This document shows positions 1 through 64,000 of a stretch of DNA of 64,000 nucleotides, piece after piece. The notes under the pieces were generated by a model, which did not search any database, was not told the origin of the DNA, and worked only from the letters and a program-made list of their open reading frames with translations. Source of the stretch: Nymphaea colorata (taxonomy: Eukaryota > Streptophyta > Magnoliopsida > Nymphaeales > Nymphaeaceae); assembly GCF_008831285.2 (NCBI RefSeq), contig NC_045139.1:24658412-24722411 (forward strand), written 5' to 3'. Numbering within the stretch: position 1 is the first letter of the stretch; every line of letters starts with the position of its first letter. A program made the translations under genes and the position numbers.

Positions 1-1798
1 ATGCAGCCCCTTCATGAACCAGGAAGGGTGTTTCCCTTTTGTTTGATCAAGATAACCCCATAAAAACTTCGCCATAAGAAATCTAATTTGTTGGCAACCT
101 GAGAGGGAAGAATGAACACAGCCGACCAATATCAAATGATGCTAGAAATCACAAACTTTAAGAGGCAAAGACGCCCGAAGTATGCTAAAAGCTTGGTCTT
201 ACAAGCCGTAAGATTCTTGATAATTTTCTCCGTGAGCTCCTGCACCCATCCTCATTAAGTTGTCCAAGAAAGAAGGGAAGACCAAAACACCAACGAAGTA
301 GCTAACACCATGGTAGGACAGTACTAATGTAGGCCAGAATCCTATCACTGATGTGATAAGGGTTAATGCTGGAGTTCTGGCAATTCACCTTCAGACCAAT
401 ATGGAGGTGGAGCCTGTCACGAACACTGGCAATAATCCAGATCGGGGAGAGGTTACCTCGGCTGAACATGAGCACATCATCTGCAAAAGAAAGCATGCTC
501 GGGTAGGAGCCCACATGAGGGAACTTAGGAAGTCGAATAAGCCCTTGGTCGACTTTCATCTGAACACACATATAAACCAGCTCCATAACCACTATAAATA
601 AGGGCACAAAGGGTCTCCTTGGCGGAGACCCCTCTTAAGATGAAGAAAGAAAAACTCTCCAATTCTTTCATTGATTTGGACTGAAGCTGAAGCAGTGGTG
701 ACGCAAACCATAATGCGCTCCACCCAAGTAGACTCGAATCCAAGGTGCAAAAGAGCATGACGGAGAAAGATCTAGCTGGAAGCATACTGCCCCTTTCTTA
801 GCAGAATGTAAGCTGGATGATGTTGTCATAGATAGACCAACAGGGATGAAAGCAGCTTGATTATAGCTGATGATCTTACTAAGGATATTCCTCATGCGGA
901 GAACACTAATTTTCGTAATGAACTTGAAAATGCAATTGCAAATGGAAATGGGTCGGTATTCATGGAAGGTCCTCATGCCATCTACTTTGGAAATGAGAGT
1001 AATGATGGTTCTGTTAATCTTCCAAACTAGATTACCCCAACAAAAAGAGTCTGAGATCGCCTTGGTCTCGCAGCTCCCAACAACTTCCTAATGCAACTGG
1101 AAAAAGGAGGCCGGGAAAACATCCAGACCAGGCACACTATCCCCATCCAAATCAAACACGACCTTCCTTACTTCTTCCGGCGAAATGAGGCACATGAGGG
1201 CTTGGTCTTCCTTACCTGACTCGAGGGCCATCCTGTATATGCGAGAAGAGAGACCCACCCCCCTCCGACAAAGCTAACAACTCAGAGAAGTGAGTCTGGG
1301 CCACGCTCAAATAGCACCTTGGTCAGACAAGATATCACCCTCAACTTCAATTTCCACAATGTGATTCTTGGTTCAGCGTCCCCGAGCAATAGCCTGAAAG
1401 TAGGCAGCGTTCTTGTCCCCTTCACGCAACCACTTCACTTTGGATCTTTGCCTCCACCTGCTTTCTTCCTCTCTCAAAGTAGCCTGAAGCTCCTCCCAAA
1501 GATTCCATTGCCGGTGCATATCAGAGGAATCGCCAGCCTCCCGCTGCAGTTGTAATCTATCAATTTCCTTCTTAAGGGAAGAAATCCTCTCTTCCACTAG
1601 CCCCAACTGCACCTTTTGCCATCGAGAAAGAGCATTGCAAGTGAATTCGAGCTTGATGATCAGTTGAATCATTGCACAACGAGAAACATCCCTACTCCAA
1701 GCTTGAGCCACCATCTCCTGACAAGCAGGACCGGCATGCCAACATTTAAAATATTTGAAAAGGCCACGCCCCCTCCCATATTCAACCTGATCTGTCAT
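1..1798 (-). pseudogene. LINE reverse transcriptase remnant, truncated by window edge
   Basis: An open stretch at 1798-1373 encodes the usual linker between endonuclease and reverse transcriptase, including RSKVKWLREGDKNAAYFQAI. Further along the minus strand lie RPISICNCIFKFITKISVLR and NQAAFIP (976-860), followed after frame changes by SFADDVLMFSRG (about 480), the FADD version of the YxDD catalytic core. The fingers, palm and thumb order is kept but the coding frame is not. The remainder of the domain runs off the left edge. Confidence 0.75.
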
Positions 1799-1819
1799 GC
1801 GAAAATAAGCAAAGGAGAG

Positions 1820-2330
1820 TGATCCGAAGAGAATCGAGGGAGGACTTTCAACTGATTATGACCCCCAAACAACTCGGTCCAATTGTTATTAATCAAACAC
1901 CAATCTAAGCGGCACAGAACAAGCCCCTCACCCTGACGATGGTTTGACTAGGTAAAATCCCTCTCGCTATCCATAAGTGGAAGCAAACCACGGTCCGACA
2001 TGAATGAGCCAGAGGATTCACAAGAGGAGGTTGGAGGCCTCCCTACCAGTTTTATCCCCCGCTTGCAGCATGGCATTGATATCCCCAAGCAAAAGGATAT
2101 GACCTTGCATGTTATCGATCACCAATCTCAATTTCAGTAACTTCTCAATCACCCGATTAGGAGACAAATAAATACCACCAACAAGGAAATTAGATCTCTA
2201 AGATTTAAGCGAACATTGAACGAAGAGCCCAGAGCGGTCACAAACAACTACAGAACATTGCAATCTAGATGGGTCCCACCCAAAAAAAAAGTGGGGCAAT
2301 TAGCCGAATTGGACACAAGAGCCCAGCGTG
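1820..2330 (-). pseudogene. LINE endonuclease (exonuclease-endonuclease-phosphatase type) remnant
   Basis: Minus-strand translation shows pieces of the apurinic-type endonuclease of plant L1 elements: GHILLLGDINAM (the Asp/Asn-containing core), then SNHRQGEGLVLCRLDWCLIN with a TAG stop where Trp is normal just before SN, and RFSSDHSPLL (the Ser-Asp-His end motif). Frames shift between the blocks. In live elements this enzyme nicks the target for target-primed reverse transcription. Confidence 0.65.
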
Positions 2331-2459
2331 GTTAACACCTCTGCCACCTTTGAAAGTTAACACTAGACAACATAGAGTTAAAGAGAAAGTAGAGGGAAAT
2401 TTGTTCAGAGGAAAGAAGCGAGGATAGCTCATGGCTAGCAGCCTCCCTAACCAGTCCCC

Positions 2460-3500
2460 CTAATGTTCCACGACATGGCATTCATTAAAAACAGGTGGTA
2501 GAACAGAATCCAAGGAAGGAGGATCTTCAGGGGGTCGCACCTTTTGGCTTTCATCCCCCTGTAGAGAATTGAGGTGCCTTCGATTTCGCGGAGGACTATC
2601 ACTGCTTGGAACAGCGAACTCGGCATCAGAGACTTCCTTCAACGGGACCGGGGCTGTATGACTACCCGTGAACCTAATAAGTCTTCCCCCCGCACCTGCA
2701 CGCTGGGCCCTGGTTTTGCGCACTCCAGCCTCTCCCAACGTCATCTCTTTGGACTCTACAGCACCACCCCTATTGGACTTCGGTTTGTTTGCTTTGAAAG
2801 CAAACTCAGAACAAGCAACTTCTGAGCACAAAAGGGGAGCATCTCCAAACGGGTTCTTCACCACCCGGGCATCCATCAGGTCTAAGTCTCCAACATTCTG
2901 AGTCTTAGGCTTGCTATGCCGGGTGGTGAATTCGAATTTGCCTTCATCTTCTCGATTCAGAGACCCTCTCGAATTATCTGCTCCTTTATCCTCCTCAATA
3001 TGGGTGATGTTACCTGCCAACGCCTCAAATCTATTTAAGGCCGGGAGCTCTGAGAATCCGACGGGTGGGAGTTCACTCCACACCTTCCGGCACCAGAGCT
3101 TCCCCCTCAATAAACCACGTTCTCTTTTTAAGAATCTGCTGCAGCTTCTCTTCCACCTGAACCATGATCAGAAAGTTCCCACGGATAAGAATGATGAAGC
3201 GAACGCCAATCTGCCCCGCCCATTGAACCGAGAGACGCTTGAATGCTTCTGCGTAATTGATCATAGCCTTCCCTCTCGGGCCTAAGAAGCACCCCACTGC
3301 TGCCCACTAAAAGGGCCGGGTCTTTTGGGCGTCGTCCTCCTCCATGATGTTGAGAGGTTTCCCTTCCACTTCTTCTATCGCAGGAGAGGAATCTTGCGGC
3401 TGCTCCTCCAGTTTCTCTCTCGACACCATGGATGCCTAAGATTTTGGGGCACCATCCCGTAGCTGCAACCCCTGTCATCCCCTCATTTGAGTTTTGCTGG
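2460..3500 (-). pseudogene. LINE ORF1 (gag-like, DUF4283-type) remnant
   Basis: Minus-strand frames contain a segment resembling the DUF4283 domain of plant LINE ORF1 proteins: GCFLGPRGKAMINYAEAF, then RFIILIRGNFLIMVQVEEKL and FIEGEALV (3297-3073). After a frame change follows a 216-codon open stretch (3110-2460) that starts with LWCRKVWSELPPVGFSEL and becomes hydrophilic and low in complexity, as ORF1 C-terminal tails do. No zinc knuckle was seen. ORF1 products bind element RNA in family members. The frame breaks mean this copy probably makes no full product. Confidence 0.6.
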
Positions 3501-4275
3501 GAACCCCCTATCGGAGGGAATCAAAGTGGGGAAATCCTTAGTTCTGTCCAGATCCATCGCCCCTGCTCCAGCCGCTGGCCCACGAGGAAACCCTCGGAGA
3601 CAGAAGCTCCTCGAATAGGCTGGAGAGCACGGAGGAGCTGCGTGTTAGGAACGACGCCCTCTCTCTCACACTCACGATGACACCAAGACGTTAAACCAAA
3701 CAAAAAAAAAATGGAAGATGAAAAAGATACAATGATTTTTTAAGTGGTTTAGAAGTAATATTCTCGTATTGCGATGGCCGTAGCTCTTAGAAAGATCAAA
3801 AGTATATGAAAAATAAATGTATCTTCAGAGGAGGGCACAAAAACATAAAAATATAAAATTATATAAATACCCTTAAAAAGATTTGGCTATTAAGGATTTT
3901 ATTGGATCCGTGACAACCAAAGATGCCTGTTGAAATAGATTTAATTTATGTCCATTAAATAATAGATCAAGCTCTCCACTCCAACAGTGTTCTTAAAGCT
4001 ACACAAACATTTGCTCAAAATGATAAACTAGTTGAGTTTTAGTTGTAAGAATTCTGTTTGGCCCAACTGCACCATGAATATTGAATTACAATAAAAAATT
4101 AATTAAACGAATGGCAATTACATGAGTTAATAAAGCAAAATGAGCTAAAAATACGACATGATTAACGTAAATGTGTTAAACGAGTCTAGTGGAAGCTTGA
4201 TGTTATATTATATTGTCGAGTCGAGTCAAGCTCGAGTTTATTATGTGGAGATCAACTTTAGGTCAAGCTGAGTTT

Positions 4276-4427
4276 GGTCTGGTCGAGTTGGAGTTGGTCA
4301 AATTAAGGCTCAACTCGACTCATGTTGGTCTGGTCGAGTTGGAGTTGGTCAAATTAAGGCTCAACTCGACTCATGTTGGTCTGGTCGAGTTGGAGTTGGT
4401 CAAATTAAGGCTCAACTCGACTCATGT
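4276..4427 (+). repeat. Three tandem copies of a 51-bp unit
   Basis: The unit starting GGTCTGGTCGAGTTGGAG is present three times (4276-4326, 4327-4377, 4378-4427), identical by eye except that the last copy lacks its final base. The unit length is a multiple of three, so a frame reading LVELELVKLRLNSTHVG stays open, but nothing else suggests coding. Identity of the copies suggests recent amplification. Flanking sequence is rich in GAGTCGAG/CTCGAG motifs. Confidence 0.95.
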
Positions 4428-4708
4428 ACAGCCTAACTGCACGAAGCAACGATAAACTATTGCATTGTGGGCCGGAAGGCAGCCTCCTCATTGTTTTTTC
4501 TTTTTATATATAAAAAATGTTCCTTCTAAATGGAAGTTTGCCTTGTTTTACTGAGATCATTTGTTTACCAGCTTCAAGTATCCCTTCCAGTTGGAGTCTT
4601 TGTGTTTGACTAAAAACATGTTATTTTTAAAATATGTTTTTTGAAATAAAATGCTAGAAACTGCTGCAATGAGCTGCCACGTATACACGGAGGCTTTCAA
4701 AACAAAAA

Positions 4709-5010
4709 TATCTACTGGCCATTGGAAAGATATATATTTTCCAAAGTCAACTCCTCTCCTATTAACTGTTCCTTTTTAAATGATTTTATATATTTTAACC
4801 ATTTTTAGTTTTTTATTTTTTGGGTGTTAAAAAATAAAAATATCTGACAAGCCTTATCCTTATGTCCTCATTTAAGTAAAGATGTATTATCTATTGGCCA
4901 CTAGAAAGAGATATTTTCCAAAGTCAAACTCCTCTCCTATTAAATGTTTCTTTTAAAATAATTTCTTTTCTTTAACAATTTTTAGTTTTTTTTATTTTTT
5001 TTGGCGTTAA
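4709..5010 (+). repeat. Diverged direct duplication (about 180-bp period)
   Basis: The segment 4709-4835 (TATCTACTGGCCATTGGAAA to the ATTTTTTGGGTGTTAA end) recurs at 4889-5010 (TATCTATTGGCCACTAGAAA to TTTTGGCGTTAA). The shared core includes TTTTCCAAAGTCAA and CTCCTCTCCTATTAA. The copies differ by substitutions and small indels, so the duplication is old. No coding potential was seen. Confidence 0.75.
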
Positions 5011-6279
5011 TTACGGAGCAAAATAGTCAGATTAAGCTCTTAGATCATAAGATTTTAGATCTATGGATTTAAGGGCAGATCGCTTCTCTCCATCAGACCT
5101 TAAATTCATGGTTTTTAATATACAACATAAAATTTATGCTATTAAGATTTTCAACGATCTCTCAAAACACATCTTTTTATGCATGCTATCAAACTCAACT
5201 TAGGTGGTCTAAGTTATAACTAAATATGACCAATTTACAAGTCTTTAAGATTTAAGTGTCACACTTTTTTTTATACATAAGTGCAGAGGAAACTACATGC
5301 ACTCCGAAAGATTTTGTGTTGACTTGTCAGGATAAAACCCCAAAGCTTGTATCCTCATCTCTAGGGTTTATTTTGTTTAGGTTTATGACCACTATATTGG
5401 CTCTTAAGCTAAACAATAGATTTATAAACATCTAAATTACTTAAGTATAATATGTAAATGTATCTAAAATAATTATACAAAATCAGATGCAGTACTCTTG
5501 TCATTACTAAAATTTTTAAATATGTTTCTTATTTTTAACATTACACTTTTTAATTATTTTTTGAAATTAAGCACCTTCACCTGCCTTAATCACTTTAGAT
5601 GTTGAGACAACTATTATAAAAACATGCTAGACAGTTCCGATGGGCATAAATCAAGTGAACAGACTTAAGGAAGTGCATTTTCATCTACCCATGGGGGCCT
5701 ATGCTTTTGTACCACAAAAAAGTATTGTTTCTGCGTACAAGTTGAAGCATGCAATTATCTTGCGAGATTTTGTTTGATGAATACTGCTCATCAATAACTA
5801 CTCGTCTTTTTTTTGGCTAACGAGAGATGCTTTTGCCTTTAAAATAACATTTTTATAATTTATTACTAAAATTAATGTCTTATATGATTTTAGTATTTTT
5901 TTAAGAATTTCTCTCGAAAGTTAAGCACCTATTTGTCAACTTTTAAAAAAATGAACTGATTTGTAATTGGTCTAAATATCAAGGATTTTTTATAAAAAAA
6001 AGTGGAAAACATATCGTCATGTCTTACCTCATTAAAAGTATGCATGTTTGATCCCTCACATAGTCTTACGACTTACAAGGGTATTCCAGTCTTTTTAGCA
6101 AATAAATTACATTCCGTTCTTGTCCTTGTAAGGGGCAATTACTTTACAAACAAAAGAGTGATTTTGATCATTTTGGACACTAAGCATAACTTAGCCTCCA
6201 AATTTAGAAGGCAAGTCTAATTTGATTAATATTAATGTATATCTCTTATGAATCCATCTATTAACTGGTAATGTACTTG

Positions 6280-6620
6280 TTGTCGGTCGACTGTGTCTGG
6301 CCCGGCCAAGCTAGTAGATAGATATGCTACTTGGTCCTCACTCAAGGGAAGTCTACCTCCACCTAGATTTCGTTTAGATGTAGATAGGCACTTGGAGGAA
6401 TGGCGAAGTTTTGACAGAACCTCATGACCACGGCTTGCCGATGACCGACAATGGGATAAACCTGGGTGATGGTGTGCCGAGTGCTTAGCACTCCTCGTCT
6501 AGTCCACAGTCCCGAAAAAAAGATGAATACTTCCGCTAGCTTAAGAGAGAGACGGCTGGCCGAAGGCTTTGGGGAACGCCTTCGACGCTACGTGGGCTGA
6601 AAAAACTCGGCCCGTGACAG
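6280..6620. other. GC-rich island in AT-rich spacer, unclassified
   Basis: About 340 bp from GTCGGTCGACTGTGTCTGGC to CTCGGCCCGTGACAGTAC is clearly richer in G and C than its surroundings. It holds no long open frame, no convincing tRNA-type A and B boxes, and no terminal repeats that I could pair. It may be a decayed retroelement piece; the family cannot be named. Confidence 0.4.
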
Positions 6621-7696
6621 TACTATTCAAATGCATTAGTAACTTTTGTGACATGATTGAACTCCAAACTAACTCATTTATGTACAATTAAGTTAAGGAC
6701 CGAAAAAAAAAATTAATGTGTGAGGGGTAGTAGGAATTTATTTTCTTTGGATTTTTAAAGAACAACAATATACAATTGAAAAAAAGTAACCGCACGTATC
6801 AAGGTTTTTTTTTTGTAGATTAGTATAGGCAACTGCCCACACAAACCTGCACTAGCCTCCGTCATGGAATTAAGAATACACGAGCAAAGTCCCCCGTTAT
6901 TTGTGACATAAACATGTCATTTCCAACAAAAGTAAATTGAAAGCGAAGTTGCATCCACTTATAACTATAAAATATCTCGCCCGTACGGACGGGCCATACA
7001 TGGCAGATTCGGGCGATGTAAATTTTGAAAATTACAGATAAGTGCCTAATTAACCAGCTAATAAAGATGTTCGGCTCTGCTTTGGAAGTTACCAAAGCGA
7101 CCTTCAACTTTTGCATGTCATTTCCAGACAACCGCACCTTTTGCATGCAACTCTCAATAGCCGCTCATTTCTTAAAATATTAAAAAAGGAAGATAATAAA
7201 TTAAAATGTAAAATTTCCCTTGTAAAATAAAATGTCAACTTAAAAAATTGAATAACCACCATCAGTCCTCGCCGGGCTGCGAGGATTGACAAAAAACTGC
7301 TGATTTTTTTCTGATCAGCAGATGTTTTTTTTTTTTCTTTTATTGTTGGTCATTGTAATTTGGTGAAATATAATTGATGCTTCGAGGTCCCTTCTCAATG
7401 TCTTACACTATCTTTCTAATTGAAAAGAAAGTATTATAAGTTGTCTTTGGAAGTTGAGGAGGATTTATTGTTCGTGTTTGTTAGTTGGATATCGATTGTT
7501 TCAGTCAATCCCTTCTTGATGGTATGAATCCCCTACATCATTTGGGGATTCTGATCCTGTAGATAAGATACAATTTCATGTATTTAATTTGACCACTATA
7601 AAAAGTTTACAAAATATTGTTTGCCCCTTGTACCAAAAAAAAAAAAATTTGATGGCTCTGCCCCTGATTTTCTCTTCTCTTATGCGGACTTTAAAA
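6621..7696. other. AT-rich intergenic spacer
   Basis: No gene or complete repeat recognised. Around 7100-7150 the motif TTTTGCATG occurs twice in a short GC-richer stretch, and 7270-7310 has a small GC-rich island. Short open frames here look like chance. Confidence 0.5.
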
Positions 7697-8042
7697 GGGG
7701 TGCTTTGATGAGCTCGGAATTGTGGAATTCAAAATTAAAATTCTCACTAGTTGAGAATTGTAAGAATTTTGATTCTAAAATTGTATGTTCATTCTTGAAT
7801 CAAAATTCTAGTGATTCTACTCCAAGAGGTGGAATTATGATTCTAGAATTTTAAAGTTTCTCTTTTAAGTCAATGGTTTGACTTCATCAAAGATAGAATT
7901 TAAATTCCTGCATTATCAAATGTTTCATTATCAATTCAGAAAATTTGGGGCTATCAAACACAAAGGAAAACTAGGATTGGAATACGTAGAATTTATTTTC
8001 AAATTTTTAATTTTAGAATCAAAGTTCAAAGTCATCAAACTC
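7697..8042. mobile_element. Candidate MITE (hAT-like, TTTGAT termini)
   Basis: The left side reads GGGGTGCTTTGATGAGCTC followed by AATTC-rich sequence. The reverse complement of the right side starts AGTTTGATGACTTTGAAC and is followed by similar AAAATTAAAAATT sequence. A second possible right end (GGGGCTATCAAACACAA) lies near 7948-7964, so the boundary is uncertain. The TTTGAT core in inverted orientation and the short non-coding length fit a hAT-type MITE. No target duplication was found. Confidence 0.45.
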
Positions 8043-8888
8043 CTTGTATAGAACTTGGGTGGGCTGTCCAAGTTGGTGAGCTTTAGGCCGAAATCTAGGG
8101 TGTAAACAAAGAAAATTAGTGGGCATATTTGAATATTGTTGAGTTCTTGAATATTCCTTGTAGGAATTGTAGGTTGTTCTTGTTGATAAGCACCACCTAT
8201 AGGAACAATCGTGACCCTGCGAGTTCGGCATGGCTCCCAACTCGGGCTGCAGACAAGCCAAGTTGAGTTCTTACAAATCGAACTCAACTTCTTTAACTTT
8301 TCTAGAATAAATTTGAATTTGAGCTTGACTTGTTTATAAATGAGTTGAGTTTGATCGAGTTTTATCTATCAAGTGAGTTTGAGTCGAGTGGCTTGACTAA
8401 TTGTACAGTCTTTTAAAAAATTTATTTATGAATTTTTTTTAAAGAGTGTTAGAGAAAGGCAATTTTGTATTTTCAACATATTCTTTTAATTTTTATAAAG
8501 AAGGAACGGTTGTTCGAGAGCTACATGCAAAAGTTGAGGATTTGTTTGATAAGTTTCAAAAGTTAAGTTAGGTGCCAATTTGTAATTATTTCCATCGCTA
8601 TTAGAAAAGCTGAAAATTATGTAACATTTGTAAGTTTGTCTGTAGCTAATATTCTTGTATTCCTTGTTTTTCAGTTATAGAGTACGATTTTTTTTTAATC
8701 TTAAACTGTTCTATTATTTTATTTATTAAAAAATATAATCAAATAAAAGTAGGATATAAAAGGTATTTTAAATACAGCAAATTGTGGTTATTTCTAATGA
8801 AAATCTCTACTGTTGTCAGCTGGTATATATATATATAACCCTTTATATTCCAAATTAGATAGCAATTATATGGTTTGTGGATTTTAAT

Positions 8889-9112
8889 GAAATCTGAAGG
8901 GGGATATTAAGTTGAAAAAATAAAAACCAAACTGTATTTTCAAGAAATGCAAATACCCACCAAAAGATGGCAACAATCATATGGATTATCAATATTAATT
9001 AAATGGGAAGGTGGATATTAAGCTAAAAAAATAGAAACCAAACTGTATTATCAAGAAATCTAAATACCTTTTAAAAGATGGTAATCAATCTCAATTGAAA
9101 ACTTATTTATTT
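8889..9112 (+). repeat. Two direct copies of a 111-bp unit
   Basis: The block containing GGATATTAAGTTGAAAAAAT, AAACCAAACTGTATT and CAAGAAAT recurs 111 bp downstream as GGATATTAAGCTAAAAAAAT, AAACCAAACTGTATT and CAAGAAAT. Both copies end in AAAAGATGG. The copies are moderately diverged and non-coding. Confidence 0.8.
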
Positions 9113-9458
9113 TATTTTAAGAGTATTTTTGTCTTTTGAAAATGCAGTTTAGGTTATACTTTTTCAACTGCATCTCTACAATCTAATCTCTTTCAAATTG
9201 ACAATTATATGATTATCATCACACATATATGATCACACATATATGAGTCCGGTAGCTATTAGTTATATATATATATATATATATATGACAAAATCAAACA
9301 AATTGAAATTAGTAAATGCTAAATTTGGCCCGAATTCGAACCACTTGCATCCATTTCCTTCTTTTTGGTGATTTAATCTGCAAGATTCGATTTAGTCTAA
9401 CAACACCACATTACGCCAGTAAAAGCGTGAAAACTTAGCCGTTCCAACTTGTTTTTAA

Positions 9459-9620
9459 GGGGCTGTTTGATGGTCAGAAAAATTTTTCTGGAAATATATT
9501 TCCAAAATCACCTCCAACAGTCCAAAATTTTTTTCCATGTTTGATGAATTGAATTTTTTTAAAAAAAATTTGAAATAAATTCCCATTAATACAGTAAATT
9601 TTCTGCCCATCAAACGGGCC
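9459..9620. mobile_element. MITE with imperfect terminal inverted repeats
   Basis: The left end GGGGCTGTTTGATGGTCAG is mirrored at the right end by CTGCCCATCAAACGGGCC, giving inverted repeats that share GTTTGATGG and CAGAAAA. The roughly 160-bp interior is non-coding and self-complementary in part. The GTTTGATGG terminus and short size suggest a hAT-type MITE. The bases immediately outside do not form an obvious 8-bp duplication. Confidence 0.7.
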
Positions 9621-10950
9621 TAAGTTCAACACTACTCATCTTTTTTGCTAGTTGATTTCTTAACTAGCCAACAAGACATGCATAATCTATGAACCTAATT
9701 CAATTCAGTTTGCCCAAACTCTGTTTCACTGCTACTCATCACAAAAAATTAGTTTTTCATTTTTTTCATTTCATGTAGTAAAAGTTCACCAATTGACCGT
9801 CTTAGCTTCTCAAGAGGTGTAGCGTCTTTAATTCGAGTGACATCAATTGGAAGCAGCGACGACACCAATTTTTTCAAGAGGAGGGTCAAATTAAAGTTTA
9901 TAAATTTTGACAAGGCTGAAATATCAATTTTTTAATTTTTTATATAAGATAATTGAAATTTTTTAAATTTACATGTAGACCTTTTTTTTCTTTTTCTTTT
10001 TTTAAGGGGAGCCAGTGCAATTTTTTTTTAAGGGAGTCAGGACTCTTGCATGCTCCCCCTTCATTAAATGAAATTGATGAACAAGTTGAAGAGCGTAGGC
10101 TCTGATTCAATTGACCTTGAAAGTGAGAGAAGTTATGAAGGTGGAGAGGAGTTGGGTAGTGAAGGGACTTTGACTCTTTTTGGATGGTGGGATAATCTCA
10201 AATCATAAAATAATAATGATGTGTGAGAAAATTTCTATAAATATCGTTTTATACATTTCTTTCGAGGTATAGTACAATGGGATACTCATATAACAAATTT
10301 AGCAAATTTCAAAATTTTAAGCATGCCAGTTGCAATAATTCAAAAAGAAGAAAAAGACTATCTTGTATAGGGTGCGTGTTGGTGCCTAATATCCTGCCAT
10401 TATAGGAAAGGGGCATTTTTGTCATTTAACAATTGACATTTTCCCAAGAAACCTATCTGCCTTTCAGATATTTGCATTACAAGACACTTCCAGGCTCCAA
10501 CCGTATGACTATGTCTACTATTTTTGTGATTTTTTAAAGTAAAAGTCATCAAAACCATCGAATAAAGGATTGCGCGAACTTTAGAAAAAGTCGAGTACAC
10601 ATATAATATTATTTCTCTGATATTATAATATTTTTATAATTTTAGTGAACATTTTCACACTTTATTTAACAATTTTTATGGATGATATCAACTTTTATTG
10701 GGAAAAGAGCTCGATCACTTGTTAGCATGCCGTGCTATGATCAGATAGTTGAAGCATTCTGTCAACAAAGAGGTATTCGATATCCCCAAAGAAAACCGTC
10801 GACCAATTTTTAAAGAATTTGATGAAGCGAAAACGCACACAGTAGGGAGAACTTTTACGTAAATTTCGAAAGTAGTTGATTATTTCGAAATATAGTTCAA
10901 AAGATAAGGATCGTTTTCGTTTTTGTCTCTTTTCGCTTTTCAAATCATTG

Positions 10951-10958
10951 TATAAATA
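10951..10958 (+). promoter_or_regulatory. Candidate TATA box of the PP1 gene
   Basis: TATAAATA lies about 480 bp before the PP1 start codon, at the point where AT-rich spacer changes into a CT- and CG-richer leader typical of a plant 5' untranslated region. Transcription would then start near 10980-10990. This is inferred from motif and position only, and the leader could contain an unseen intron. Confidence 0.4.
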
Positions 10959-11431
10959 TCTGAAGATTCCACGCTACCGTTAAAAGAAAAGATTTCATAC
11001 GACAAAGAAATACAGGAAGACGAAGCAAAAAAGAGGAGAATAAGTCAAAGGGAAGGCGAGCGTTCGAGTCCTTCTGCTTCCTCTCTCTCTGTGACGGCTG
11101 CCGATATTCCTTCTTGCGATCGTCCCGATAACGCGCGGCCGGAATATTCGGCTCCAGTTGTCTGCACACCACGGCCTCCGTTATCTGCCCACCGGAGAGA
11201 TGCGCGATCCTCACCGTCTGCCGCGATTGTTTCTCTTGCTCGACTCTCTGACGCGTCGGAGTCTCCGTTGGTGACCTCTAAGTTCTTTCTCGCTCCGCAA
11301 CATCCTCTTTTCTTCATTTGTCTTATTTGTTTGTTAAGAGAACTAAGCAAGAAAGAAGGGATTGAGAGCGGATTAGGGTTGTTGTTCTCTCTCGATTTTC
11401 CTCTTATTGGTTGTTTCGCCGGGAGGCGACG

Positions 11432-11615
11432 ATGCATATGGACGAGAGCGTTGTCGATGATATTATAAGAAGGCTGCTTGACGCGAAGAACAGCCGGACG
11501 ACGAAGCAGGTGAATCTGACGGAGGGGGAGATTCGGCAACTGTGCGTTGCCTCCAAGGCAATATTCATTAACCAGCCAAATCTTCTGGAACTCGAGGCGC
11601 CGATCAAGATCTGCG
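11432..11615 (+). CDS. TOPP: PP1 exon 1
   Basis: Encodes residues 1-61 and the first base of Gly62. It ends at ...KIC before a GTAAGT donor. A reading frame also runs upstream of the ATG without another ATG, so 11432 is the first possible start. Confidence 0.92.
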
Positions 11616-14600
11616 GTAAGTCTCTTGTCTGATTTGATGTCGCGATTTCCGCTTCTTTTCTTGGTTTTATTTGGTTGAGACTTGTTATTGCTGTTTGAAA
11701 TTTCTTAGGGATTCTTTTGGCTTGATATGGGGAATGTTTATTGTTTTTTAATGCTGTAATTCGTTGGTGTGGATTTTCTCCGATTGATGATTTCTTGTTT
11801 GGAGTTGGAACTGAGGATGAGCCAGATGTTTTCTGAGCTCATTCCGATTGCCGTGGGGAATTTTGTTCTGTAATTAAGATCATTAAATGTGGTGAGCTCG
11901 TGCTGAAGTTACCAGATTGTTGTCGGATCACCTGCTGATATTGCGGGGATTGGATGCTAGCTCTGGGCATTTTTCGTTTTAATGCAATTGTTTTCTTCAT
12001 ATTCTTTCTTGAGTTCCTATCCTTTTAGTAGGTGTCTGGATGTTAGTGCTTGTCCAAAGAATGGGACAATCTGGGGACTGCATTGTGCAGCAGAAGGTAG
12101 ACACCCAAGTGCCGGTGAAGTGCCTGCGGTAGGTGGATGGTCGATGTTGAAGGCATCAAATTGTTATGTGAGCGCTAATTTCAAGCTCATCATGTAAATA
12201 AGCTTATGGACTAGTGTACTGCTGGTGTTGTTTTTCTTTTTTTTTTTTTCGCTTGTGGTATCTGGACCTTTTCTGCTGTTTCCCAAGCGTCACACCATCG
12301 TAACTAAAGGGGCAGACCATGACAGTGTTCGATGATATATTGAATTTTAGCTTTTTCTTTATGGCATATATTGCATTCTTTATCTGTTTATCGTAAGCTT
12401 TTTTACCCATTTTATGGTTTCATTTTCGTTTCCTGAATGAGTTCAGGAGAAACTCAAACCTTAGCCTGGTTCAGAGTGGTGGTAAAACCCCTTGGAGAGA
12501 CCGCCTTGACCTCAAGTTGTTTGTCTATGTCTTCGGCTTACACAAAGTGATACCAAGAGAAGCTAAAAGTGATTATTAATATGACAGCTGCAGCATGCCT
12601 TGCCATGCTAATCCCGTTGGGTCTATTTTATGCAGTGGTTGGTACATGTATTCTTTGTGCTTTCTTACTTTCATTATATGTATTCCTGGAAGTTGGAAAT
12701 TCGCACTTCTATTTGGCTTAATCAGCAAAGAAGTTCGGGTATAGAAGATCTGCTAATGTCAAAGTTGTTGGCTTGATTTTCTGGGCTTGCTGTTGCCTCA
12801 GATGGAATTTCATAGTAATACTGTAGTTTTGAGTATGATTAGTTGGATAATCATCATGCTATATTTTTACGTTCATCATCTGCTCTTGGTAAAACTGATT
12901 AGGTCTCTCCATTTCCTATTACATTCTCTTTGCGAAGGATTTATAAACAGAAAACAAGAGGAAATGGGAAAATGTGCCTTCATAATATGTTTCCCCATTC
13001 GTCCTTTTTGAGCTTTAGCTGCAAATGGATAACAGTAGGTATTGTACATAGTGATGATACAATGTTATGGTCATGGCTGTGAGAATGATGGTTTGGTTGC
13101 AGATAACATTGATTGTGTGTGAACAAAACGATGCTGTTGATTGTGGCACATGATTTGGCCTTGTGCTTGTCATGGCCTCATGGGTTGTTAGGCTGCTTTT
13201 GTTTGGGAAGACAATGAGGGCACTGTACTGGGTACAAATTTACAAAATCATATGACACGTGCAGCTTGCTGTTGGGTGTATTCCTCTAAAAACTTTTGAT
13301 GAATTCATGTTTCTATCAGGGACTTGAACCAATCATAAAGATCATACTCATTTCTCTAATCCATTCTTCTTCCTCTTAGTAGCAGGTGATGTGTGCCAAA
13401 AGGAATTATTAATTCCTTGTTTTGAGTTAAGCCCAAGGGAAACATGTTTCAGTGTTCACTTGGAACATCTCATTCCCTTAAGACGAGAAATTAGAATATT
13501 TCAATTTTTCTGCACAAATTGTTAGGATTTTAGCTTGAAGACTGAATGGAGGATATGAAGAGTTCGTTAGCTTCTGCTTATTCACTTTTGTGTAATGTCT
13601 ATGATGTTAAGATTAGTATCACTACTTTGATCGCTTAGTACTTTATAAGGTTATATAGTTTTATACTGCAATTCTGTATGTTTAATATTGCTTGCCTAAT
13701 ACCTGTGAATAAGCCTGGGCACCGGGCCGGGCCGCCGCCGGGTACCCGGTACCCGGCCCGACTCGGGCTTGGGCCCGGGCCTTGCTTTTATAGTAGTCGG
13801 CCCGTTAGTTACCGGGCTCGGCCCGGCCCGGTAACTAACGGGCCGGGCGCGGGCCAGCCGCTTTGATCGGCGGCGGCCCGCGAAGCCCGTTGTTTTTTTT
13901 TTTTTAAATGAACTTCGTTACTCGTTAGGGACCTAGGGTTAAATAAAAATGAACTTGAGCTTAGAGAGTTAGGGTTTACCTTTCGACCTTCTGTCGTCGC
14001 CGTCGCCCGTCGAGAATCGAGAGATTGCATTTGCGGCATTGCCTCCTCTTCGCCCATCGGCTGCTCCTCTTTACCTTCAACTTGATACTCCATGATGTTT
14101 CATCATCTGAAGCTGTAAATTGTGCTGCCTCCTGCATTCGTTGTGTCTGAGTTTTTTCAATAATGGGTCGGGCCGAAGCCCATCTCAGCCCGCCCGGCCC
14201 GTTATTAATCGGGCCGGGCCGGGCCTCGGGCCGGCCCGTTTAGGTTATTGGGCTTCATTTTTACATTTTTATCGGGCCGGGCCGGCCCGGCCCGATGCCC
14301 AGCCTTACCTGTGAAGGTCTTCCTTCTTATTACTTCCGAGTTTACTCTATTTGTTTTTGAACTTGCTGGTTTCAAATAGATATATTTTTGAGGGTTGCAT
14401 TTCATCCATGTCTAGGCATACTTTCTAACCAAAAGAGTTGCACATGAAAATGTGGAAACAGTTGTATAATTGTCATTGATAGTGATGGTTGTACAGGGCT
14501 GGTGGATATTAGTTGAAGGGATGGCATGGAGATTTTGTTGTGGGATGAGGGTGAATGGGAAATTATGGTGATCTGATGATAATGACTTATTATGGCATTC

Positions 14601-15938
14601 AAAAGTGCACTAGTTATGCAGTGATATAGATCTTCTTGGTGATTATGGCAATACACTTTGATCATTCTGTTGTTTGAAGATGACATTATGAAATTATGGT
14701 GGTCTGATGATAATGACTTATTATGGCATTCAAAATTGCACTAGCTATGCAGTGATATAGATCTTATTGGTGATTATGGCAATACACTTTGATCATTCTG
14801 TTGTTTGAAGACGACATTTTGATAGTGTCAAGAGCTCGGTGGTGATGGACTGGGTTGAATTGCAAACTAATGTTGGTGGGGTTGACACAGCATGATGTGA
14901 TGGAATTTATTGTAGTCCAAGATAATGCTAATGCTGAAATTAAGCAGCATATCCTTATCTTGAAAATTGATCTGTTTTCTAGATATTTTTACTACTACCT
15001 AGTTTCTGCAGTTTGTGTTATATGGGTTGTATTAATCCCATAGGGAGGTATGTCACTATATCTCTTAGTTGAAACTCTCTATTTTTTGTGCTAACTGATG
15101 TAATGGTTTGCTAAGTTAGGTATGCATGCTAAGTCTGGTCACGGAGAACTTTGGTTGTCCTACCTGAACACATGATAGTTTGGCATGAGTACAAAAGGAA
15201 ATGTTTAAATGCATGGTGTTTGATAGCTAGTAAAGTTATAGTCTAATTGATTAAGTTCTTCTAATTTTACATTCGAACGTAGTAAGAAGAACTTAATTCC
15301 TTTTAGGATTGAAGCTTCCATCTTGATGGTACATGTTCCTGTTTGGTATTTTGTGAAACTTTTATGGTAATCAAATACTAAACCCCATCTTGGTTTCCAA
15401 AATCTGTAAGCATTGGAGGTTGTAAAATATACCATGACTTTGAGAAACATAATGCATCTGTATGTCCTTCTGCTGTCCATGTCATGTAACTTTTTGAAAT
15501 TTGTTTGTAATTGCTCATATGGAAAATGAATTTCAAACCTGGTTCTGTCTTTGATAAAAAAAGTGTTAGCTTTGTCACATGGTTACTGCTGTAAAGGCAG
15601 CGTACCCGGACCGGCCAGGTACGACACTGGTGCTGGTACTGTCCTGGGTACCTCTTGGGTACTGGTCAAACAGTACCGGGTACGGTCAACGTACCCAGGA
15701 CTGTATCCGTCCAATTTAAAAGTCGATCAAAGTTGACCAAGTCCTTTCTTATCCAAAATTTATGATTTCAATTTTGTTCTTTACACCATTTACACTCAGG
15801 AAACACATACAAAGTTGTGTTTTCATATTTTTTTCAATAGTTTCTTCTTTAGAAACTATAAATTTTGAATCATGAATGCGCTATTTTGTTTGAATTCTTA
15901 TTTTATGTTATATATATATATGTGTGTGTGTGTGTGTA

Positions 15939-15975
<37 letters not shown>

Positions 15976-16727
15976 GGACGTACCCCTGTACCCAAGTTTT
16001 TTTAAAATAGTCCGAACCAGCACCCGTACCCGTACCTATGTGACATAGAGTGTTAGAAATTGCTAACCTAGTGTAAGATTCTACATCGTTGCATATCTAG
16101 AAATATTAAAGATCTCATCTAAATTTTAAGCTTGGTAATTAGCATTTTCTATCTTTATTATGAAACTTTGTCAGTTAGAAAAAACAAATAAAATCAAAAT
16201 GTATGTCTATTCAAACATGGAACACACATAAAATCTGGTGAATTTATAATGGTTTATCTTGAGTCTTTCATAATATGAGCAGCTAAAACCTATTTGGCGA
16301 CCCAAGGAGCAACCATTCATGGTGATTATGAGAAATCTTTATGAATGTGATGCAAGTTTCCATTTCATAGGCGGAATGTTGCAATACCTCAATCTTTTGT
16401 TGGTATACAAGCCGTTTTCATATTGAATATTTTGACAAAGAAGCAATTGTCAACTAGGCAACTATTTTCTGTAGTTATTTTTTCCAATAAAATTTTATTT
16501 TTTTATGTTGTTTGAAAGAGCTGCTACTCCTGGTAGTTGAGTAAACTTGGTTATTTGTTTACTATCTTAATGGGCTGATAGATGCTACCTTATGTACTCA
16601 ATTTTTTTTTATTTATAATGTATTTATAGTTGTTGCTCACAAAGATAAAGGCATGTGTGATATGTCACATAGGTACAGGTACAAACCATTTTCAAAAAAC
16701 TTGGGTGTAGGGTTACAGCCATACAAA

Positions 16728-16818
<91 letters not shown>

Positions 16819-19800
16819 CAAACAATTGGAATTCAAACGAACAGAATAACATATTCATAAATCACGATCCAAAATAAATTTATAGATACTACACATAAGT
16901 GCACAACGTGCACTTCTGTGGTGCAGCTCCAATGATGTTGACTGAAAAATGCACAAATCAGGCGACAATGGCTTATTTTTAGTGTGTGAACCGCAAATAG
17001 AGCAGTTGAAATCAAAGAAAGGGAAAGTGGCAGAAATAAAGAAGTCGATGGAGGATGAAAATGCTTGCCGCTAGTTGATGGGAAAGGCTGTCGGAGATGG
17101 AAGAAGCTTATACATTCAATAGAGAAAAAAACACCCACATCAGGTGAGGGAAAAGCAGATAACGTCTGAATACCGCAGCAAAGGCGTTGCCCTTCGTCAG
17201 AGAAGTCTAACTTCACCAGAGAAGTTGCCCTTCACCGGAATACTTGATCACGTGCCGGAAAACGATGGATGGAGGTTGCCGGAGTTGCACTTACTGTTCG
17301 CATGAGCAGTGTGCACTGCTGGTCACTGTGGGTGAAACGTAAATGATATGTTTTCTTTAAAGTTAAAAAAAAAACATAAATCCTAACCTATGGGCAATTT
17401 TGGACTCGTTCAACTTTGACTGAGTCCAAAATTTGATGGATATGTATTCGGGTTCTTTAACTGTACCCGGTACGTTCAACACTGTACCCAGGACGTACCT
17501 GATTACATACCGGTACCTATACCAGCATGGTACCATTACGGTACCGGTACCCATACCAGTATCGTACCAGTACGGTACTGGTACTGCTCCTTAAGAGCAG
17601 TACCCATGTTACATAGCATTCTAATTTGTTAGATAGCTTCGAGGTGCCCAGGAAGAGCAGATCTTTGGACAGTTATACTATGTTCTTGGGCCATGTTTGT
17701 TTCTCTGGGCAGTTTTTCTCTAGGAACAATTTCGCCCATCTCTCTAGTGTCATGTGCACATTTTTGTATATTTTAATAAATTTTGACGGTTTTGTGCTTT
17801 TAGTATCAATAAACTGTACGTATGTGTCCTTTTGTAGTTTTTGTAATCAGAAACTTTTCCTTTCTGTTTTATGAAGCAATGCTACAATTATTTTTGTATT
17901 ATTAACTGAAGACAGGTTTTTTTTTTCATTTTTGCTGTGCTTGCCTTCCATACTGAAGGAAGAGAAGTGGTTTCATAACTGTAAACTGAAACTGCTTAAA
18001 TTACAAATTGTAGTGGTTTTTTTTATTATTTTATATTAAAAAAATATAGAATACTTATCATGTAGAATATTTCATATTATCCCTATGTACATCCATTGAC
18101 ATATCCATCCTTCTCTTTATCTTGACTATTTGAAAATTGAATGTAAGTCCTTGAAATTAAATTTTATGGATGAAAAATTTTTCTTCTAATAAATAATATA
18201 AATGGTCCTAAAAGAAATAAGAGAGAACGAAACAAGCATCACAAAGATAATCTGTCTATTTTGCTGACAGTGTAACTATGGTAAGATAACTGTACCCCAA
18301 GAATGGTTTGTCTGTTATTGAAAAGCAGACCTATGTCAAGCTAATTACCATGGTTTGGTGACAAACAGAATGTATTTGTCTGACAGGAGTGGGTGGTGGA
18401 AATAGGCTAAGAAATTGATGATCAAGCAGCTATCTACTTGTGAAGTGCCTATATTAAGGATGTGTTCGTAAAACTTGGACAAAGGAGTTAATGACTCAAA
18501 TTACTCTACCCTGGTCCTGCTTTACAAATGGGTTTGACAACAAATGCGATGTAGCACAGGTCTAATTGGGTTCTGTATGCAAAATGGACTTAACAATCAA
18601 GTATTAGATTGTTTTCTGAATATGGTTCTCAATATCAAATGAACTAAAAGTTATCCAAGACTGAATTTGGTTCAAAATATGGATTCATACATTATGTTGC
18701 TTCCCACATGAAATGTGAATGAAATCTAAAGTAAATGCAATTTAGAGAGGCTGTTGGAATGTAACTTAAGCTTGAAGAACAATATGACTAGCAAGCACCT
18801 ACTTTTCATGAACCTATTGTACTGCTTGACCCAATTTCAGTTTCTAACTGTTTCAGCTTGCTTTCTGATCTAATGACCGACTTTTTTGCTTTGCTATTTA
18901 ATCATGCCAAAGTACATCTGTCCATGTTGACCTCACCTATGTCACATGGTTGTGGGGTGCGGGATGCGACAAAGGTCTAAAAAAACTTCGGTGTGGGTGC
19001 AGCGAGACATTATTATATTATATATGTATATATATATATATATATATATAAATTAAATAAAAATTAACAAATAACCACTACAAATTAACAAGGATTAGAT
19101 CATTAGAGTTTGTTGTCAGGATTGTTCCATCAACTGATTCAACAATTAAAAAACATAAAATGAAATTAATCATTCTTGTCTTAATCTTTTCAGCATCTTA
19201 ACCAAAGTTTATCACAGAAAAATAGGAGAAACATAAGAAAGAATGTAATGAAGTCTACAAACTGATATCAGAAAGGATAGAAAGTAGAAGAATAGTCTTC
19301 GCAAAGTATGTTTCTCAAACGTAGTGATCTTCCAACTTAAGGTGCTCATTGTATAAAGTATATGGCTGCTTTCTCTATTCTCACAAGGATGCAGGAACAT
19401 GAAAATCTATCGCAAAGAAGACGCGATTCACGGTGATTTTGAGGATGCTGGAAAGAAGACGATTCATGACGATTTTGAGGACGCTGGAAAGAAGACGCTT
19501 CCGCGGTGAGTTTGAGGACGTTGGAAAGAAGACGATTCGCCAGCGAGAACCACGACTCGCCGGAAATCTTCGTCGGCCATTGGGAAGGAGCTTCTCACAA
19601 AGCAGAGGAGCAGTCGGCCATCGGGCAGCTGAAGGGCTTCAACGAAAACGACAAGGGTTTAAGATTTTCAAGTTTTTTTTTTTAAAAAAAAGTTAACAAA
19701 GGACACATTTGTCCTCCGCATGTCCTGACCGCACCCGACTCATCGTTGAGCCCAGTCGGGTGCGCCTTTGATGCGTCGTCCATTTCAACGGGTACGGCAG

Positions 19801-22800
19801 ACTGCATTGGACATGTGTTAACCGTGTCCAGCGCCGTGTCAGGCCGCACCCCTGCACGCACCTCAACGGTGCAGGTGCGGCAGCCTTTTTGACGAATCTG
19901 TGTGACATAGTCTCTGCACATAAGAACAGGGGAAATAATTGGAATGCAGCCAATTGGTGAAACTCTGGACCGGAGAACATGAGAAGTAACAGGAACACAA
20001 GGTTAGTCTCTTCCTAGAATGGAGTGTTCTAGGCTTCTAGCATATCCTGTCAAGTACAAAATGATGTTGCAGCCTATGTGATGTCTGTCCTGTTAAGAGT
20101 GTAAGGGGCATCAAGCTAACATGCCTGAAGTTGCAGGAATTTCTGGCTCACCAAAAGTGTGGATGGATCGTCATGTTGGATGCTCCTTTCTTCTGTAACT
20201 GTTCAATGGCTGTCCTTTCACTTTTCTTATTGCCTTTTGATGAGTCAAGGGAAGTTTCAAACTCATGTGGAATCTCTGATCCTTGAAATAATATCTGAAT
20301 TTCCAATGTCAAGATGTTTGATGGATATATTTCTTATTTTGTATTGGTTGCTGAGAAACCCAAGGCTTCTCTCTGTTTCTTCAGTTGGTGCCCAAATTCC
20401 TGCAGCGATGGTCTTGGATTGCTTTTAACTACCATATTAATCATTATTCAAGCATTTGGTTTTCTTTTAGCATTCATGGCTCTTGACCTTGACAGGTGAT
20501 ATCCATGGACAATACTCCGATCTTCTTCGGTTATTTGAGTATGGAGGTTTCCCTCCTGAAGCGAATTATTTATTTTTAGGGGACTATGTTGATCGTGGAA
20601 AGCAAAGCATAGAAACAATATGCCTTCTTCTTGCTTACAAGATCAAGTACCCAGAAAACTTCTTTCTTCTTAGAGGCAATCATGAATGTGCTTCAATTAA
20701 CCGCATCTATGGATTCTATGATGAGTGCAAGAGGAGGTTCAATGTTCGTTTATGGAAGGTGTTTACAGATTGTTTCAACTGTTTGCCTGTTGCTGCACTT
20801 GTTGATGAAAAGATACTCTGCATGCATGGTGGTTTATCACCAGATTTGAAGAACTTAGACCAAATTCGAAATATTGCTCGCCCTGTGGATGTCCCAGATC
20901 AAGGTCTCCTCTGTGATCTCTTATGGTCTGATCCTGATAAAGATATTGAAGGATGGGGTGAGAATGATAGGGGTGTATCATACACATTTGGAGCTGATAA
21001 GGTTGGGGAATTCCTAGAGAAGCATGATCTTGATCTCATTTGCCGAGCCCACCAGGTTTTGGTTTCAACTTTGTTTTGTATTTACTTTTCCTTTCCTTTT
21101 TATTACTATTGTTGTTGGATGTATGTTTTGAACGACTCACAGTAACCTATGTAGTGAAAAGTGCTAGGTGGCTCTAGGCAGTCCTGCTGAATAGAAGAAG
21201 AGGGAAAAAGATAAAGAGGAGGAAAGAAGTAAAAGGGCCAAAATAATGCTGTGGAAAAGCTTCACCTAAGCACTGTACTAGAAGATAGAATTAAGAATAC
21301 ATTTACTGTTACAAATTTGAAAAGGATAGTGTTTTGTTGGGACTGCCTAGGTGCCTCAACCATGTGTTTAGTGTACTGCTTAACACCAAATGGGATCCAG
21401 GGAGGAGCCTACGCATGCTTTTAGCTACAAACATTATGACAAGGTGCATTAATATAGGGTTTCTACTTGGCATGGTTACTGCTGATTTTCGTAGATTTTA
21501 TGCAACCTTTATTAATTGGAAACCTGGTGGTGCAAGATGGTTGAGTTGTCGAACCTAAATATTTTGTTTTTGGGGGGTGAAGGTGGGGGGCAAAGGATGC
21601 TGGTTGAGGGAAGACATACTTTATTATTTGCAGATTTGCCAGAATCTTCTACTGTGTTCTGAAGGATCACCCTTATGTTAAGGTTTTACTTATGGTATTG
21701 GTATATTCCTTGGTGACTGAACAGGTTGTGGAGGATGGATACGAATTTTTTGCACAAAGGCAACTGGTGACGATATTTTCTGCACCCAATTACTGTGGGG
21801 AATTTGACAATGCTGGGGCCATGATGAGTGTTGATGCGAGCCTTGTATGCTCATTTCAGATCCTCAAACCTTCGGAAAAGAAACTGAGAATTGGATTTGG
21901 TAACGTGCCAAAACCTGGAACACCAGCAAGGAAGGTAATTCTTCTCATTTCCATTTGTCCTGTTCCCCTTGATGCCTTTATATATAAATTATCTGTAACT
22001 TCTTTTTTCTAATAGATGCAGTATTCTTGATACTTTGTGTGCATGTGAACACTCGGGATTCCTCATCCTCTCATGCTCATTAAAGTGCATTGCAGGCAAG
22101 CAGGGACCAGCCTTTTTTATTTGCATGAAATGGATGAATCAATGTGGGACACGGGCAATGACTTATTGCTAAATAGATGAGACAATTAAATGCTACATTT
22201 ATAAAAAAGTTTCCACCAAATTATGTTAACTGTTCATAATCTTTCAAATGCTTACTAATGTATAAGAGGAACAATTTTGCATGAAATCGGGACATATGAA
22301 ACGTTTTGATATTCTGTATGTCAAAATATTCTCTACCTCTCCAATGCCTAGGGTTCTGGTTGTGGCCTGTACCTCTCTTCTTTCTTTTGAGTTTATATTG
22401 TATAAGTTGTATTGTCCTTGCTCCACCAAGGCTCACATTACTTGAGATTCAGCTTGGTCTGGAGCATCTCCTGAAGACTCAAAGATAATCACCAAAAGCA
22501 ATTGAATTCTTGGAAAGCTCGACAAAGAAATTGATAATGGAAGGACAATGTCGCCGTTCTGATGCAGGGGTCATAGTGTCTATCACACTGAGGCGTGAGC
22601 AGTTTTTCCACAGCAAATGAAATTATTATATGCTAGCAGTCTGTTCTTAAATTGGCATGTGGTGTCCATCCGTATTCTTTAGGGGGTGTTTGGCAACACC
22701 AACACTGGCACAGTGTTCCATGAATCTGTCCAAAGATTGGGGCAAGATTGTGTTTCCAAACACCTCCCTAATGGTGCGGTATGTTCACCTTTGGTGATTT

Positions 22801-22918
22801 GTGTCATGAAAGTGGAAAGTCATAAACTCTAATGTGAATGAATTGCACAACTTTGTGAGACGTACTGTCATACTTTTTGCTAATGTTTCATGTGATGTTT
22901 CAGGGCGGCAAGGGATAG
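11432..22918 (+). CDS. TOPP: Serine/threonine protein phosphatase PP1 catalytic subunit (TOPP-type), four coding exons
   Basis: Join 11432..11615, 20496..21055, 21725..21934 and 22904..22918. This gives 969 nt including the stop, or 322 residues, the normal size of plant PP1. The enzyme removes phosphate from Ser/Thr in proteins and works with regulatory subunits in nucleus and cytoplasm. All catalytic motifs are present: GDIHGQ (62-67), GDYVDRG (90-96), RGNHE (121-125), HGG (172-174), RAHQ (245-248), and [19 protein letters not shown] in the substrate-groove loop. They supply the two-metal-site Asp, His and Asn ligands. All junctions are GT-AG and phases match. The ATG at 11432 is followed by [16 protein letters not shown], the usual N-terminal helix; a second ATG two codons on is the alternative. 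The first intron is 8880 bp and full of transposons. Family membership is very likely; which TOPP paralogue is not determined. Confidence 0.93.
13710..14307. mobile_element. Family A non-autonomous hAT element (598 bp) with perfect 8-bp target duplication
   Basis: Ends are TAAGCCTGGGC and GCCCAGCCTTA (inverted repeat TAAG(C/G)CTGGGC). They are flanked by CCTGTGAA at 13702-13709 and 14308-14315, an exact 8-bp duplication as expected of hAT transposition. Both subterminal regions are dense in GGCC, GGGCCG and CCCGGT motifs. The left part, including the GATCGGCGGCGGCC and GAAGCCCGT blocks, matches the right end (transposase 5' side) of the 4964-bp element at 26475-31438. No transposase is encoded, so this is a deletion derivative or MITE of that family. 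Confidence 0.92.
14559..14818 (+). repeat. Tandem duplication, 131-bp unit
   Basis: The segment starting GAAATTATGGTGATCTGATG (14559-14689) is followed directly by a second copy (14690 to about 14818) with only a few substitutions by eye. It is non-coding and lies in PP1 intron 1. Confidence 0.9.
15570..16048. mobile_element. Family B hAT-like element (479 bp) with perfect 8-bp target duplication
   Basis: Ends CTTTGTCACATGG and CCTATGTGACATAG form a terminal inverted repeat, flanked by AGTGTTAG at 15562-15569 and 16049-16056. Next to the left end lies a GTAC-rich arm (GGTACC, GTACCGGGTAC). The right end carries CCCGTACCCGTACC preceded by CCCAAGTTTTTTTAAAATAG and an AT/TG/AT microsatellite (15909-15974). 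No transposase is present. The 8-bp duplication assigns it to hAT or a superfamily with the same target size. Confidence 0.92.
16660..17616. mobile_element. Family B hAT-like element (957 bp), inverted relative to the 15570 copy
   Basis: The left end ATATGTCACATAGGTACAGG and right end GGGTACTGCTC...CCATGTTACATAG match the family B termini. The microsatellite arm is on the left: 69 bp of conserved sequence, then a CT/CA/TA tract (16729-16819), then a block matching other members (GAACAGAATAACATATTCAT in reverse). The right arm is rich in GGTACC and GTACCGGTACC. Flanks CATGTGTG and CATTCTAA do not form a convincing target duplication. Short open frames inside are microsatellite translations or chance. 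Confidence 0.82.
18937..19910. mobile_element. Family B hAT-like element (974 bp)
   Basis: It starts CTATGTCACATGGTTGTGGG and ends GTGTGACATAG. The family microsatellite (TA)n at 19021-19050 lies about 80 bp from the left end. The right arm has CGGGTGCG/CGCACCC motifs in place of GTACCC. The interior includes a 36-bp minisatellite and a GC-rich stretch (CGCCGGAAATCTTCGTCGGC) like the 5' leader-like sequence in other members. No target duplication is evident. Confidence 0.75.
19425..19533 (+). repeat. 36-37-bp minisatellite, three copies
   Basis: Units at 19425-19460, 19461-19496 and 19497-19533 share TTTGAGGA(T/C)G(C/T)TGGAAAGAAGAC. They lie inside the family B element at 18937-19910. Confidence 0.85.
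20496..21055 (+). CDS. TOPP: PP1 exon 2 (catalytic core)
   Basis: The 560-nt exon supplies residues 62-248 with GDIHGQ, GDYVDRG, RGNHE, HGG and RAHQ. It begins after GACAG and ends at CACCAG before GTTTTG. The frame is open throughout with no substitution in the metal-binding motifs. Confidence 0.95.
21725..21934 (+). CDS. TOPP: PP1 exon 3
   Basis: Encodes residues 249-318, from [20 protein letters not shown] through [10 protein letters not shown] to GTPARK. It lies between a TGAACAG acceptor and a GTAATT donor, in phase 0 on both sides. Confidence 0.93.
22679..22771. mobile_element. 93-bp MITE with near-perfect terminal inverted repeats
   Basis: The left end TTAGGGGGTGTTTGGCAAC pairs with the right end, whose reverse complement is TTAGGGAGGTGTTTGGAAAC. 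It lies in PP1 intron 3. The GTGTTTGG-type ends are those of small plant hAT MITEs. It is related to the element at 23479 by the shared CAGATTCATGRA-type interior and GTTTGGCAA termini. No target duplication is obvious. Confidence 0.8.
22904..22918 (+). CDS. TOPP: PP1 exon 4 (four codons and stop)
   Basis: After a TGTTTCAG acceptor the frame reads GGKG then TAG. If intron 3 were not removed, the frame from exon 3 would add an intron-encoded tail instead. A Gly/Lys-rich end following GTPARK is plausible for a plant PP1, but this small exon rests on splice signals alone. The 3' untranslated region probably extends to about 23240. Confidence 0.7.
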   Translation, partial: GGKG

Positions 22919-23478
22919 TGGCCTTGTTGACATAATTGCCGGAGAGGTTGCACGGTGCACTTAGAACACGGGCAAGAAGTTCGGAAGATGCAAAAAGTTG
23001 GAATTTGGTTTGCATTGCAGCTGCTATGAGCTTGCAGTGGTTTCCATCCGCTAACTTGAAGTGGTTTGGATCACATAACTAGGACCATGTGGTCATAAGG
23101 TCGTGGAGAAATGTTTGGGAAGCTTCCCCTCTACTTTTTTCTCTATGTAAAGTAATCTAATATCTGGTAGAGAACCCCATTTTTCATGTCACAGATTGCT
23201 ACATCGTAGCTTTTATGATATAATACGAAATCAAAATTCATCACATTGCTACTAAGGATGCATCCAGTGAAATTTGGTTGCTCCCAATGGGTCACAGTAA
23301 AGGATCTGTGGGGACTTTTTGCGGTTGAGGGTTTTAGCTAATTTGGATATGTGAGAATCTGTTGGTAGGTCGGACCGTGCGTGTGGCCTTTCTGCTCAAT
23401 TCAAGACATTAAAATCTGGTAATCTTCGGGTAATCTTCGGGTAGTCTCATTTATAACCAAGTACAGTCATTCCTTTTT

Positions 23479-23635
23479 GGAGTTTGGCAATAGGAAAACA
23501 AACTGTGTTAATGTATCTGTTTCAAAGAGAGACAGATTCATAGGACACTAGAACACATTGTTTCATGAATCTTTTTCAAATTTGAGGACAGATTTATGAA
23601 ACACTTTCTTGGTGTTCCTATTGCCAAATGCCTCC
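23479..23635. mobile_element. 157-bp MITE related to the 22679 element
   Basis: The left end GGAGTTTGGCAATAGGAAAA is inverted at the right, whose reverse complement is GGAGGCATTTGGCAATAGGA. The interior holds two inverted ACAGATTCAT(A/G) or CATGAATCT motifs. It lies just downstream of the PP1 gene and is non-coding. Confidence 0.8.
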
Positions 23636-24089
23636 TGCTGTATCAAAATTAAAGTTAGCAGCGCACCTGATTCTGGAGACAAAGGGATGAAAACGATGAT
23701 GGTAAAAACGGACGTATGATTTGGTTCAGTTAACAGCCAAAGGTTTACTTGCTGGGTTTCGAACTTTCAATTAGTTTTCTGGAAATATACGAGAACTTAC
23801 TACAACGTGAGCTGTGGGTTTTTCAGATGAAACTGGCTGGGGATTTCCTTCTATTAGTAAAAGAACAAACGAATAGAAAGAAAAAAAACGAAACTGAAAA
23901 CTGAATAGAAGACCATCACGTTTAACAACAAAACCATCTCATCTACGTCGAAGTAGAGAGAGAGAACCTCAAATGACAAACATTTATTACAAAAGTCAGC
24001 CATTCTGCATAATGACCATCATTAAACCTTCCATTGGCTATTGCAGAGATCATGATTCCCCTGTACCAACTTTTCCATTCACAACTGTT
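23636..24089. other. Intergenic spacer between PP1 and LINE relics
   Basis: AT-rich sequence with no recognisable gene. Around 23877-23890 an A-rich run occurs near GAATAGAAAG repeats. Confidence 0.5.
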
Positions 24090-25310
24090 TGCTTCTGAGT
24101 TAAAAACTCAAAGCTGAATCAAATACCTCATGAATTAGAGAATTCAGAATAAAGCTTTCCAAGAAATCCCCATCACCCAGTCCCTTTAATTTGCAATTCT
24201 TCAGGCGATGGCAATCAATCCATATTATTCCAGCATACATAGGAATACCAGCAACTACACCAGACACAATCTCAATGATCCAACACTTCAAATCAGCTTC
24301 TTTCCATCAAGCCTAAAAACCCTTTTCTTTTAACCATCATTCCATAGGCCCACGAATGTGAGGATGCCGTTTTAAATTGACTTTAGAGCAAACTGTCCAA
24401 GTCTTCACACCAGTCATAGTTTTTCGACCATCCCTAAATATAGCTTGGTTTCTGAAATTCCAGATCTTCCAAACTATGATGTTGAAGCACAATAGCTAGC
24501 AAGATCACAATTTTTTACAACAGAAATTCTTGCAAATCCGCCATAAGAAAACTAAGACGAAATCCTCATCAAGAATTTTCCTAATCTCGAATCAGAATGA
24601 GATATATCTCTAGATTCTCTAGATCAGTTTGGTACAAGAGCAAACAAATAAAACATGATGTTGACCCTCAACATTATTGCACAAAACTCATCTTGATACT
24701 AGGGCCACTCCAAATCATTGCAGCCTACCATGTTTCATCAGTCTTCCATAACTGGCTCTGTAAGAAAATCAACAAGTATGAGGAATTGACTTAGAGAGCC
24801 AAAACAATTTGCACCACCCGTTTCTAGTTGATTTAACCCTAGAAGTTATCAACCAATGGTTTGATGTTCAGCATAATGCATCAAGCACATTCTTGAAATT
24901 GATACTGCAGTAAGAGCAAATTCTATGCCAGTTTTGAAATCCATTAAGCAAGATTTATATTTCAGCACCAGTTGTTTGATAGATAAATCTTTGCTAGCAT
25001 TCAGTAGAATGACTTCAATAGGCATGAGAAGAGTAATTAATGGGTACTCTATCCAAGGGTCCAACCAGAATAGAGCATTTTCTCTATTTCTATTATCCCA
25101 ACAAGCATCTCTTTTTGTTTTTCCGTAAGTTTTCATGTTCTCTCCATAAAGGAGATTGGTTCCTGCCAAGCTTCACTACCCGTGCACTTTTACACAATAT
25201 ATTTCTTGTAACAAGATGCACAAACTTTTGTTGGTTAAAGCATGACACCTTAAAAACCTCATGTAGACATAATTTAGTTGGAGAGGAGAAAGATCCTATG
25301 GATGGTTCAA
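24090..25310 (-). pseudogene. LINE 3' portion (zf-RVT and C-terminal region) relic
   Basis: On the minus strand, 25169-24849 encodes DNRNRENALFWLDPWIEYPL, matching the G-x-S/A-x-x-F-W-x-DPW signature found between reverse transcriptase and zf-RVT in plant LINEs. Further on (about 24480-24350) IVWKIWNFRNQAIFRDGR matches the conserved W-x-IW-x-xRN-x-x-xF block near the end of such proteins. Stops and frame changes separate the blocks. Only the 3' third of the element is present. Confidence 0.65.
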
Positions 25311-25319
25311 AACACTAAG

Positions 25320-25470
25320 AAGAGATATTGGTATTGGAAAAATTTTGAATGAGGATGGAGTAGAATAAAAAACTTGATCAGGCGTAAGCCCAGTCATGGA
25401 GAATCCATGAGATTTTGGATTGATTTTTGGCAAGTTGGAGAACGAAATTAGGAGAGATGAGTATGGTGTA
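25320..25470 (+). pseudogene. Short LINE fragment in opposite orientation
   Basis: Plus-strand translation gives GWSRIKNLIRRKPSHGESMR followed by FWIDFWQVGERN. This is the same LINE region as in the neighbouring minus-strand relic but from a different copy. In-frame stops on both sides show it is dead. Confidence 0.55.
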
Positions 25471-27642
25471 GGATGAAACTACATAAATATTTCCCTAAAA
25501 GAAGGTAGAGATTTTTATGCTTGTAGCTTTAAGATGGATGGTTCTGCAATATAGTAGTTGAAGAACATGCAATGGAAGGAAAAACCCAGTAAGTTAAGTT
25601 GGACTCAAAATGGTCACATGGGTGCGGGTACGGTACGGATACGGGGAAACAGGTGCGATTATGGCAATTTTCAAAATTTTTGGATACACGGATACAACTA
25701 ATTTTATATTCTCAAAATGATAAAATAAAAAAAAAACAACATTGAAAAGCCAAAGCAGAAAAATCATTTTGAGTTGATAAAAAACTGTTCTTCCAGAGGA
25801 GAACTAATACAACTGGAAAAACCATACAAAGTTACAAAGTTACAACATTAAAAATCATACAATAGAAGAGTTAAGGATCCCTTTGAAATGCAAAAACTAG
25901 TTGATTGGATCCCAATACAAATCCGAATTTGGACCGAAAATACTTGAGATTTCTTTTGCTCATTGTTCTGCTTTCGTTTTGGAGGGATTCTCATTGGGAG
26001 AAGCTTGACTAAAGAGCCAAACCTTTTACTCTATTCTCAGAACTAATGTTTTTAACTTCTTCTGAAATGGACTTCTCTTTTGCTGGGAAGTACTCGCATG
26101 AAATCCTATTAATTTTTGCTATCGGTGTCGTTCTTCCTCTTATTGCAAATCTCGTTGGATTAAAACAAATGGCAGCAATGCGTTTAAGATGTCAAGCACA
26201 GCCATACACACTCAAAGAAAACATCCCCAAATTGGAAAAAAAAACCCCAAATCAAGAACATGAAACCCCCAAATCAATGAAACCCTAACTATTAATATCG
26301 AAAAGAAAACAAAAACCACTTACCTGTCTGTCATCGGTTGCCGCCGGACACCACCAGACATCACCGTGGGTTGCCAGATGTCGTCGCCGTCGCCCACCAT
26401 AGCTGCCGAACTTCTTTGCTGGGTAATCGTTGCCGGTGAAGAGGAGAGCTCGTCAGTGAAGTGGAGAGCTCGATTAAGGCTGGGCATCGGGCCGGGCCGG
26501 GCCGGGCCGGCCTGATAACAATGTAAAAATGAAAGCTCGGTAATAGAAATGGGCCGGCCCGAAGCCCGGCCCGTTTCTAGATGGGCCGGGCCGGGCTTAC
26601 GTTATAACGGGCCTCGGGCTTCAGTTTATGCCCGAGGCCCGGCCCGGCCCGGCCCGATTGTTAACGGGCCGGGCGGGTTGGGCCGGGCTTTGAGACGCAG
26701 CAATAGCATTCAATACAACAAAAACATTTCAATACAACAAAAACATTTGAATGCTATTGTCTGAATGCCCACAATAGCATTCAATACAACAAAAACAACC
26801 TGTGGTTGTATATCTGCCCAAAAGACATTCACATTTCAGCATTACAGATCCCATTTAGCAAAGCACACCAAGAGATACAGTCCTGCACACGCTCCAACCA
26901 TCAGCTCATACTTGGAATTCACCTGAGAATTCAAAAATACATCATGTTTTTTTCTCTTCAAGATGGCATCAGATTGGAATTACAATTTACAAGCTTAATT
27001 GTTTCAAGAATTTAACACCAACATCATTCTATGCATCATCTCCATGTCCTCTCCTGGTAGTCAGCATTTCACATTACTAGAAAACTGAAAACAGGTATTC
27101 TATTGAACAGCTTCATAGTACAAAGCATTTAACATACCGGTGCAAAAGACTGTTTTCAGTTTTCACTAACAAATCTGAATAACCCTCTAACTCTAAGGGG
27201 TCTATAGACAAATGAAAATCACTTAATCAATGGAAAATCACTTAATCAGTGGCCTATTTACATGTTTCACTAACAAATCTGAATAACCCTCTATGTCCAC
27301 CATGATTGCAGTCCTCCTCTATGTCCACCATTATTGCAGTCTTGCTGCTCCTGCACTTGGATTTCACCTACAAGAGCAACGGTAGGAAACACAAGTAAAA
27401 ATTAATTCAATAAAACCTACACATATAAAAGGCTATGTTATATGGACATGCTAATTCGAAATATGAATGAAATGTTATAACATTTTACCACAACGAAATA
27501 TGAATCATGCTAATTCGTCACCAGAAGAGTCCTCCTTATCTTCAAAACTACAAAAGACACATCACCACAAGCAAACTACAATGTTAGTATATCATAAAAA
27601 ACAAAAGGAATGAGCAAAATTTAACATTAAACAATGAACATC

Positions 27643-29624
27643 TTACATTTCGCATGAGTTATCTTCATCACAAATCCAACTTTGTGTACAAACTAGCGCT
27701 TCAACAGTTTCAGGAGTGGTAGAACATCGATAATCATTAATAATTCTTCCAGCTGTATTGAATGAAGACTCAGATGCAACCGTGAATATAGGGATTGCCA
27801 ATATATCTCGAGCCATTTTGGATAAAACTCTATATTTACTTTCATTTGCCTTGCACCAATTTAATATACAGAAGTTTTCATTGGGCCAAGGTCGTTCTAT
27901 TGGATCAGTTAAATATGCTTCCAAATCTGTGCGAGGTACTTGAGGAGATACAGAACTCATGTAATATGTGAAGAAAGCATCTCTTGAAAAAGCTGAAGGT
28001 CTTTCTTCTTCAAATTCCACATTGGTGTTGTTTGCATTATCATTTTCTTCATCATATGTTGCATACACATTTTTGTACTCAGCATACAATTCATGAAGAC
28101 TTCTCTCTACTTTTTCATATTGTACCATTGCATCACGTTCATTTAAATTCTCAAGCACATACTTCAAATATCCCAATTTGGACCTGGGATCTAAGACAAA
28201 TGCAATTGCAAAGAGGACATTGTAGTCATTTTTCCAATATTTGTCAAATTTTTCTTGCATTTTGATGGCTAATGATCTTATATAATCATTGTCTGCCACA
28301 CTATGTGTACGCAAATGGTTGCGTACCTTCTGTATTTCTTCAAAAACCACATTAGCTGTTACATTTCTAGTAGCAGAGAAGATATTTGTAACATTATAGA
28401 ATAACTTTAAAAATTGGCACAAGGTAGTTGCATAACACCATTCATCCTCAGAAGGTAAATTTATATAATTGGGATCCACAGAAGCCAAATGTTGAAATGC
28501 ATCTTTGTAGAACAATGCATCTCTCAACATAATATATGTAAGTTCCATCGAGTTGGAACATCATAGGTTAATTTTTTTTTACCAATCAAGCCCACTGTTC
28601 TTATACAATCCTTAAAGGAATGTAACCGCTTTGGTGATCCCTTTACATATTTAACACTTTCACGAACTTTTGAAATTGTATCATGCAAATCTTGCATACC
28701 ATCTTGAACCATAAGATTTAGAATATGTGCACCACAACGAATATGCAAATGTTGCCCTTGCATTGGAATAAGATGTCTTCTTCCTAAGTTCTTTTTCAAT
28801 GTAGTTATTGCACTATCATTCGTCGAACAATTGTCAGCAGTAATAGAAAACAACTTTGACTGAATGTTCCATTTAGAGATGCAATCTAATAAAGCCTCAC
28901 ACAAACTATTTGCATTATGTGGCGGAGGTACATGTACAAAACTAAACATATGAGCATGCAACTTCCAATATCTATCAACATATTGTCATGTCATGCATAG
29001 ATAACCCAATGTCTGCTGTGAAGTCCACATATCAAATGTCAATGGAACTCGCTGGGTAGAATCATTTATAAATCCTTCAAGTCGGGCTTTCTCAATCTTG
29101 TACATTGACATAATTTCTCTTTTCATAATTCTTCTAGAAAATGGAACGAACCTATGATTGCAAGCTTGAAGAAGTTTATTATGATATTTATATTCTGCCA
29201 AATTGAACGGAAGCTCATGTGCTATTACACACTTTGACATCAACTTTTTAATAGACTCCATGTCAAATTTTTGTATAGATACAGAAGCGGCACCAGAATC
29301 ATTGACTGCAAGAGCTAAAGTTCTTTGTTTTCCTTCATTGATTTGCCTACTTAAGCAAGATTTTATATGTCGACTTAAATGGCTAGATCCATGACCACTG
29401 CTTGCTTTCAATTGTTCTCCACAATGTTTGCACTTTGCAAAATCTTCTCCTTTATATGTAACCAATATAAAATCAATCCATACTTTTGAAGTCTTTTTTC
29501 TCTTGGAGACAGCTTCTCTCTCGGTAGATGATTTTAATGATTCCATATTAGAAGTTGGACAATATTCTCTGTCAGAGATACCGTGCGACATAACTGACAT
29601 AAGTATTGCAGGAAAAAATATCAT
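27643..29624 (-). pseudogene. hAT (Ac-like, zf-BED) transposase with one nonsense codon and one frameshift
   Basis: The N-terminal part has a BED zinc finger (CKHCGEQLKASSGHGSSHLS, then RHIKSC). The middle has the RNase H-like fold regions: TFDMWTSQQTLGYLCMT, SITADNCSTNDSAI, GQHLHIRCGAHILNLMVQDG and VPTRWN. The C-terminal part is the hAT dimerisation domain (NWCKANESKYRVLSKMARDI, then ILAIPIFTVASESSFNTAGR). A TGA at 28986-28988 interrupts the frame between GYLCMT and the following QYVDRYWKL, which is in the same frame. At about 28548 a one-base loss after TRWN shifts the frame into LTYIMLRDAL. Outside these two points the protein is open. The start is uncertain; ATG codons cluster near 29624-29540. 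In the family the protein cuts and reinserts the element. Confidence 0.88.
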
Positions 29625-30906
29625 TCATTCGAACGAAAAAACATTAATGCAAGGAAAAACAGTAATATCATTCATTCATTGGTTCAAGGATGATCATGAT
29701 GCTGACAGGAATCAAAAAATTGTGTAAGACCCAGAAGTGAAAGACCAACTAAAAATTGATATGCATGAAGCTAATACACATGTTGAATATACAGAAATAT
29801 TTTAAAAAACTCAATTAAGAAATGAACCAGTTAGAGTCACTTATCTGAAACTAATAAAAAATCAAGCGGTTTTAATTTTCTTTTGGTGCATATGTTGTTT
29901 GTGTGAGTGTGTGTGGAAGTGTGTGAGAGAGAGAGAGAGAAGCTTGGGTGTTTTTCCAATACACACATTGATGCACAGATATGCACATTTATATTCTCAA
30001 AGCTTGCATATTCTTAGAACATTCCCTTTGCACATCTGCTGCATGCATAAAGAGTCCTTATGGTCATCAGTGTACTTTCATGTTCCTCGTGTTAATATTG
30101 ATTGGACCAATGTCCAAAATGATACATCAGCTTTTGCAGTGTAATTTTGGTCGACAGAAGATCCAAATGCTACACCATGAAAATCAACCAAATGTGTTGC
30201 CATCTTAGTCAAACTGATGTTTAAGCTGACTGATTACCAAAGCCTTGATGCAAATAGTCCAGATGCAAATGTTAACAACACAAATAACCCCTTTGATTTG
30301 AAATATATTACATGGGTCCTGAATAGAAGTAAAACAGACCAAATCTTTTCATATTCATTCTCATTAGTGCAATCAGCACCATGTAATAATTGAGGAAGGC
30401 TTGAAGACGCGATGAAAGAATGAGAGGCACAAGACAATAGAGATTTTCACAGGTAGATGTAGCATCATTTTCATCGTCACTTTCTAGAGATTTTCTAATG
30501 CCCGTTCTCGATCTATTGTAGGCACGACATAGTAAATTATCACTGCTACAGCTAGCAACAGAGGAACACCTACTCTCTTCAGAAGCATTCACAGGTTCAG
30601 CAAAAGAGGAAGGTGAATGACCATTCAAGTCTTCCCTTGCTACATTTATTATGTAAGAACCGGGTGTTTGTCCATTAAGGGAAGTATGCAAATGCTTTTC
30701 AACCACAATGGAAAAAATACATTTGCAGGATGTCGGTATCGAATAATAAAAAGCGTAACCTTCAAAGCATTCACATTGAGAATGCACAAAAGAAGAAAGC
30801 ATTTCATTTAAGATCATGACATTGAAAAAAAGACAGTGTTCAGACGAACAGGGAGAAAGGGGAAAAGTGGTGCACCTGCAAGAAGGACGGACGGGGGGGA
30901 CAACAG

Positions 30907-31030
30907 ATGGGCGACGGGGATGGCGATGGACGGACCGGAGGATGCAGCCGATGGGCGACGGGGACAGCGACGGATGGACTGGAGGATGCAGCCGATGGGC
31001 GACGGGGAGAACCGGAAAAGGCAATGGATG
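30907..31030 (+). repeat. 44-bp tandem repeat, about 2.5 copies, GC-rich
   Basis: Units ATGGGCGACGGGGA... ending GGAGGATGCAGCCG occupy 30907-30950 and 30951-30994, with a partial third from 30995. It lies in the leader side of the hAT element. The open frames across it on both strands are low-complexity. Confidence 0.85.
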
Positions 31031-31544
31031 GGCGACGGGCGACGGCGTCGGCGATGACCAACTGGGAGGACCGATCACCGGAGAAGGCAGCCGATGGCGA
31101 CGGCAATGGCCGGAGGAGGCAATCTCAAACTCTCAGTCTCTCAGTTGAGTCTCGACGGCCGACGGGAAGAAAGAGAAAGTAAGAAACAAAACAGGTGAGG
31201 AAGAAACCCTAACTAAGTTCATTTTTATTAAACCCTTCATTTTTCAGAAAAAAAAAGACGGGCTTCGAGGCCGCCAGCGATCAGTCCGGTTGGCCCGAGC
31301 CCGGCCCATTAGTTACCCGGGCCGGGCTCGGCCCGACCACTAACGGGCCCAAAATTGGTTTTCCAAGGCCTGGGCCCGGGCCCGAGTCGGGCCGGGTACC
31401 GGGTACTCGGCGCCGGCCCAGCCCGGTGCCCAGGCTTAAGCTCGACATAAAATCGTGTTTTTTTGGGTCCGGATCGGGTTTGATCCGGACCTGATCCAAA
31501 ACGTATCCACCCGTATCTCGTATCGGCGTATAGACACGTAGGGC

Positions 31545-31650
31545 TGCACACGAGCCGAGTCGAGCTCGAGCTCGAACTCGACTCGAACTCGAGTCAAGCT
31601 GCCTAACACAAGCTCGAGCTCGACTCGATTAACTCGATTAGCTCATTTAG
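31545..31650. repeat. TCGA/CTCGAG-rich repeat block, possible end of a third hAT-like family
   Basis: Starting GCTGCACACGAGCCGAGTCG, the block has repeated GAGCTCGAGCTCGAACTCG motifs in both orientations and then fades into AT-rich DNA. Similar motifs occur near 4215-4260 and 8340-8395. A start like GCTGCACACGAGC followed by such motifs looks like the end of a transposon, but I could not find a matching opposite end. Confidence 0.5.
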
Positions 31651-33879
31651 TCCCACAAAACTCTTCTTGCTCCCATTCTTAAACCAAACCAAATTAAGTT
31701 ACAATTTCTTAATTAAAAGAACATAACGATGTTCCATTGGATCATCAAGATTAAGCAAAAAGCACACAAAGATATCTATCAAACGTTAGTTGATAGAATG
31801 CATAATCATAAATAAGCCATTCAATTTACTATATTGTAAAATGCCTAATCTGTTAATCGACTGCATCTTTGTTCTTGTCCTCCGTAGCAAAATAAGGGCC
31901 ATGAACAGACAAAGATACTAAGTGAAAGCACATAAAGCTCATAGACATCTGTATCAAAAACTGCATCAATTCCAGAACCTGTTTTACATTCACTATTGGA
32001 CAGAAACTGCATCAAAAACAGACAAGATCACAATGTTCCATTGGTCCCAATAGGTGGACCTCAATCGAGCAAAAATGCAGAACAACAAACATCAAAAAGG
32101 GAAAATCGATATTTAAGTAACTTTTGAATTGGTCATTTAACTTTGGCATTCATATAATTGAAAGATAAAGCAGATTATCTTGTGATTACAGATGTTTCAA
32201 TGAAATAAAATCAAGAGGCAATTCAGGTCATCTTGTGGGTAATCTGTAACACTGCCAGAGACTACACCTCATGTGTTTCATAGTTGAAGACAAACATAAT
32301 GCTCACTGTAAACTAAACCACTGTGGATGCTTTAGTCGGATGGATTCGGCATCACTGAATTTATAAGAGGCAATTAACACCTGAATCATAGTTTTCTGTA
32401 TCAGAAAACTATGATAGAATCCAATTCCGATCCATTGTTCCTCCCCTCCCAGGAGTCGGTTCCCTCCATTGCCTTCTTCATATTCATCATCATCATCATT
32501 GTATTTTGCTCGTTGTAATCTTGTATGAACTCCAAATTCGATTTCGTAAAATGTCATGCATGCACGAAGAAATGCTGTTCGATTTTTGAAAAAAGTATGT
32601 GGATTGACATCGAGTGTGGAGAACGAACAAGGTGAGAGCAGAAAGAATAGACAACACACTTTTGAACCTTATTCTAAAGCTTGATATAAATCAGAAAAAT
32701 GTTCGTTTTGGCCACATACAGAAACTAATTTCAATTCCTTCAGCATCAGAGCGTTCAACAAAGAATTTCACACGTTTCAAGTTCTTACATGTGAATTGAC
32801 ATTAAGCATGGACTGAGAAAATCATGATCCATTTTTAAGATATAATGTGCATTAAGCTCACATTTGGATCTTGGATTTGGATTTGATGTTGAGATCTAAA
32901 TCCAACACTAGATCCAAGGAAAATTCTAGAATATGAATCCAGATATAGTATTAGAATTTAGATTATGATTCAATATTTAGGACTTGAAAGGAGAATAATG
33001 GATTTGGATCTATAAAGATAGATTAGATATGAGGCTTAGATATGAGATCTAGACATAGAAATCAAACTTTGATATATGATCTAGATCAGAAGTATGAAAT
33101 GAAGGTGGGCTAGGTGGGTTCAAGCTGTATGACATGGACTGTATGACATGGACTGGACTTTGGTTAGGTCCAGATTTGAAAAATTGGGCTCAGTGTATGT
33201 TGCCTTTGGAATATTCGGTTTTAATGAGGAGTTGGGATAGGTTGAGCATAGGCTTAGGCCTACAACATTCATGAGCTGTTTATGAAAAGCTAACTTAGGT
33301 TCATGTGACTCCTAAGTTAGGTTTTATGAAAAATGTGCACATAGTTATAAATGACCAAAATACCCTTGTGTGCGATTGTGGGTTGAGACAAGTTCAATAA
33401 ATAGATGGGCTTGAACTAAAGATCTGAAATCAAAGAAAATCATAAATCAATGTATATGTGACATATACCAAATGTTTATGCAGAAGAAGTTGACTCAAAA
33501 AAGAAATAACCATTTTGCCCCTATGTGCATTTGTAGAGTTTCAAATGAATTTTCTTGATCTGACTGAACCAACTTGTGCCCAGGTTCCTAAATAAGTTTA
33601 TTAAAATCTTGTTGAAAAAGTTTCAGATTGCTCTAAAAATCAAAAACAATTTTTTACTAAGTCGTACACGACACATTTATAAAGGAAAATAAAGAAAGGC
33701 CATAAAAATCAGGTTTTTATTAGAATTTTCATAGGTGGAGATGAGGGTACTTGGGAAAGCTACTTACCTATAAGGACATACTGATAGGTCAGAAAAATAT
33801 GCTTTAATTTTGTAGAATTGAGCCCGACAACATTTTGCAAAGCGTAGCAAGTACTATGAATGAGCTCTACCACCTTCAG
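31651..33879. other. AT-rich spacer
   Basis: No gene recognised. At 32870-33080 a GATTTGGAT/GATCTAGAT-rich low-complexity stretch occurs. An open frame on the minus strand at 32659-32303 shows no known motif. A (TCA)n-type run lies near 32482-32500. Confidence 0.5.
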
Positions 33880-34330
33880 AACTAAATGAACTTAAACTGG
33901 AAGGAATAAACTCAAACTAATTAAGAGAGTATTGATTTACTCATGATAAACATAATCCCAACTCGGTTTCAACTCACTATATTAGGCTGAGCTCAAATTC
34001 AGCTCAAACCCCTGAAAACATGAGAGAGAAAGCATTCAAAACTGAATTGAACTTAAATTGGGATGAATGGACTCAAACTAAACTATAGAAAGCTTGTTTT
34101 ATATGTGATAAACATAGTCTTAGCTCAATCTTACGAGTTTAGCTCAAATTCAGTTCGAACCCCTGAAAATCAAAGAAAAAAAGACCCGGTAGAAATCTAC
34201 AAGTTAGTATATAACTGAAACTTGAGTTGGGTGACTCAAAATCAGTGAACAAACTTTCTCTTTATTAAGGTAAACTTGTTTTGACTTGATTGAGCTAAAG
34301 ATCATAAATCTAAGTTACAAGAGTTGATTT
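33880..34330 (+). repeat. Diverged direct repeats, about 160-bp period
   Basis: AACTAAATGAACTTAAACTGG (33880 region) recurs as AACTGAATTGAACTTAAATTGG (34040 region). Both copies continue through ACTCAAACTAA, GATAAACATA and CTCAAATTCAG to CCCCTGAAAA. A third weaker copy follows from about 34215. Non-coding. Confidence 0.7.
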
Positions 34331-34689
34331 GAGCTACAAGGGAGTTGGCTTCAGACTGGAATAACTCTGGTGAGCTAACTCTGAGACTTATGAAATTGAG
34401 AAATGACTTAATTGCTCAAATGTAAGGCAATTCTTAGAAATTTTGGTCAAAATCTTTACTTTTTGGGTGCAATGCCGGGATGCAGGGCAAAATGGTAATC
34501 TTTGGTTTGGATGATTTAGGTGATTTGTATGTCGGTGTTCAATGCTGGTGTGAAAAGTACTTGTTTGGCTCATAAATTACTCATTGTTCTTGAAATTTGT
34601 TCATTGAAAATATGTTTGCAAATCTAATGATAAAGTGTGAAATTGTCATTTGAACTTGTGAAAATTTTGGGTGTTTAATATAACCTAGA

Positions 34690-35660
34690 GTTTGAGTAGA
34701 TGACGAGCCACCCCATATTAGCTGGCACAAAGGTTGAAGTCTCATTCTTGTGAAGGGCCTCAATTTCCTTTCTCATGGCTTGACACTAGTGAGGATATTA
34801 AGTTGCCTGCTATAGGCATGTGGTTCAAAGTTGTGGTGAACTTGGATGACAAGCGATATGGGGAGATGATACTTAGATGAAAAATAAACATTAAAAATTA
34901 CAGTTCCATCTTGAGAATGTGTCACTATGTGATGGGTTCTGAAAGGTGGTAAGATATTTGACTCAGATGACGAGGCATTAGTGGGTTTTAGGTTTCATTT
35001 GAAGGATGATTGGGGCTCATGTTGAGAGCATTATTGCTGGTAGTGTCACTAGAGGGTTCGATTTGGTGGTTTCTAGCTTCATCAGTTGCGACAAGTTCAT
35101 GTTGACAAGCTTCCAGAGAAGGCTAATCGACCATAAGAGGTATAGATATAGAAGGCTCTTCAAGCTACCTTCTAAAAGTCATTTGGATTCCAAAGAAAGA
35201 AAAGCATGCCTCATGAAGGACAGCCTGCCCAGTGATCACAACCTTGTTATATTATGGATTTGGACACTTGTAACCCTTATGAACATTGTTGTACCCAACA
35301 AAGACATGTTTCTTGGCTTATAGTACAACTTATGCATGTGATATGGCCGTAAATTTGGGTAGATTGCACACCCATACACCTTGAACATTTCATAGAGATG
35401 AAATAAAACTTTACGGTGACTTTAAATCAAGTACTCTTGTAGGCATATGATTGACTAAATGCACATCAATAGAAAATGCATAGGTCCAAAACAATAATGA
35501 AATGCAGGTTTGTTTCATGAGAGTGAAGCCAATTTCAAAATCCTTCGGTTCTTCTTTGATAGGCTTTAGAATTTTGTTCATACAATATGGACAAGATATT
35601 CTTCTAACATCCATTACAACACCAAGAAGCAGACTGAAGATTAATTCCTCCATCAGATTT
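34690..35660 (-). pseudogene. Ty1/copia integrase-reverse transcriptase fragment
   Basis: On the minus strand, 35653-35411 contains FWTYAFSIDVHLVNHMPTRV then LDLKSP, the end of the copia integrase core. A block near 35300 resembles the GYxxxxKGYKC motif that follows it. Near 34770-34710 QAMRKEIEALHKNETSTFVP marks the start of copia reverse transcriptase. The order is normal, but frames are broken and intervening parts are shortened. Confidence 0.75.
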
Positions 35661-35664
35661 TATA

Positions 35665-35676
35665 GCTTTGATACCA
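35665..35676 (-). other. Candidate copia primer-binding site
   Basis: The minus strand reads TGGTATCAAAGC, one base different from the initiator-Met tRNA primer-binding site TGGTATCAGAGC. It lies directly beside the integrase fragment with almost no gag or protease between, implying an internal deletion. The 5' LTR would lie to the right (toward about 36090), but its limits are not clear. Confidence 0.4.
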
Positions 35677-38340
35677 TAGCAAATTAATAAGAGAGAAAAT
35701 ATTGAATACATAAGTTTTAACTTGGTTCAGGTTTCCCCTATATCAACAATGATATCTCTCCACCACCCCAACACAACAATTTTGTGGGGAGGTTCCACTA
35801 AAATAGTTCTCAAGTTACACATGAGTAAAGAGGAAGGTGATTGTTGTTCCTGAAATACAAGATGGTGTGTTATAGTTGTTGCAGATATTCTTTCCATTTG
35901 ATCATTCATCAAGTTATTGTTCCTTTCTCTCTTAGTCACATCCTTATTAGTTTTGGTAACGACATTATTCTTATTAACTCTCACCTTATTTGTTTTGATC
36001 ATGTCTATCTACAGTGTATGGATAAGATGGCTAACATAGGCAAGATCAACATTGTAGGCACACATGCTTTTGAAATTTGTCAAAAATGACAAAGTATCTA
36101 AAATGTCTTCCTCTTTGTTGAAAGGGGGTGTCGCTTCTATAGAGAGGAATTCCTATAAAACTTCTCAAAAAATTGCTTCCTAGGCGGCAATTTTGGAATG
36201 GATTCATGTCTTAAATCTGTTTTAGGAAACTTTTAAATTTTTTTGGATTTAATTTGCATCTAATTTTACCTATAATATCAATTTATAAAACAAAGTAACA
36301 ATAGTTTTCTCATGTTTAGCATTGTTTGGCACATAAATTGAAACATACAACATCAATAACAATGCGATTTGAACCTTAAAGGTGCCTGTGAATGCAGGTA
36401 CTTTATCCAAAAAAATATGAACTATTTCATGCATGATCTTGTGCCTTGTTCACTGTTTGTTGAGTTCAGACAAGCAATTAAAAGATTGGTTTAAGTGTTG
36501 GCTGTCCAATGATAAGGCAGCCTTAGGCTAGTTGGTTGTTCAAACATCCTAATTAAGCAGCTTGTAATTAGGAGATGTTGTATTGATGTTGAATGTTACA
36601 GTTAATATTATTTCAATTAGGTATTATTTAGTAGCCTAGGATAAGTTGTCTTAGCTGAGTGCTTAATTTTCCTTAGGATATTTGCTAGGTAGTTAGTGCT
36701 ATAATAGTGACCAGCTGGCCTAGTAGTAGGTGAGTCTTGGCCGGCTGATGATCAAACTTGTGGCTGGAAGCTCTAGGTGCTTAGCCCCCCCTTGCCTCTT
36801 TCTTTTAATTGCATAATTAGTGTTGGTCAACATTTTTAGCAATTTGCTTTTTAAATTACGTTGGATAGGTTAGGTGCTTGCTAGAAAATTCCAGCAAGAT
36901 TAGGATTTAGGTAACTTTCCTTTTTAGCTTGCTTGGTTAAGAGGTAGTTGCCCTCTTTAGGTGTACTTTGTATTTTCTCCCTCTTTAGGCAGCTTTTAAA
37001 TGGGATAGAGTTGGATTTAGGAAGGTCAAGAATGGAGTATGGAGAATAAGGAACCAGAAATTGGAAAGTCCCCATGTTGGTCTATGATCCCTAGTTAGAA
37101 GGAATCCCAGTTAAGGCTACCTCCAGCTGGTTGCCATATAAGAAATTGGTTGAACTTGGAAGTCTTGAATTTTCTATTGACCAACTAATAAACAAGAATT
37201 TTATTAAGATTGTTGCAATCCAATTTTAATTGTTCAAATGGGGTGCATGGTGTGGCTTGATTAGGGTGACCATGTGAGTTAATCTTATCATGTGCCACCT
37301 TGGGCCTTATTGGTGGAATTTTAAACCACCTAGGTTAATTTGATCTTTATCGAAACAACTTAGAAGCTGCAATTGTGAATTTAATTTAAGCTATTTTTTG
37401 ATGAAGTTGGTGACCGGGTGGGTGTATATAAACTAAGTTTCTTGGTTCTTTAGTCTATTTTTTGTTAATAGGCATTGATGTAACATTTCAAAAGTTTAGT
37501 TTATATTGAACTTTGTAAAAGATCTTCAATTATTTATAAACGGGTTGTTAAAGTGATTGGTTGTCTTGCTTTTTAGTTTTTTTTTTTTGCGGTTGGAACC
37601 AAAACTATTAGGAGGCGCTATCGGACCAAGGTCTGAGCTCAGGAGTGGGTTGGGTCATTACAATGGTATTAAAGTACGGTTCAATAATCGAACCTATGGT
37701 CTTATATATGAAGATATGTGTGACTTAAAAGGAAGTGGATTATAATACCTCACAAGTTTAATCCGTATTATAACAAAGTTGACTAAGCTTGTTAGATCCC
37801 AAACACATGCACACCTAAAATTTGCCACTACAACTTTGCTATCAACACAACTTTTCATTTGTAGTTTTAATATTTTTTTTAAAAAAAGAACATTTTAGTC
37901 ATTGTGCAAAAAGTATCTGTCCTTGTCTTTTCTTTCAAAGGGAATCTCCTTTATTTTCAATTATTAAGGGCATTTAAGTAATTTCGAACCATAGTCCTTG
38001 TTAAGGCCCATAGATTAGCAGAAATACAATTTTATGTTCTTGGAATTAAAACAATGACAAAATGGTACCTATTTAAAATTTCACAAATACAATGAAGTGT
38101 CATTTATTTTATCACAGAAATTTGACAAATTCTCCTTCCGTCGTCAAGTGTTGTTCTTACGTGTTACCTAATCGAGTCATAAGTTTTTAGACATAATATA
38201 GTTTATTTCCCAGTTATTTGGTCAAAAAATCGCGTTACTTGGTCATTTTACATTACAGAGAAGTTCGGAGCTCCTTTTCGGCAAAACAGATAGCTTATTG
38301 GCGTCCATCGGTAATAAAAGAATTCAATCGCCGCGGGAAA
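35677..38340. other. Spacer with LTR-like relics upstream of the PIAL-like gene
   Basis: No coding exon seen. Around 37650-37680 GGGTCATTACA is followed by TGGTATTAAAGT, which looks like an LTR end followed by a decayed primer-binding site. Sequence from about 36500 to 37650 may be the matching LTR, but its other end was not identified. Confidence 0.4.
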
Positions 38341-38523
38341 GGTAGAAAAGAAGAAATTGTTGAGGTCGGTTTTGACTTGAAGTGGGGAGAGGGAGAGATT
38401 CGAGAGAAGCCGTTTGCTGAGGAGGAGCGGTTGGAGAGAGAGGGAGAGGTAGAGAGAGCTCTCGTGTCCGGACGGCTCGGGAGTGGGTAGGCGAGACGCG
38501 CTTGGGGGGGCAGGGGAGGGAAG
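38341..38523 (+). promoter_or_regulatory. GA-rich 5' leader of the PIAL-like gene
   Basis: Directly before the start codon is a purine-rich tract with GAGAGGGAGAGATT and GAGAGAGAGGGAGAGG repeats. Such GA/CT-rich leaders are common around plant transcription starts. No clear TATA box was found; the transcription start is not determined. Confidence 0.4.
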
Positions 38524-38705
38524 ATGATGAGCATGGCGCCTCAGCCTTCGGCTGGAGGCGGAGGTGGTGCCGTCGGCGGGGGCATGGAGAAGCCGTGGAG
38601 CAGCGCCGATGTGCTGCGTCGCATCATGGACCGCGTTTCGTTTCTGCTCCTTAATGGAGTCTCCCAGCCGGGTGATTTTATCCAACTATGCTTGTGGTTC
38701 TCCAA
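38524..38705 (+). CDS. PIAL: PIAL-like exon 1
   Basis: Starts at the first ATG after the GA-rich leader; a second in-frame Met lies one codon on. It ends ...CLWFS plus two bases of a Lys codon before a GTACGT donor. The Gly-rich segment covers residues 10-20. Confidence 0.8.
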
Positions 38706-41700
38706 GTACGTCCTCCTTATCCCTTTCTTAGTCTTCTTCTTCCTTTTCTTTTCTTCTTCGAGTTCTCCTTTTCCGCAGTTCTTGCCTTATCGCTATGGAC
38801 GTCGAATCTAGGTTGTGATCAGGGTTCGGGATTGTAGTGTGTGTCTCTCTTGGTCGTCTCCAAATTTTTTGGTGTTTGTGGGGTGGGTATTTATCCATGC
38901 GCTGAGTGTTGGGGATGGTGGGCGAGTGCGGAGAATGCGAAATCTGATCCTTAATGAGGGAGTTCTATGGGAAGAGGATGATTTTTTTTTTTTTTGGGGT
39001 TTGTCGATTTTGTGCCGTTTTCTGGAAGAGTTATTTAGGAAGGCTGCGTTTTAACGTTTAAAACGAAGATTGGAAGAAGGAGCATTTGGTAAAGGTGTAA
39101 TTCTGCATGCGGGTGGATTATGGAGCATGACATGATGAGTTTCGGCCCTTTTGCGCCTTCACTAGGTATTGGGAAGGTGTGGGTATTCAATGTTGAGACG
39201 GCTGAGGAATTTTTATGCAGGAGAAGGTTTGCCTTCTTCTGGGTTGTCCGATGAAGCTTTAGAGTTGTGATTAGTCGGTCTGGAGCCTAGTGTTGTGGTA
39301 TTAGCTCGTGCTTTTGTAATTATGTGTGTGTATATGCGATCACACGCAATAGAGAGAGATTGTTTCACGTGGAAGTTTGGTGAAGACCATCAGAAGCCAT
39401 CAGTTGGAGCAATAGAGAGAAAAAAGAGTTAGTGTTCTAGTCTATTTGTGCATTTATGGGTTTTTCTCGATTTGACTAATCAGATACTTTAATGCTATTT
39501 GGCCATCTATGTCCACTCCAGATCGGTTTTATAACAACTCGATCATCAGGGTTACTAGCGCGTAGTGCTATGATCACACTTGCGCCATTAACACAGTCAT
39601 TTCCATGTCAATCAAATAATCAAACCACTTCCAGTCCTTGTATGACTCATTTTTGAAATTTTTAAGGCTCATACTTGGTTCTCTCCTGCTTTCATCTTCT
39701 GTAGCACATGAAATCAATTCTCACCCGAAATCTTGTCTTTTCCTTCCAAATTTGGGTTTTAAATAACTTTTCCACTTTTTCTTGTACATTGTTTGATGCC
39801 CTTAGGTATTCCCACAATTTTAAGTGGACGGATATGATATGCCAGTCAGTATAATGTTTTTCATCCCTGTTGAATCTCTATATCTGTTCGAACTTATGAA
39901 GGTCCAAGATATTTACCCTTGATTTCCTCTGGTGTTGCTTTGAGTGTCTTTTGGCATTATGTGGTGAATGCCTTTTTTCAAATTTACAAGTCTCTTCATC
40001 GTATAAGGTTGCAATGGGTTAAACCTGTTGTTGAAGTCCACTTTTTACCTTGATGTTTCGTTCTAAGGATTTTCTTTCTTAATTGAATGATTTGTATAGT
40101 TTGAGTGACTATGCACTACCCAGAAGTGGACGCAATGATGATTGAAATAGCTAAAACTTTTATATGCTATGTTCTTGTCAATAGAAAAGAAAATGATTTT
40201 TTTTTATGGATATACTATAAGTTGCAGGTTGGACTTAGAGATAACTCTGAATTATTTCTTTGATGATATTTTTAGTCTTAATTGGATTCATTTGAGCAGA
40301 CAAGCACTCTATCCTCATAACTTGCTGAGAAACATCATACTGTATCTAGATTAGACAATCTCATTTCATCTGATCATTGATTCCATTCTCAACATCTCAA
40401 TGTTCAAGTGCTCAGTTCATCAGACAAATGTGTTTATTATGCACTTGTTATGCTCATTCTCCAGTAACTAGGTCTACACTTGAACTCTTTTGATGCAGAA
40501 GAATACCTTGAACGACCTCATAACATTGAAACTTATCAAAAGCTATCTATGTCAATTGTCACGCCCCAACACTTTGACCCTCAAATAACCTTTTTTTTTT
40601 TGTTAAACATAAAAACATTGAGGTGCGACGACACAACGATCCAAAAGGAAAGGAGCTATGTAAATGAAAGACAATGGGGCAAATGTTCCATTATATAATA
40701 AATTTCATTCATACAAAATTACTTCTCATTTTTCAATAACACATATGACAAAAATGCCGCAAAACCATGACATTGATGTCTAACAAAAACAAGACATCAA
40801 AGAGACTTAAACATGACGTGCCGGCACTACAATAGACCCAAAATCTCTCCAGTACATTGTGAGTTCAGCCATCTGATCAACCTGTTGCCCTGTGTCCGCC
40901 AAAACCTGGAAAATAAAACAACAGAAGGCTTAGCTTTCGCAGTATGACAACATACCAGATAACTCCCTAACTTTAAGGTAAGAGCTCAAATATGAGATAT
41001 AGCTATTACGGAAGCAAATCATTATCATGTCATGATAGGGCATGTAGTCACATAACTTGCCGTGGGAGCTTCACATATACCACGACATGTAAAGGTCACT
41101 TGATGGCCACAATAACACATTCATTAGTCACATGCAATTCATGCATAAACACATCATTCACATTCACTTCATTCACATTCTTCTCATTTACATTAGTTTT
41201 AGTGAATTGACAGTTCCTGTGGGTGCAAACACAGACACATGCACACCATGGGCGACCTACAGTCGGGAGACAACCCCTGTGGTGGCCCGAAATGATACGG
41301 ATCCGTTCACGCTGCAGCGGTAGAGCACTCGTCCATGGATGTGTGAATTCCAAGGAGAGTTAATCAGCCTTCCCTAGGACATCCAGGTTGGGAAGGCAGG
41401 AGCCCAACGCTCCAAGCACATCACACAACGATATCTTGGGGCCTTGCACCGCCTGCGCTCCGAACAAACGAGACCAGTGGCGAAGGCGGGACATCTCCCA
41501 AACACATTGCCACAACCCACTGACCTCTCATCTATTATTCTTATGAGGTTGGTTCACTTCATGATTGCACCCATACCTCCAAATGCCTCCACACGAGTGC
41601 TACACATATAGTCAATATTTTTAGCTAGCCATCTTAACTTTATGGGTACAACTATCCTCCAAAATCATTCAGTTGCATCATGCTCACGACAATGCATGTG

Positions 41701-44700
41701 AAATATGTTGCAACATTCACATCATTCAAACATATCAATCACATCTTTCAAAACTTAGCCGAACCACAGAGAGTAATCTTGATCCGTGATTGGCTCGTAG
41801 CTGTTATATACAATTATCATTTTAGGCTATGTCACACGGGTACTCCTCGCAAGGTACGGGTACGGTACCGGTACGCCCGTGGGTGCGCCTTTAGTGCGGT
41901 CAACAAGGTACCGAGTACGGTCAACGTGCGACCGTACCTGGGTTCAATTTCGTCCAATTTTGGAGTCGGTCAACTTTGACCGAGTCCATAGTTGTCCATT
42001 TTTTATTTTGATGATTTTAAGTTTTTAACGTTTTAAACATCATGTAACGTTAAAATGGTTGAAAACCCTAAACCCCAAAGACGTCTTCTTCCTTCTTCGA
42101 CGCATTTCTCACCGACTGCGGCAATCTCTTTGGCGACCGGCAACTACAGTGGACGGCAGGTGGCGACGGCTGGCGGCGTTGGCGACAGTATTTTGCTTAT
42201 TTTTTGTGAGTCCTCTCGACTGACGCTTGTGTTTTCGACGGTCGGCGGCAACTTGTTCCTCCGGCGGCGATTACAACCATACGTTCAGTAGTTTTTCTGG
42301 TAGCTTTCTCTGGTTCTTCAAATCCCATCTTACAGTCCCTTTCTTTGTTTTCTTAACCTATTGTATGTCGTTTTGATTTCGTTTTTACGTTTTTTTGTTT
42401 TCTTGTTGTTTGTTTAAAATTTTTAACGATGCATCTTAATTTGGTCTGTCTTCTGAATAAGTGAATGTTCTATGGACTGTTTTTATTTGTTTTCTGTTTC
42501 TGTTTTCTTGGTTTCTGTCGTCAAGACTCTGCCAGACAGCCACTCAAGGCTTATGAGTGCTGCTAAGCCTGCTATAAATACACTTAGAACAGAAAAATAA
42601 CATTATAGGCTATAATGCTATGTTTCTGTTCCAACTGTTATTTTTTTTTGTCATTAAAATGATTAAATCAGTAGTTTTTGGCTGCAGCCTGCACCGACTT
42701 TTACTGTTTTACAGTTTTACTTGTTTAGCATGTTCTGTTTACCTGTTTAGCATTTCCTCTTTAACCATGGCTTGAGTTGTGACTTGTTTATCAAGAAAGC
42801 TGAAATATTTGTATGTTAATTACTTCCACTCTGTGTTTTGGATCATGATTTATGAATGTGCTATTCTGTTTGTAATTTTTTGATATATATATACGTGTGA
42901 ATATGTTATTCTGTTTGAAATTTTTTGATATATATATATATATGGTCACGTGTGTACAGCCGTACCCCCGCACCCAAATTTTTTGAAAATGGTCCGTACC
43001 CGTACCGGCACCCGTACCCGTACCTATGTGACATAGATTCTAGGATACTTTCTAATGCACAATTAGGGTCGGTGAGATATTCGATTTGATACCCCACCTC
43101 ATTTGTCCTAAGCAGTTATAATTGCTAGCATGCCCATGCAATTGCGTAGTAATTTTAAAAACAAAATCAATCACATAATCATTCAATCACATGCACTCCA
43201 CAGTTGGCCCCCAGACAGGGATTTGCCTGGAATGCCGCCATACCTGTTGTGCGTCAACAAAACACCCAAAATGCTTCAAGTTTCAAATCTTGTCGCCGAA
43301 GGTCTACTCAACGTGCCTAGTGTACCTGCAAACATAAGCAAGTGATAAGTTCTCTACTCGCTTCGTTTTACAATCTATACAAGTACGAAATATAATCATT
43401 GAGGCATAGGTCATCGCCTCAAGAGGGTGCCGACAAGCAGTATCGGGCCTATCGGCCCACAAAGCCCTCCAATAGGTTTTTTCCCAATTCTTTGAGATCG
43501 TGACCAAACGATTAGAACTCAAAACTTAGATTCGACTTATCGCATGTACGTTTCACACTTGTTTTTCAAGTCGATGCATCAACCCTGCAATTAAGCTTCC
43601 TAATAAACGACGTATATGCACATCAACAGAAGCATATTTCATGAGCTTGATAAAACAGTTCTAAACCTTCTCAACATCATCAAAATCTCTATCATGCTTC
43701 CCAACCACTTCAAAAGTTAACCCATCATGCTAAAAAGATAGATATACACGTGGATCCTTGTCCCTCCAAAATAGTCCTAGACCTTCCCCAAAAAGTAAAG
43801 TCACTAACATGCATTCTAAATCATCAAATCTTAAGTCGAGCATGCTCAATCAATAATTATACATGCGCTAACAGAAATTATTAGACAATTTAGGCTCGGT
43901 TAGGCCTCGCTCACCCCACTCTTAGAATCCAAACTGCTGTACTGCTCCTGGGAGCCACCTAAAGTGTTCGACTAAGCGCCAACGCCAACGATTGCTCGCT
44001 GCCGTCGCCAACAACATGGCCTGATTGCTGATGAGAGGGGGAAGACAGACTTCCCTAGCTGAAATCCAACCAAACAACAATAAATATGATGAGAATCAGC
44101 GGATGAGAGATCAAAAGAAAGGTTTGCATTGAGAATGGGGCATCCGGCATTGAGGAACTGGTTCGGCTGAAGGTGGGAGACACTCGAAGTGAGGAAGAGA
44201 CCCAAAACAGAGGGGGAAAAGTCACGAAGGAGTGCCACGGCCCTAGGGAGGCAGGGGACAACAAGAGAGAGGGAGGTTGAAAATGAGAGAGAGAACACGA
44301 GAGATGTGAGTGGGAGGAGGCTGGCAGTAAGGAGAGGGTGCGAGCAGTGAGACGGGAGAGTAGCAAAGACAGAGAGCGTGCGAGAGAGAGGGTGCTGACA
44401 AAGAGGGGAGACTGATAGAGAGAGTTCAGACAGAGGGGAGAGACAGACGGAGAGGGGAAATCAAGCGGGAAATGGGGAGAGGGAGAGGAGGAGGCAAAAG
44501 AGATGGGGAGAGCTCGAGCAGAGACAACATGGGCAGAGGGAGTGGGACGACGCGAGAGGGAGAGGGTTGCGCAGGAGGGAGATAGTGCAGACAGAGAGGG
44601 GAGACGGCAAAAACAGCGATAGGAAGAAGGTCAGACATGCGGTGAAGGGTGAGGAAGAAGAAGAAGAAAGAAGAGACAGCTGAGCGTCGCCGCCGCCACC

Positions 44701-45147
44701 ACCGCCGCCCTTCACCTCCGTCGTCCACACCTTCCGCCTCTTGTTTCTCGTGTAAACCAGCAAGAGACGAAGGGAAAGAGAGCCCGCGTCGGGCTCCTCT
44801 TCACGCAATGGAGATTGGGTCTGGGTCCAGACCCTGATCTGGCCCGACCTGCAAAGATGCCGAGCGTTACAATCTATGTTAGCTAACCTCATTTCATCTT
44901 ATCATTGATTCTTTTCTTCAGTATCTGGATATTTAACTGCTAGTTGAATAGGACAAGTGCACTTGGTATGGCCACTAGTTCTGGTCATTCTCCAATAACT
45001 AGACCTAGACCTGAGACCTATAACTGGACCCTCTTGAGAGCAGCAGCACTCCTCAGGTGTCACTTCCTTACCCTGGTTGGAAAATATTGTTGAGTTCACT
45101 TGTCAAACTTACATTCTCCTTGACGTTGTAAAAGTTGAGAGAGAAAG

Positions 45148-45191
<44 letters not shown>

Positions 45192-47512
45192 CCCATATGC
45201 ACCTTTTTGAGGGACTGGCATATCTTCATTCTCACAAAGTGGGCCATTCGTGTGAATAATTTATCTCCCTTAAGGTCAATTTCATGTAACCACATCATGG
45301 CCTAGAAATGATTTACTACATCTCATATTAAGGCTTGTTCAACATGGCCTATAGACTTGGACACTGCATTTTAACTTGTCCGGCAGTGGACAGTGGACAC
45401 TGTAACTATGCCCTTTCATCGTCATGTTAATCAAATGGAAAGCATCATTTGATCTGAAGGAACTAGGAAGTTGGAACCTAATGTGTGTGGGAGACTGGAA
45501 TAGTATGATAGGTTCAAGCAGTCTTGCATAACAGGCAATATTGGTTGGCAATGGAGCCTGTGTTTTGCTTCTAAGTTCTAATGACAACTGTCTCTTCTTT
45601 TGTTATCCCTGGGCCCTTTGCTTTTAAAAATATTTTGTTTCTTTTATATCTTATTCTTTATATGACTGGTCTGACTCTGACAAGAATGACATAATTGCTC
45701 TAACTAGTAGTTTGAAAATAAATGAAATTTTAGGGCTATTGATTCTGCAGTTGCAAATAATCAGAGGCCTGCCAAAGTTCATGATTTGCCTCAGTTAGTT
45801 AAAAAGGTATGCACTGTAAGCCCATAAATGTCAATAATGCTCTTTTTTTTTTGGTTCTGGGCATTGGAAGCCCACATTCTTCAAAATTATTTCTTTTCTT
45901 CTGATGGTAATTGTTAATTTTTTGTTTTATAACATTACATTGAGTCTACCCCTTCCAAAAGGGTTTAAGTAGCTCTTAGTGCAGCATGAGCAGTTTTAGC
46001 ACATGTTGCAGCATGCTTGTCTTGATTCTCTGATTAATTTGGCTTTGAACAGATATGTTCATTATTTTGTGGATTTTTTATGAGTTAATTTAATTATTGA
46101 TGCATATGCTGCTCTCAAATGTCAAGTAGATGGGTGATAATCTAGCAATGGCAGGGAAAATAATTTTCATAGTTTCATTTTATTTTATAATAATTCCTCC
46201 ATTTCAGAAATTTGTTTTGTTGGTAAACATTCCTGGATGGCTGGGCGGTATAAATATGTGGAGAAAATTGTTGGAAGTAAACTCTGGATGGTACAACAAA
46301 GAATCTTGTGTCCATGATATCAGAAGATAATTAATATCGACTAACATTCCATAGGTGACATTTTCTGCTAAATTTGGCAGGGAACAAGAATATCATGCAA
46401 CCTGTCAGTCATAACCCTGATACTGTCACCTGTTATGATATTTCTTTCTTTGTATGGGCTCATTTACATGCACCAGATTGTTGCTTATATTTTTATTATG
46501 CAGGCTAAATGGTTTTATTTTATTATTATCCCTTCTTTTATCATGTTTCATTAACATTCGAACTTTCTTAGGTGTATGAACGTAAATGTGATCCCTCTCT
46601 TCAGCCAGCTATTATGGTTCTTATGTTCTCCATCAAGGTTTGTACTTCAGAATATGCATATTGTTCACCTTATCATGTTGTGGGTGACTTGCTATGCCCA
46701 TTCTTTATCGTTCCATGCATGTAGCTTTGCAATTTGCATCCTCTTTCATGATTTCATCATATTTCAAGCAGACCAAAAAGGATTGCGATTGGTGCTATTG
46801 ATTCAGATATGACAACTTATTTTCTACTAGTGCATTTTAAGAGTTTTGAGACAGCAGTGCTGTCCATGGTTAGCAGGATACAAGACATACAAGGCTTGAT
46901 AAGGGAAGCAGGAGTAGGAAGTGCTGGAAAATGCTATGAAGCTGAGAGCAACATAATTTTATATGATAGTTGTTCGAGCAAAAAAATAAAATATCTGAAA
47001 ATTGTAAAAGAAAATTGCAAAAAATGGAAAAGCAACATAGAAGCATAGCCACAAATAACGTTTCAGAGTTTTAAACGGCAAGGTTTTTCTCGGGTATAAT
47101 ATGGCAAAATTGAAATATATGGGAAAAATGTGGTAAAATTTTAAAAATTAAAAAAAAACTAAAAATGGGGAAAAATAAAATAAATGAGAAACTAATAACA
47201 CAAACATCAAAACATAAGTAGATTTGCAACAAATAAAAAATAAAAAAAAAACTTTTTGGCATTAAAAAATGAAAAAAATTAAAAAATGAAATAAAACGCA
47301 AAACAAGTTTTTTTCCCAAAAAAACACATTTTTTGAAGTTTAAATGGCAATTTATTTTATCATGTTTGTTCGCGTTGTTTTTGAAAATAAAAACTCATTT
47401 TTTGTGACTGTGTATAGAAGTGGGCAATGTATCGCAAGGGTGCGGGTGCTGGTGCAAATATGGGTGCAGATGTGGTACTCAAAAACTTGGGTGCAGGAAT
47501 ACAGTTACACAA

Positions 47513-47586
<74 letters not shown>

Positions 47587-50500
47587 AAAAAATCTTTTTT
47601 TTTTCTAAAAAAATGCGATAAATTAAGTTGCTGTTTAAAACTTTTTTTTTAAAAACGTGTTTTTTTTTAAATAGTTAAAAACGAAAAAAAAAACGTTCCT
47701 AACGTGTTTTCTTTCACTGTTTTTTTTTAATGCCAAACTTTTTTGTTTTCATTTTCTATTTTTTATTTACTTATTTTTGATGTTTGTGTTATTAGTTTCT
47801 CACTTATTTTATTTTTCCTCCATTTTTAGTTTTTAAAATTTTTTAAAAATTTACCATATTTTTCCATTTTTCTCAAGCTCGCCGTATTATACTTGATGAG
47901 ATTAGAAAGAATAATATTTGATTAACATCGAAATCTGCCCTAACTCCTCTTTATATAGACTAGAGGAGAGAGAGAAGTTACAAGAGAACCATCTAAAGGA
48001 AAAGTTATTACAAAAGTACCCTCTTAAACCTAAAACTGAATATAAACACATCTTAACACTCCCCCTCAAGTTGGAGCGTATATGTCAAATAGGCTCAACT
48101 TGGAACAGCAGCTTTGGAATGGTTCCCTTGCAAGAGCCTTAGTAAAGATATCAGCCGTTTGCACTGTAGTTGAAATGTGTGAGGTACTTACAAACTCATT
48201 TTGAATCATGTCTCTGGTATAGTGACAATCTACTTCAACATGCTTGGTTCTTTCATGAAAAGCCAGATTATTAGCAATAAACAGTGCAGCTTTGTTATCA
48301 CATAACAGTTGCATAGGAAGAGGCACTTCGACAGTAAGATCCAACATCAGGGATCTAACCCACATAACTTCAGCAGTACCCTGAGCCATAGCTCTATACT
48401 CAGATTCTGCACTTGATCTGGCAACCACAGTTTGCTTCTTACTCTTCCATGTAACCAAGTTGGATCCAATAAACACACAAAATCCAGTAGTGGATTTTCT
48501 GTCCGAGGGGCATCCTGCATAGTCGGCATCAACATACACAGATATAGTGAGTGAGGTACCATTCTGAAAGAAGAGTCCCGTTCCTGGTGAATTCTTTAGA
48601 TACCTAAGAATCATCATAGCAGCATCCCAATGAACTTTCTTGGGCTTATCCATAAATTGACTCACTCTGCTAACAGCATAGGCAATGTCAGGTCGAGTAA
48701 CAGTGATGTATAGGTGCTTCCCAACAATCCCTCTATACTGTCTCGCATCAACATCTTCAGTATCATCATCATACAGACGGGTATTGATATCCATAGGCGT
48801 GGATGCAGGTCGACACCCCAGCATCCCTGTCTCTTGCAAAACATCAGTAACGTATTTCCTCTGGCACATGATAAGGCCCTTTTGATTTCTGGCAAACTCA
48901 ATACCGAGGAAATAACGTAGTTCACCAAGGTCCTTGGTGACAAAGTGTTGTCCAAGGACATCCTTGATGTTGGAAATCCCCTGATCATCATCCCCTGTAA
49001 CAATGATATCATCAACATAGACAAGAACTATCACCGTACCTGTAGAAGTCTTCTTGACAAAGAGGGAATGATCGGCCGAAGAGCGTCTGAAGCCCTCATT
49101 CTCAATATTCTCTGACAATTTCTGAAACCAAGCTCGAGGACTCTGTTTCAGACCATAAATCGCCTTTCGCAATCTGCACACTTTCTGACACTCCCCCTCA
49201 GCAACAAACCCTGGTGGTTGCTGCATATACACTTCTTCATGTAAGTCACCATAGAGAAAGGCATTTTTGACATCAAGCTGTGATAGGGACCAATTCTTGC
49301 TGACAGCCACAACAAGGAGAATCCGTAAAGAAGCATGTCGTGCCACAGGAGAGAAGGTATCATAATAATCAACCCCATAAGTTTGGGTATAGCCTTTTGC
49401 AACCAGACGAGCCTTATATCTGTCAATGCTGCCATCCGCTCTGTATTTGAGAGTAAAGACCCATCTGCAACCAACAATGGCTGCATCAGCTGAAGGAGTA
49501 ACAAGTGTCCAGGTGCCTCTAGACTGAAGAGCATCCATCTCTTCTTGCATAGCTGCGGCCCATTTGGGATCAGAGAGAGCATCCATGGGATTCTGTGGAA
49601 GAGCAATAGCCGACAGCCCCTTTACAAACTGTCGGTACATAGGGGTGAGTCTATCCATGGATAAATGACCAGAGATAGGATGCAAAGTGCAACTGCGTTT
49701 GCCTTTCCTTTGAGCAATGGGCATATCAAGTTCATTAGGAGCATGAACATGCTCGTGACATTCTCCTATGTCATCATTACATAAAAAATTGTCAGTGGAG
49801 TTTGTGTCAGGAATTACCTTGGGCGTGCTGGGTGAAGGCACAGGTGCACATTGAACAGGCGCAACAGGTTTAGTACGACGTTGGTAGACAGCCCCAAAAC
49901 GTGGATCTACTGGTTTTGGACAACTCATGAGAGGTAGAGGAAAATGGACTTCATCATTCAATTCAGGCGCCCTTAATTGAGTTCCATTGGGGGAGAAGAA
50001 AGAGGTTGATTCAAAAAATGTAACATCAGCACTCACATAATACCGACGAGTAGAAGGATCATAACATCGATATCCCTTTTGAGTGCGGGAATAACCAACA
50101 AAGATCGTTTTGATGGCCCGAGGAGACAACTTATCTCGCCCAGGACCAAGCAACTGAATAAAGGCAACACATCCAAAAACACGAGGTGGAACAGAAAACA
50201 AGTCTCTGTCAGGAAAGAGGACAGAGATAGGAATAAGGTCTCCCAACACAGATGACGGCATACGATTAATAAGATAGCATGCTGTGAGAACAACATCTCC
50301 CCAGTAAGAATGGGGAACATGGCTATGTATGATAATGGTTCTGGCAACATCAAGAATATGACGGTGTTTCCGTTCAGCAACCCCATTTTGTTGGGAGGTA
50401 TAGGCACAAGAGGTTTGGTGGATGATACCCTTATCCCTGAAAAATTGTTCTAAAGAGGAAGCACAGAACTCAAGAGCATTGTCAGAGCGCACAATTTTGA

Positions 50501-53500
50501 CACAAGTATCAAACTGAGTCAGAATTTCATTGATAAAATTTTTGATTACATGACCCACTTCAGATTTATGTTTCATAAGAAAAACCCAACTAACACGACT
50601 ATGGTCATCGACAGCAACAAGATAATATCGATGACCTTGAAGATCAGGTGTACGACTCGGACCCCAAACATCAAAATGAAGTAACTCAAACACAGAATGG
50701 CTACTTCTACTGGGCCGCGGAGGAAAGGATGACCGATGGTGTTTGCCCAACTGACAAGACTCGCATTGAAAAGAGGACTTAGGAGACAGCTGAGGAAGAA
50801 CATGCAGCAGTTTCTGAAACGGTAGATGTCCAAAACGTAAATGCCAAGTATAAGCCGAGGATGAGGACGACCCTGCAGAGGTAGACCCAGCAAAGGGAAA
50901 GGGATGCACTGGCCTGTAAAGACCTCCCTGTTCACGGCCACTGCCAATCACCCTGCCCGTCAGTATATCCTGAAACACAAGAGAAGAGGAGTCAAATATC
51001 GCACGACAGTTTAAATCTCTGGTAATCTGACTGATAGACAGTAGGCTATGTGGGAATTCTGGTGCATGAAGAACATGTTGCAACGGCAATGATGAAGTAA
51101 GTTGGACCTCTCCATGTCCAACAACTGGAGAATATTTGCCATCTGCTAGAATAACCGAGCGACCAGGTGGAGTAGGGACATAAGAAGTAAACTGGGCCTT
51201 GTCTCCACAGAGATGGGTCGATGCACCCGAATCAATGAGCCAATCTGTAGTGTCAGTAGCAGGAGTATAGTCAGAATACATACCAGATGAAGACGCACTG
51301 GCAGCAGTAGTGATAGTAGAGGTGGTCGGATCAGGAGCTTGTTGAGTTCTATCACCAATCAAGTTTCTCAACTGAGAGATAATATCATCTGCACGTAACT
51401 CACTGGAGGAAACAATATGCTGAGGCTTAGGCTGCTCTGGAGAATCAGTAAATACAGTCTGATTTGCAACAGCTGGACGACCATGTTTCTGCCAACACTT
51501 ATCCACAGTGTGACCAATGCGATGACAAAACTGACATACTGGGCGCGAAGTGGTATTGCCACGACCACGGTATCCTCGTCCTCTGGCAAAGAGGGACCCA
51601 CCTCTGCCACGAGTAGCAAGCATAGCAGAAGTGGTATCAAGAACAGTCGACGCAGGGATTGGAATTCTGCTTAGCCTACTATAAGCCTCATCAATAGGAG
51701 GAATCGAGGGACTAGTGAGCATCTGATTCTTTGCTGATTCATAAACAGAGTCTAATCCAGAGAGAAATACCCCTACCATAAGCATATCTCTATATGCCTT
51801 TTGTTGTTCACACTTACATGCAGGAAAGTAGCTATTTAGTCTCTCAAACATGGACTTGAGACTAGAATAATAAGTATGAAGAGGTCGACCATCTTGTCGC
51901 ATCTGATGAATATCATGATGAAGCTGCATAATTCTTGTTTCATTCCTTGCTTGTGAATAGGTGGCTGCAAGGGAATCCCACATATCCTTTGCACTTTCCT
52001 TATGCAAGACTTCATTTGCAATGTCTTGAGAAAGAGTACCAACAATCCATACCATAACCAACGAATTATCTTTAAACCAAGTAGTATATTTTCCTACCTT
52101 CTGTACGGGCTCGGGCTCCAATATGAGATGTTCCTTCTCATGAGCGATCAAGGTTCTTTTTACTTGCATGGCCCACATCTCGTAATTTCCCCCATCCATT
52201 TTGGTGATAATGCTAGAAAATGGGGAACTCTTCATCTCTCCCGACGATGCAAAGGAAGAGGTATTAGCTCCACTGCTAATTTCAGACATCTTTCAACACA
52301 AAGGAGGACACCGAGCCACGGAATAAGAAGTGCAGGCAACAAGGAATATAATCACATATGTAAAGACAGCATGCTGATCATCGAGCAATAGCAGTCAAAC
52401 GCACAAAGTAATCCATAAGTCTGATCGGCTGGAACGAAACTGACAACGCTGATCAGACACAAGCCGACGAAGAAGAATGAAGAGAGATACCAGAGACGAC
52501 AGCGAAGCAGCGGTGGCAGGCAGCGGCGGAGCAGCGACGGTGCAGGGCAGCAGCGAAGCAGCGGCGGTGCAGAGATGCTGCGAGAGCAGGCAGAAACTAG
52601 GAGCGAAAATGGGCGGAGATGGCAGCGACGGGCGGAGATGCTGCGAGACGCGAGCAGGCGGCGGCGGGCGATGACGCTAGGGCGATGACGGTCGTGGTCA
52701 GGCGGCGACGGACGGAGAGGGCAACGATGCAAGCGGCGGCGACGGGCGGAGTGGTCAGGACAGCGACTGTGACTGGCGGAGGTCAGGACAGCGACTGGCG
52801 GAGGCGTCGGGTGGACACGAGCGGGCAGAGGAAGCGCAGCGATGGGCGCGGTCAGGCGGCGGGTTGCGCCGCTCAATCGGCGCGCCGAGGAGGAGACGGC
52901 CGCAGCTCTGATACCATGATGAGATTAGAAAGAATAATATTTGATTAACATCGAAATCTGCCCTAACTCCTCTTTATATAGACTAGAGGAGAGAGAGAAG
53001 TTACAAGAGAACCATCTAAAGGAAAAGTTATTACAAAAGTACCCTCTTAAACCTAAAACTGAATATAAACACATCTTAACAATACTGGAGAAAAAACCTC
53101 CCGTTTAGAACTTTGAAACGTTATTTGTAACTATGGTGTATCTATATATATATATGACTATGCATGAATGTATCAGCAATAATATTTTCAGCAAACACAC
53201 ACATATGTTCATTATTTATATTCATAAAAATTAAATTACTAACAAAAATTACCAAATTAGACCAAAAATATAAAATATGATTTTACTGAGCAGCTGTATT
53301 GGGCATCCTGTCCAACTATGTTAACATGTGTGTGGCACCCCTTCAGCTGTGTCTGTGTGGCAGTTTTGAACTCACTAGAACCATCATGAATCATTCAATC
53401 GATCTGATAAAGATGGCTTATGGGCTGCCTCATCAAAAGTAATGTCATGCAATCAATATGCTATCTGTCATCCACCTTTTTTGACAAATTACTTTGGAGG

Positions 53501-55205
53501 TGCACATGTGGCAACATATAAAAGTAAATGTCTGTGTGTGTTTTGAAGCATAAAGAAGCAATGAAGAAGTGAGGACATAATGAAAGAAATGAGGAGTGGG
53601 GATTAAGCAAGAACAAAAAGAAATTATCTTTACTAGAAAAATGCCAGACCAATAGGAGGACTGCAGCAGAAAATGAACCTTCTCCCATGAACGACGTCAT
53701 CTTTCTTATCACTGGAGTCAAATGATAATGTACACACACACAGACATATATGTTGCATTGTTAAGACCAGTTCTTTCTTTCAGGATGGATGAAAGGACTG
53801 AGAATGAAAAAAAAAAGTTATTTAACAAGATTGACAGGACAATGATTGGCTATTAGTTTGTTTAACCGATCTAGAGATCAGGAAGAGTTAGTGTTCCTGT
53901 TTTCAATCCCAGATCACTTTAGAGGAATGGTTTCCCCAACTTCAAAATTTCCCTTTGAGGAACCAAACTCTCCATTAAATAGAAGCTTCTGATAGCCATT
54001 GTATTTCTGTTAACTAGGATAACACAAAAGTCTGTTATATTTTCGTGGTCAACATGTCTTTCTTGCCTCTGTCAAAAGTTCTGCTTTCTCCCATAAAACA
54101 TGTCTACATTATTTTCTGAGAAACATGTCTTGTTTGTGGACCCATAAGTTAGTTCATTTTCTGTGAGCTGACAAATGGTCTCTATGACAGAATGCTTGTA
54201 GAAGTGGGTGGTTCCAGCAGTCAGATACTGATGCATTGCTTTCCCTTTCCGATGAGGTCCTAAACTAGGCCGAACTAACTGCTTTTTATTTGATTTGTCA
54301 TGAGCTTTATTCTATTTAGCTGAAGTTCTTATCTCAATAGATATCAAGCCGTTTTACTAGTAAAGGAAATTACACTACGGATGTGAATAATGTTCTTCCT
54401 CTTATCACACAAGTGATGTCCAGGTATAGAACTTTCATTCCTTATTCTCTTTCCTTTCTTGATCAAAATGTTTTGGTATGCATTTTTTTGTGTGTTCCTG
54501 TTGTTTCTTTTTTTCCCTTATTGTGGTCAAGTTTATCATTCTGAGTTTCTTAATCTTTTCCTTACCATATGTGGGAAACTGACACCTAAGCCAATCTTTT
54601 GCAGATTCTGCCCTCACTTGAGAGTCTGCCATGTCATCGTCTCTGTTGAGGCCAAGGTTTGACACCATCTTTTCTTTGATGAGTTGTGAACATTCTCTTC
54701 CCTTTCAAAAAAAGAAATGTATAAAAGGGTAACAAATACACACAGGCACACTTTACCATCACAAATGTTATTGTGTTAAAAATTCAAGTCTGTCAGCAGC
54801 AAGTGGCTAAACATGGGGGTTAAGGAAACAATATAGGCTTGCAAATGGGTCGGGATAATTCCAGAGGTTTTATTTAGCCATTTCACATCTGATTGTGACC
54901 CAGCATTCAGGGTGTTTAGAAATCCTGGATCTGAACCATCTGCATCCATGGGTAGACGATCAAGCTTGTGTATGCACATGGTGCTTGCCTGCATATGCAT
55001 CTGTCCTCTGTGCATGCATGCATGCATGCATGTCTATTGATGTCTTACAGGTGATGGCTGTCCTATTTGTAGTTCAAGTTTTCTCCTTTTTTAAAGTTCT
55101 AATGAAATGTCTCCCTCCCTTGTTCTTTTTCAGCCTGGTTACAATGTTCTGGTGACTGATTTCTATATTCCGAGGACTCTTTGGACCAACTCGCATGGAA
55201 GAATC
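38524..55205 (+). CDS. PIAL: PIAL1/2-like SUMO E4 ligase, N-terminal part (seven exons, 3' part beyond window)
   Basis: Join 38524..38705, 45734..45806, 46572..46637, 54191..54256, 54341..54423, 54605..54656 and 55134..55205: 594 nt, 198 codons, all in phase with GT-AG introns. The pieces follow the order of the conserved N-terminal domain of plant PIAL proteins: FSKAIDSAVANNQRPAKVHD, PAIMVLMFSIK, NACRSGWFQQSDTDALLSLS, NVLPLITQVMSRFCPHLRVC, HVIVSVEAKPGYNVLVTDFY. In Arabidopsis PIAL1/2 extend SUMO chains and act in transcriptional silencing. The Gly-rich start (MMSMAPQPSAGGGGG) is followed by a helical stretch. The SP-RING domain needed for ligase activity is not in the window; it must lie right of 64000 unless the gene is broken by the insertions in intron 7. 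Identity as a PIAL homologue is strong; activity is not shown. Confidence 0.85.
40353..40490 (+). repeat. Left copy of a diverged direct repeat in PIAL-like intron 1
   Basis: Contains CTCATTTCATCTGATCATTG and, about 100 bp on, CTCATTCTCCAGTAACTAGG. Closely similar blocks recur in the same order at 44880-45020. The two copies flank the 40557-44871 element. Confidence 0.7.
41827..43036. mobile_element. Family B hAT-like element (1210 bp) with 8-bp target duplication
   Basis: Ends CTATGTCACACGGGTAC and GTACCTATGTGACATAG are flanked by ATTTTAGG (41819-41826) and ATTCTAGG (43037-43044), seven of eight bases equal. The left arm is GTAC-rich (GGTACGGGTACGGTACC). The right arm has AT microsatellites at 42883-42893 and 42928-42943, then CCCGTACCGGCACCCGTACC. 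The interior starts with GC-rich leader-like sequence (42050-42290) containing a short open frame of no known family. Confidence 0.9.
44100..44660. repeat. Polypurine (GA-rich) tract, about 560 bp
   Basis: The plus strand is overwhelmingly purine, with repeated GAGAGAG, GGGAGA and AGACAGAG motifs but no fixed period. The minus-strand open frames rich in Ser, Leu and Pro over it are translations of this bias. Confidence 0.75.
44880..45020 (+). repeat. Right copy of the diverged direct repeat
   Basis: Contains CTCATTTCATCTTATCATTG and GTCATTCTCCAATAACTAGA, the counterparts of the 40353 copy. Intervening bases are diverged. Confidence 0.7.
45133..45190. repeat. GA microsatellite in PIAL-like intron 1
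   Basis: A run of GA dinucleotides interrupted by AAAGA and GATA units near its left end. Confidence 0.9.
45734..45806 (+). CDS. PIAL: PIAL-like exon 2
   Basis: After ATTTTAG the frame completes the Lys codon and reads AIDSAVANNQRPAKVHDLPQ then LVKK before GTATGC. It matches the GIDFAIANN region of PIAL2. Confidence 0.88.
46572..46637 (+). CDS. PIAL: PIAL-like exon 3
   Basis: Reads VYERKCDPSLQPAIMVLMFS then IK between TTCTTAG and GTTTGT, phase 0 both sides. It matches the ALMVLMISVK region of PIAL2. Confidence 0.88.
47425..47582. mobile_element. Family B-like fragment with (CATA)n/(TA)n microsatellite
   Basis: CAATGTATCGCAAGGGTGCG is followed by GGGTGC repeats and AAAAACTTGGGTGCAGG, the same block that precedes the microsatellite in the 16660 and 15570 copies. 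The microsatellite at 47515-47582 is about 90 bp from the presumed end. The opposite arm was not found. Confidence 0.5.
47894..48058 (-). repeat. Copia 3' LTR (165 bp)
   Basis: TG...CA ends; matches the other LTR base for base by eye. Preceded on the minus strand by the polypurine tract TTGAGGGGGAG (48059-48069). Confidence 0.96.
48066..52289 (-). CDS. Copia gag-pol polyprotein, intact, 1407 aa
   Basis: A single open frame encodes the whole copia set: gag domain (about 30-230), CCHC zinc knuckle CQFCHRIGHTVDKC (252-265), protease active site LIDSGAST (351-358), gag-pre-integrase motif WHLRFGH (482-488) with CESC (509-512), integrase with D540, D603 and E639, reverse transcriptase with YVDD (1091-1094), and RNase H with VDADYAGC (1253-1260). 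The polyprotein would package element RNA, copy it to DNA and insert the copy. I saw no stop, frameshift or lost catalytic residue. The first ATG of the frame (52289) follows a 612-base leader. Confidence 0.96.
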   Translation of the reverse strand: MSEISSGANTSSFASSGEMKSSPFSSIITKMDGGNYEMWAMQVKRTLIAHEKEHLILEPEPVQKVGKYTTWFKDNSLVMVWIVGTLSQDIANEVLHKESAKDMWDSLAATYSQARNETRIMQLHHDIHQMRQDGRPLHTYYSSLKSMFERLNSYFPACKCEQQKAYRDMLMVGVFLSGLDSVYESAKNQMLTSPSIPPIDEAYSRLSRIPIPASTVLDTTSAMLATRGRGGSLFARGRGYRGRGNTTSRPVCQFCHRIGHTVDKCWQKHGRPAVANQTVFTDSPEQPKPQHIVSSSELRADDIISQLRNLIGDRTQQAPDPTTSTITTAASASSSGMYSDYTPATDTTDWLIDSGASTHLCGDKAQFTSYVPTPPGRSVILADGKYSPVVGHGEVQLTSSLPLQHVLHAPEFPHSLLSISQITRDLNCRAIFDSSSLVFQDILTGRVIGSGREQGGLYRPVHPFPFAGSTSAGSSSSSAYTWHLRFGHLPFQKLLHVLPQLSPKSSFQCESCQLGKHHRSSFPPRPSRSSHSVFELLHFDVWGPSRTPDLQGHRYYLVAVDDHSRVSWVFLMKHKSEVGHVIKNFINEILTQFDTCVKIVRSDNALEFCASSLEQFFRDKGIIHQTSCAYTSQQNGVAERKHRHILDVARTIIIHSHVPHSYWGDVVLTACYLINRMPSSVLGDLIPISVLFPDRDLFSVPPRVFGCVAFIQLLGPGRDKLSPRAIKTIFVGYSRTQKGYRCYDPSTRRYYVSADVTFFESTSFFSPNGTQLRAPELNDEVHFPLPLMSCPKPVDPRFGAVYQRRTKPVAPVQCAPVPSPSTPKVIPDTNSTDNFLCNDDIGECHEHVHAPNELDMPIAQRKGKRSCTLHPISGHLSMDRLTPMYRQFVKGLSAIALPQNPMDALSDPKWAAAMQEEMDALQSRGTWTLVTPSADAAIVGCRWVFTLKYRADGSIDRYKARLVAKGYTQTYGVDYYDTFSPVARHASLRILLVVAVSKNWSLSQLDVKNAFLYGDLHEEVYMQQPPGFVAEGECQKVCRLRKAIYGLKQSPRAWFQKLSENIENEGFRRSSADHSLFVKKTSTGTVIVLVYVDDIIVTGDDDQGISNIKDVLGQHFVTKDLGELRYFLGIEFARNQKGLIMCQRKYVTDVLQETGMLGCRPASTPMDINTRLYDDDTEDVDARQYRGIVGKHLYITVTRPDIAYAVSRVSQFMDKPKKVHWDAAMMILRYLKNSPGTGLFFQNGTSLTISVYVDADYAGCPSDRKSTTGFCVFIGSNLVTWKSKKQTVVARSSAESEYRAMAQGTAEVMWVRSLMLDLTVEVPLPMQLLCDNKAALFIANNLAFHERTKHVEVDCHYTRDMIQNEFVSTSHISTTVQTADIFTKALAREPFQSCCSKLSLFDIYAPT
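52290..52901 (-). other. GC-rich leader of the copia element
   Basis: Between primer-binding site and gag lies about 610 bp with many GGCGG, GCAGCG and GACGG motifs, strongly GC-rich against an AT-rich surround. Open frames over it are biased in composition and match no family. It may be a packaging or regulatory leader; that is inference. Confidence 0.6.
52902..52916 (-). other. Copia primer-binding site (initiator Met tRNA)
   Basis: The minus strand reads TGGTATCAGAGCTGC immediately after the 5' LTR, the standard plant iMet complement. Confidence 0.93.
52917..53081 (-). repeat. Copia 5' LTR (165 bp)
   Basis: It carries TATATAGACTAG-type AT-rich sequence that may contain the promoter. It is directly followed (minus strand) by the primer-binding site. 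Confidence 0.96.
53136..54190 (+). other. Distal part of PIAL-like intron 3
   Basis: AT-rich intron sequence with no recognised element. A CAG followed by ATGGATGAAAGG at about 53781 looks exon-like but does not match PIAL and meets a stop. Confidence 0.6.
54191..54256 (+). CDS. PIAL: PIAL-like exon 4
   Basis: Reads NACRSGWFQQSDTDALLSLS then DE after ATGACAG. The donor is the unusual but allowed GTCCTA. It matches HACHLGWF...LIALADE of PIAL2. Confidence 0.85.
54341..54423 (+). CDS. PIAL: PIAL-like exon 5
   Basis: After TCAATAG the frame reads ISSRFTSKGNYTTDVNNVLP then LITQVMS plus two bases of Arg, before GTATAG. A later acceptor at 54360 would break phase, so 54341 is preferred. The preceding intron is only 84 bp. 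Confidence 0.8.
54605..54656 (+). CDS. PIAL: PIAL-like exon 6
   Basis: Completes the Arg codon and reads FCPHLRVCHVIVSVEAK between TTTGCAG and GTTTGA. It matches FYPFVKLGHVLVSFEVK of PIAL2. Confidence 0.88.
55134..55205 (+). CDS. PIAL: PIAL-like exon 7 (last exon seen)
   Basis: Reads PGYNVLVTDFYIPRTLWTNS then HGRI after TTTTTCAG; GTTAGT is the likely donor. The expected next segment (LFVAQTDN-like) was not found in 55206-64000. Confidence 0.78.
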
Positions 55206-55976
55206 GTTAGTATCGAACAAATAATTTCTAATTCAGTCACTATCTTTTTGTTTCTCTGTTGTTTGCATCTTTTGGTAGAGGTCATCAACTTGAATCAAAT
55301 TTATTTTCTCCTTCGAGTGCTTGTTTTTTGAATAATGATCACCTGCTGTCCCAGCTGGGTGCACATATTGGAGTTTTTTCAAAATATTATTTTGTGATAT
55401 GGTCCATAATGAATGTCCCCATGTCAATTTGTCCATGGTTTGTCATTTTATCCTGTTCACATGGATTCAGATAGATATATACATTTTGAATTTGTACAAA
55501 TATGTATATATACTGTGTATTATATAATATATACTATGTGCATTTGTAAGTACAGGTGCACACTGCATACTATATAAATCTCTACATATATAATTATATA
55601 TGTATTACGTACATATTGTCTTATGCTTTTTTTTTCGCTTTCTTTTTCTTGCATAGTCTCTTTTCATTAATTTTTTTTTTTCTGTCATTTGGAGCTAGCT
55701 TTGGCAGCTAATTCTTGCCATTGTAGTGAGCTCAATGGTTCACTTCTCTCCATTTTTCTTGTATGTAAAGGGGTTATTTTCCCTTATTCCATGTCTTGTT
55801 GTTTGAGTATTTCCTCTTATATGTTCTTGAGTCTTGCACACTGTGTCAGGTTTTTCTTATACCTTTCAAGCTCTTTCTATGGGAGCTTGACCTATCCTCT
55901 TGAGGCAACTATTTTACGCTTCCTATGAGTTTTGACTTTTGTGAGGATGCATTGCCTAGTTTCTCCAGTTTTTTCA

Positions 55977-58900
55977 TGGTATTAGAGCTTTTTAGGTTGG
56001 CCCACCGAAGCCTTAATTGGGACATTTGTAGGGGACTGAGAGGCGAGATTAGGATAGAGGTTCAAGCTGCTTACGAAGATCCTGTTGGGAAGCTTCAAAC
56101 TGCCCTGGTTGACAGAAGAAGAGTGCCAATGACCAGGCGTGAGCTCTAAGGATGGACAAGCAAAAGCCCCACGGTGCAAGCCTCTGGCATCAGTGAAGGA
56201 AATGGGAGACACCTTTGCTGTTGCACAGAAAAATTCTAAAGTGAAACAAATTTAATTAAGAGACTAAGTTGTGAGCGGAAGGAGCTGTGCTTTCAATGTG
56301 AGAGATGGAGTGGACTCTTGGTCTTGGGTACGTGTGCAAGTTACTGGACATGTATTTGGTAGGAATAGAATTGCATTATCAAACCAAAATGGAGGATAGT
56401 GATCAACAAGTCTACGAGGGAGGTGAAGCTATACCTGAGATTTCATTACACACTTTTTCTGGAGATAATGTACCCCAGTTGATGAGGATGGATGGTTTGG
56501 TAAAGGGACAAGGTTAATATATTAGTGGACACAAGGTCCTTTCACAATTTTCACAATTTTGCGAGAAGGCTGCTAAGGCATGTGGTCGTAAGATAGTGGA
56601 CCAGTCTGAGTTCGAGGTAGTGGGAGGGAATGGTAATTCTCTGATTTGTAAGGGAAAATGCCTGCGAGAAGTTGTCACAGTATGGGGCTGACAATTGCCT
56701 GTGACACAATATAGGGACAGCAATTTCAGGTGGAATATATACATTGGCTATGGGAGGTGCTGATCTTGTGTTGGGTATGCAGTGGTTAAAACAGTTAGGA
56801 AATGTTGAATGGGATTTCGTAAAAATGACTATGAGTTTCAAGAGCGGAGAAGGAAAAGGAAATGAAGTACACAGGCCCCTTCCTGCAAGATTGTTTTAGT
56901 AGCATAAAATCAGCCAAATGAGAGAACTAAGGTTGTTTCGAAGGCTCACATTTGCTGCTTATGATGATTGATGCAGGGAAGACACTAACAAAACTAAAAC
57001 CAAAAATAACTTTGGCTGAAGGGCTCCAATCCATCCCCAAATTGTTCGCCAACATATTTGAGACACCAAGAGACCTTTGATGCAGCCATCTGACAATCAG
57101 ATTGAGATAACACTTGGAGCAGCACCTGTCAAACTAAAACCATATTGATACAACCCTCTCTCCAAAGGGGGAAATAGGAGAGCTAATTCGGGAGATGGTT
57201 AAGGGAGCGTGTTATTCAGCCAAGTAAAAGTCCATATCCCTAGCGTTGCTGGTTAAAAAAGACAGATGAAATTTGACGATTTTGTGCAGATTGTAGGGCC
57301 TGCAATGCTATTACGGTAAAAGTTCAGTATCCCATTCCTGTCATTGAGGAATTACTAGACGAATTGCATAGGGCGGCAACCTTTTCTAAAAGCGATTTGA
57401 GCGCTGGGTACTATGAAATGGGGATCGTCTGAGGAGATATACCCAAAACTGCATTTCAAACACATGAAGGCCATTACGAGTATGCTGGTTGGGCTGACGA
57501 ATGCCCCAACCCACAGTCCAAGCCTTGATGAATGATGTTTTCTGCTCTTTTTTCACAGGTTCGTGCTTGCTTTCTTTGATGATATTTTAATATATAGGCA
57601 GGATGAGGAGAAGCATAGAGGGCACTTGAAGAAGGTTTTGGAGGTGCTGTGAATTCATAAATTGTATATGTATATTTGGTATCCCTCAAGTGACATACTT
57701 GGGGCACACAATAGCAAAGCAAGGAGTCAAAATGGAGGAAGACAAAATAGCCACGATTAAGGAATGGGAATTGCCCAAGGGAGTGCGAGGGTTGAGGGCT
57801 TTCCTAAGACTAGCAGGATACTACTGCTGGTTTGTCCAAAATTTTGGGGTAATTGCAGCACTATTGACTCAAATGTTAAAGAGAAATAAATTTATATGGA
57901 GTGAGGAAGGTAAGAGAGGCTTTAATCGACACTAGGATTCCATAGTAAGTGCGCCCCCACCACCCCCCCCCCCCCCCCCCCCCACCAAATTCTAGTGCTA
58001 CCAGATTTTAGTTTCCCTTTTGTGGTTGAGGTGGATGTCTTGGAAGTTGGAGTAGGAGCAGTCTTAAGCCAAGGATGCCACCCAAAACTTTTTTCAGTTG
58101 AGCAATAGGTGAAAAGTTTAAGGTTAAGTCTGCATATGAAGTATAAACATGAATTAAAGCTATGATTTATGTTGGTGATTAAAACGTGGTATCACTACTT
58201 AATTGCAAGAAGATTTGAAGTGCATGCTGATCGTAGCAGTCTAAAATGCTATATTCAGCAAAAGGAATTAAACCTCGTGCAGCAGAAAATGGTTGCTCAA
58301 GTGCTGGGATATGAATTCGACATTGTGTACAGGCGGGGAATAGAAAATGTAGCAGCTGATGGATTATCCCTATGGTTCGATGGCGAGGAATATGGAGAAG
58401 AACATAAGATGCAGCTCCACTCATTGACAACAGCATTAGCTGACATATGGCCAAGTTAAAAGCGAAACATCGACTTTATTCGTAGTTCAGGAACTCAAGA
58501 AAAAACTGGAGCATTCTTCAGTCCAGATTTATGGTTACAGTTGGACTTGCATGTCCATTCCAACCTAATCTGAAATTACCCAACAGCTACCAACTGTTGG
58601 CAAGGTATGGAGAGAAGAGTGCAGGAATATGTACAAGCATGCCAAATCTGCCAAAACCATAAATATGAGACAGTGAGGCTTGCAGGTTTGTTGCAACCAC
58701 TACCAATTTGAAATTTTGGAAGATTTGTCTGAATTTTATAGGATGAAAAACCAACCAACCAATTCCTTCTGAAATTTGAGAAGATTTGTCTGAATTTTAT
58801 AGGACTACACTGTTCAAAGGGAAAATTGTTTATTGTTTTGGTTTTGGATAGATGATCGAATATGCACACTTCATAGCCTTAGTTCATTCCTTTTCTGCTG

Positions 58901-59640
58901 AGGACGTGCTCGTACATTTTAGGAAAATGTGGTAAAGTTGCATGGCATGCCTTGGTCCATAGTGAGCAATCAAGACCCATATTCTTAATCCATTTCTGGC
59001 AGTAGTACTTCAAGGCACAAGCAACTACACTGAACTTGAGTACGTCATACCACCTGCAAATTGACGGGCAAACCAAGGCAGTTAATCATGTCTTAGAGAC
59101 TTATTTGTGCTCTTACACTGAGCTTCAACCTCATAACTAGATGGAATATTTTTCATGGGCTGAATTTGCATATAATATGACATCCCATCAGCTGTGGCAG
59201 TTTATGGACGACCGCCACCTGATGTATGTTCCTGTCTGCTATCCAATCAGCAGGATGAAGTGGAGGTACACTTACTCAGCAGTGAAAAAAACATTGAAAA
59301 CAATTGTTTGTCTAGTAGATGCACACAACCACACGATCAGCAACACTATAAACACGAGCACCATAAGGAATATCAGGTGGGTGGTCTGGTCTATCTCAAG
59401 AATTATCCTATGGACAGACCTTAGTGTATAATAGCTGGAGAACATAAGCTCTCTGTGCACCATTCAGGACCATTTTCCATAACAGCCCGAGTAGGCAAGG
59501 TGGCTCAAAATAACCTGCTGCTCAATGGCTAGTAGAATGGCAAAGCGAAGAACCTCAGAGCCAGCTTGGGAAGACTGTGCTCAGTTACTGCAATAATTTC
59601 CAAATTTCAAACTTAGAGGAGGTGTTTGTTGAGGGGGAGG
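55977..59640 (+). mobile_element. Degenerate Ty3/gypsy retrotransposon
   Basis: The plus strand shows, in order: a primer-binding-like TGGTATTAGAGC (55980 region), a protease region (PEISLHTFSG, then GADLVLGMQWLKQLGNVEWD), reverse transcriptase (FCADCRACNAITVK, then KSDLSAGYYEMGIV; AFFDDILIYRQDEEKHRGHL with the FDD core at about 57575), the RNase H region (HYLIARRFEVHADRSSLKCY; GYEFDIVYRRGIENVAADGL at 58310-58365), and integrase ([20 protein letters not shown] near 58640). Stops and shifts occur between all blocks. The 3' end is near 59640, after a GTTGAGGGGGAGG purine tract. Neither LTR could be delimited. Confidence 0.82.
57963..57983 (+). repeat. Run of 21 C
   Basis: An uninterrupted C21 tract, preceded by CCCCCACCA-type sequence, lies inside the RNase H region of the gypsy relic. 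Such a run may be a mutation, an assembly artefact or both. Confidence 0.9.
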
Positions 59641-61310
59641 AGCAGTGATAGTTATAAGAAAAGGTAGTCAGGTCGGGTCAGTTGTTAGTCTGGAACTATG
59701 ACTAATCACTCGTGTACACAAGGGTCGAGGAAAATCTTACTGATTAGCATGAGAATAAGAACAAGGCCCTTGAGTTTTCCCTTTTAACTTTCTTTAACAG
59801 TCTGCATACGTATAAAACAGATTAGTAAGATTACTTGTCAACTAACACAGGTTGTTAGGTTCACAGCAAACAGATGATGATTAAAATAAAGAAACAGATT
59901 ACTAGACACTAGGACAGGTTCTACTTATAAATCCAATAAAAATTAAAATAGATTTATACAACAAAGCAGAAATTCCAAAGCAGATTGGATTAGAAAAGTC
60001 AAGAGTGCTGCCCACTGGTTGTCGGTCTCCACTGCAGATGCTGGTGGGGAGCTGGGGGGGAGAGAGTGCACAATGCAATGGAAGGGGGAAAAGGGAATTT
60101 TGAACCCTAAATTGTTCCATTTTAAAAGTTAACTAGAGGTTATTTGACCCCACTGAACTTATGGTTGACTCGAGTTAGGAGTGCACCTTTGTTGGACAGA
60201 AATAGACTGGTGCTTGACTGCACCCTACTTGTGTTGACTGAGTTTGATGCCACACCTGCACCAACATGTCATGTCGACTCAGGTACATTGCTGGTTTTCA
60301 TAAGTTGTGTTACTTAAAAAACTCAGTCACACAACCAATTAAGTACATGGGCAACCACATAGAATATTGGTGAGAAAAGGCTTGGGGATTTATAGACAAT
60401 ATGGATGTGCAGCCTCACTTGGGCCTTCTCAAGTTCTTTGATGGTAGGATATAATACTCCAAGAAGACAATAAGAAAAAGGTTAGCTGAATGGGAAAAAC
60501 ATTGAGAAACTGGAGGATGGGAACCCAAACAATTGATGTCATGGCTTCTAATAGTGAGGATGCATCAACTGTTGTAAAATGTGTTGCAACCTGTGTTGGT
60601 TGGTTCCAAGGTAAGATCATGGTTAATGTAACACTGTCATATGGCACCGACTTTGACACGATGTGGTGTGTGTGCTGCCTATGGCTTGAGTACGGCAAAG
60701 TAAAAAGGAGAACATGAAGAAGATTGAGGGAAAGAAAATTCACATATATAATTACATAGACAATCACATACAGATTGTTAAAATGATGTATAATTATTCA
60801 GTTAATTACACTGCGTTCAGTGTTTTAATGTTGAAAATCCAGCAACTCAGTCAACTCATGACTTGGCGTGTCTGCTTGGTGGCTCAGTTTGAATCTGTTA
60901 ACTATTTTTTTGTAAAAGACGAACCATAACTTGTCATTAGAACCTAAAAGGTATCTGATTACTTGTATAATTCAGATAAGTTAAATTAACATTAACTAAA
61001 GCTATGAGTATGACTAAGTTATGTTTACTTATATATAACAAGCAATTGGACAAGTAAACTACTCTGTGGTTGCATACTTCAACATAAGTGAGCATCAAGT
61101 ATCAATATATCAATGAAAAATAACTCCAAAGAAAGCATGAAAGTCGAACTATTCAACATTTACAGCTATCTCAAAGCTAACAAAGTGAACATGTGGGTAG
61201 ATAATATACCTGAACCTAAAAGCCTATTCAGCTTTACAATTCATTTTTAATTTTCAAATTTTATAAGTGAACAATGATTCTAATTTTATAATGTTCCAAA
61301 AGATAAGAAG
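59641..61310. other. Spacer within PIAL-like intron 7
   Basis: The first several hundred bases may be the gypsy 3' LTR, but no matching 5' LTR was seen. The rest is AT-rich with no recognised gene; a 75-codon frame at 60490-60717 has no known motif. Confidence 0.45.
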
Positions 61311-61504
61311 CTATGTTGCGTGGACACTTTAAGTGCATGTGCTGGAACATAACGCTGGTGCTGTTTCAGGACACTGCTTGGAATGACAGACTTAATTTTT
61401 GTGATTTTTTGGTATATTCTTGTAATTTTTTCTATATGCTTTTTTTAAAATCTATTTTAGCATTTTTTGTTCGGTAATATATATTTTATAAATGTAAACA
61501 ATGA

Positions 61505-61535
<31 letters not shown>

Positions 61536-61626
61536 CACGTATACATTCTGCCATGTCCCTGTACCAAAAGTTTTTAAAATAGTCCACACCTGTGCTGGCG
61601 GCCTCATCCGTAACCATGTGACATAG
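61311..61626. mobile_element. Family B-like short element (316 bp)
   Basis: The left end CTATGTTGCGTGG resembles CTATGTCACATGG. The right end CCATGTGACATAG is the family terminus, preceded by CCCTGTACCAAAAG and TTTTTAAAATAGTCC and by an AT microsatellite (61505-61535) about 90 bp from the end. Target duplication not found; the left boundary is inferred. Confidence 0.6.
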
Positions 61627-61945
61627 TTAGTACTTGGTAACTAGTCACCACGTTGATTGAAAGGAACTCAATGTGCAAATCTATACTCTATGACTAAATT
61701 TTTGGCAAGAACAAGTTTTGGGCAAGTCAAACAAGTTGACTCGTGTAATCAAATGAGATTAAAACCAAATGCCCTACTGGGTTGACTCAGTAGGAGGTTG
61801 AGTGGTGCTGACTTTGTGTGTGTCCAAAAATTGCTTGCAGTCACATGTCTCCTCCGAGGTTGACCCTTTAGAGGGCCGAGTCAAGCTGATTTGATGGGCT
61901 TTTAGACATTGTGCATGGTCACACATATATATATATATATGTATA

Positions 61946-62308
61946 TGTTAAAATATAAATCCTTCACCAGCACGTTGAAGAGGAGTCTCTTAGGATTCCA
62001 CCTCCTTGTAGAATGTGTTAAAATATTTAATGTCCTTGTAACATGTGAAGAGTCTCCTAGGATTCTATGTTGTAGTTAATATCCTTGTTATATGGGAAGT
62101 CTCCTAGGATTCTATGTTGTAGTTAATATCCTTGTAATATGTGAAGTCTCTTAGGTTTCTATGATGTAATTAATGTCCTTGGAGCTTGTGAAATCTCCTA
62201 GGATTCTACGATTGGAGACTCTTAGAATTCTGGAAATGAGATTATAAATAGAGGCCGTGCAAACCATTTTGGCTACGACTTCTTCTCCTCAGTTTCTTCT
62301 TGTTTTCA

Positions 62309-62356
<48 letters not shown>

Positions 62357-62413
62357 ATCTTCCTGCGTGAGTGCTGTTTTCGGGTTACAGATATTGGTGC
62401 TACATTTCTATCA
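61946..62413 (+). repeat. 5' LTR of the second copia (about 468 bp)
   Basis: It starts TGTTAAAATATAAATCC and ends TTTCTATCA directly before the primer-binding site. It includes an internal 47-bp repeat array and a CT microsatellite (about 62307-62350). The start is inferred from the TG dinucleotide and should be checked against the unseen 3' LTR. Confidence 0.75.
62028..62213 (+). repeat. About 47-bp tandem repeat inside the LTR, four copies
   Basis: Each unit has TAAT(G/A)TCCTTG, then GTGAA(G/A)TCTC(C/T)TAGG and TTCTA(T/C)G. Copies differ by a few bases. Confidence 0.85.
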
Positions 62414-62428
62414 TGGTATCAGAGCGCC
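62414..62428 (+). other. Primer-binding site of the second copia
   Basis: TGGTATCAGAGCGCC, complement of initiator Met tRNA, directly after the LTR. Confidence 0.92.
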
Positions 62429-62634
62429 AGGTTACGTTATCTCTACCAAACGAAATGCCCAAACAGGTCTGATCTGGTTAGAACTCTTTTCTCATCTTGT
62501 CTCTATCCTGAATTTACTTTTCTCTTGCGCAATTCTTGTTCCTTTTTCTTCTTGCTTACCCAAGGACACATCTTGTTATATCGTGTCTTCTTTCCCTCTC
62601 ATCTTCTACCTATATAACATTCCTTTCTGCTGTC

Positions 62635-64000
62635 ATGGAAAACCTTTCGCATTCTGGCATGTCCTCAAGTTTTCTTCTTCACCTTATTACCGAAAAACTC
62701 AACCATGAGAATTATCTGATCTGGAAAAGGCAAATCATGCCTTTCATAAGAAGTCAAGGCCTCTTTGGACATCTCGATGGTTCAACAAAGGCTCCACCAA
62801 TATCCGTCTTACAGGAAATAAAAAATGAGGCAGGAGAAGTTATTGCTGTTCATGAAGACAACAATCCTGAACATGTTATGTGGATGAGACGTGATCAAAG
62901 TCTGGTTGCGTATATTTTGTCCACTTTATCTCAACAAGTGTTACTTTCAGTTTCTGATGATTGTATTGCAGAAGAATTATGGGAAACCCTTGCTGATACA
63001 TTTTCCCAAATATCAGAAGCTCGAATTATGTACTTAAAGAAAGAATTTCAGAATTTGAGCAAAGGTTCAACGTCTATCATGGATTATTTGGGGCGTATTA
63101 AGGCCCTCGCAGACCAACTTGCGGCCTCAGGGAATAACATTTCTGATAAGGAAAAGGTGCAGCAAACCTTGAATGGACTTGGGCATGATTATCATGCTTT
63201 TATTACAGCTCTTGAGGTCCTTCCTGTTCTGCCTTCCTTCAACGAACTACAAGGTAAACTTCTCCAACATGAAATGAATATGAAAAGAGTCATTGAAAGG
63301 ACTGATCAAGAGAACTCCCAAAATGTGTTGGCTATGAATGTAAAGTTTGGTAAGAGCCATGGGAACTCCAACCATGGTGGTCGTGGCATTCTACCAACAC
63401 CACATAACCAAGGTATGTCTCCTTTGGATACTTCAAGAAAAATACCAATTTGTTTTCAGTGCAACAAGAAAGGACACATGAAGGCACAATGTTGGTTTAA
63501 TCCTCAAAATAAAAACAAAAGGGTAAGACATGATTATAAACAAGGAGGACAAAGTTCTAAATCCACCGCTGAAGATATGCAACAGCTATTGATGACCGCA
63601 TTCTCAAAGATGACTATAAAGCAAAATGAGCAGGGAGAATGGTTCTTGGATTCAGGTGCAGCTACCCATGTGACAGGAAATGCAGGTAAATTGACTAACT
63701 TATCCCCTCATTACGGTAGAAGTTGCATTATAACAGGTGATGGAAAATCTCATCCTATTACACATATTGGAAATGCACATATTCCATTGTCATCCTCGTC
63801 TCTATCACTGTCTAATGTTGTTCTTGCTCCCAATATAAAAAAGAACATCATATCCATTTCTAAACTCATTGATGATACAAGCTCTTCTGTTGAATTCACA
63901 CCTTCTTCTGTCTATGTCAAGGACCTCCAAACGAAGAAAATGTTCGCTGGAGGGGAGCGTCAAGGGAATATGTACGTCCTCAAGGAATGTCTACCCAAGG
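62635..64000 (+). CDS. Copia gag-pol, N-terminal 455 codons, continues beyond window
   Basis: The frame opens at ATG 62635 (MENLSHSGMSSSFLLHLITE) and has no stop up to base 64000. It contains the copia gag domain (NYLIWKRQIMPFI near residue 26; ELWETLADTF; later TLNGLGHDY), a CCHC knuckle CFQCNKKGHMKAQC (273-286) and the protease active site WFLDSGAATH (336-345). Integrase, reverse transcriptase and RNase H would lie right of the edge. The gag differs clearly from that of the 48066-52289 element, so it is another copia lineage. Confidence 0.93.
   Translation, partial: MENLSHSGMSSSFLLHLITEKLNHENYLIWKRQIMPFIRSQGLFGHLDGSTKAPPISVLQEIKNEAGEVIAVHEDNNPEHVMWMRRDQSLVAYILSTLSQQVLLSVSDDCIAEELWETLADTFSQISEARIMYLKKEFQNLSKGSTSIMDYLGRIKALADQLAASGNNISDKEKVQQTLNGLGHDYHAFITALEVLPVLPSFNELQGKLLQHEMNMKRVIERTDQENSQNVLAMNVKFGKSHGNSNHGGRGILPTPHNQGMSPLDTSRKIPICFQCNKKGHMKAQCWFNPQNKNKRVRHDYKQGGQSSKSTAEDMQQLLMTAFSKMTIKQNEQGEWFLDSGAATHVTGNAGKLTNLSPHYGRSCIITGDGKSHPITHIGNAHIPLSSSSLSLSNVVLAPNIKKNIISISKLIDDTSSSVEFTPSSVYVKDLQTKKMFAGGERQGNMYVLKECLPK

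Follow-up and report, generated by a model that had tools for sequence, protein, structure and literature searches.

A probably hAT-type family of non-autonomous transposons in Nymphaea colorata carries an AC/AT tract inside one of its ends

The window, by which we mean the whole stretch of 64,000 nucleotides analysed here, was taken from contig NC_045139.1 of the Nymphaea colorata genome. Matches to a PP1-type phosphatase are found on its forward strand at 11453-11617, 20483-21061 and 21716-21883, and domains of retroelements and of hAT transposons occur elsewhere in the window; Rfam and tRNA scans of it gave no matches. Three members of the transposon family described below, E1, E2 and E3 (15570-19910), are found inside an interval of 4.4 kb, which is flanked by two stretches corresponding to consecutive parts of the phosphatase. 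If these matches represent one gene, the three elements probably sit in its first intron.

E1 (15570-16048, + strand) is a complete element, with what we term the GT end on the left and the microsatellite end on the right. It is bordered by the target duplication AGTGTTAG at 15562-15569 and 16049-16056 (8/8 matches), its microsatellite (TA)n(TG)n(TA)n at 15909-15974 lies 74 bp from the right terminus, and outside this repeat it is 89-94% alike to the genomic loci L027, L034 and L037. Also complete is E4 (41827-43036, + strand), which is flanked by ATTTTAGG and ATTCTAGG (7/8) and contains a duplicated unit of about 45 bp (42853-42943) with an (AT) run in each copy. The first-pass annotation had claimed clear 8-bp duplications for two elements, and E1 and E4 are indeed such cases. 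E2 (16660-17616, - strand) has two supported ends, a (CT)n(AC)n(AT)n microsatellite at 16728-16818 and a palindrome GGTACTGCTC/GAGCAGTACC at its GT end, and E3 (18937-19910, - strand), with (TA)n at 19014-19050 and a weak GT end, belongs to a GTGC-type subfamily; neither has a target duplication. The same holds for E5 (61311-61626, + strand), in which the right, microsatellite end is good, the left end is weak and (AT)n is found at 61505-61535. E6 (47425-47583, + strand) is a lone microsatellite end with (ATAC)n(AT)22, for which no second end was found. It is contained in the loop of a foldback repeat (47094-47892) with arms of about 310 bp and GTATAATAYGGC ends, and a stretch resembling this repeat, as judged by eye, is present inside the family element L073.

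The seventh element, E7, is split. Its left part (25609-26474, - strand) is a homologue of the microsatellite end that lacks the microsatellite and reaches up to a nested element, and its putative right part (31439-31545, - strand) is weak, with a best flank match of 6/8. The nested element (26475-31438, - strand, about 5 kb) is a different hAT transposon with CCGGGC-rich ends and its own duplication AGCTCGAT/AGCTCGAC (7/8); BED zinc finger, RNase-H and hAT dimerisation domains are found in separate reading frames, and the pieces of the transposase gene lie at 27646-29624.

The word CTATGTCACA occurs 14 times in the window with at most one mismatch, compared with a mean of 4.3 and a maximum of 11 in shuffled sequences. 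The microsatellite-side terminus was modelled so as to include no more than a few repeat bases (from E1 and E4). This model finds all of E1-E7 at E = 2e-11 or better, and each of the seven was found again by a model made without it (E = 1e-20 to 7e-5). The model of the GT end finds E1-E4; when left out, E1, E2 and E4 return at 6e-15 or better and E3 at 0.049. It gave no match at the left end of E5, where only a terminus with three mismatches is found, or at the right end of E7 near 31541. The shared ends that had been assigned to all of these elements are thus retained for both ends of E1-E4 and for one good end each of E5, E6 and E7, and are without such support for the second ends of the latter three. 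The inverted ends measure 10-13 bp and the two ends are asymmetric. GGTRC-rich subterminal repeats are present at most ends, and GTAC reaches up to 9 occurrences per 120 bp there, against 2.4 per kb in the window, with few or none at the ends of E3 and E5.

In the genome assembly (407.8 Mb, 783 contigs), the 13-base terminus CTATGTCACATGG has 611 + 541 = 1152 matches, and its reversed control has 1. The 21-base microsatellite-side terminus CTATGTCACATAGGTACGGGT has 195 + 200 = 395 matches and a reversed control of 0, so that the ends are consistent among genome copies, as had been expected. In viral contigs, one search pattern was found in 0 places and another in 2, where the match is confined to the 17 bases of the pattern.

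For the analysis of target sites, the matches to CTATGTCACATAGGTACGGGT were ordered along the map, the first 30 were used, and the matching terminus was sought within 1.5 kb. Duplications of 8 bp with at least 7/8 matches border 19 of these 30 loci, 13 of them exactly, as opposed to 0.12 with permuted flanks; 11 loci do not show a duplication at 7/8. In the window, E1 reaches 8/8, E4 7/8, E2 3/8, E3 2/8 and E5 3/8, and random pairs of window 8-mers attain 7 or 8 matches with a frequency below 0.001. The tabulated flanks therefore bear out the proposed 8-bp duplication for E1, E4 and the 19 loci, and do not do so for E2, E3, E5 and the other 11. Further cases are four pairs of ends that face inward at a short distance, selected by eye in the CTATGTCACATGG list (8, 8, 7 and 7 of 8), and the flanks of L075, L077, L078 and of two short elements in L094, read by eye as 7/8 or 8/8. 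An empty site is also available: L122 (C1:10362700-10363000) matches both flanks of E4 at 81-83% and has the 8-mer in a single copy, ATTGTAGG, and is a related empty copy of the E4 target. It lies within what had been taken for a 4.6-kb element (C1:10360781-10365207), a candidate that was rejected as it contains this empty target copy instead. Among 33 listed duplications, A is found at position 7 in 22 (p = 2e-5) and T at position 2 in 16 (p = 0.02); both occur together in 8, where 3.1 are expected, which is a trend and no strict nTnnnnAn rule.

A further property of the ends is a palindrome close to the GT terminus (bp 10-45), which is found in 12 of 24 elements (shuffle p <= 0.05), compared with 3 of 24 at the microsatellite end. 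This set does not include L013 and L030, which belong to the 19 duplication-bearing loci. The palindrome directly follows the terminus in 11 of the 12 cases, and in L023 it lies further inward; the other 12 GT ends are without a significant palindrome. Its arms differ together between subfamilies, reading GGTACTCCTC/GAGGAGTACC, GGTACTGCTC/GAGCAGTACC or GTACGTGGG/CCCACGTAC, which is a new observation. Covariation was assessed with 14 GT ends chosen by hand from the 24 elements and with 500 shuffles. Paired cells amount to 77%, as compared to 66.5% in shuffles (0/500) and at most 51% when slid, the cells changed on both sides number 17 versus 8.4 (0/500), and the covariation score is 0.237 versus 0.108 (0/500). 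In the same 14 ends, two other measures did not exceed the shuffles: 5 pairs have changes on both sides (4.6 in shuffles, 295/500 as high), and further pair types number 10 (8.6 in shuffles, 123/500 as high). According to the accessible part of PMC10368747, the left end of the Hermes transposon has a quasi-palindrome of two subterminal repeats within bp 11-27 that is bound by two BED domains. Because the palindrome of the family resembles it, this analogy suggests that the GT end corresponds to the left end.

The family shows typical MITE features, namely no Pfam match in the three interior reading frames tested (from E2, E3 and E7), 1152 ends and distinct size groups. These groups are about 405-510 bp and 593-615 bp; some copies reach 1.2-1.7 kb, which is above the usual size of MITEs. 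Several subfamilies can be distinguished, among them, as judged by eye, a GTGC-rich one (E3, L098, L099) and an E7-like one without the tract (L005, L008 and one element in L094). Eight E3-like GT-end matches with about 70-72% identity are clustered on one contig arm (C7, 22.3-24.5 Mb). The interior of E4 has at least nine further genomic copies with 95-98% identity over about 210 bases (among the best 40 of 176 candidates), and in view of this similarity the E4 subfamily has probably spread recently; E4-like interiors also occur in L076, L077, L078 and L098-L101. The microsatellite ends of E1 and E4 are 73% identical over 196 aligned bases and both elements have good duplications, and most of the difference between them should predate insertion and mark old subfamilies. 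The idea of one homologous leader across the seven interiors was dropped, as pairwise comparison showed little: the interior scores were 41 for E2-E3 (shuffle maximum 34), 40 for E2-E4 (39) and 28 for E2-E5 inverted (27), and the inverted interior match of E2 and E3 is an AT repeat.

A copy with a transposase gene between family ends was sought among hAT loci of the genome. No family end was detected at E 0.1 in 30 loci with hAT RNase-H domains (L041-L070), and none in 15 hAT 3' flanks (L079-L093), where the best E was 0.74. The near-identical DUF659-hAT copies L096 and L097 have CGTATCG-type repeats and, of family termini, only chance matches with two mismatches; L056 and L057 have a terminus-like word without GTAC repeats. 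L094, in which inward-facing ends are 6-9 kb apart, was rejected because it contains complete but short elements together with a DUF659 hAT whose repeats are different. A comparison by eye of the coordinate lists of family ends and transposases gave no fitting pair among the matches listed, and the arrangement of near pairs at C1:7.70 Mb, C9:8.71 Mb, C10:7.47 Mb and C14:8.00 Mb is not that of an element extending from the GT end across the gene. The transposase candidates came in sets of 374, 1113 and 1131, of which 150 each were scored and a small number read. Genes of the DUF659-type hAT group appear to be very common here, with 1131 first-look candidates, 150 of them scored (for example L094:4955-5860); at least eight scored copies have an open frame of 650 amino acids and an equal score, and two of these have CGTATCG-type repeats.

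The consensus of hAT ends is YARNG. The family terminus CTATG has T at the second base and mismatches it there, which is a weak criterion. Together with the lack of any transposase linked to these ends, this departure would fit another superfamily with target duplications of 8 bp, such as that of a short-ended Mutator-like element. We regard such an origin as unlikely, although it is the alternative to be taken most seriously, because the 8-bp duplications, 13 of 30 exact, the bias for A at position 7, the short ends and a palindrome that, like the one of Hermes, lies close to one terminus speak against it. These duplications, short ends, subterminal repeats, the A7/T2 trend and the one-end palindrome favour hAT, and the family is of a MITE-type, non-autonomous kind and probably belongs to this superfamily; membership is likely and unproven, as no transposase with family ends was found. 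The earlier description as a hAT-like non-autonomous family is consequently supported by the duplications and the hAT-like ends, and the transposase-bearing copy that would complete it was not found in the loci searched.

A further feature of the family is the tract in its microsatellite end. A perfect dinucleotide run of at least 8 units is found no more than 60 bp inward of six of the seven modelled window ends, which is true for 1.3% of position and strand choices. Among the 30 genome copies, 22 have a run of at least 5 units at 50-170 bp from the terminus (flank controls 5/180), and 11 have one of at least 8 units (4/180). In the 22 copies, the tract starts 64-110 bp inward in 18 and 138-158 bp inward in 4, so that its position in the element is consistent, as the first-pass annotation had stated. 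It had also stated that one end always carries a microsatellite, which goes too far: E7 and 8 of the 30 copies, which are without a run of 5 units, do not. The layout of this end is a CAAAAAACTTGGGT-type block followed by the AC/AT tract and, in many copies, by family sequence on the inner side. Since this inner block was recognised in 14 of the 30 loci, the tract there is inside family sequence, and the view that the microsatellite travels with the element stands: the tract is inside the element and moves with it. Its length varies among close relatives. A subfamily with 92-96% identity outside the tract has runs of 6, 6, 15, 6 and 6 units, and a second one, with 88-94%, has runs of 17, 5, 19 and 15 units. 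In L025, an internal duplication spans the AT tract, similar to the one at 42853-42943 in E4, which suggests that the tract also triggers larger local duplications.

Inherited seed plus slippage after insertion is the simplest reading of these data: the copies appear to have in common a short AC/AT seed, variable in length, and not a microsatellite in its final form. Taken together, we consider it quite probable that the elements form a non-autonomous cut-and-paste family with several subfamilies, likely of hAT type, whose internal seed tract slips separately in each copy. The family would be moved by a transposase supplied in trans, most likely of hAT type, for which the palindrome at the GT end, the putative left (5') end, may serve as a paired binding site of BED domains. 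At each transposition the tract would be copied with the element as a short seed, and replication slippage would then lengthen or shorten it independently in each copy.

A more functional interpretation would regard the ends as selected working modules, in which the palindrome docks a BED pair, the changes of its arms record switches of specificity, and the AC/AT tract is a needed, flexible and AT-rich spacer beside the binding repeats, so that the element itself maintains the microsatellite. To us this appears improbable as a whole. A slightly lower chance is given to the view that the tracts are not inherited and form separately in an AT-rich place. The motifs vary between copies (AT, AC, CT, ATAC), and E7-type elements are AT-rich at this place without having a repeat, which speaks for such an origin. 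However, the short tract forms read GTACACACAC...ATATATGTCAAAAAATT in many copies, as judged by eye, and the GTGC-type loci L098 and L099, with interiors 78-81% identical to E4, have an AT tract in the same position. It may also be a mixed case, with the seed inherited and the growth independent.

A preference of the elements for insertion at TA microsatellites already present, either within or next to them, a pattern known from the plant families MuTAnT, Ac-mMITE and Micron (PMC8449440, PMC4486113, in their accessible parts), is very improbable, as the terminus and the 8-bp duplication lie outside the tract, the 33 duplications are free of AT repeats apart from a few AT-rich ones, at least 14 of 30 loci have family sequence on both sides of the tract, and no tract is present in the 301-bp empty site of E4. 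We likewise give almost no credit to the idea that the AT repeats of this genome stem mainly from the family, for while six of the eight AT-type loci of the window with runs of at least 8 units are within family elements, a family end was detected beside only 1 of 20 sampled (TA)11 arrays (L105, E = 0.0017), and the pattern S(TA)11 has 8522 + 8545 places, i.e. array edges, in the genome. The sample is small, about every fifth listed place, all in the first 1.9 Mb of one contig, and the pattern, in which the TA run has to be immediately preceded by C or G, misses some family tracts. On this evidence, the proposal that the family explains the dispersed AT repeats is not supported.

Among known transposons, Hermes of the hAT superfamily shares several traits with the family. 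Hermes, as described in the accessible parts of PMC10368747 and PMC2803484, generates 8-bp duplications with an nTnnnnAn trend, and the former source also describes short and asymmetric ends, subterminal repeats and the left-end quasi-palindrome. It differs in that it codes for a transposase, whereas none is linked to the present family, and in that its repeat is AAGT instead of GGTRC; the AC/AT tract near the other end is a feature of the present family. Microsatellite-carrying elements are already known in insects and frogs, and TA-targeting families in plants. The lepidopteran mobile microsatellites (Coates et al. 2011, via PMC9659126) are, by title, MITEs with hitchhiking microsatellites; they are insect elements with (GTCY)n, and the present family is a plant family with AC/AT. 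DINE-1 and mini-me of Drosophila have a conserved end block that contains a variable, GTCY-rich microsatellite, and a (TA)4 in their conserved core, but insert between TT without 8-bp duplications, according to the accessible part of PMC2374699, and belong by title to the rolling-circle Helentrons (PMC4067079). In the Xenopus elements Xmix/Xstir and T2-MITE, an internal segment of a MITE was amplified to a repeat family (accessible part of PMC6004289; Hikosaka and Kawahara 2004, via reference lists), but the target is TTAA and they are presumed to be of Kolobok type (PMC6004289). Micron of rice (by title), MuTAnT of Medicago and Ac-mMITE of pineapple are plant elements tied to TA microsatellites; as far as the accessible parts of PMC8449440 and PMC4486113 describe them, they target existing TA repeats, which then flank the element, and the present family is set apart from them because its tract is internal. 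A literature search on microsatellite-bearing MITEs and hAT elements gave no such plant hAT family in the titles and starts of abstracts listed, in a collection with little subscription literature, and the word "microsatellite" is absent from the main text of a 2025 review of plant MITEs. Searches for the terminus and GTAC-repeat strings returned unrelated papers only, among the matches listed.

The list of elements that disperse microsatellite seeds is extended here by a DNA transposon family of plants. Since the likely starting sequence can be read from related copies, its intact duplications and several subfamilies would allow the growth of a repeat after insertion to be measured, and the GT-end palindrome offers natural material for studying the evolution of transposase binding sites. 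Even an abundant family that carries a microsatellite may contribute a small share of the AT repeats of its genome.
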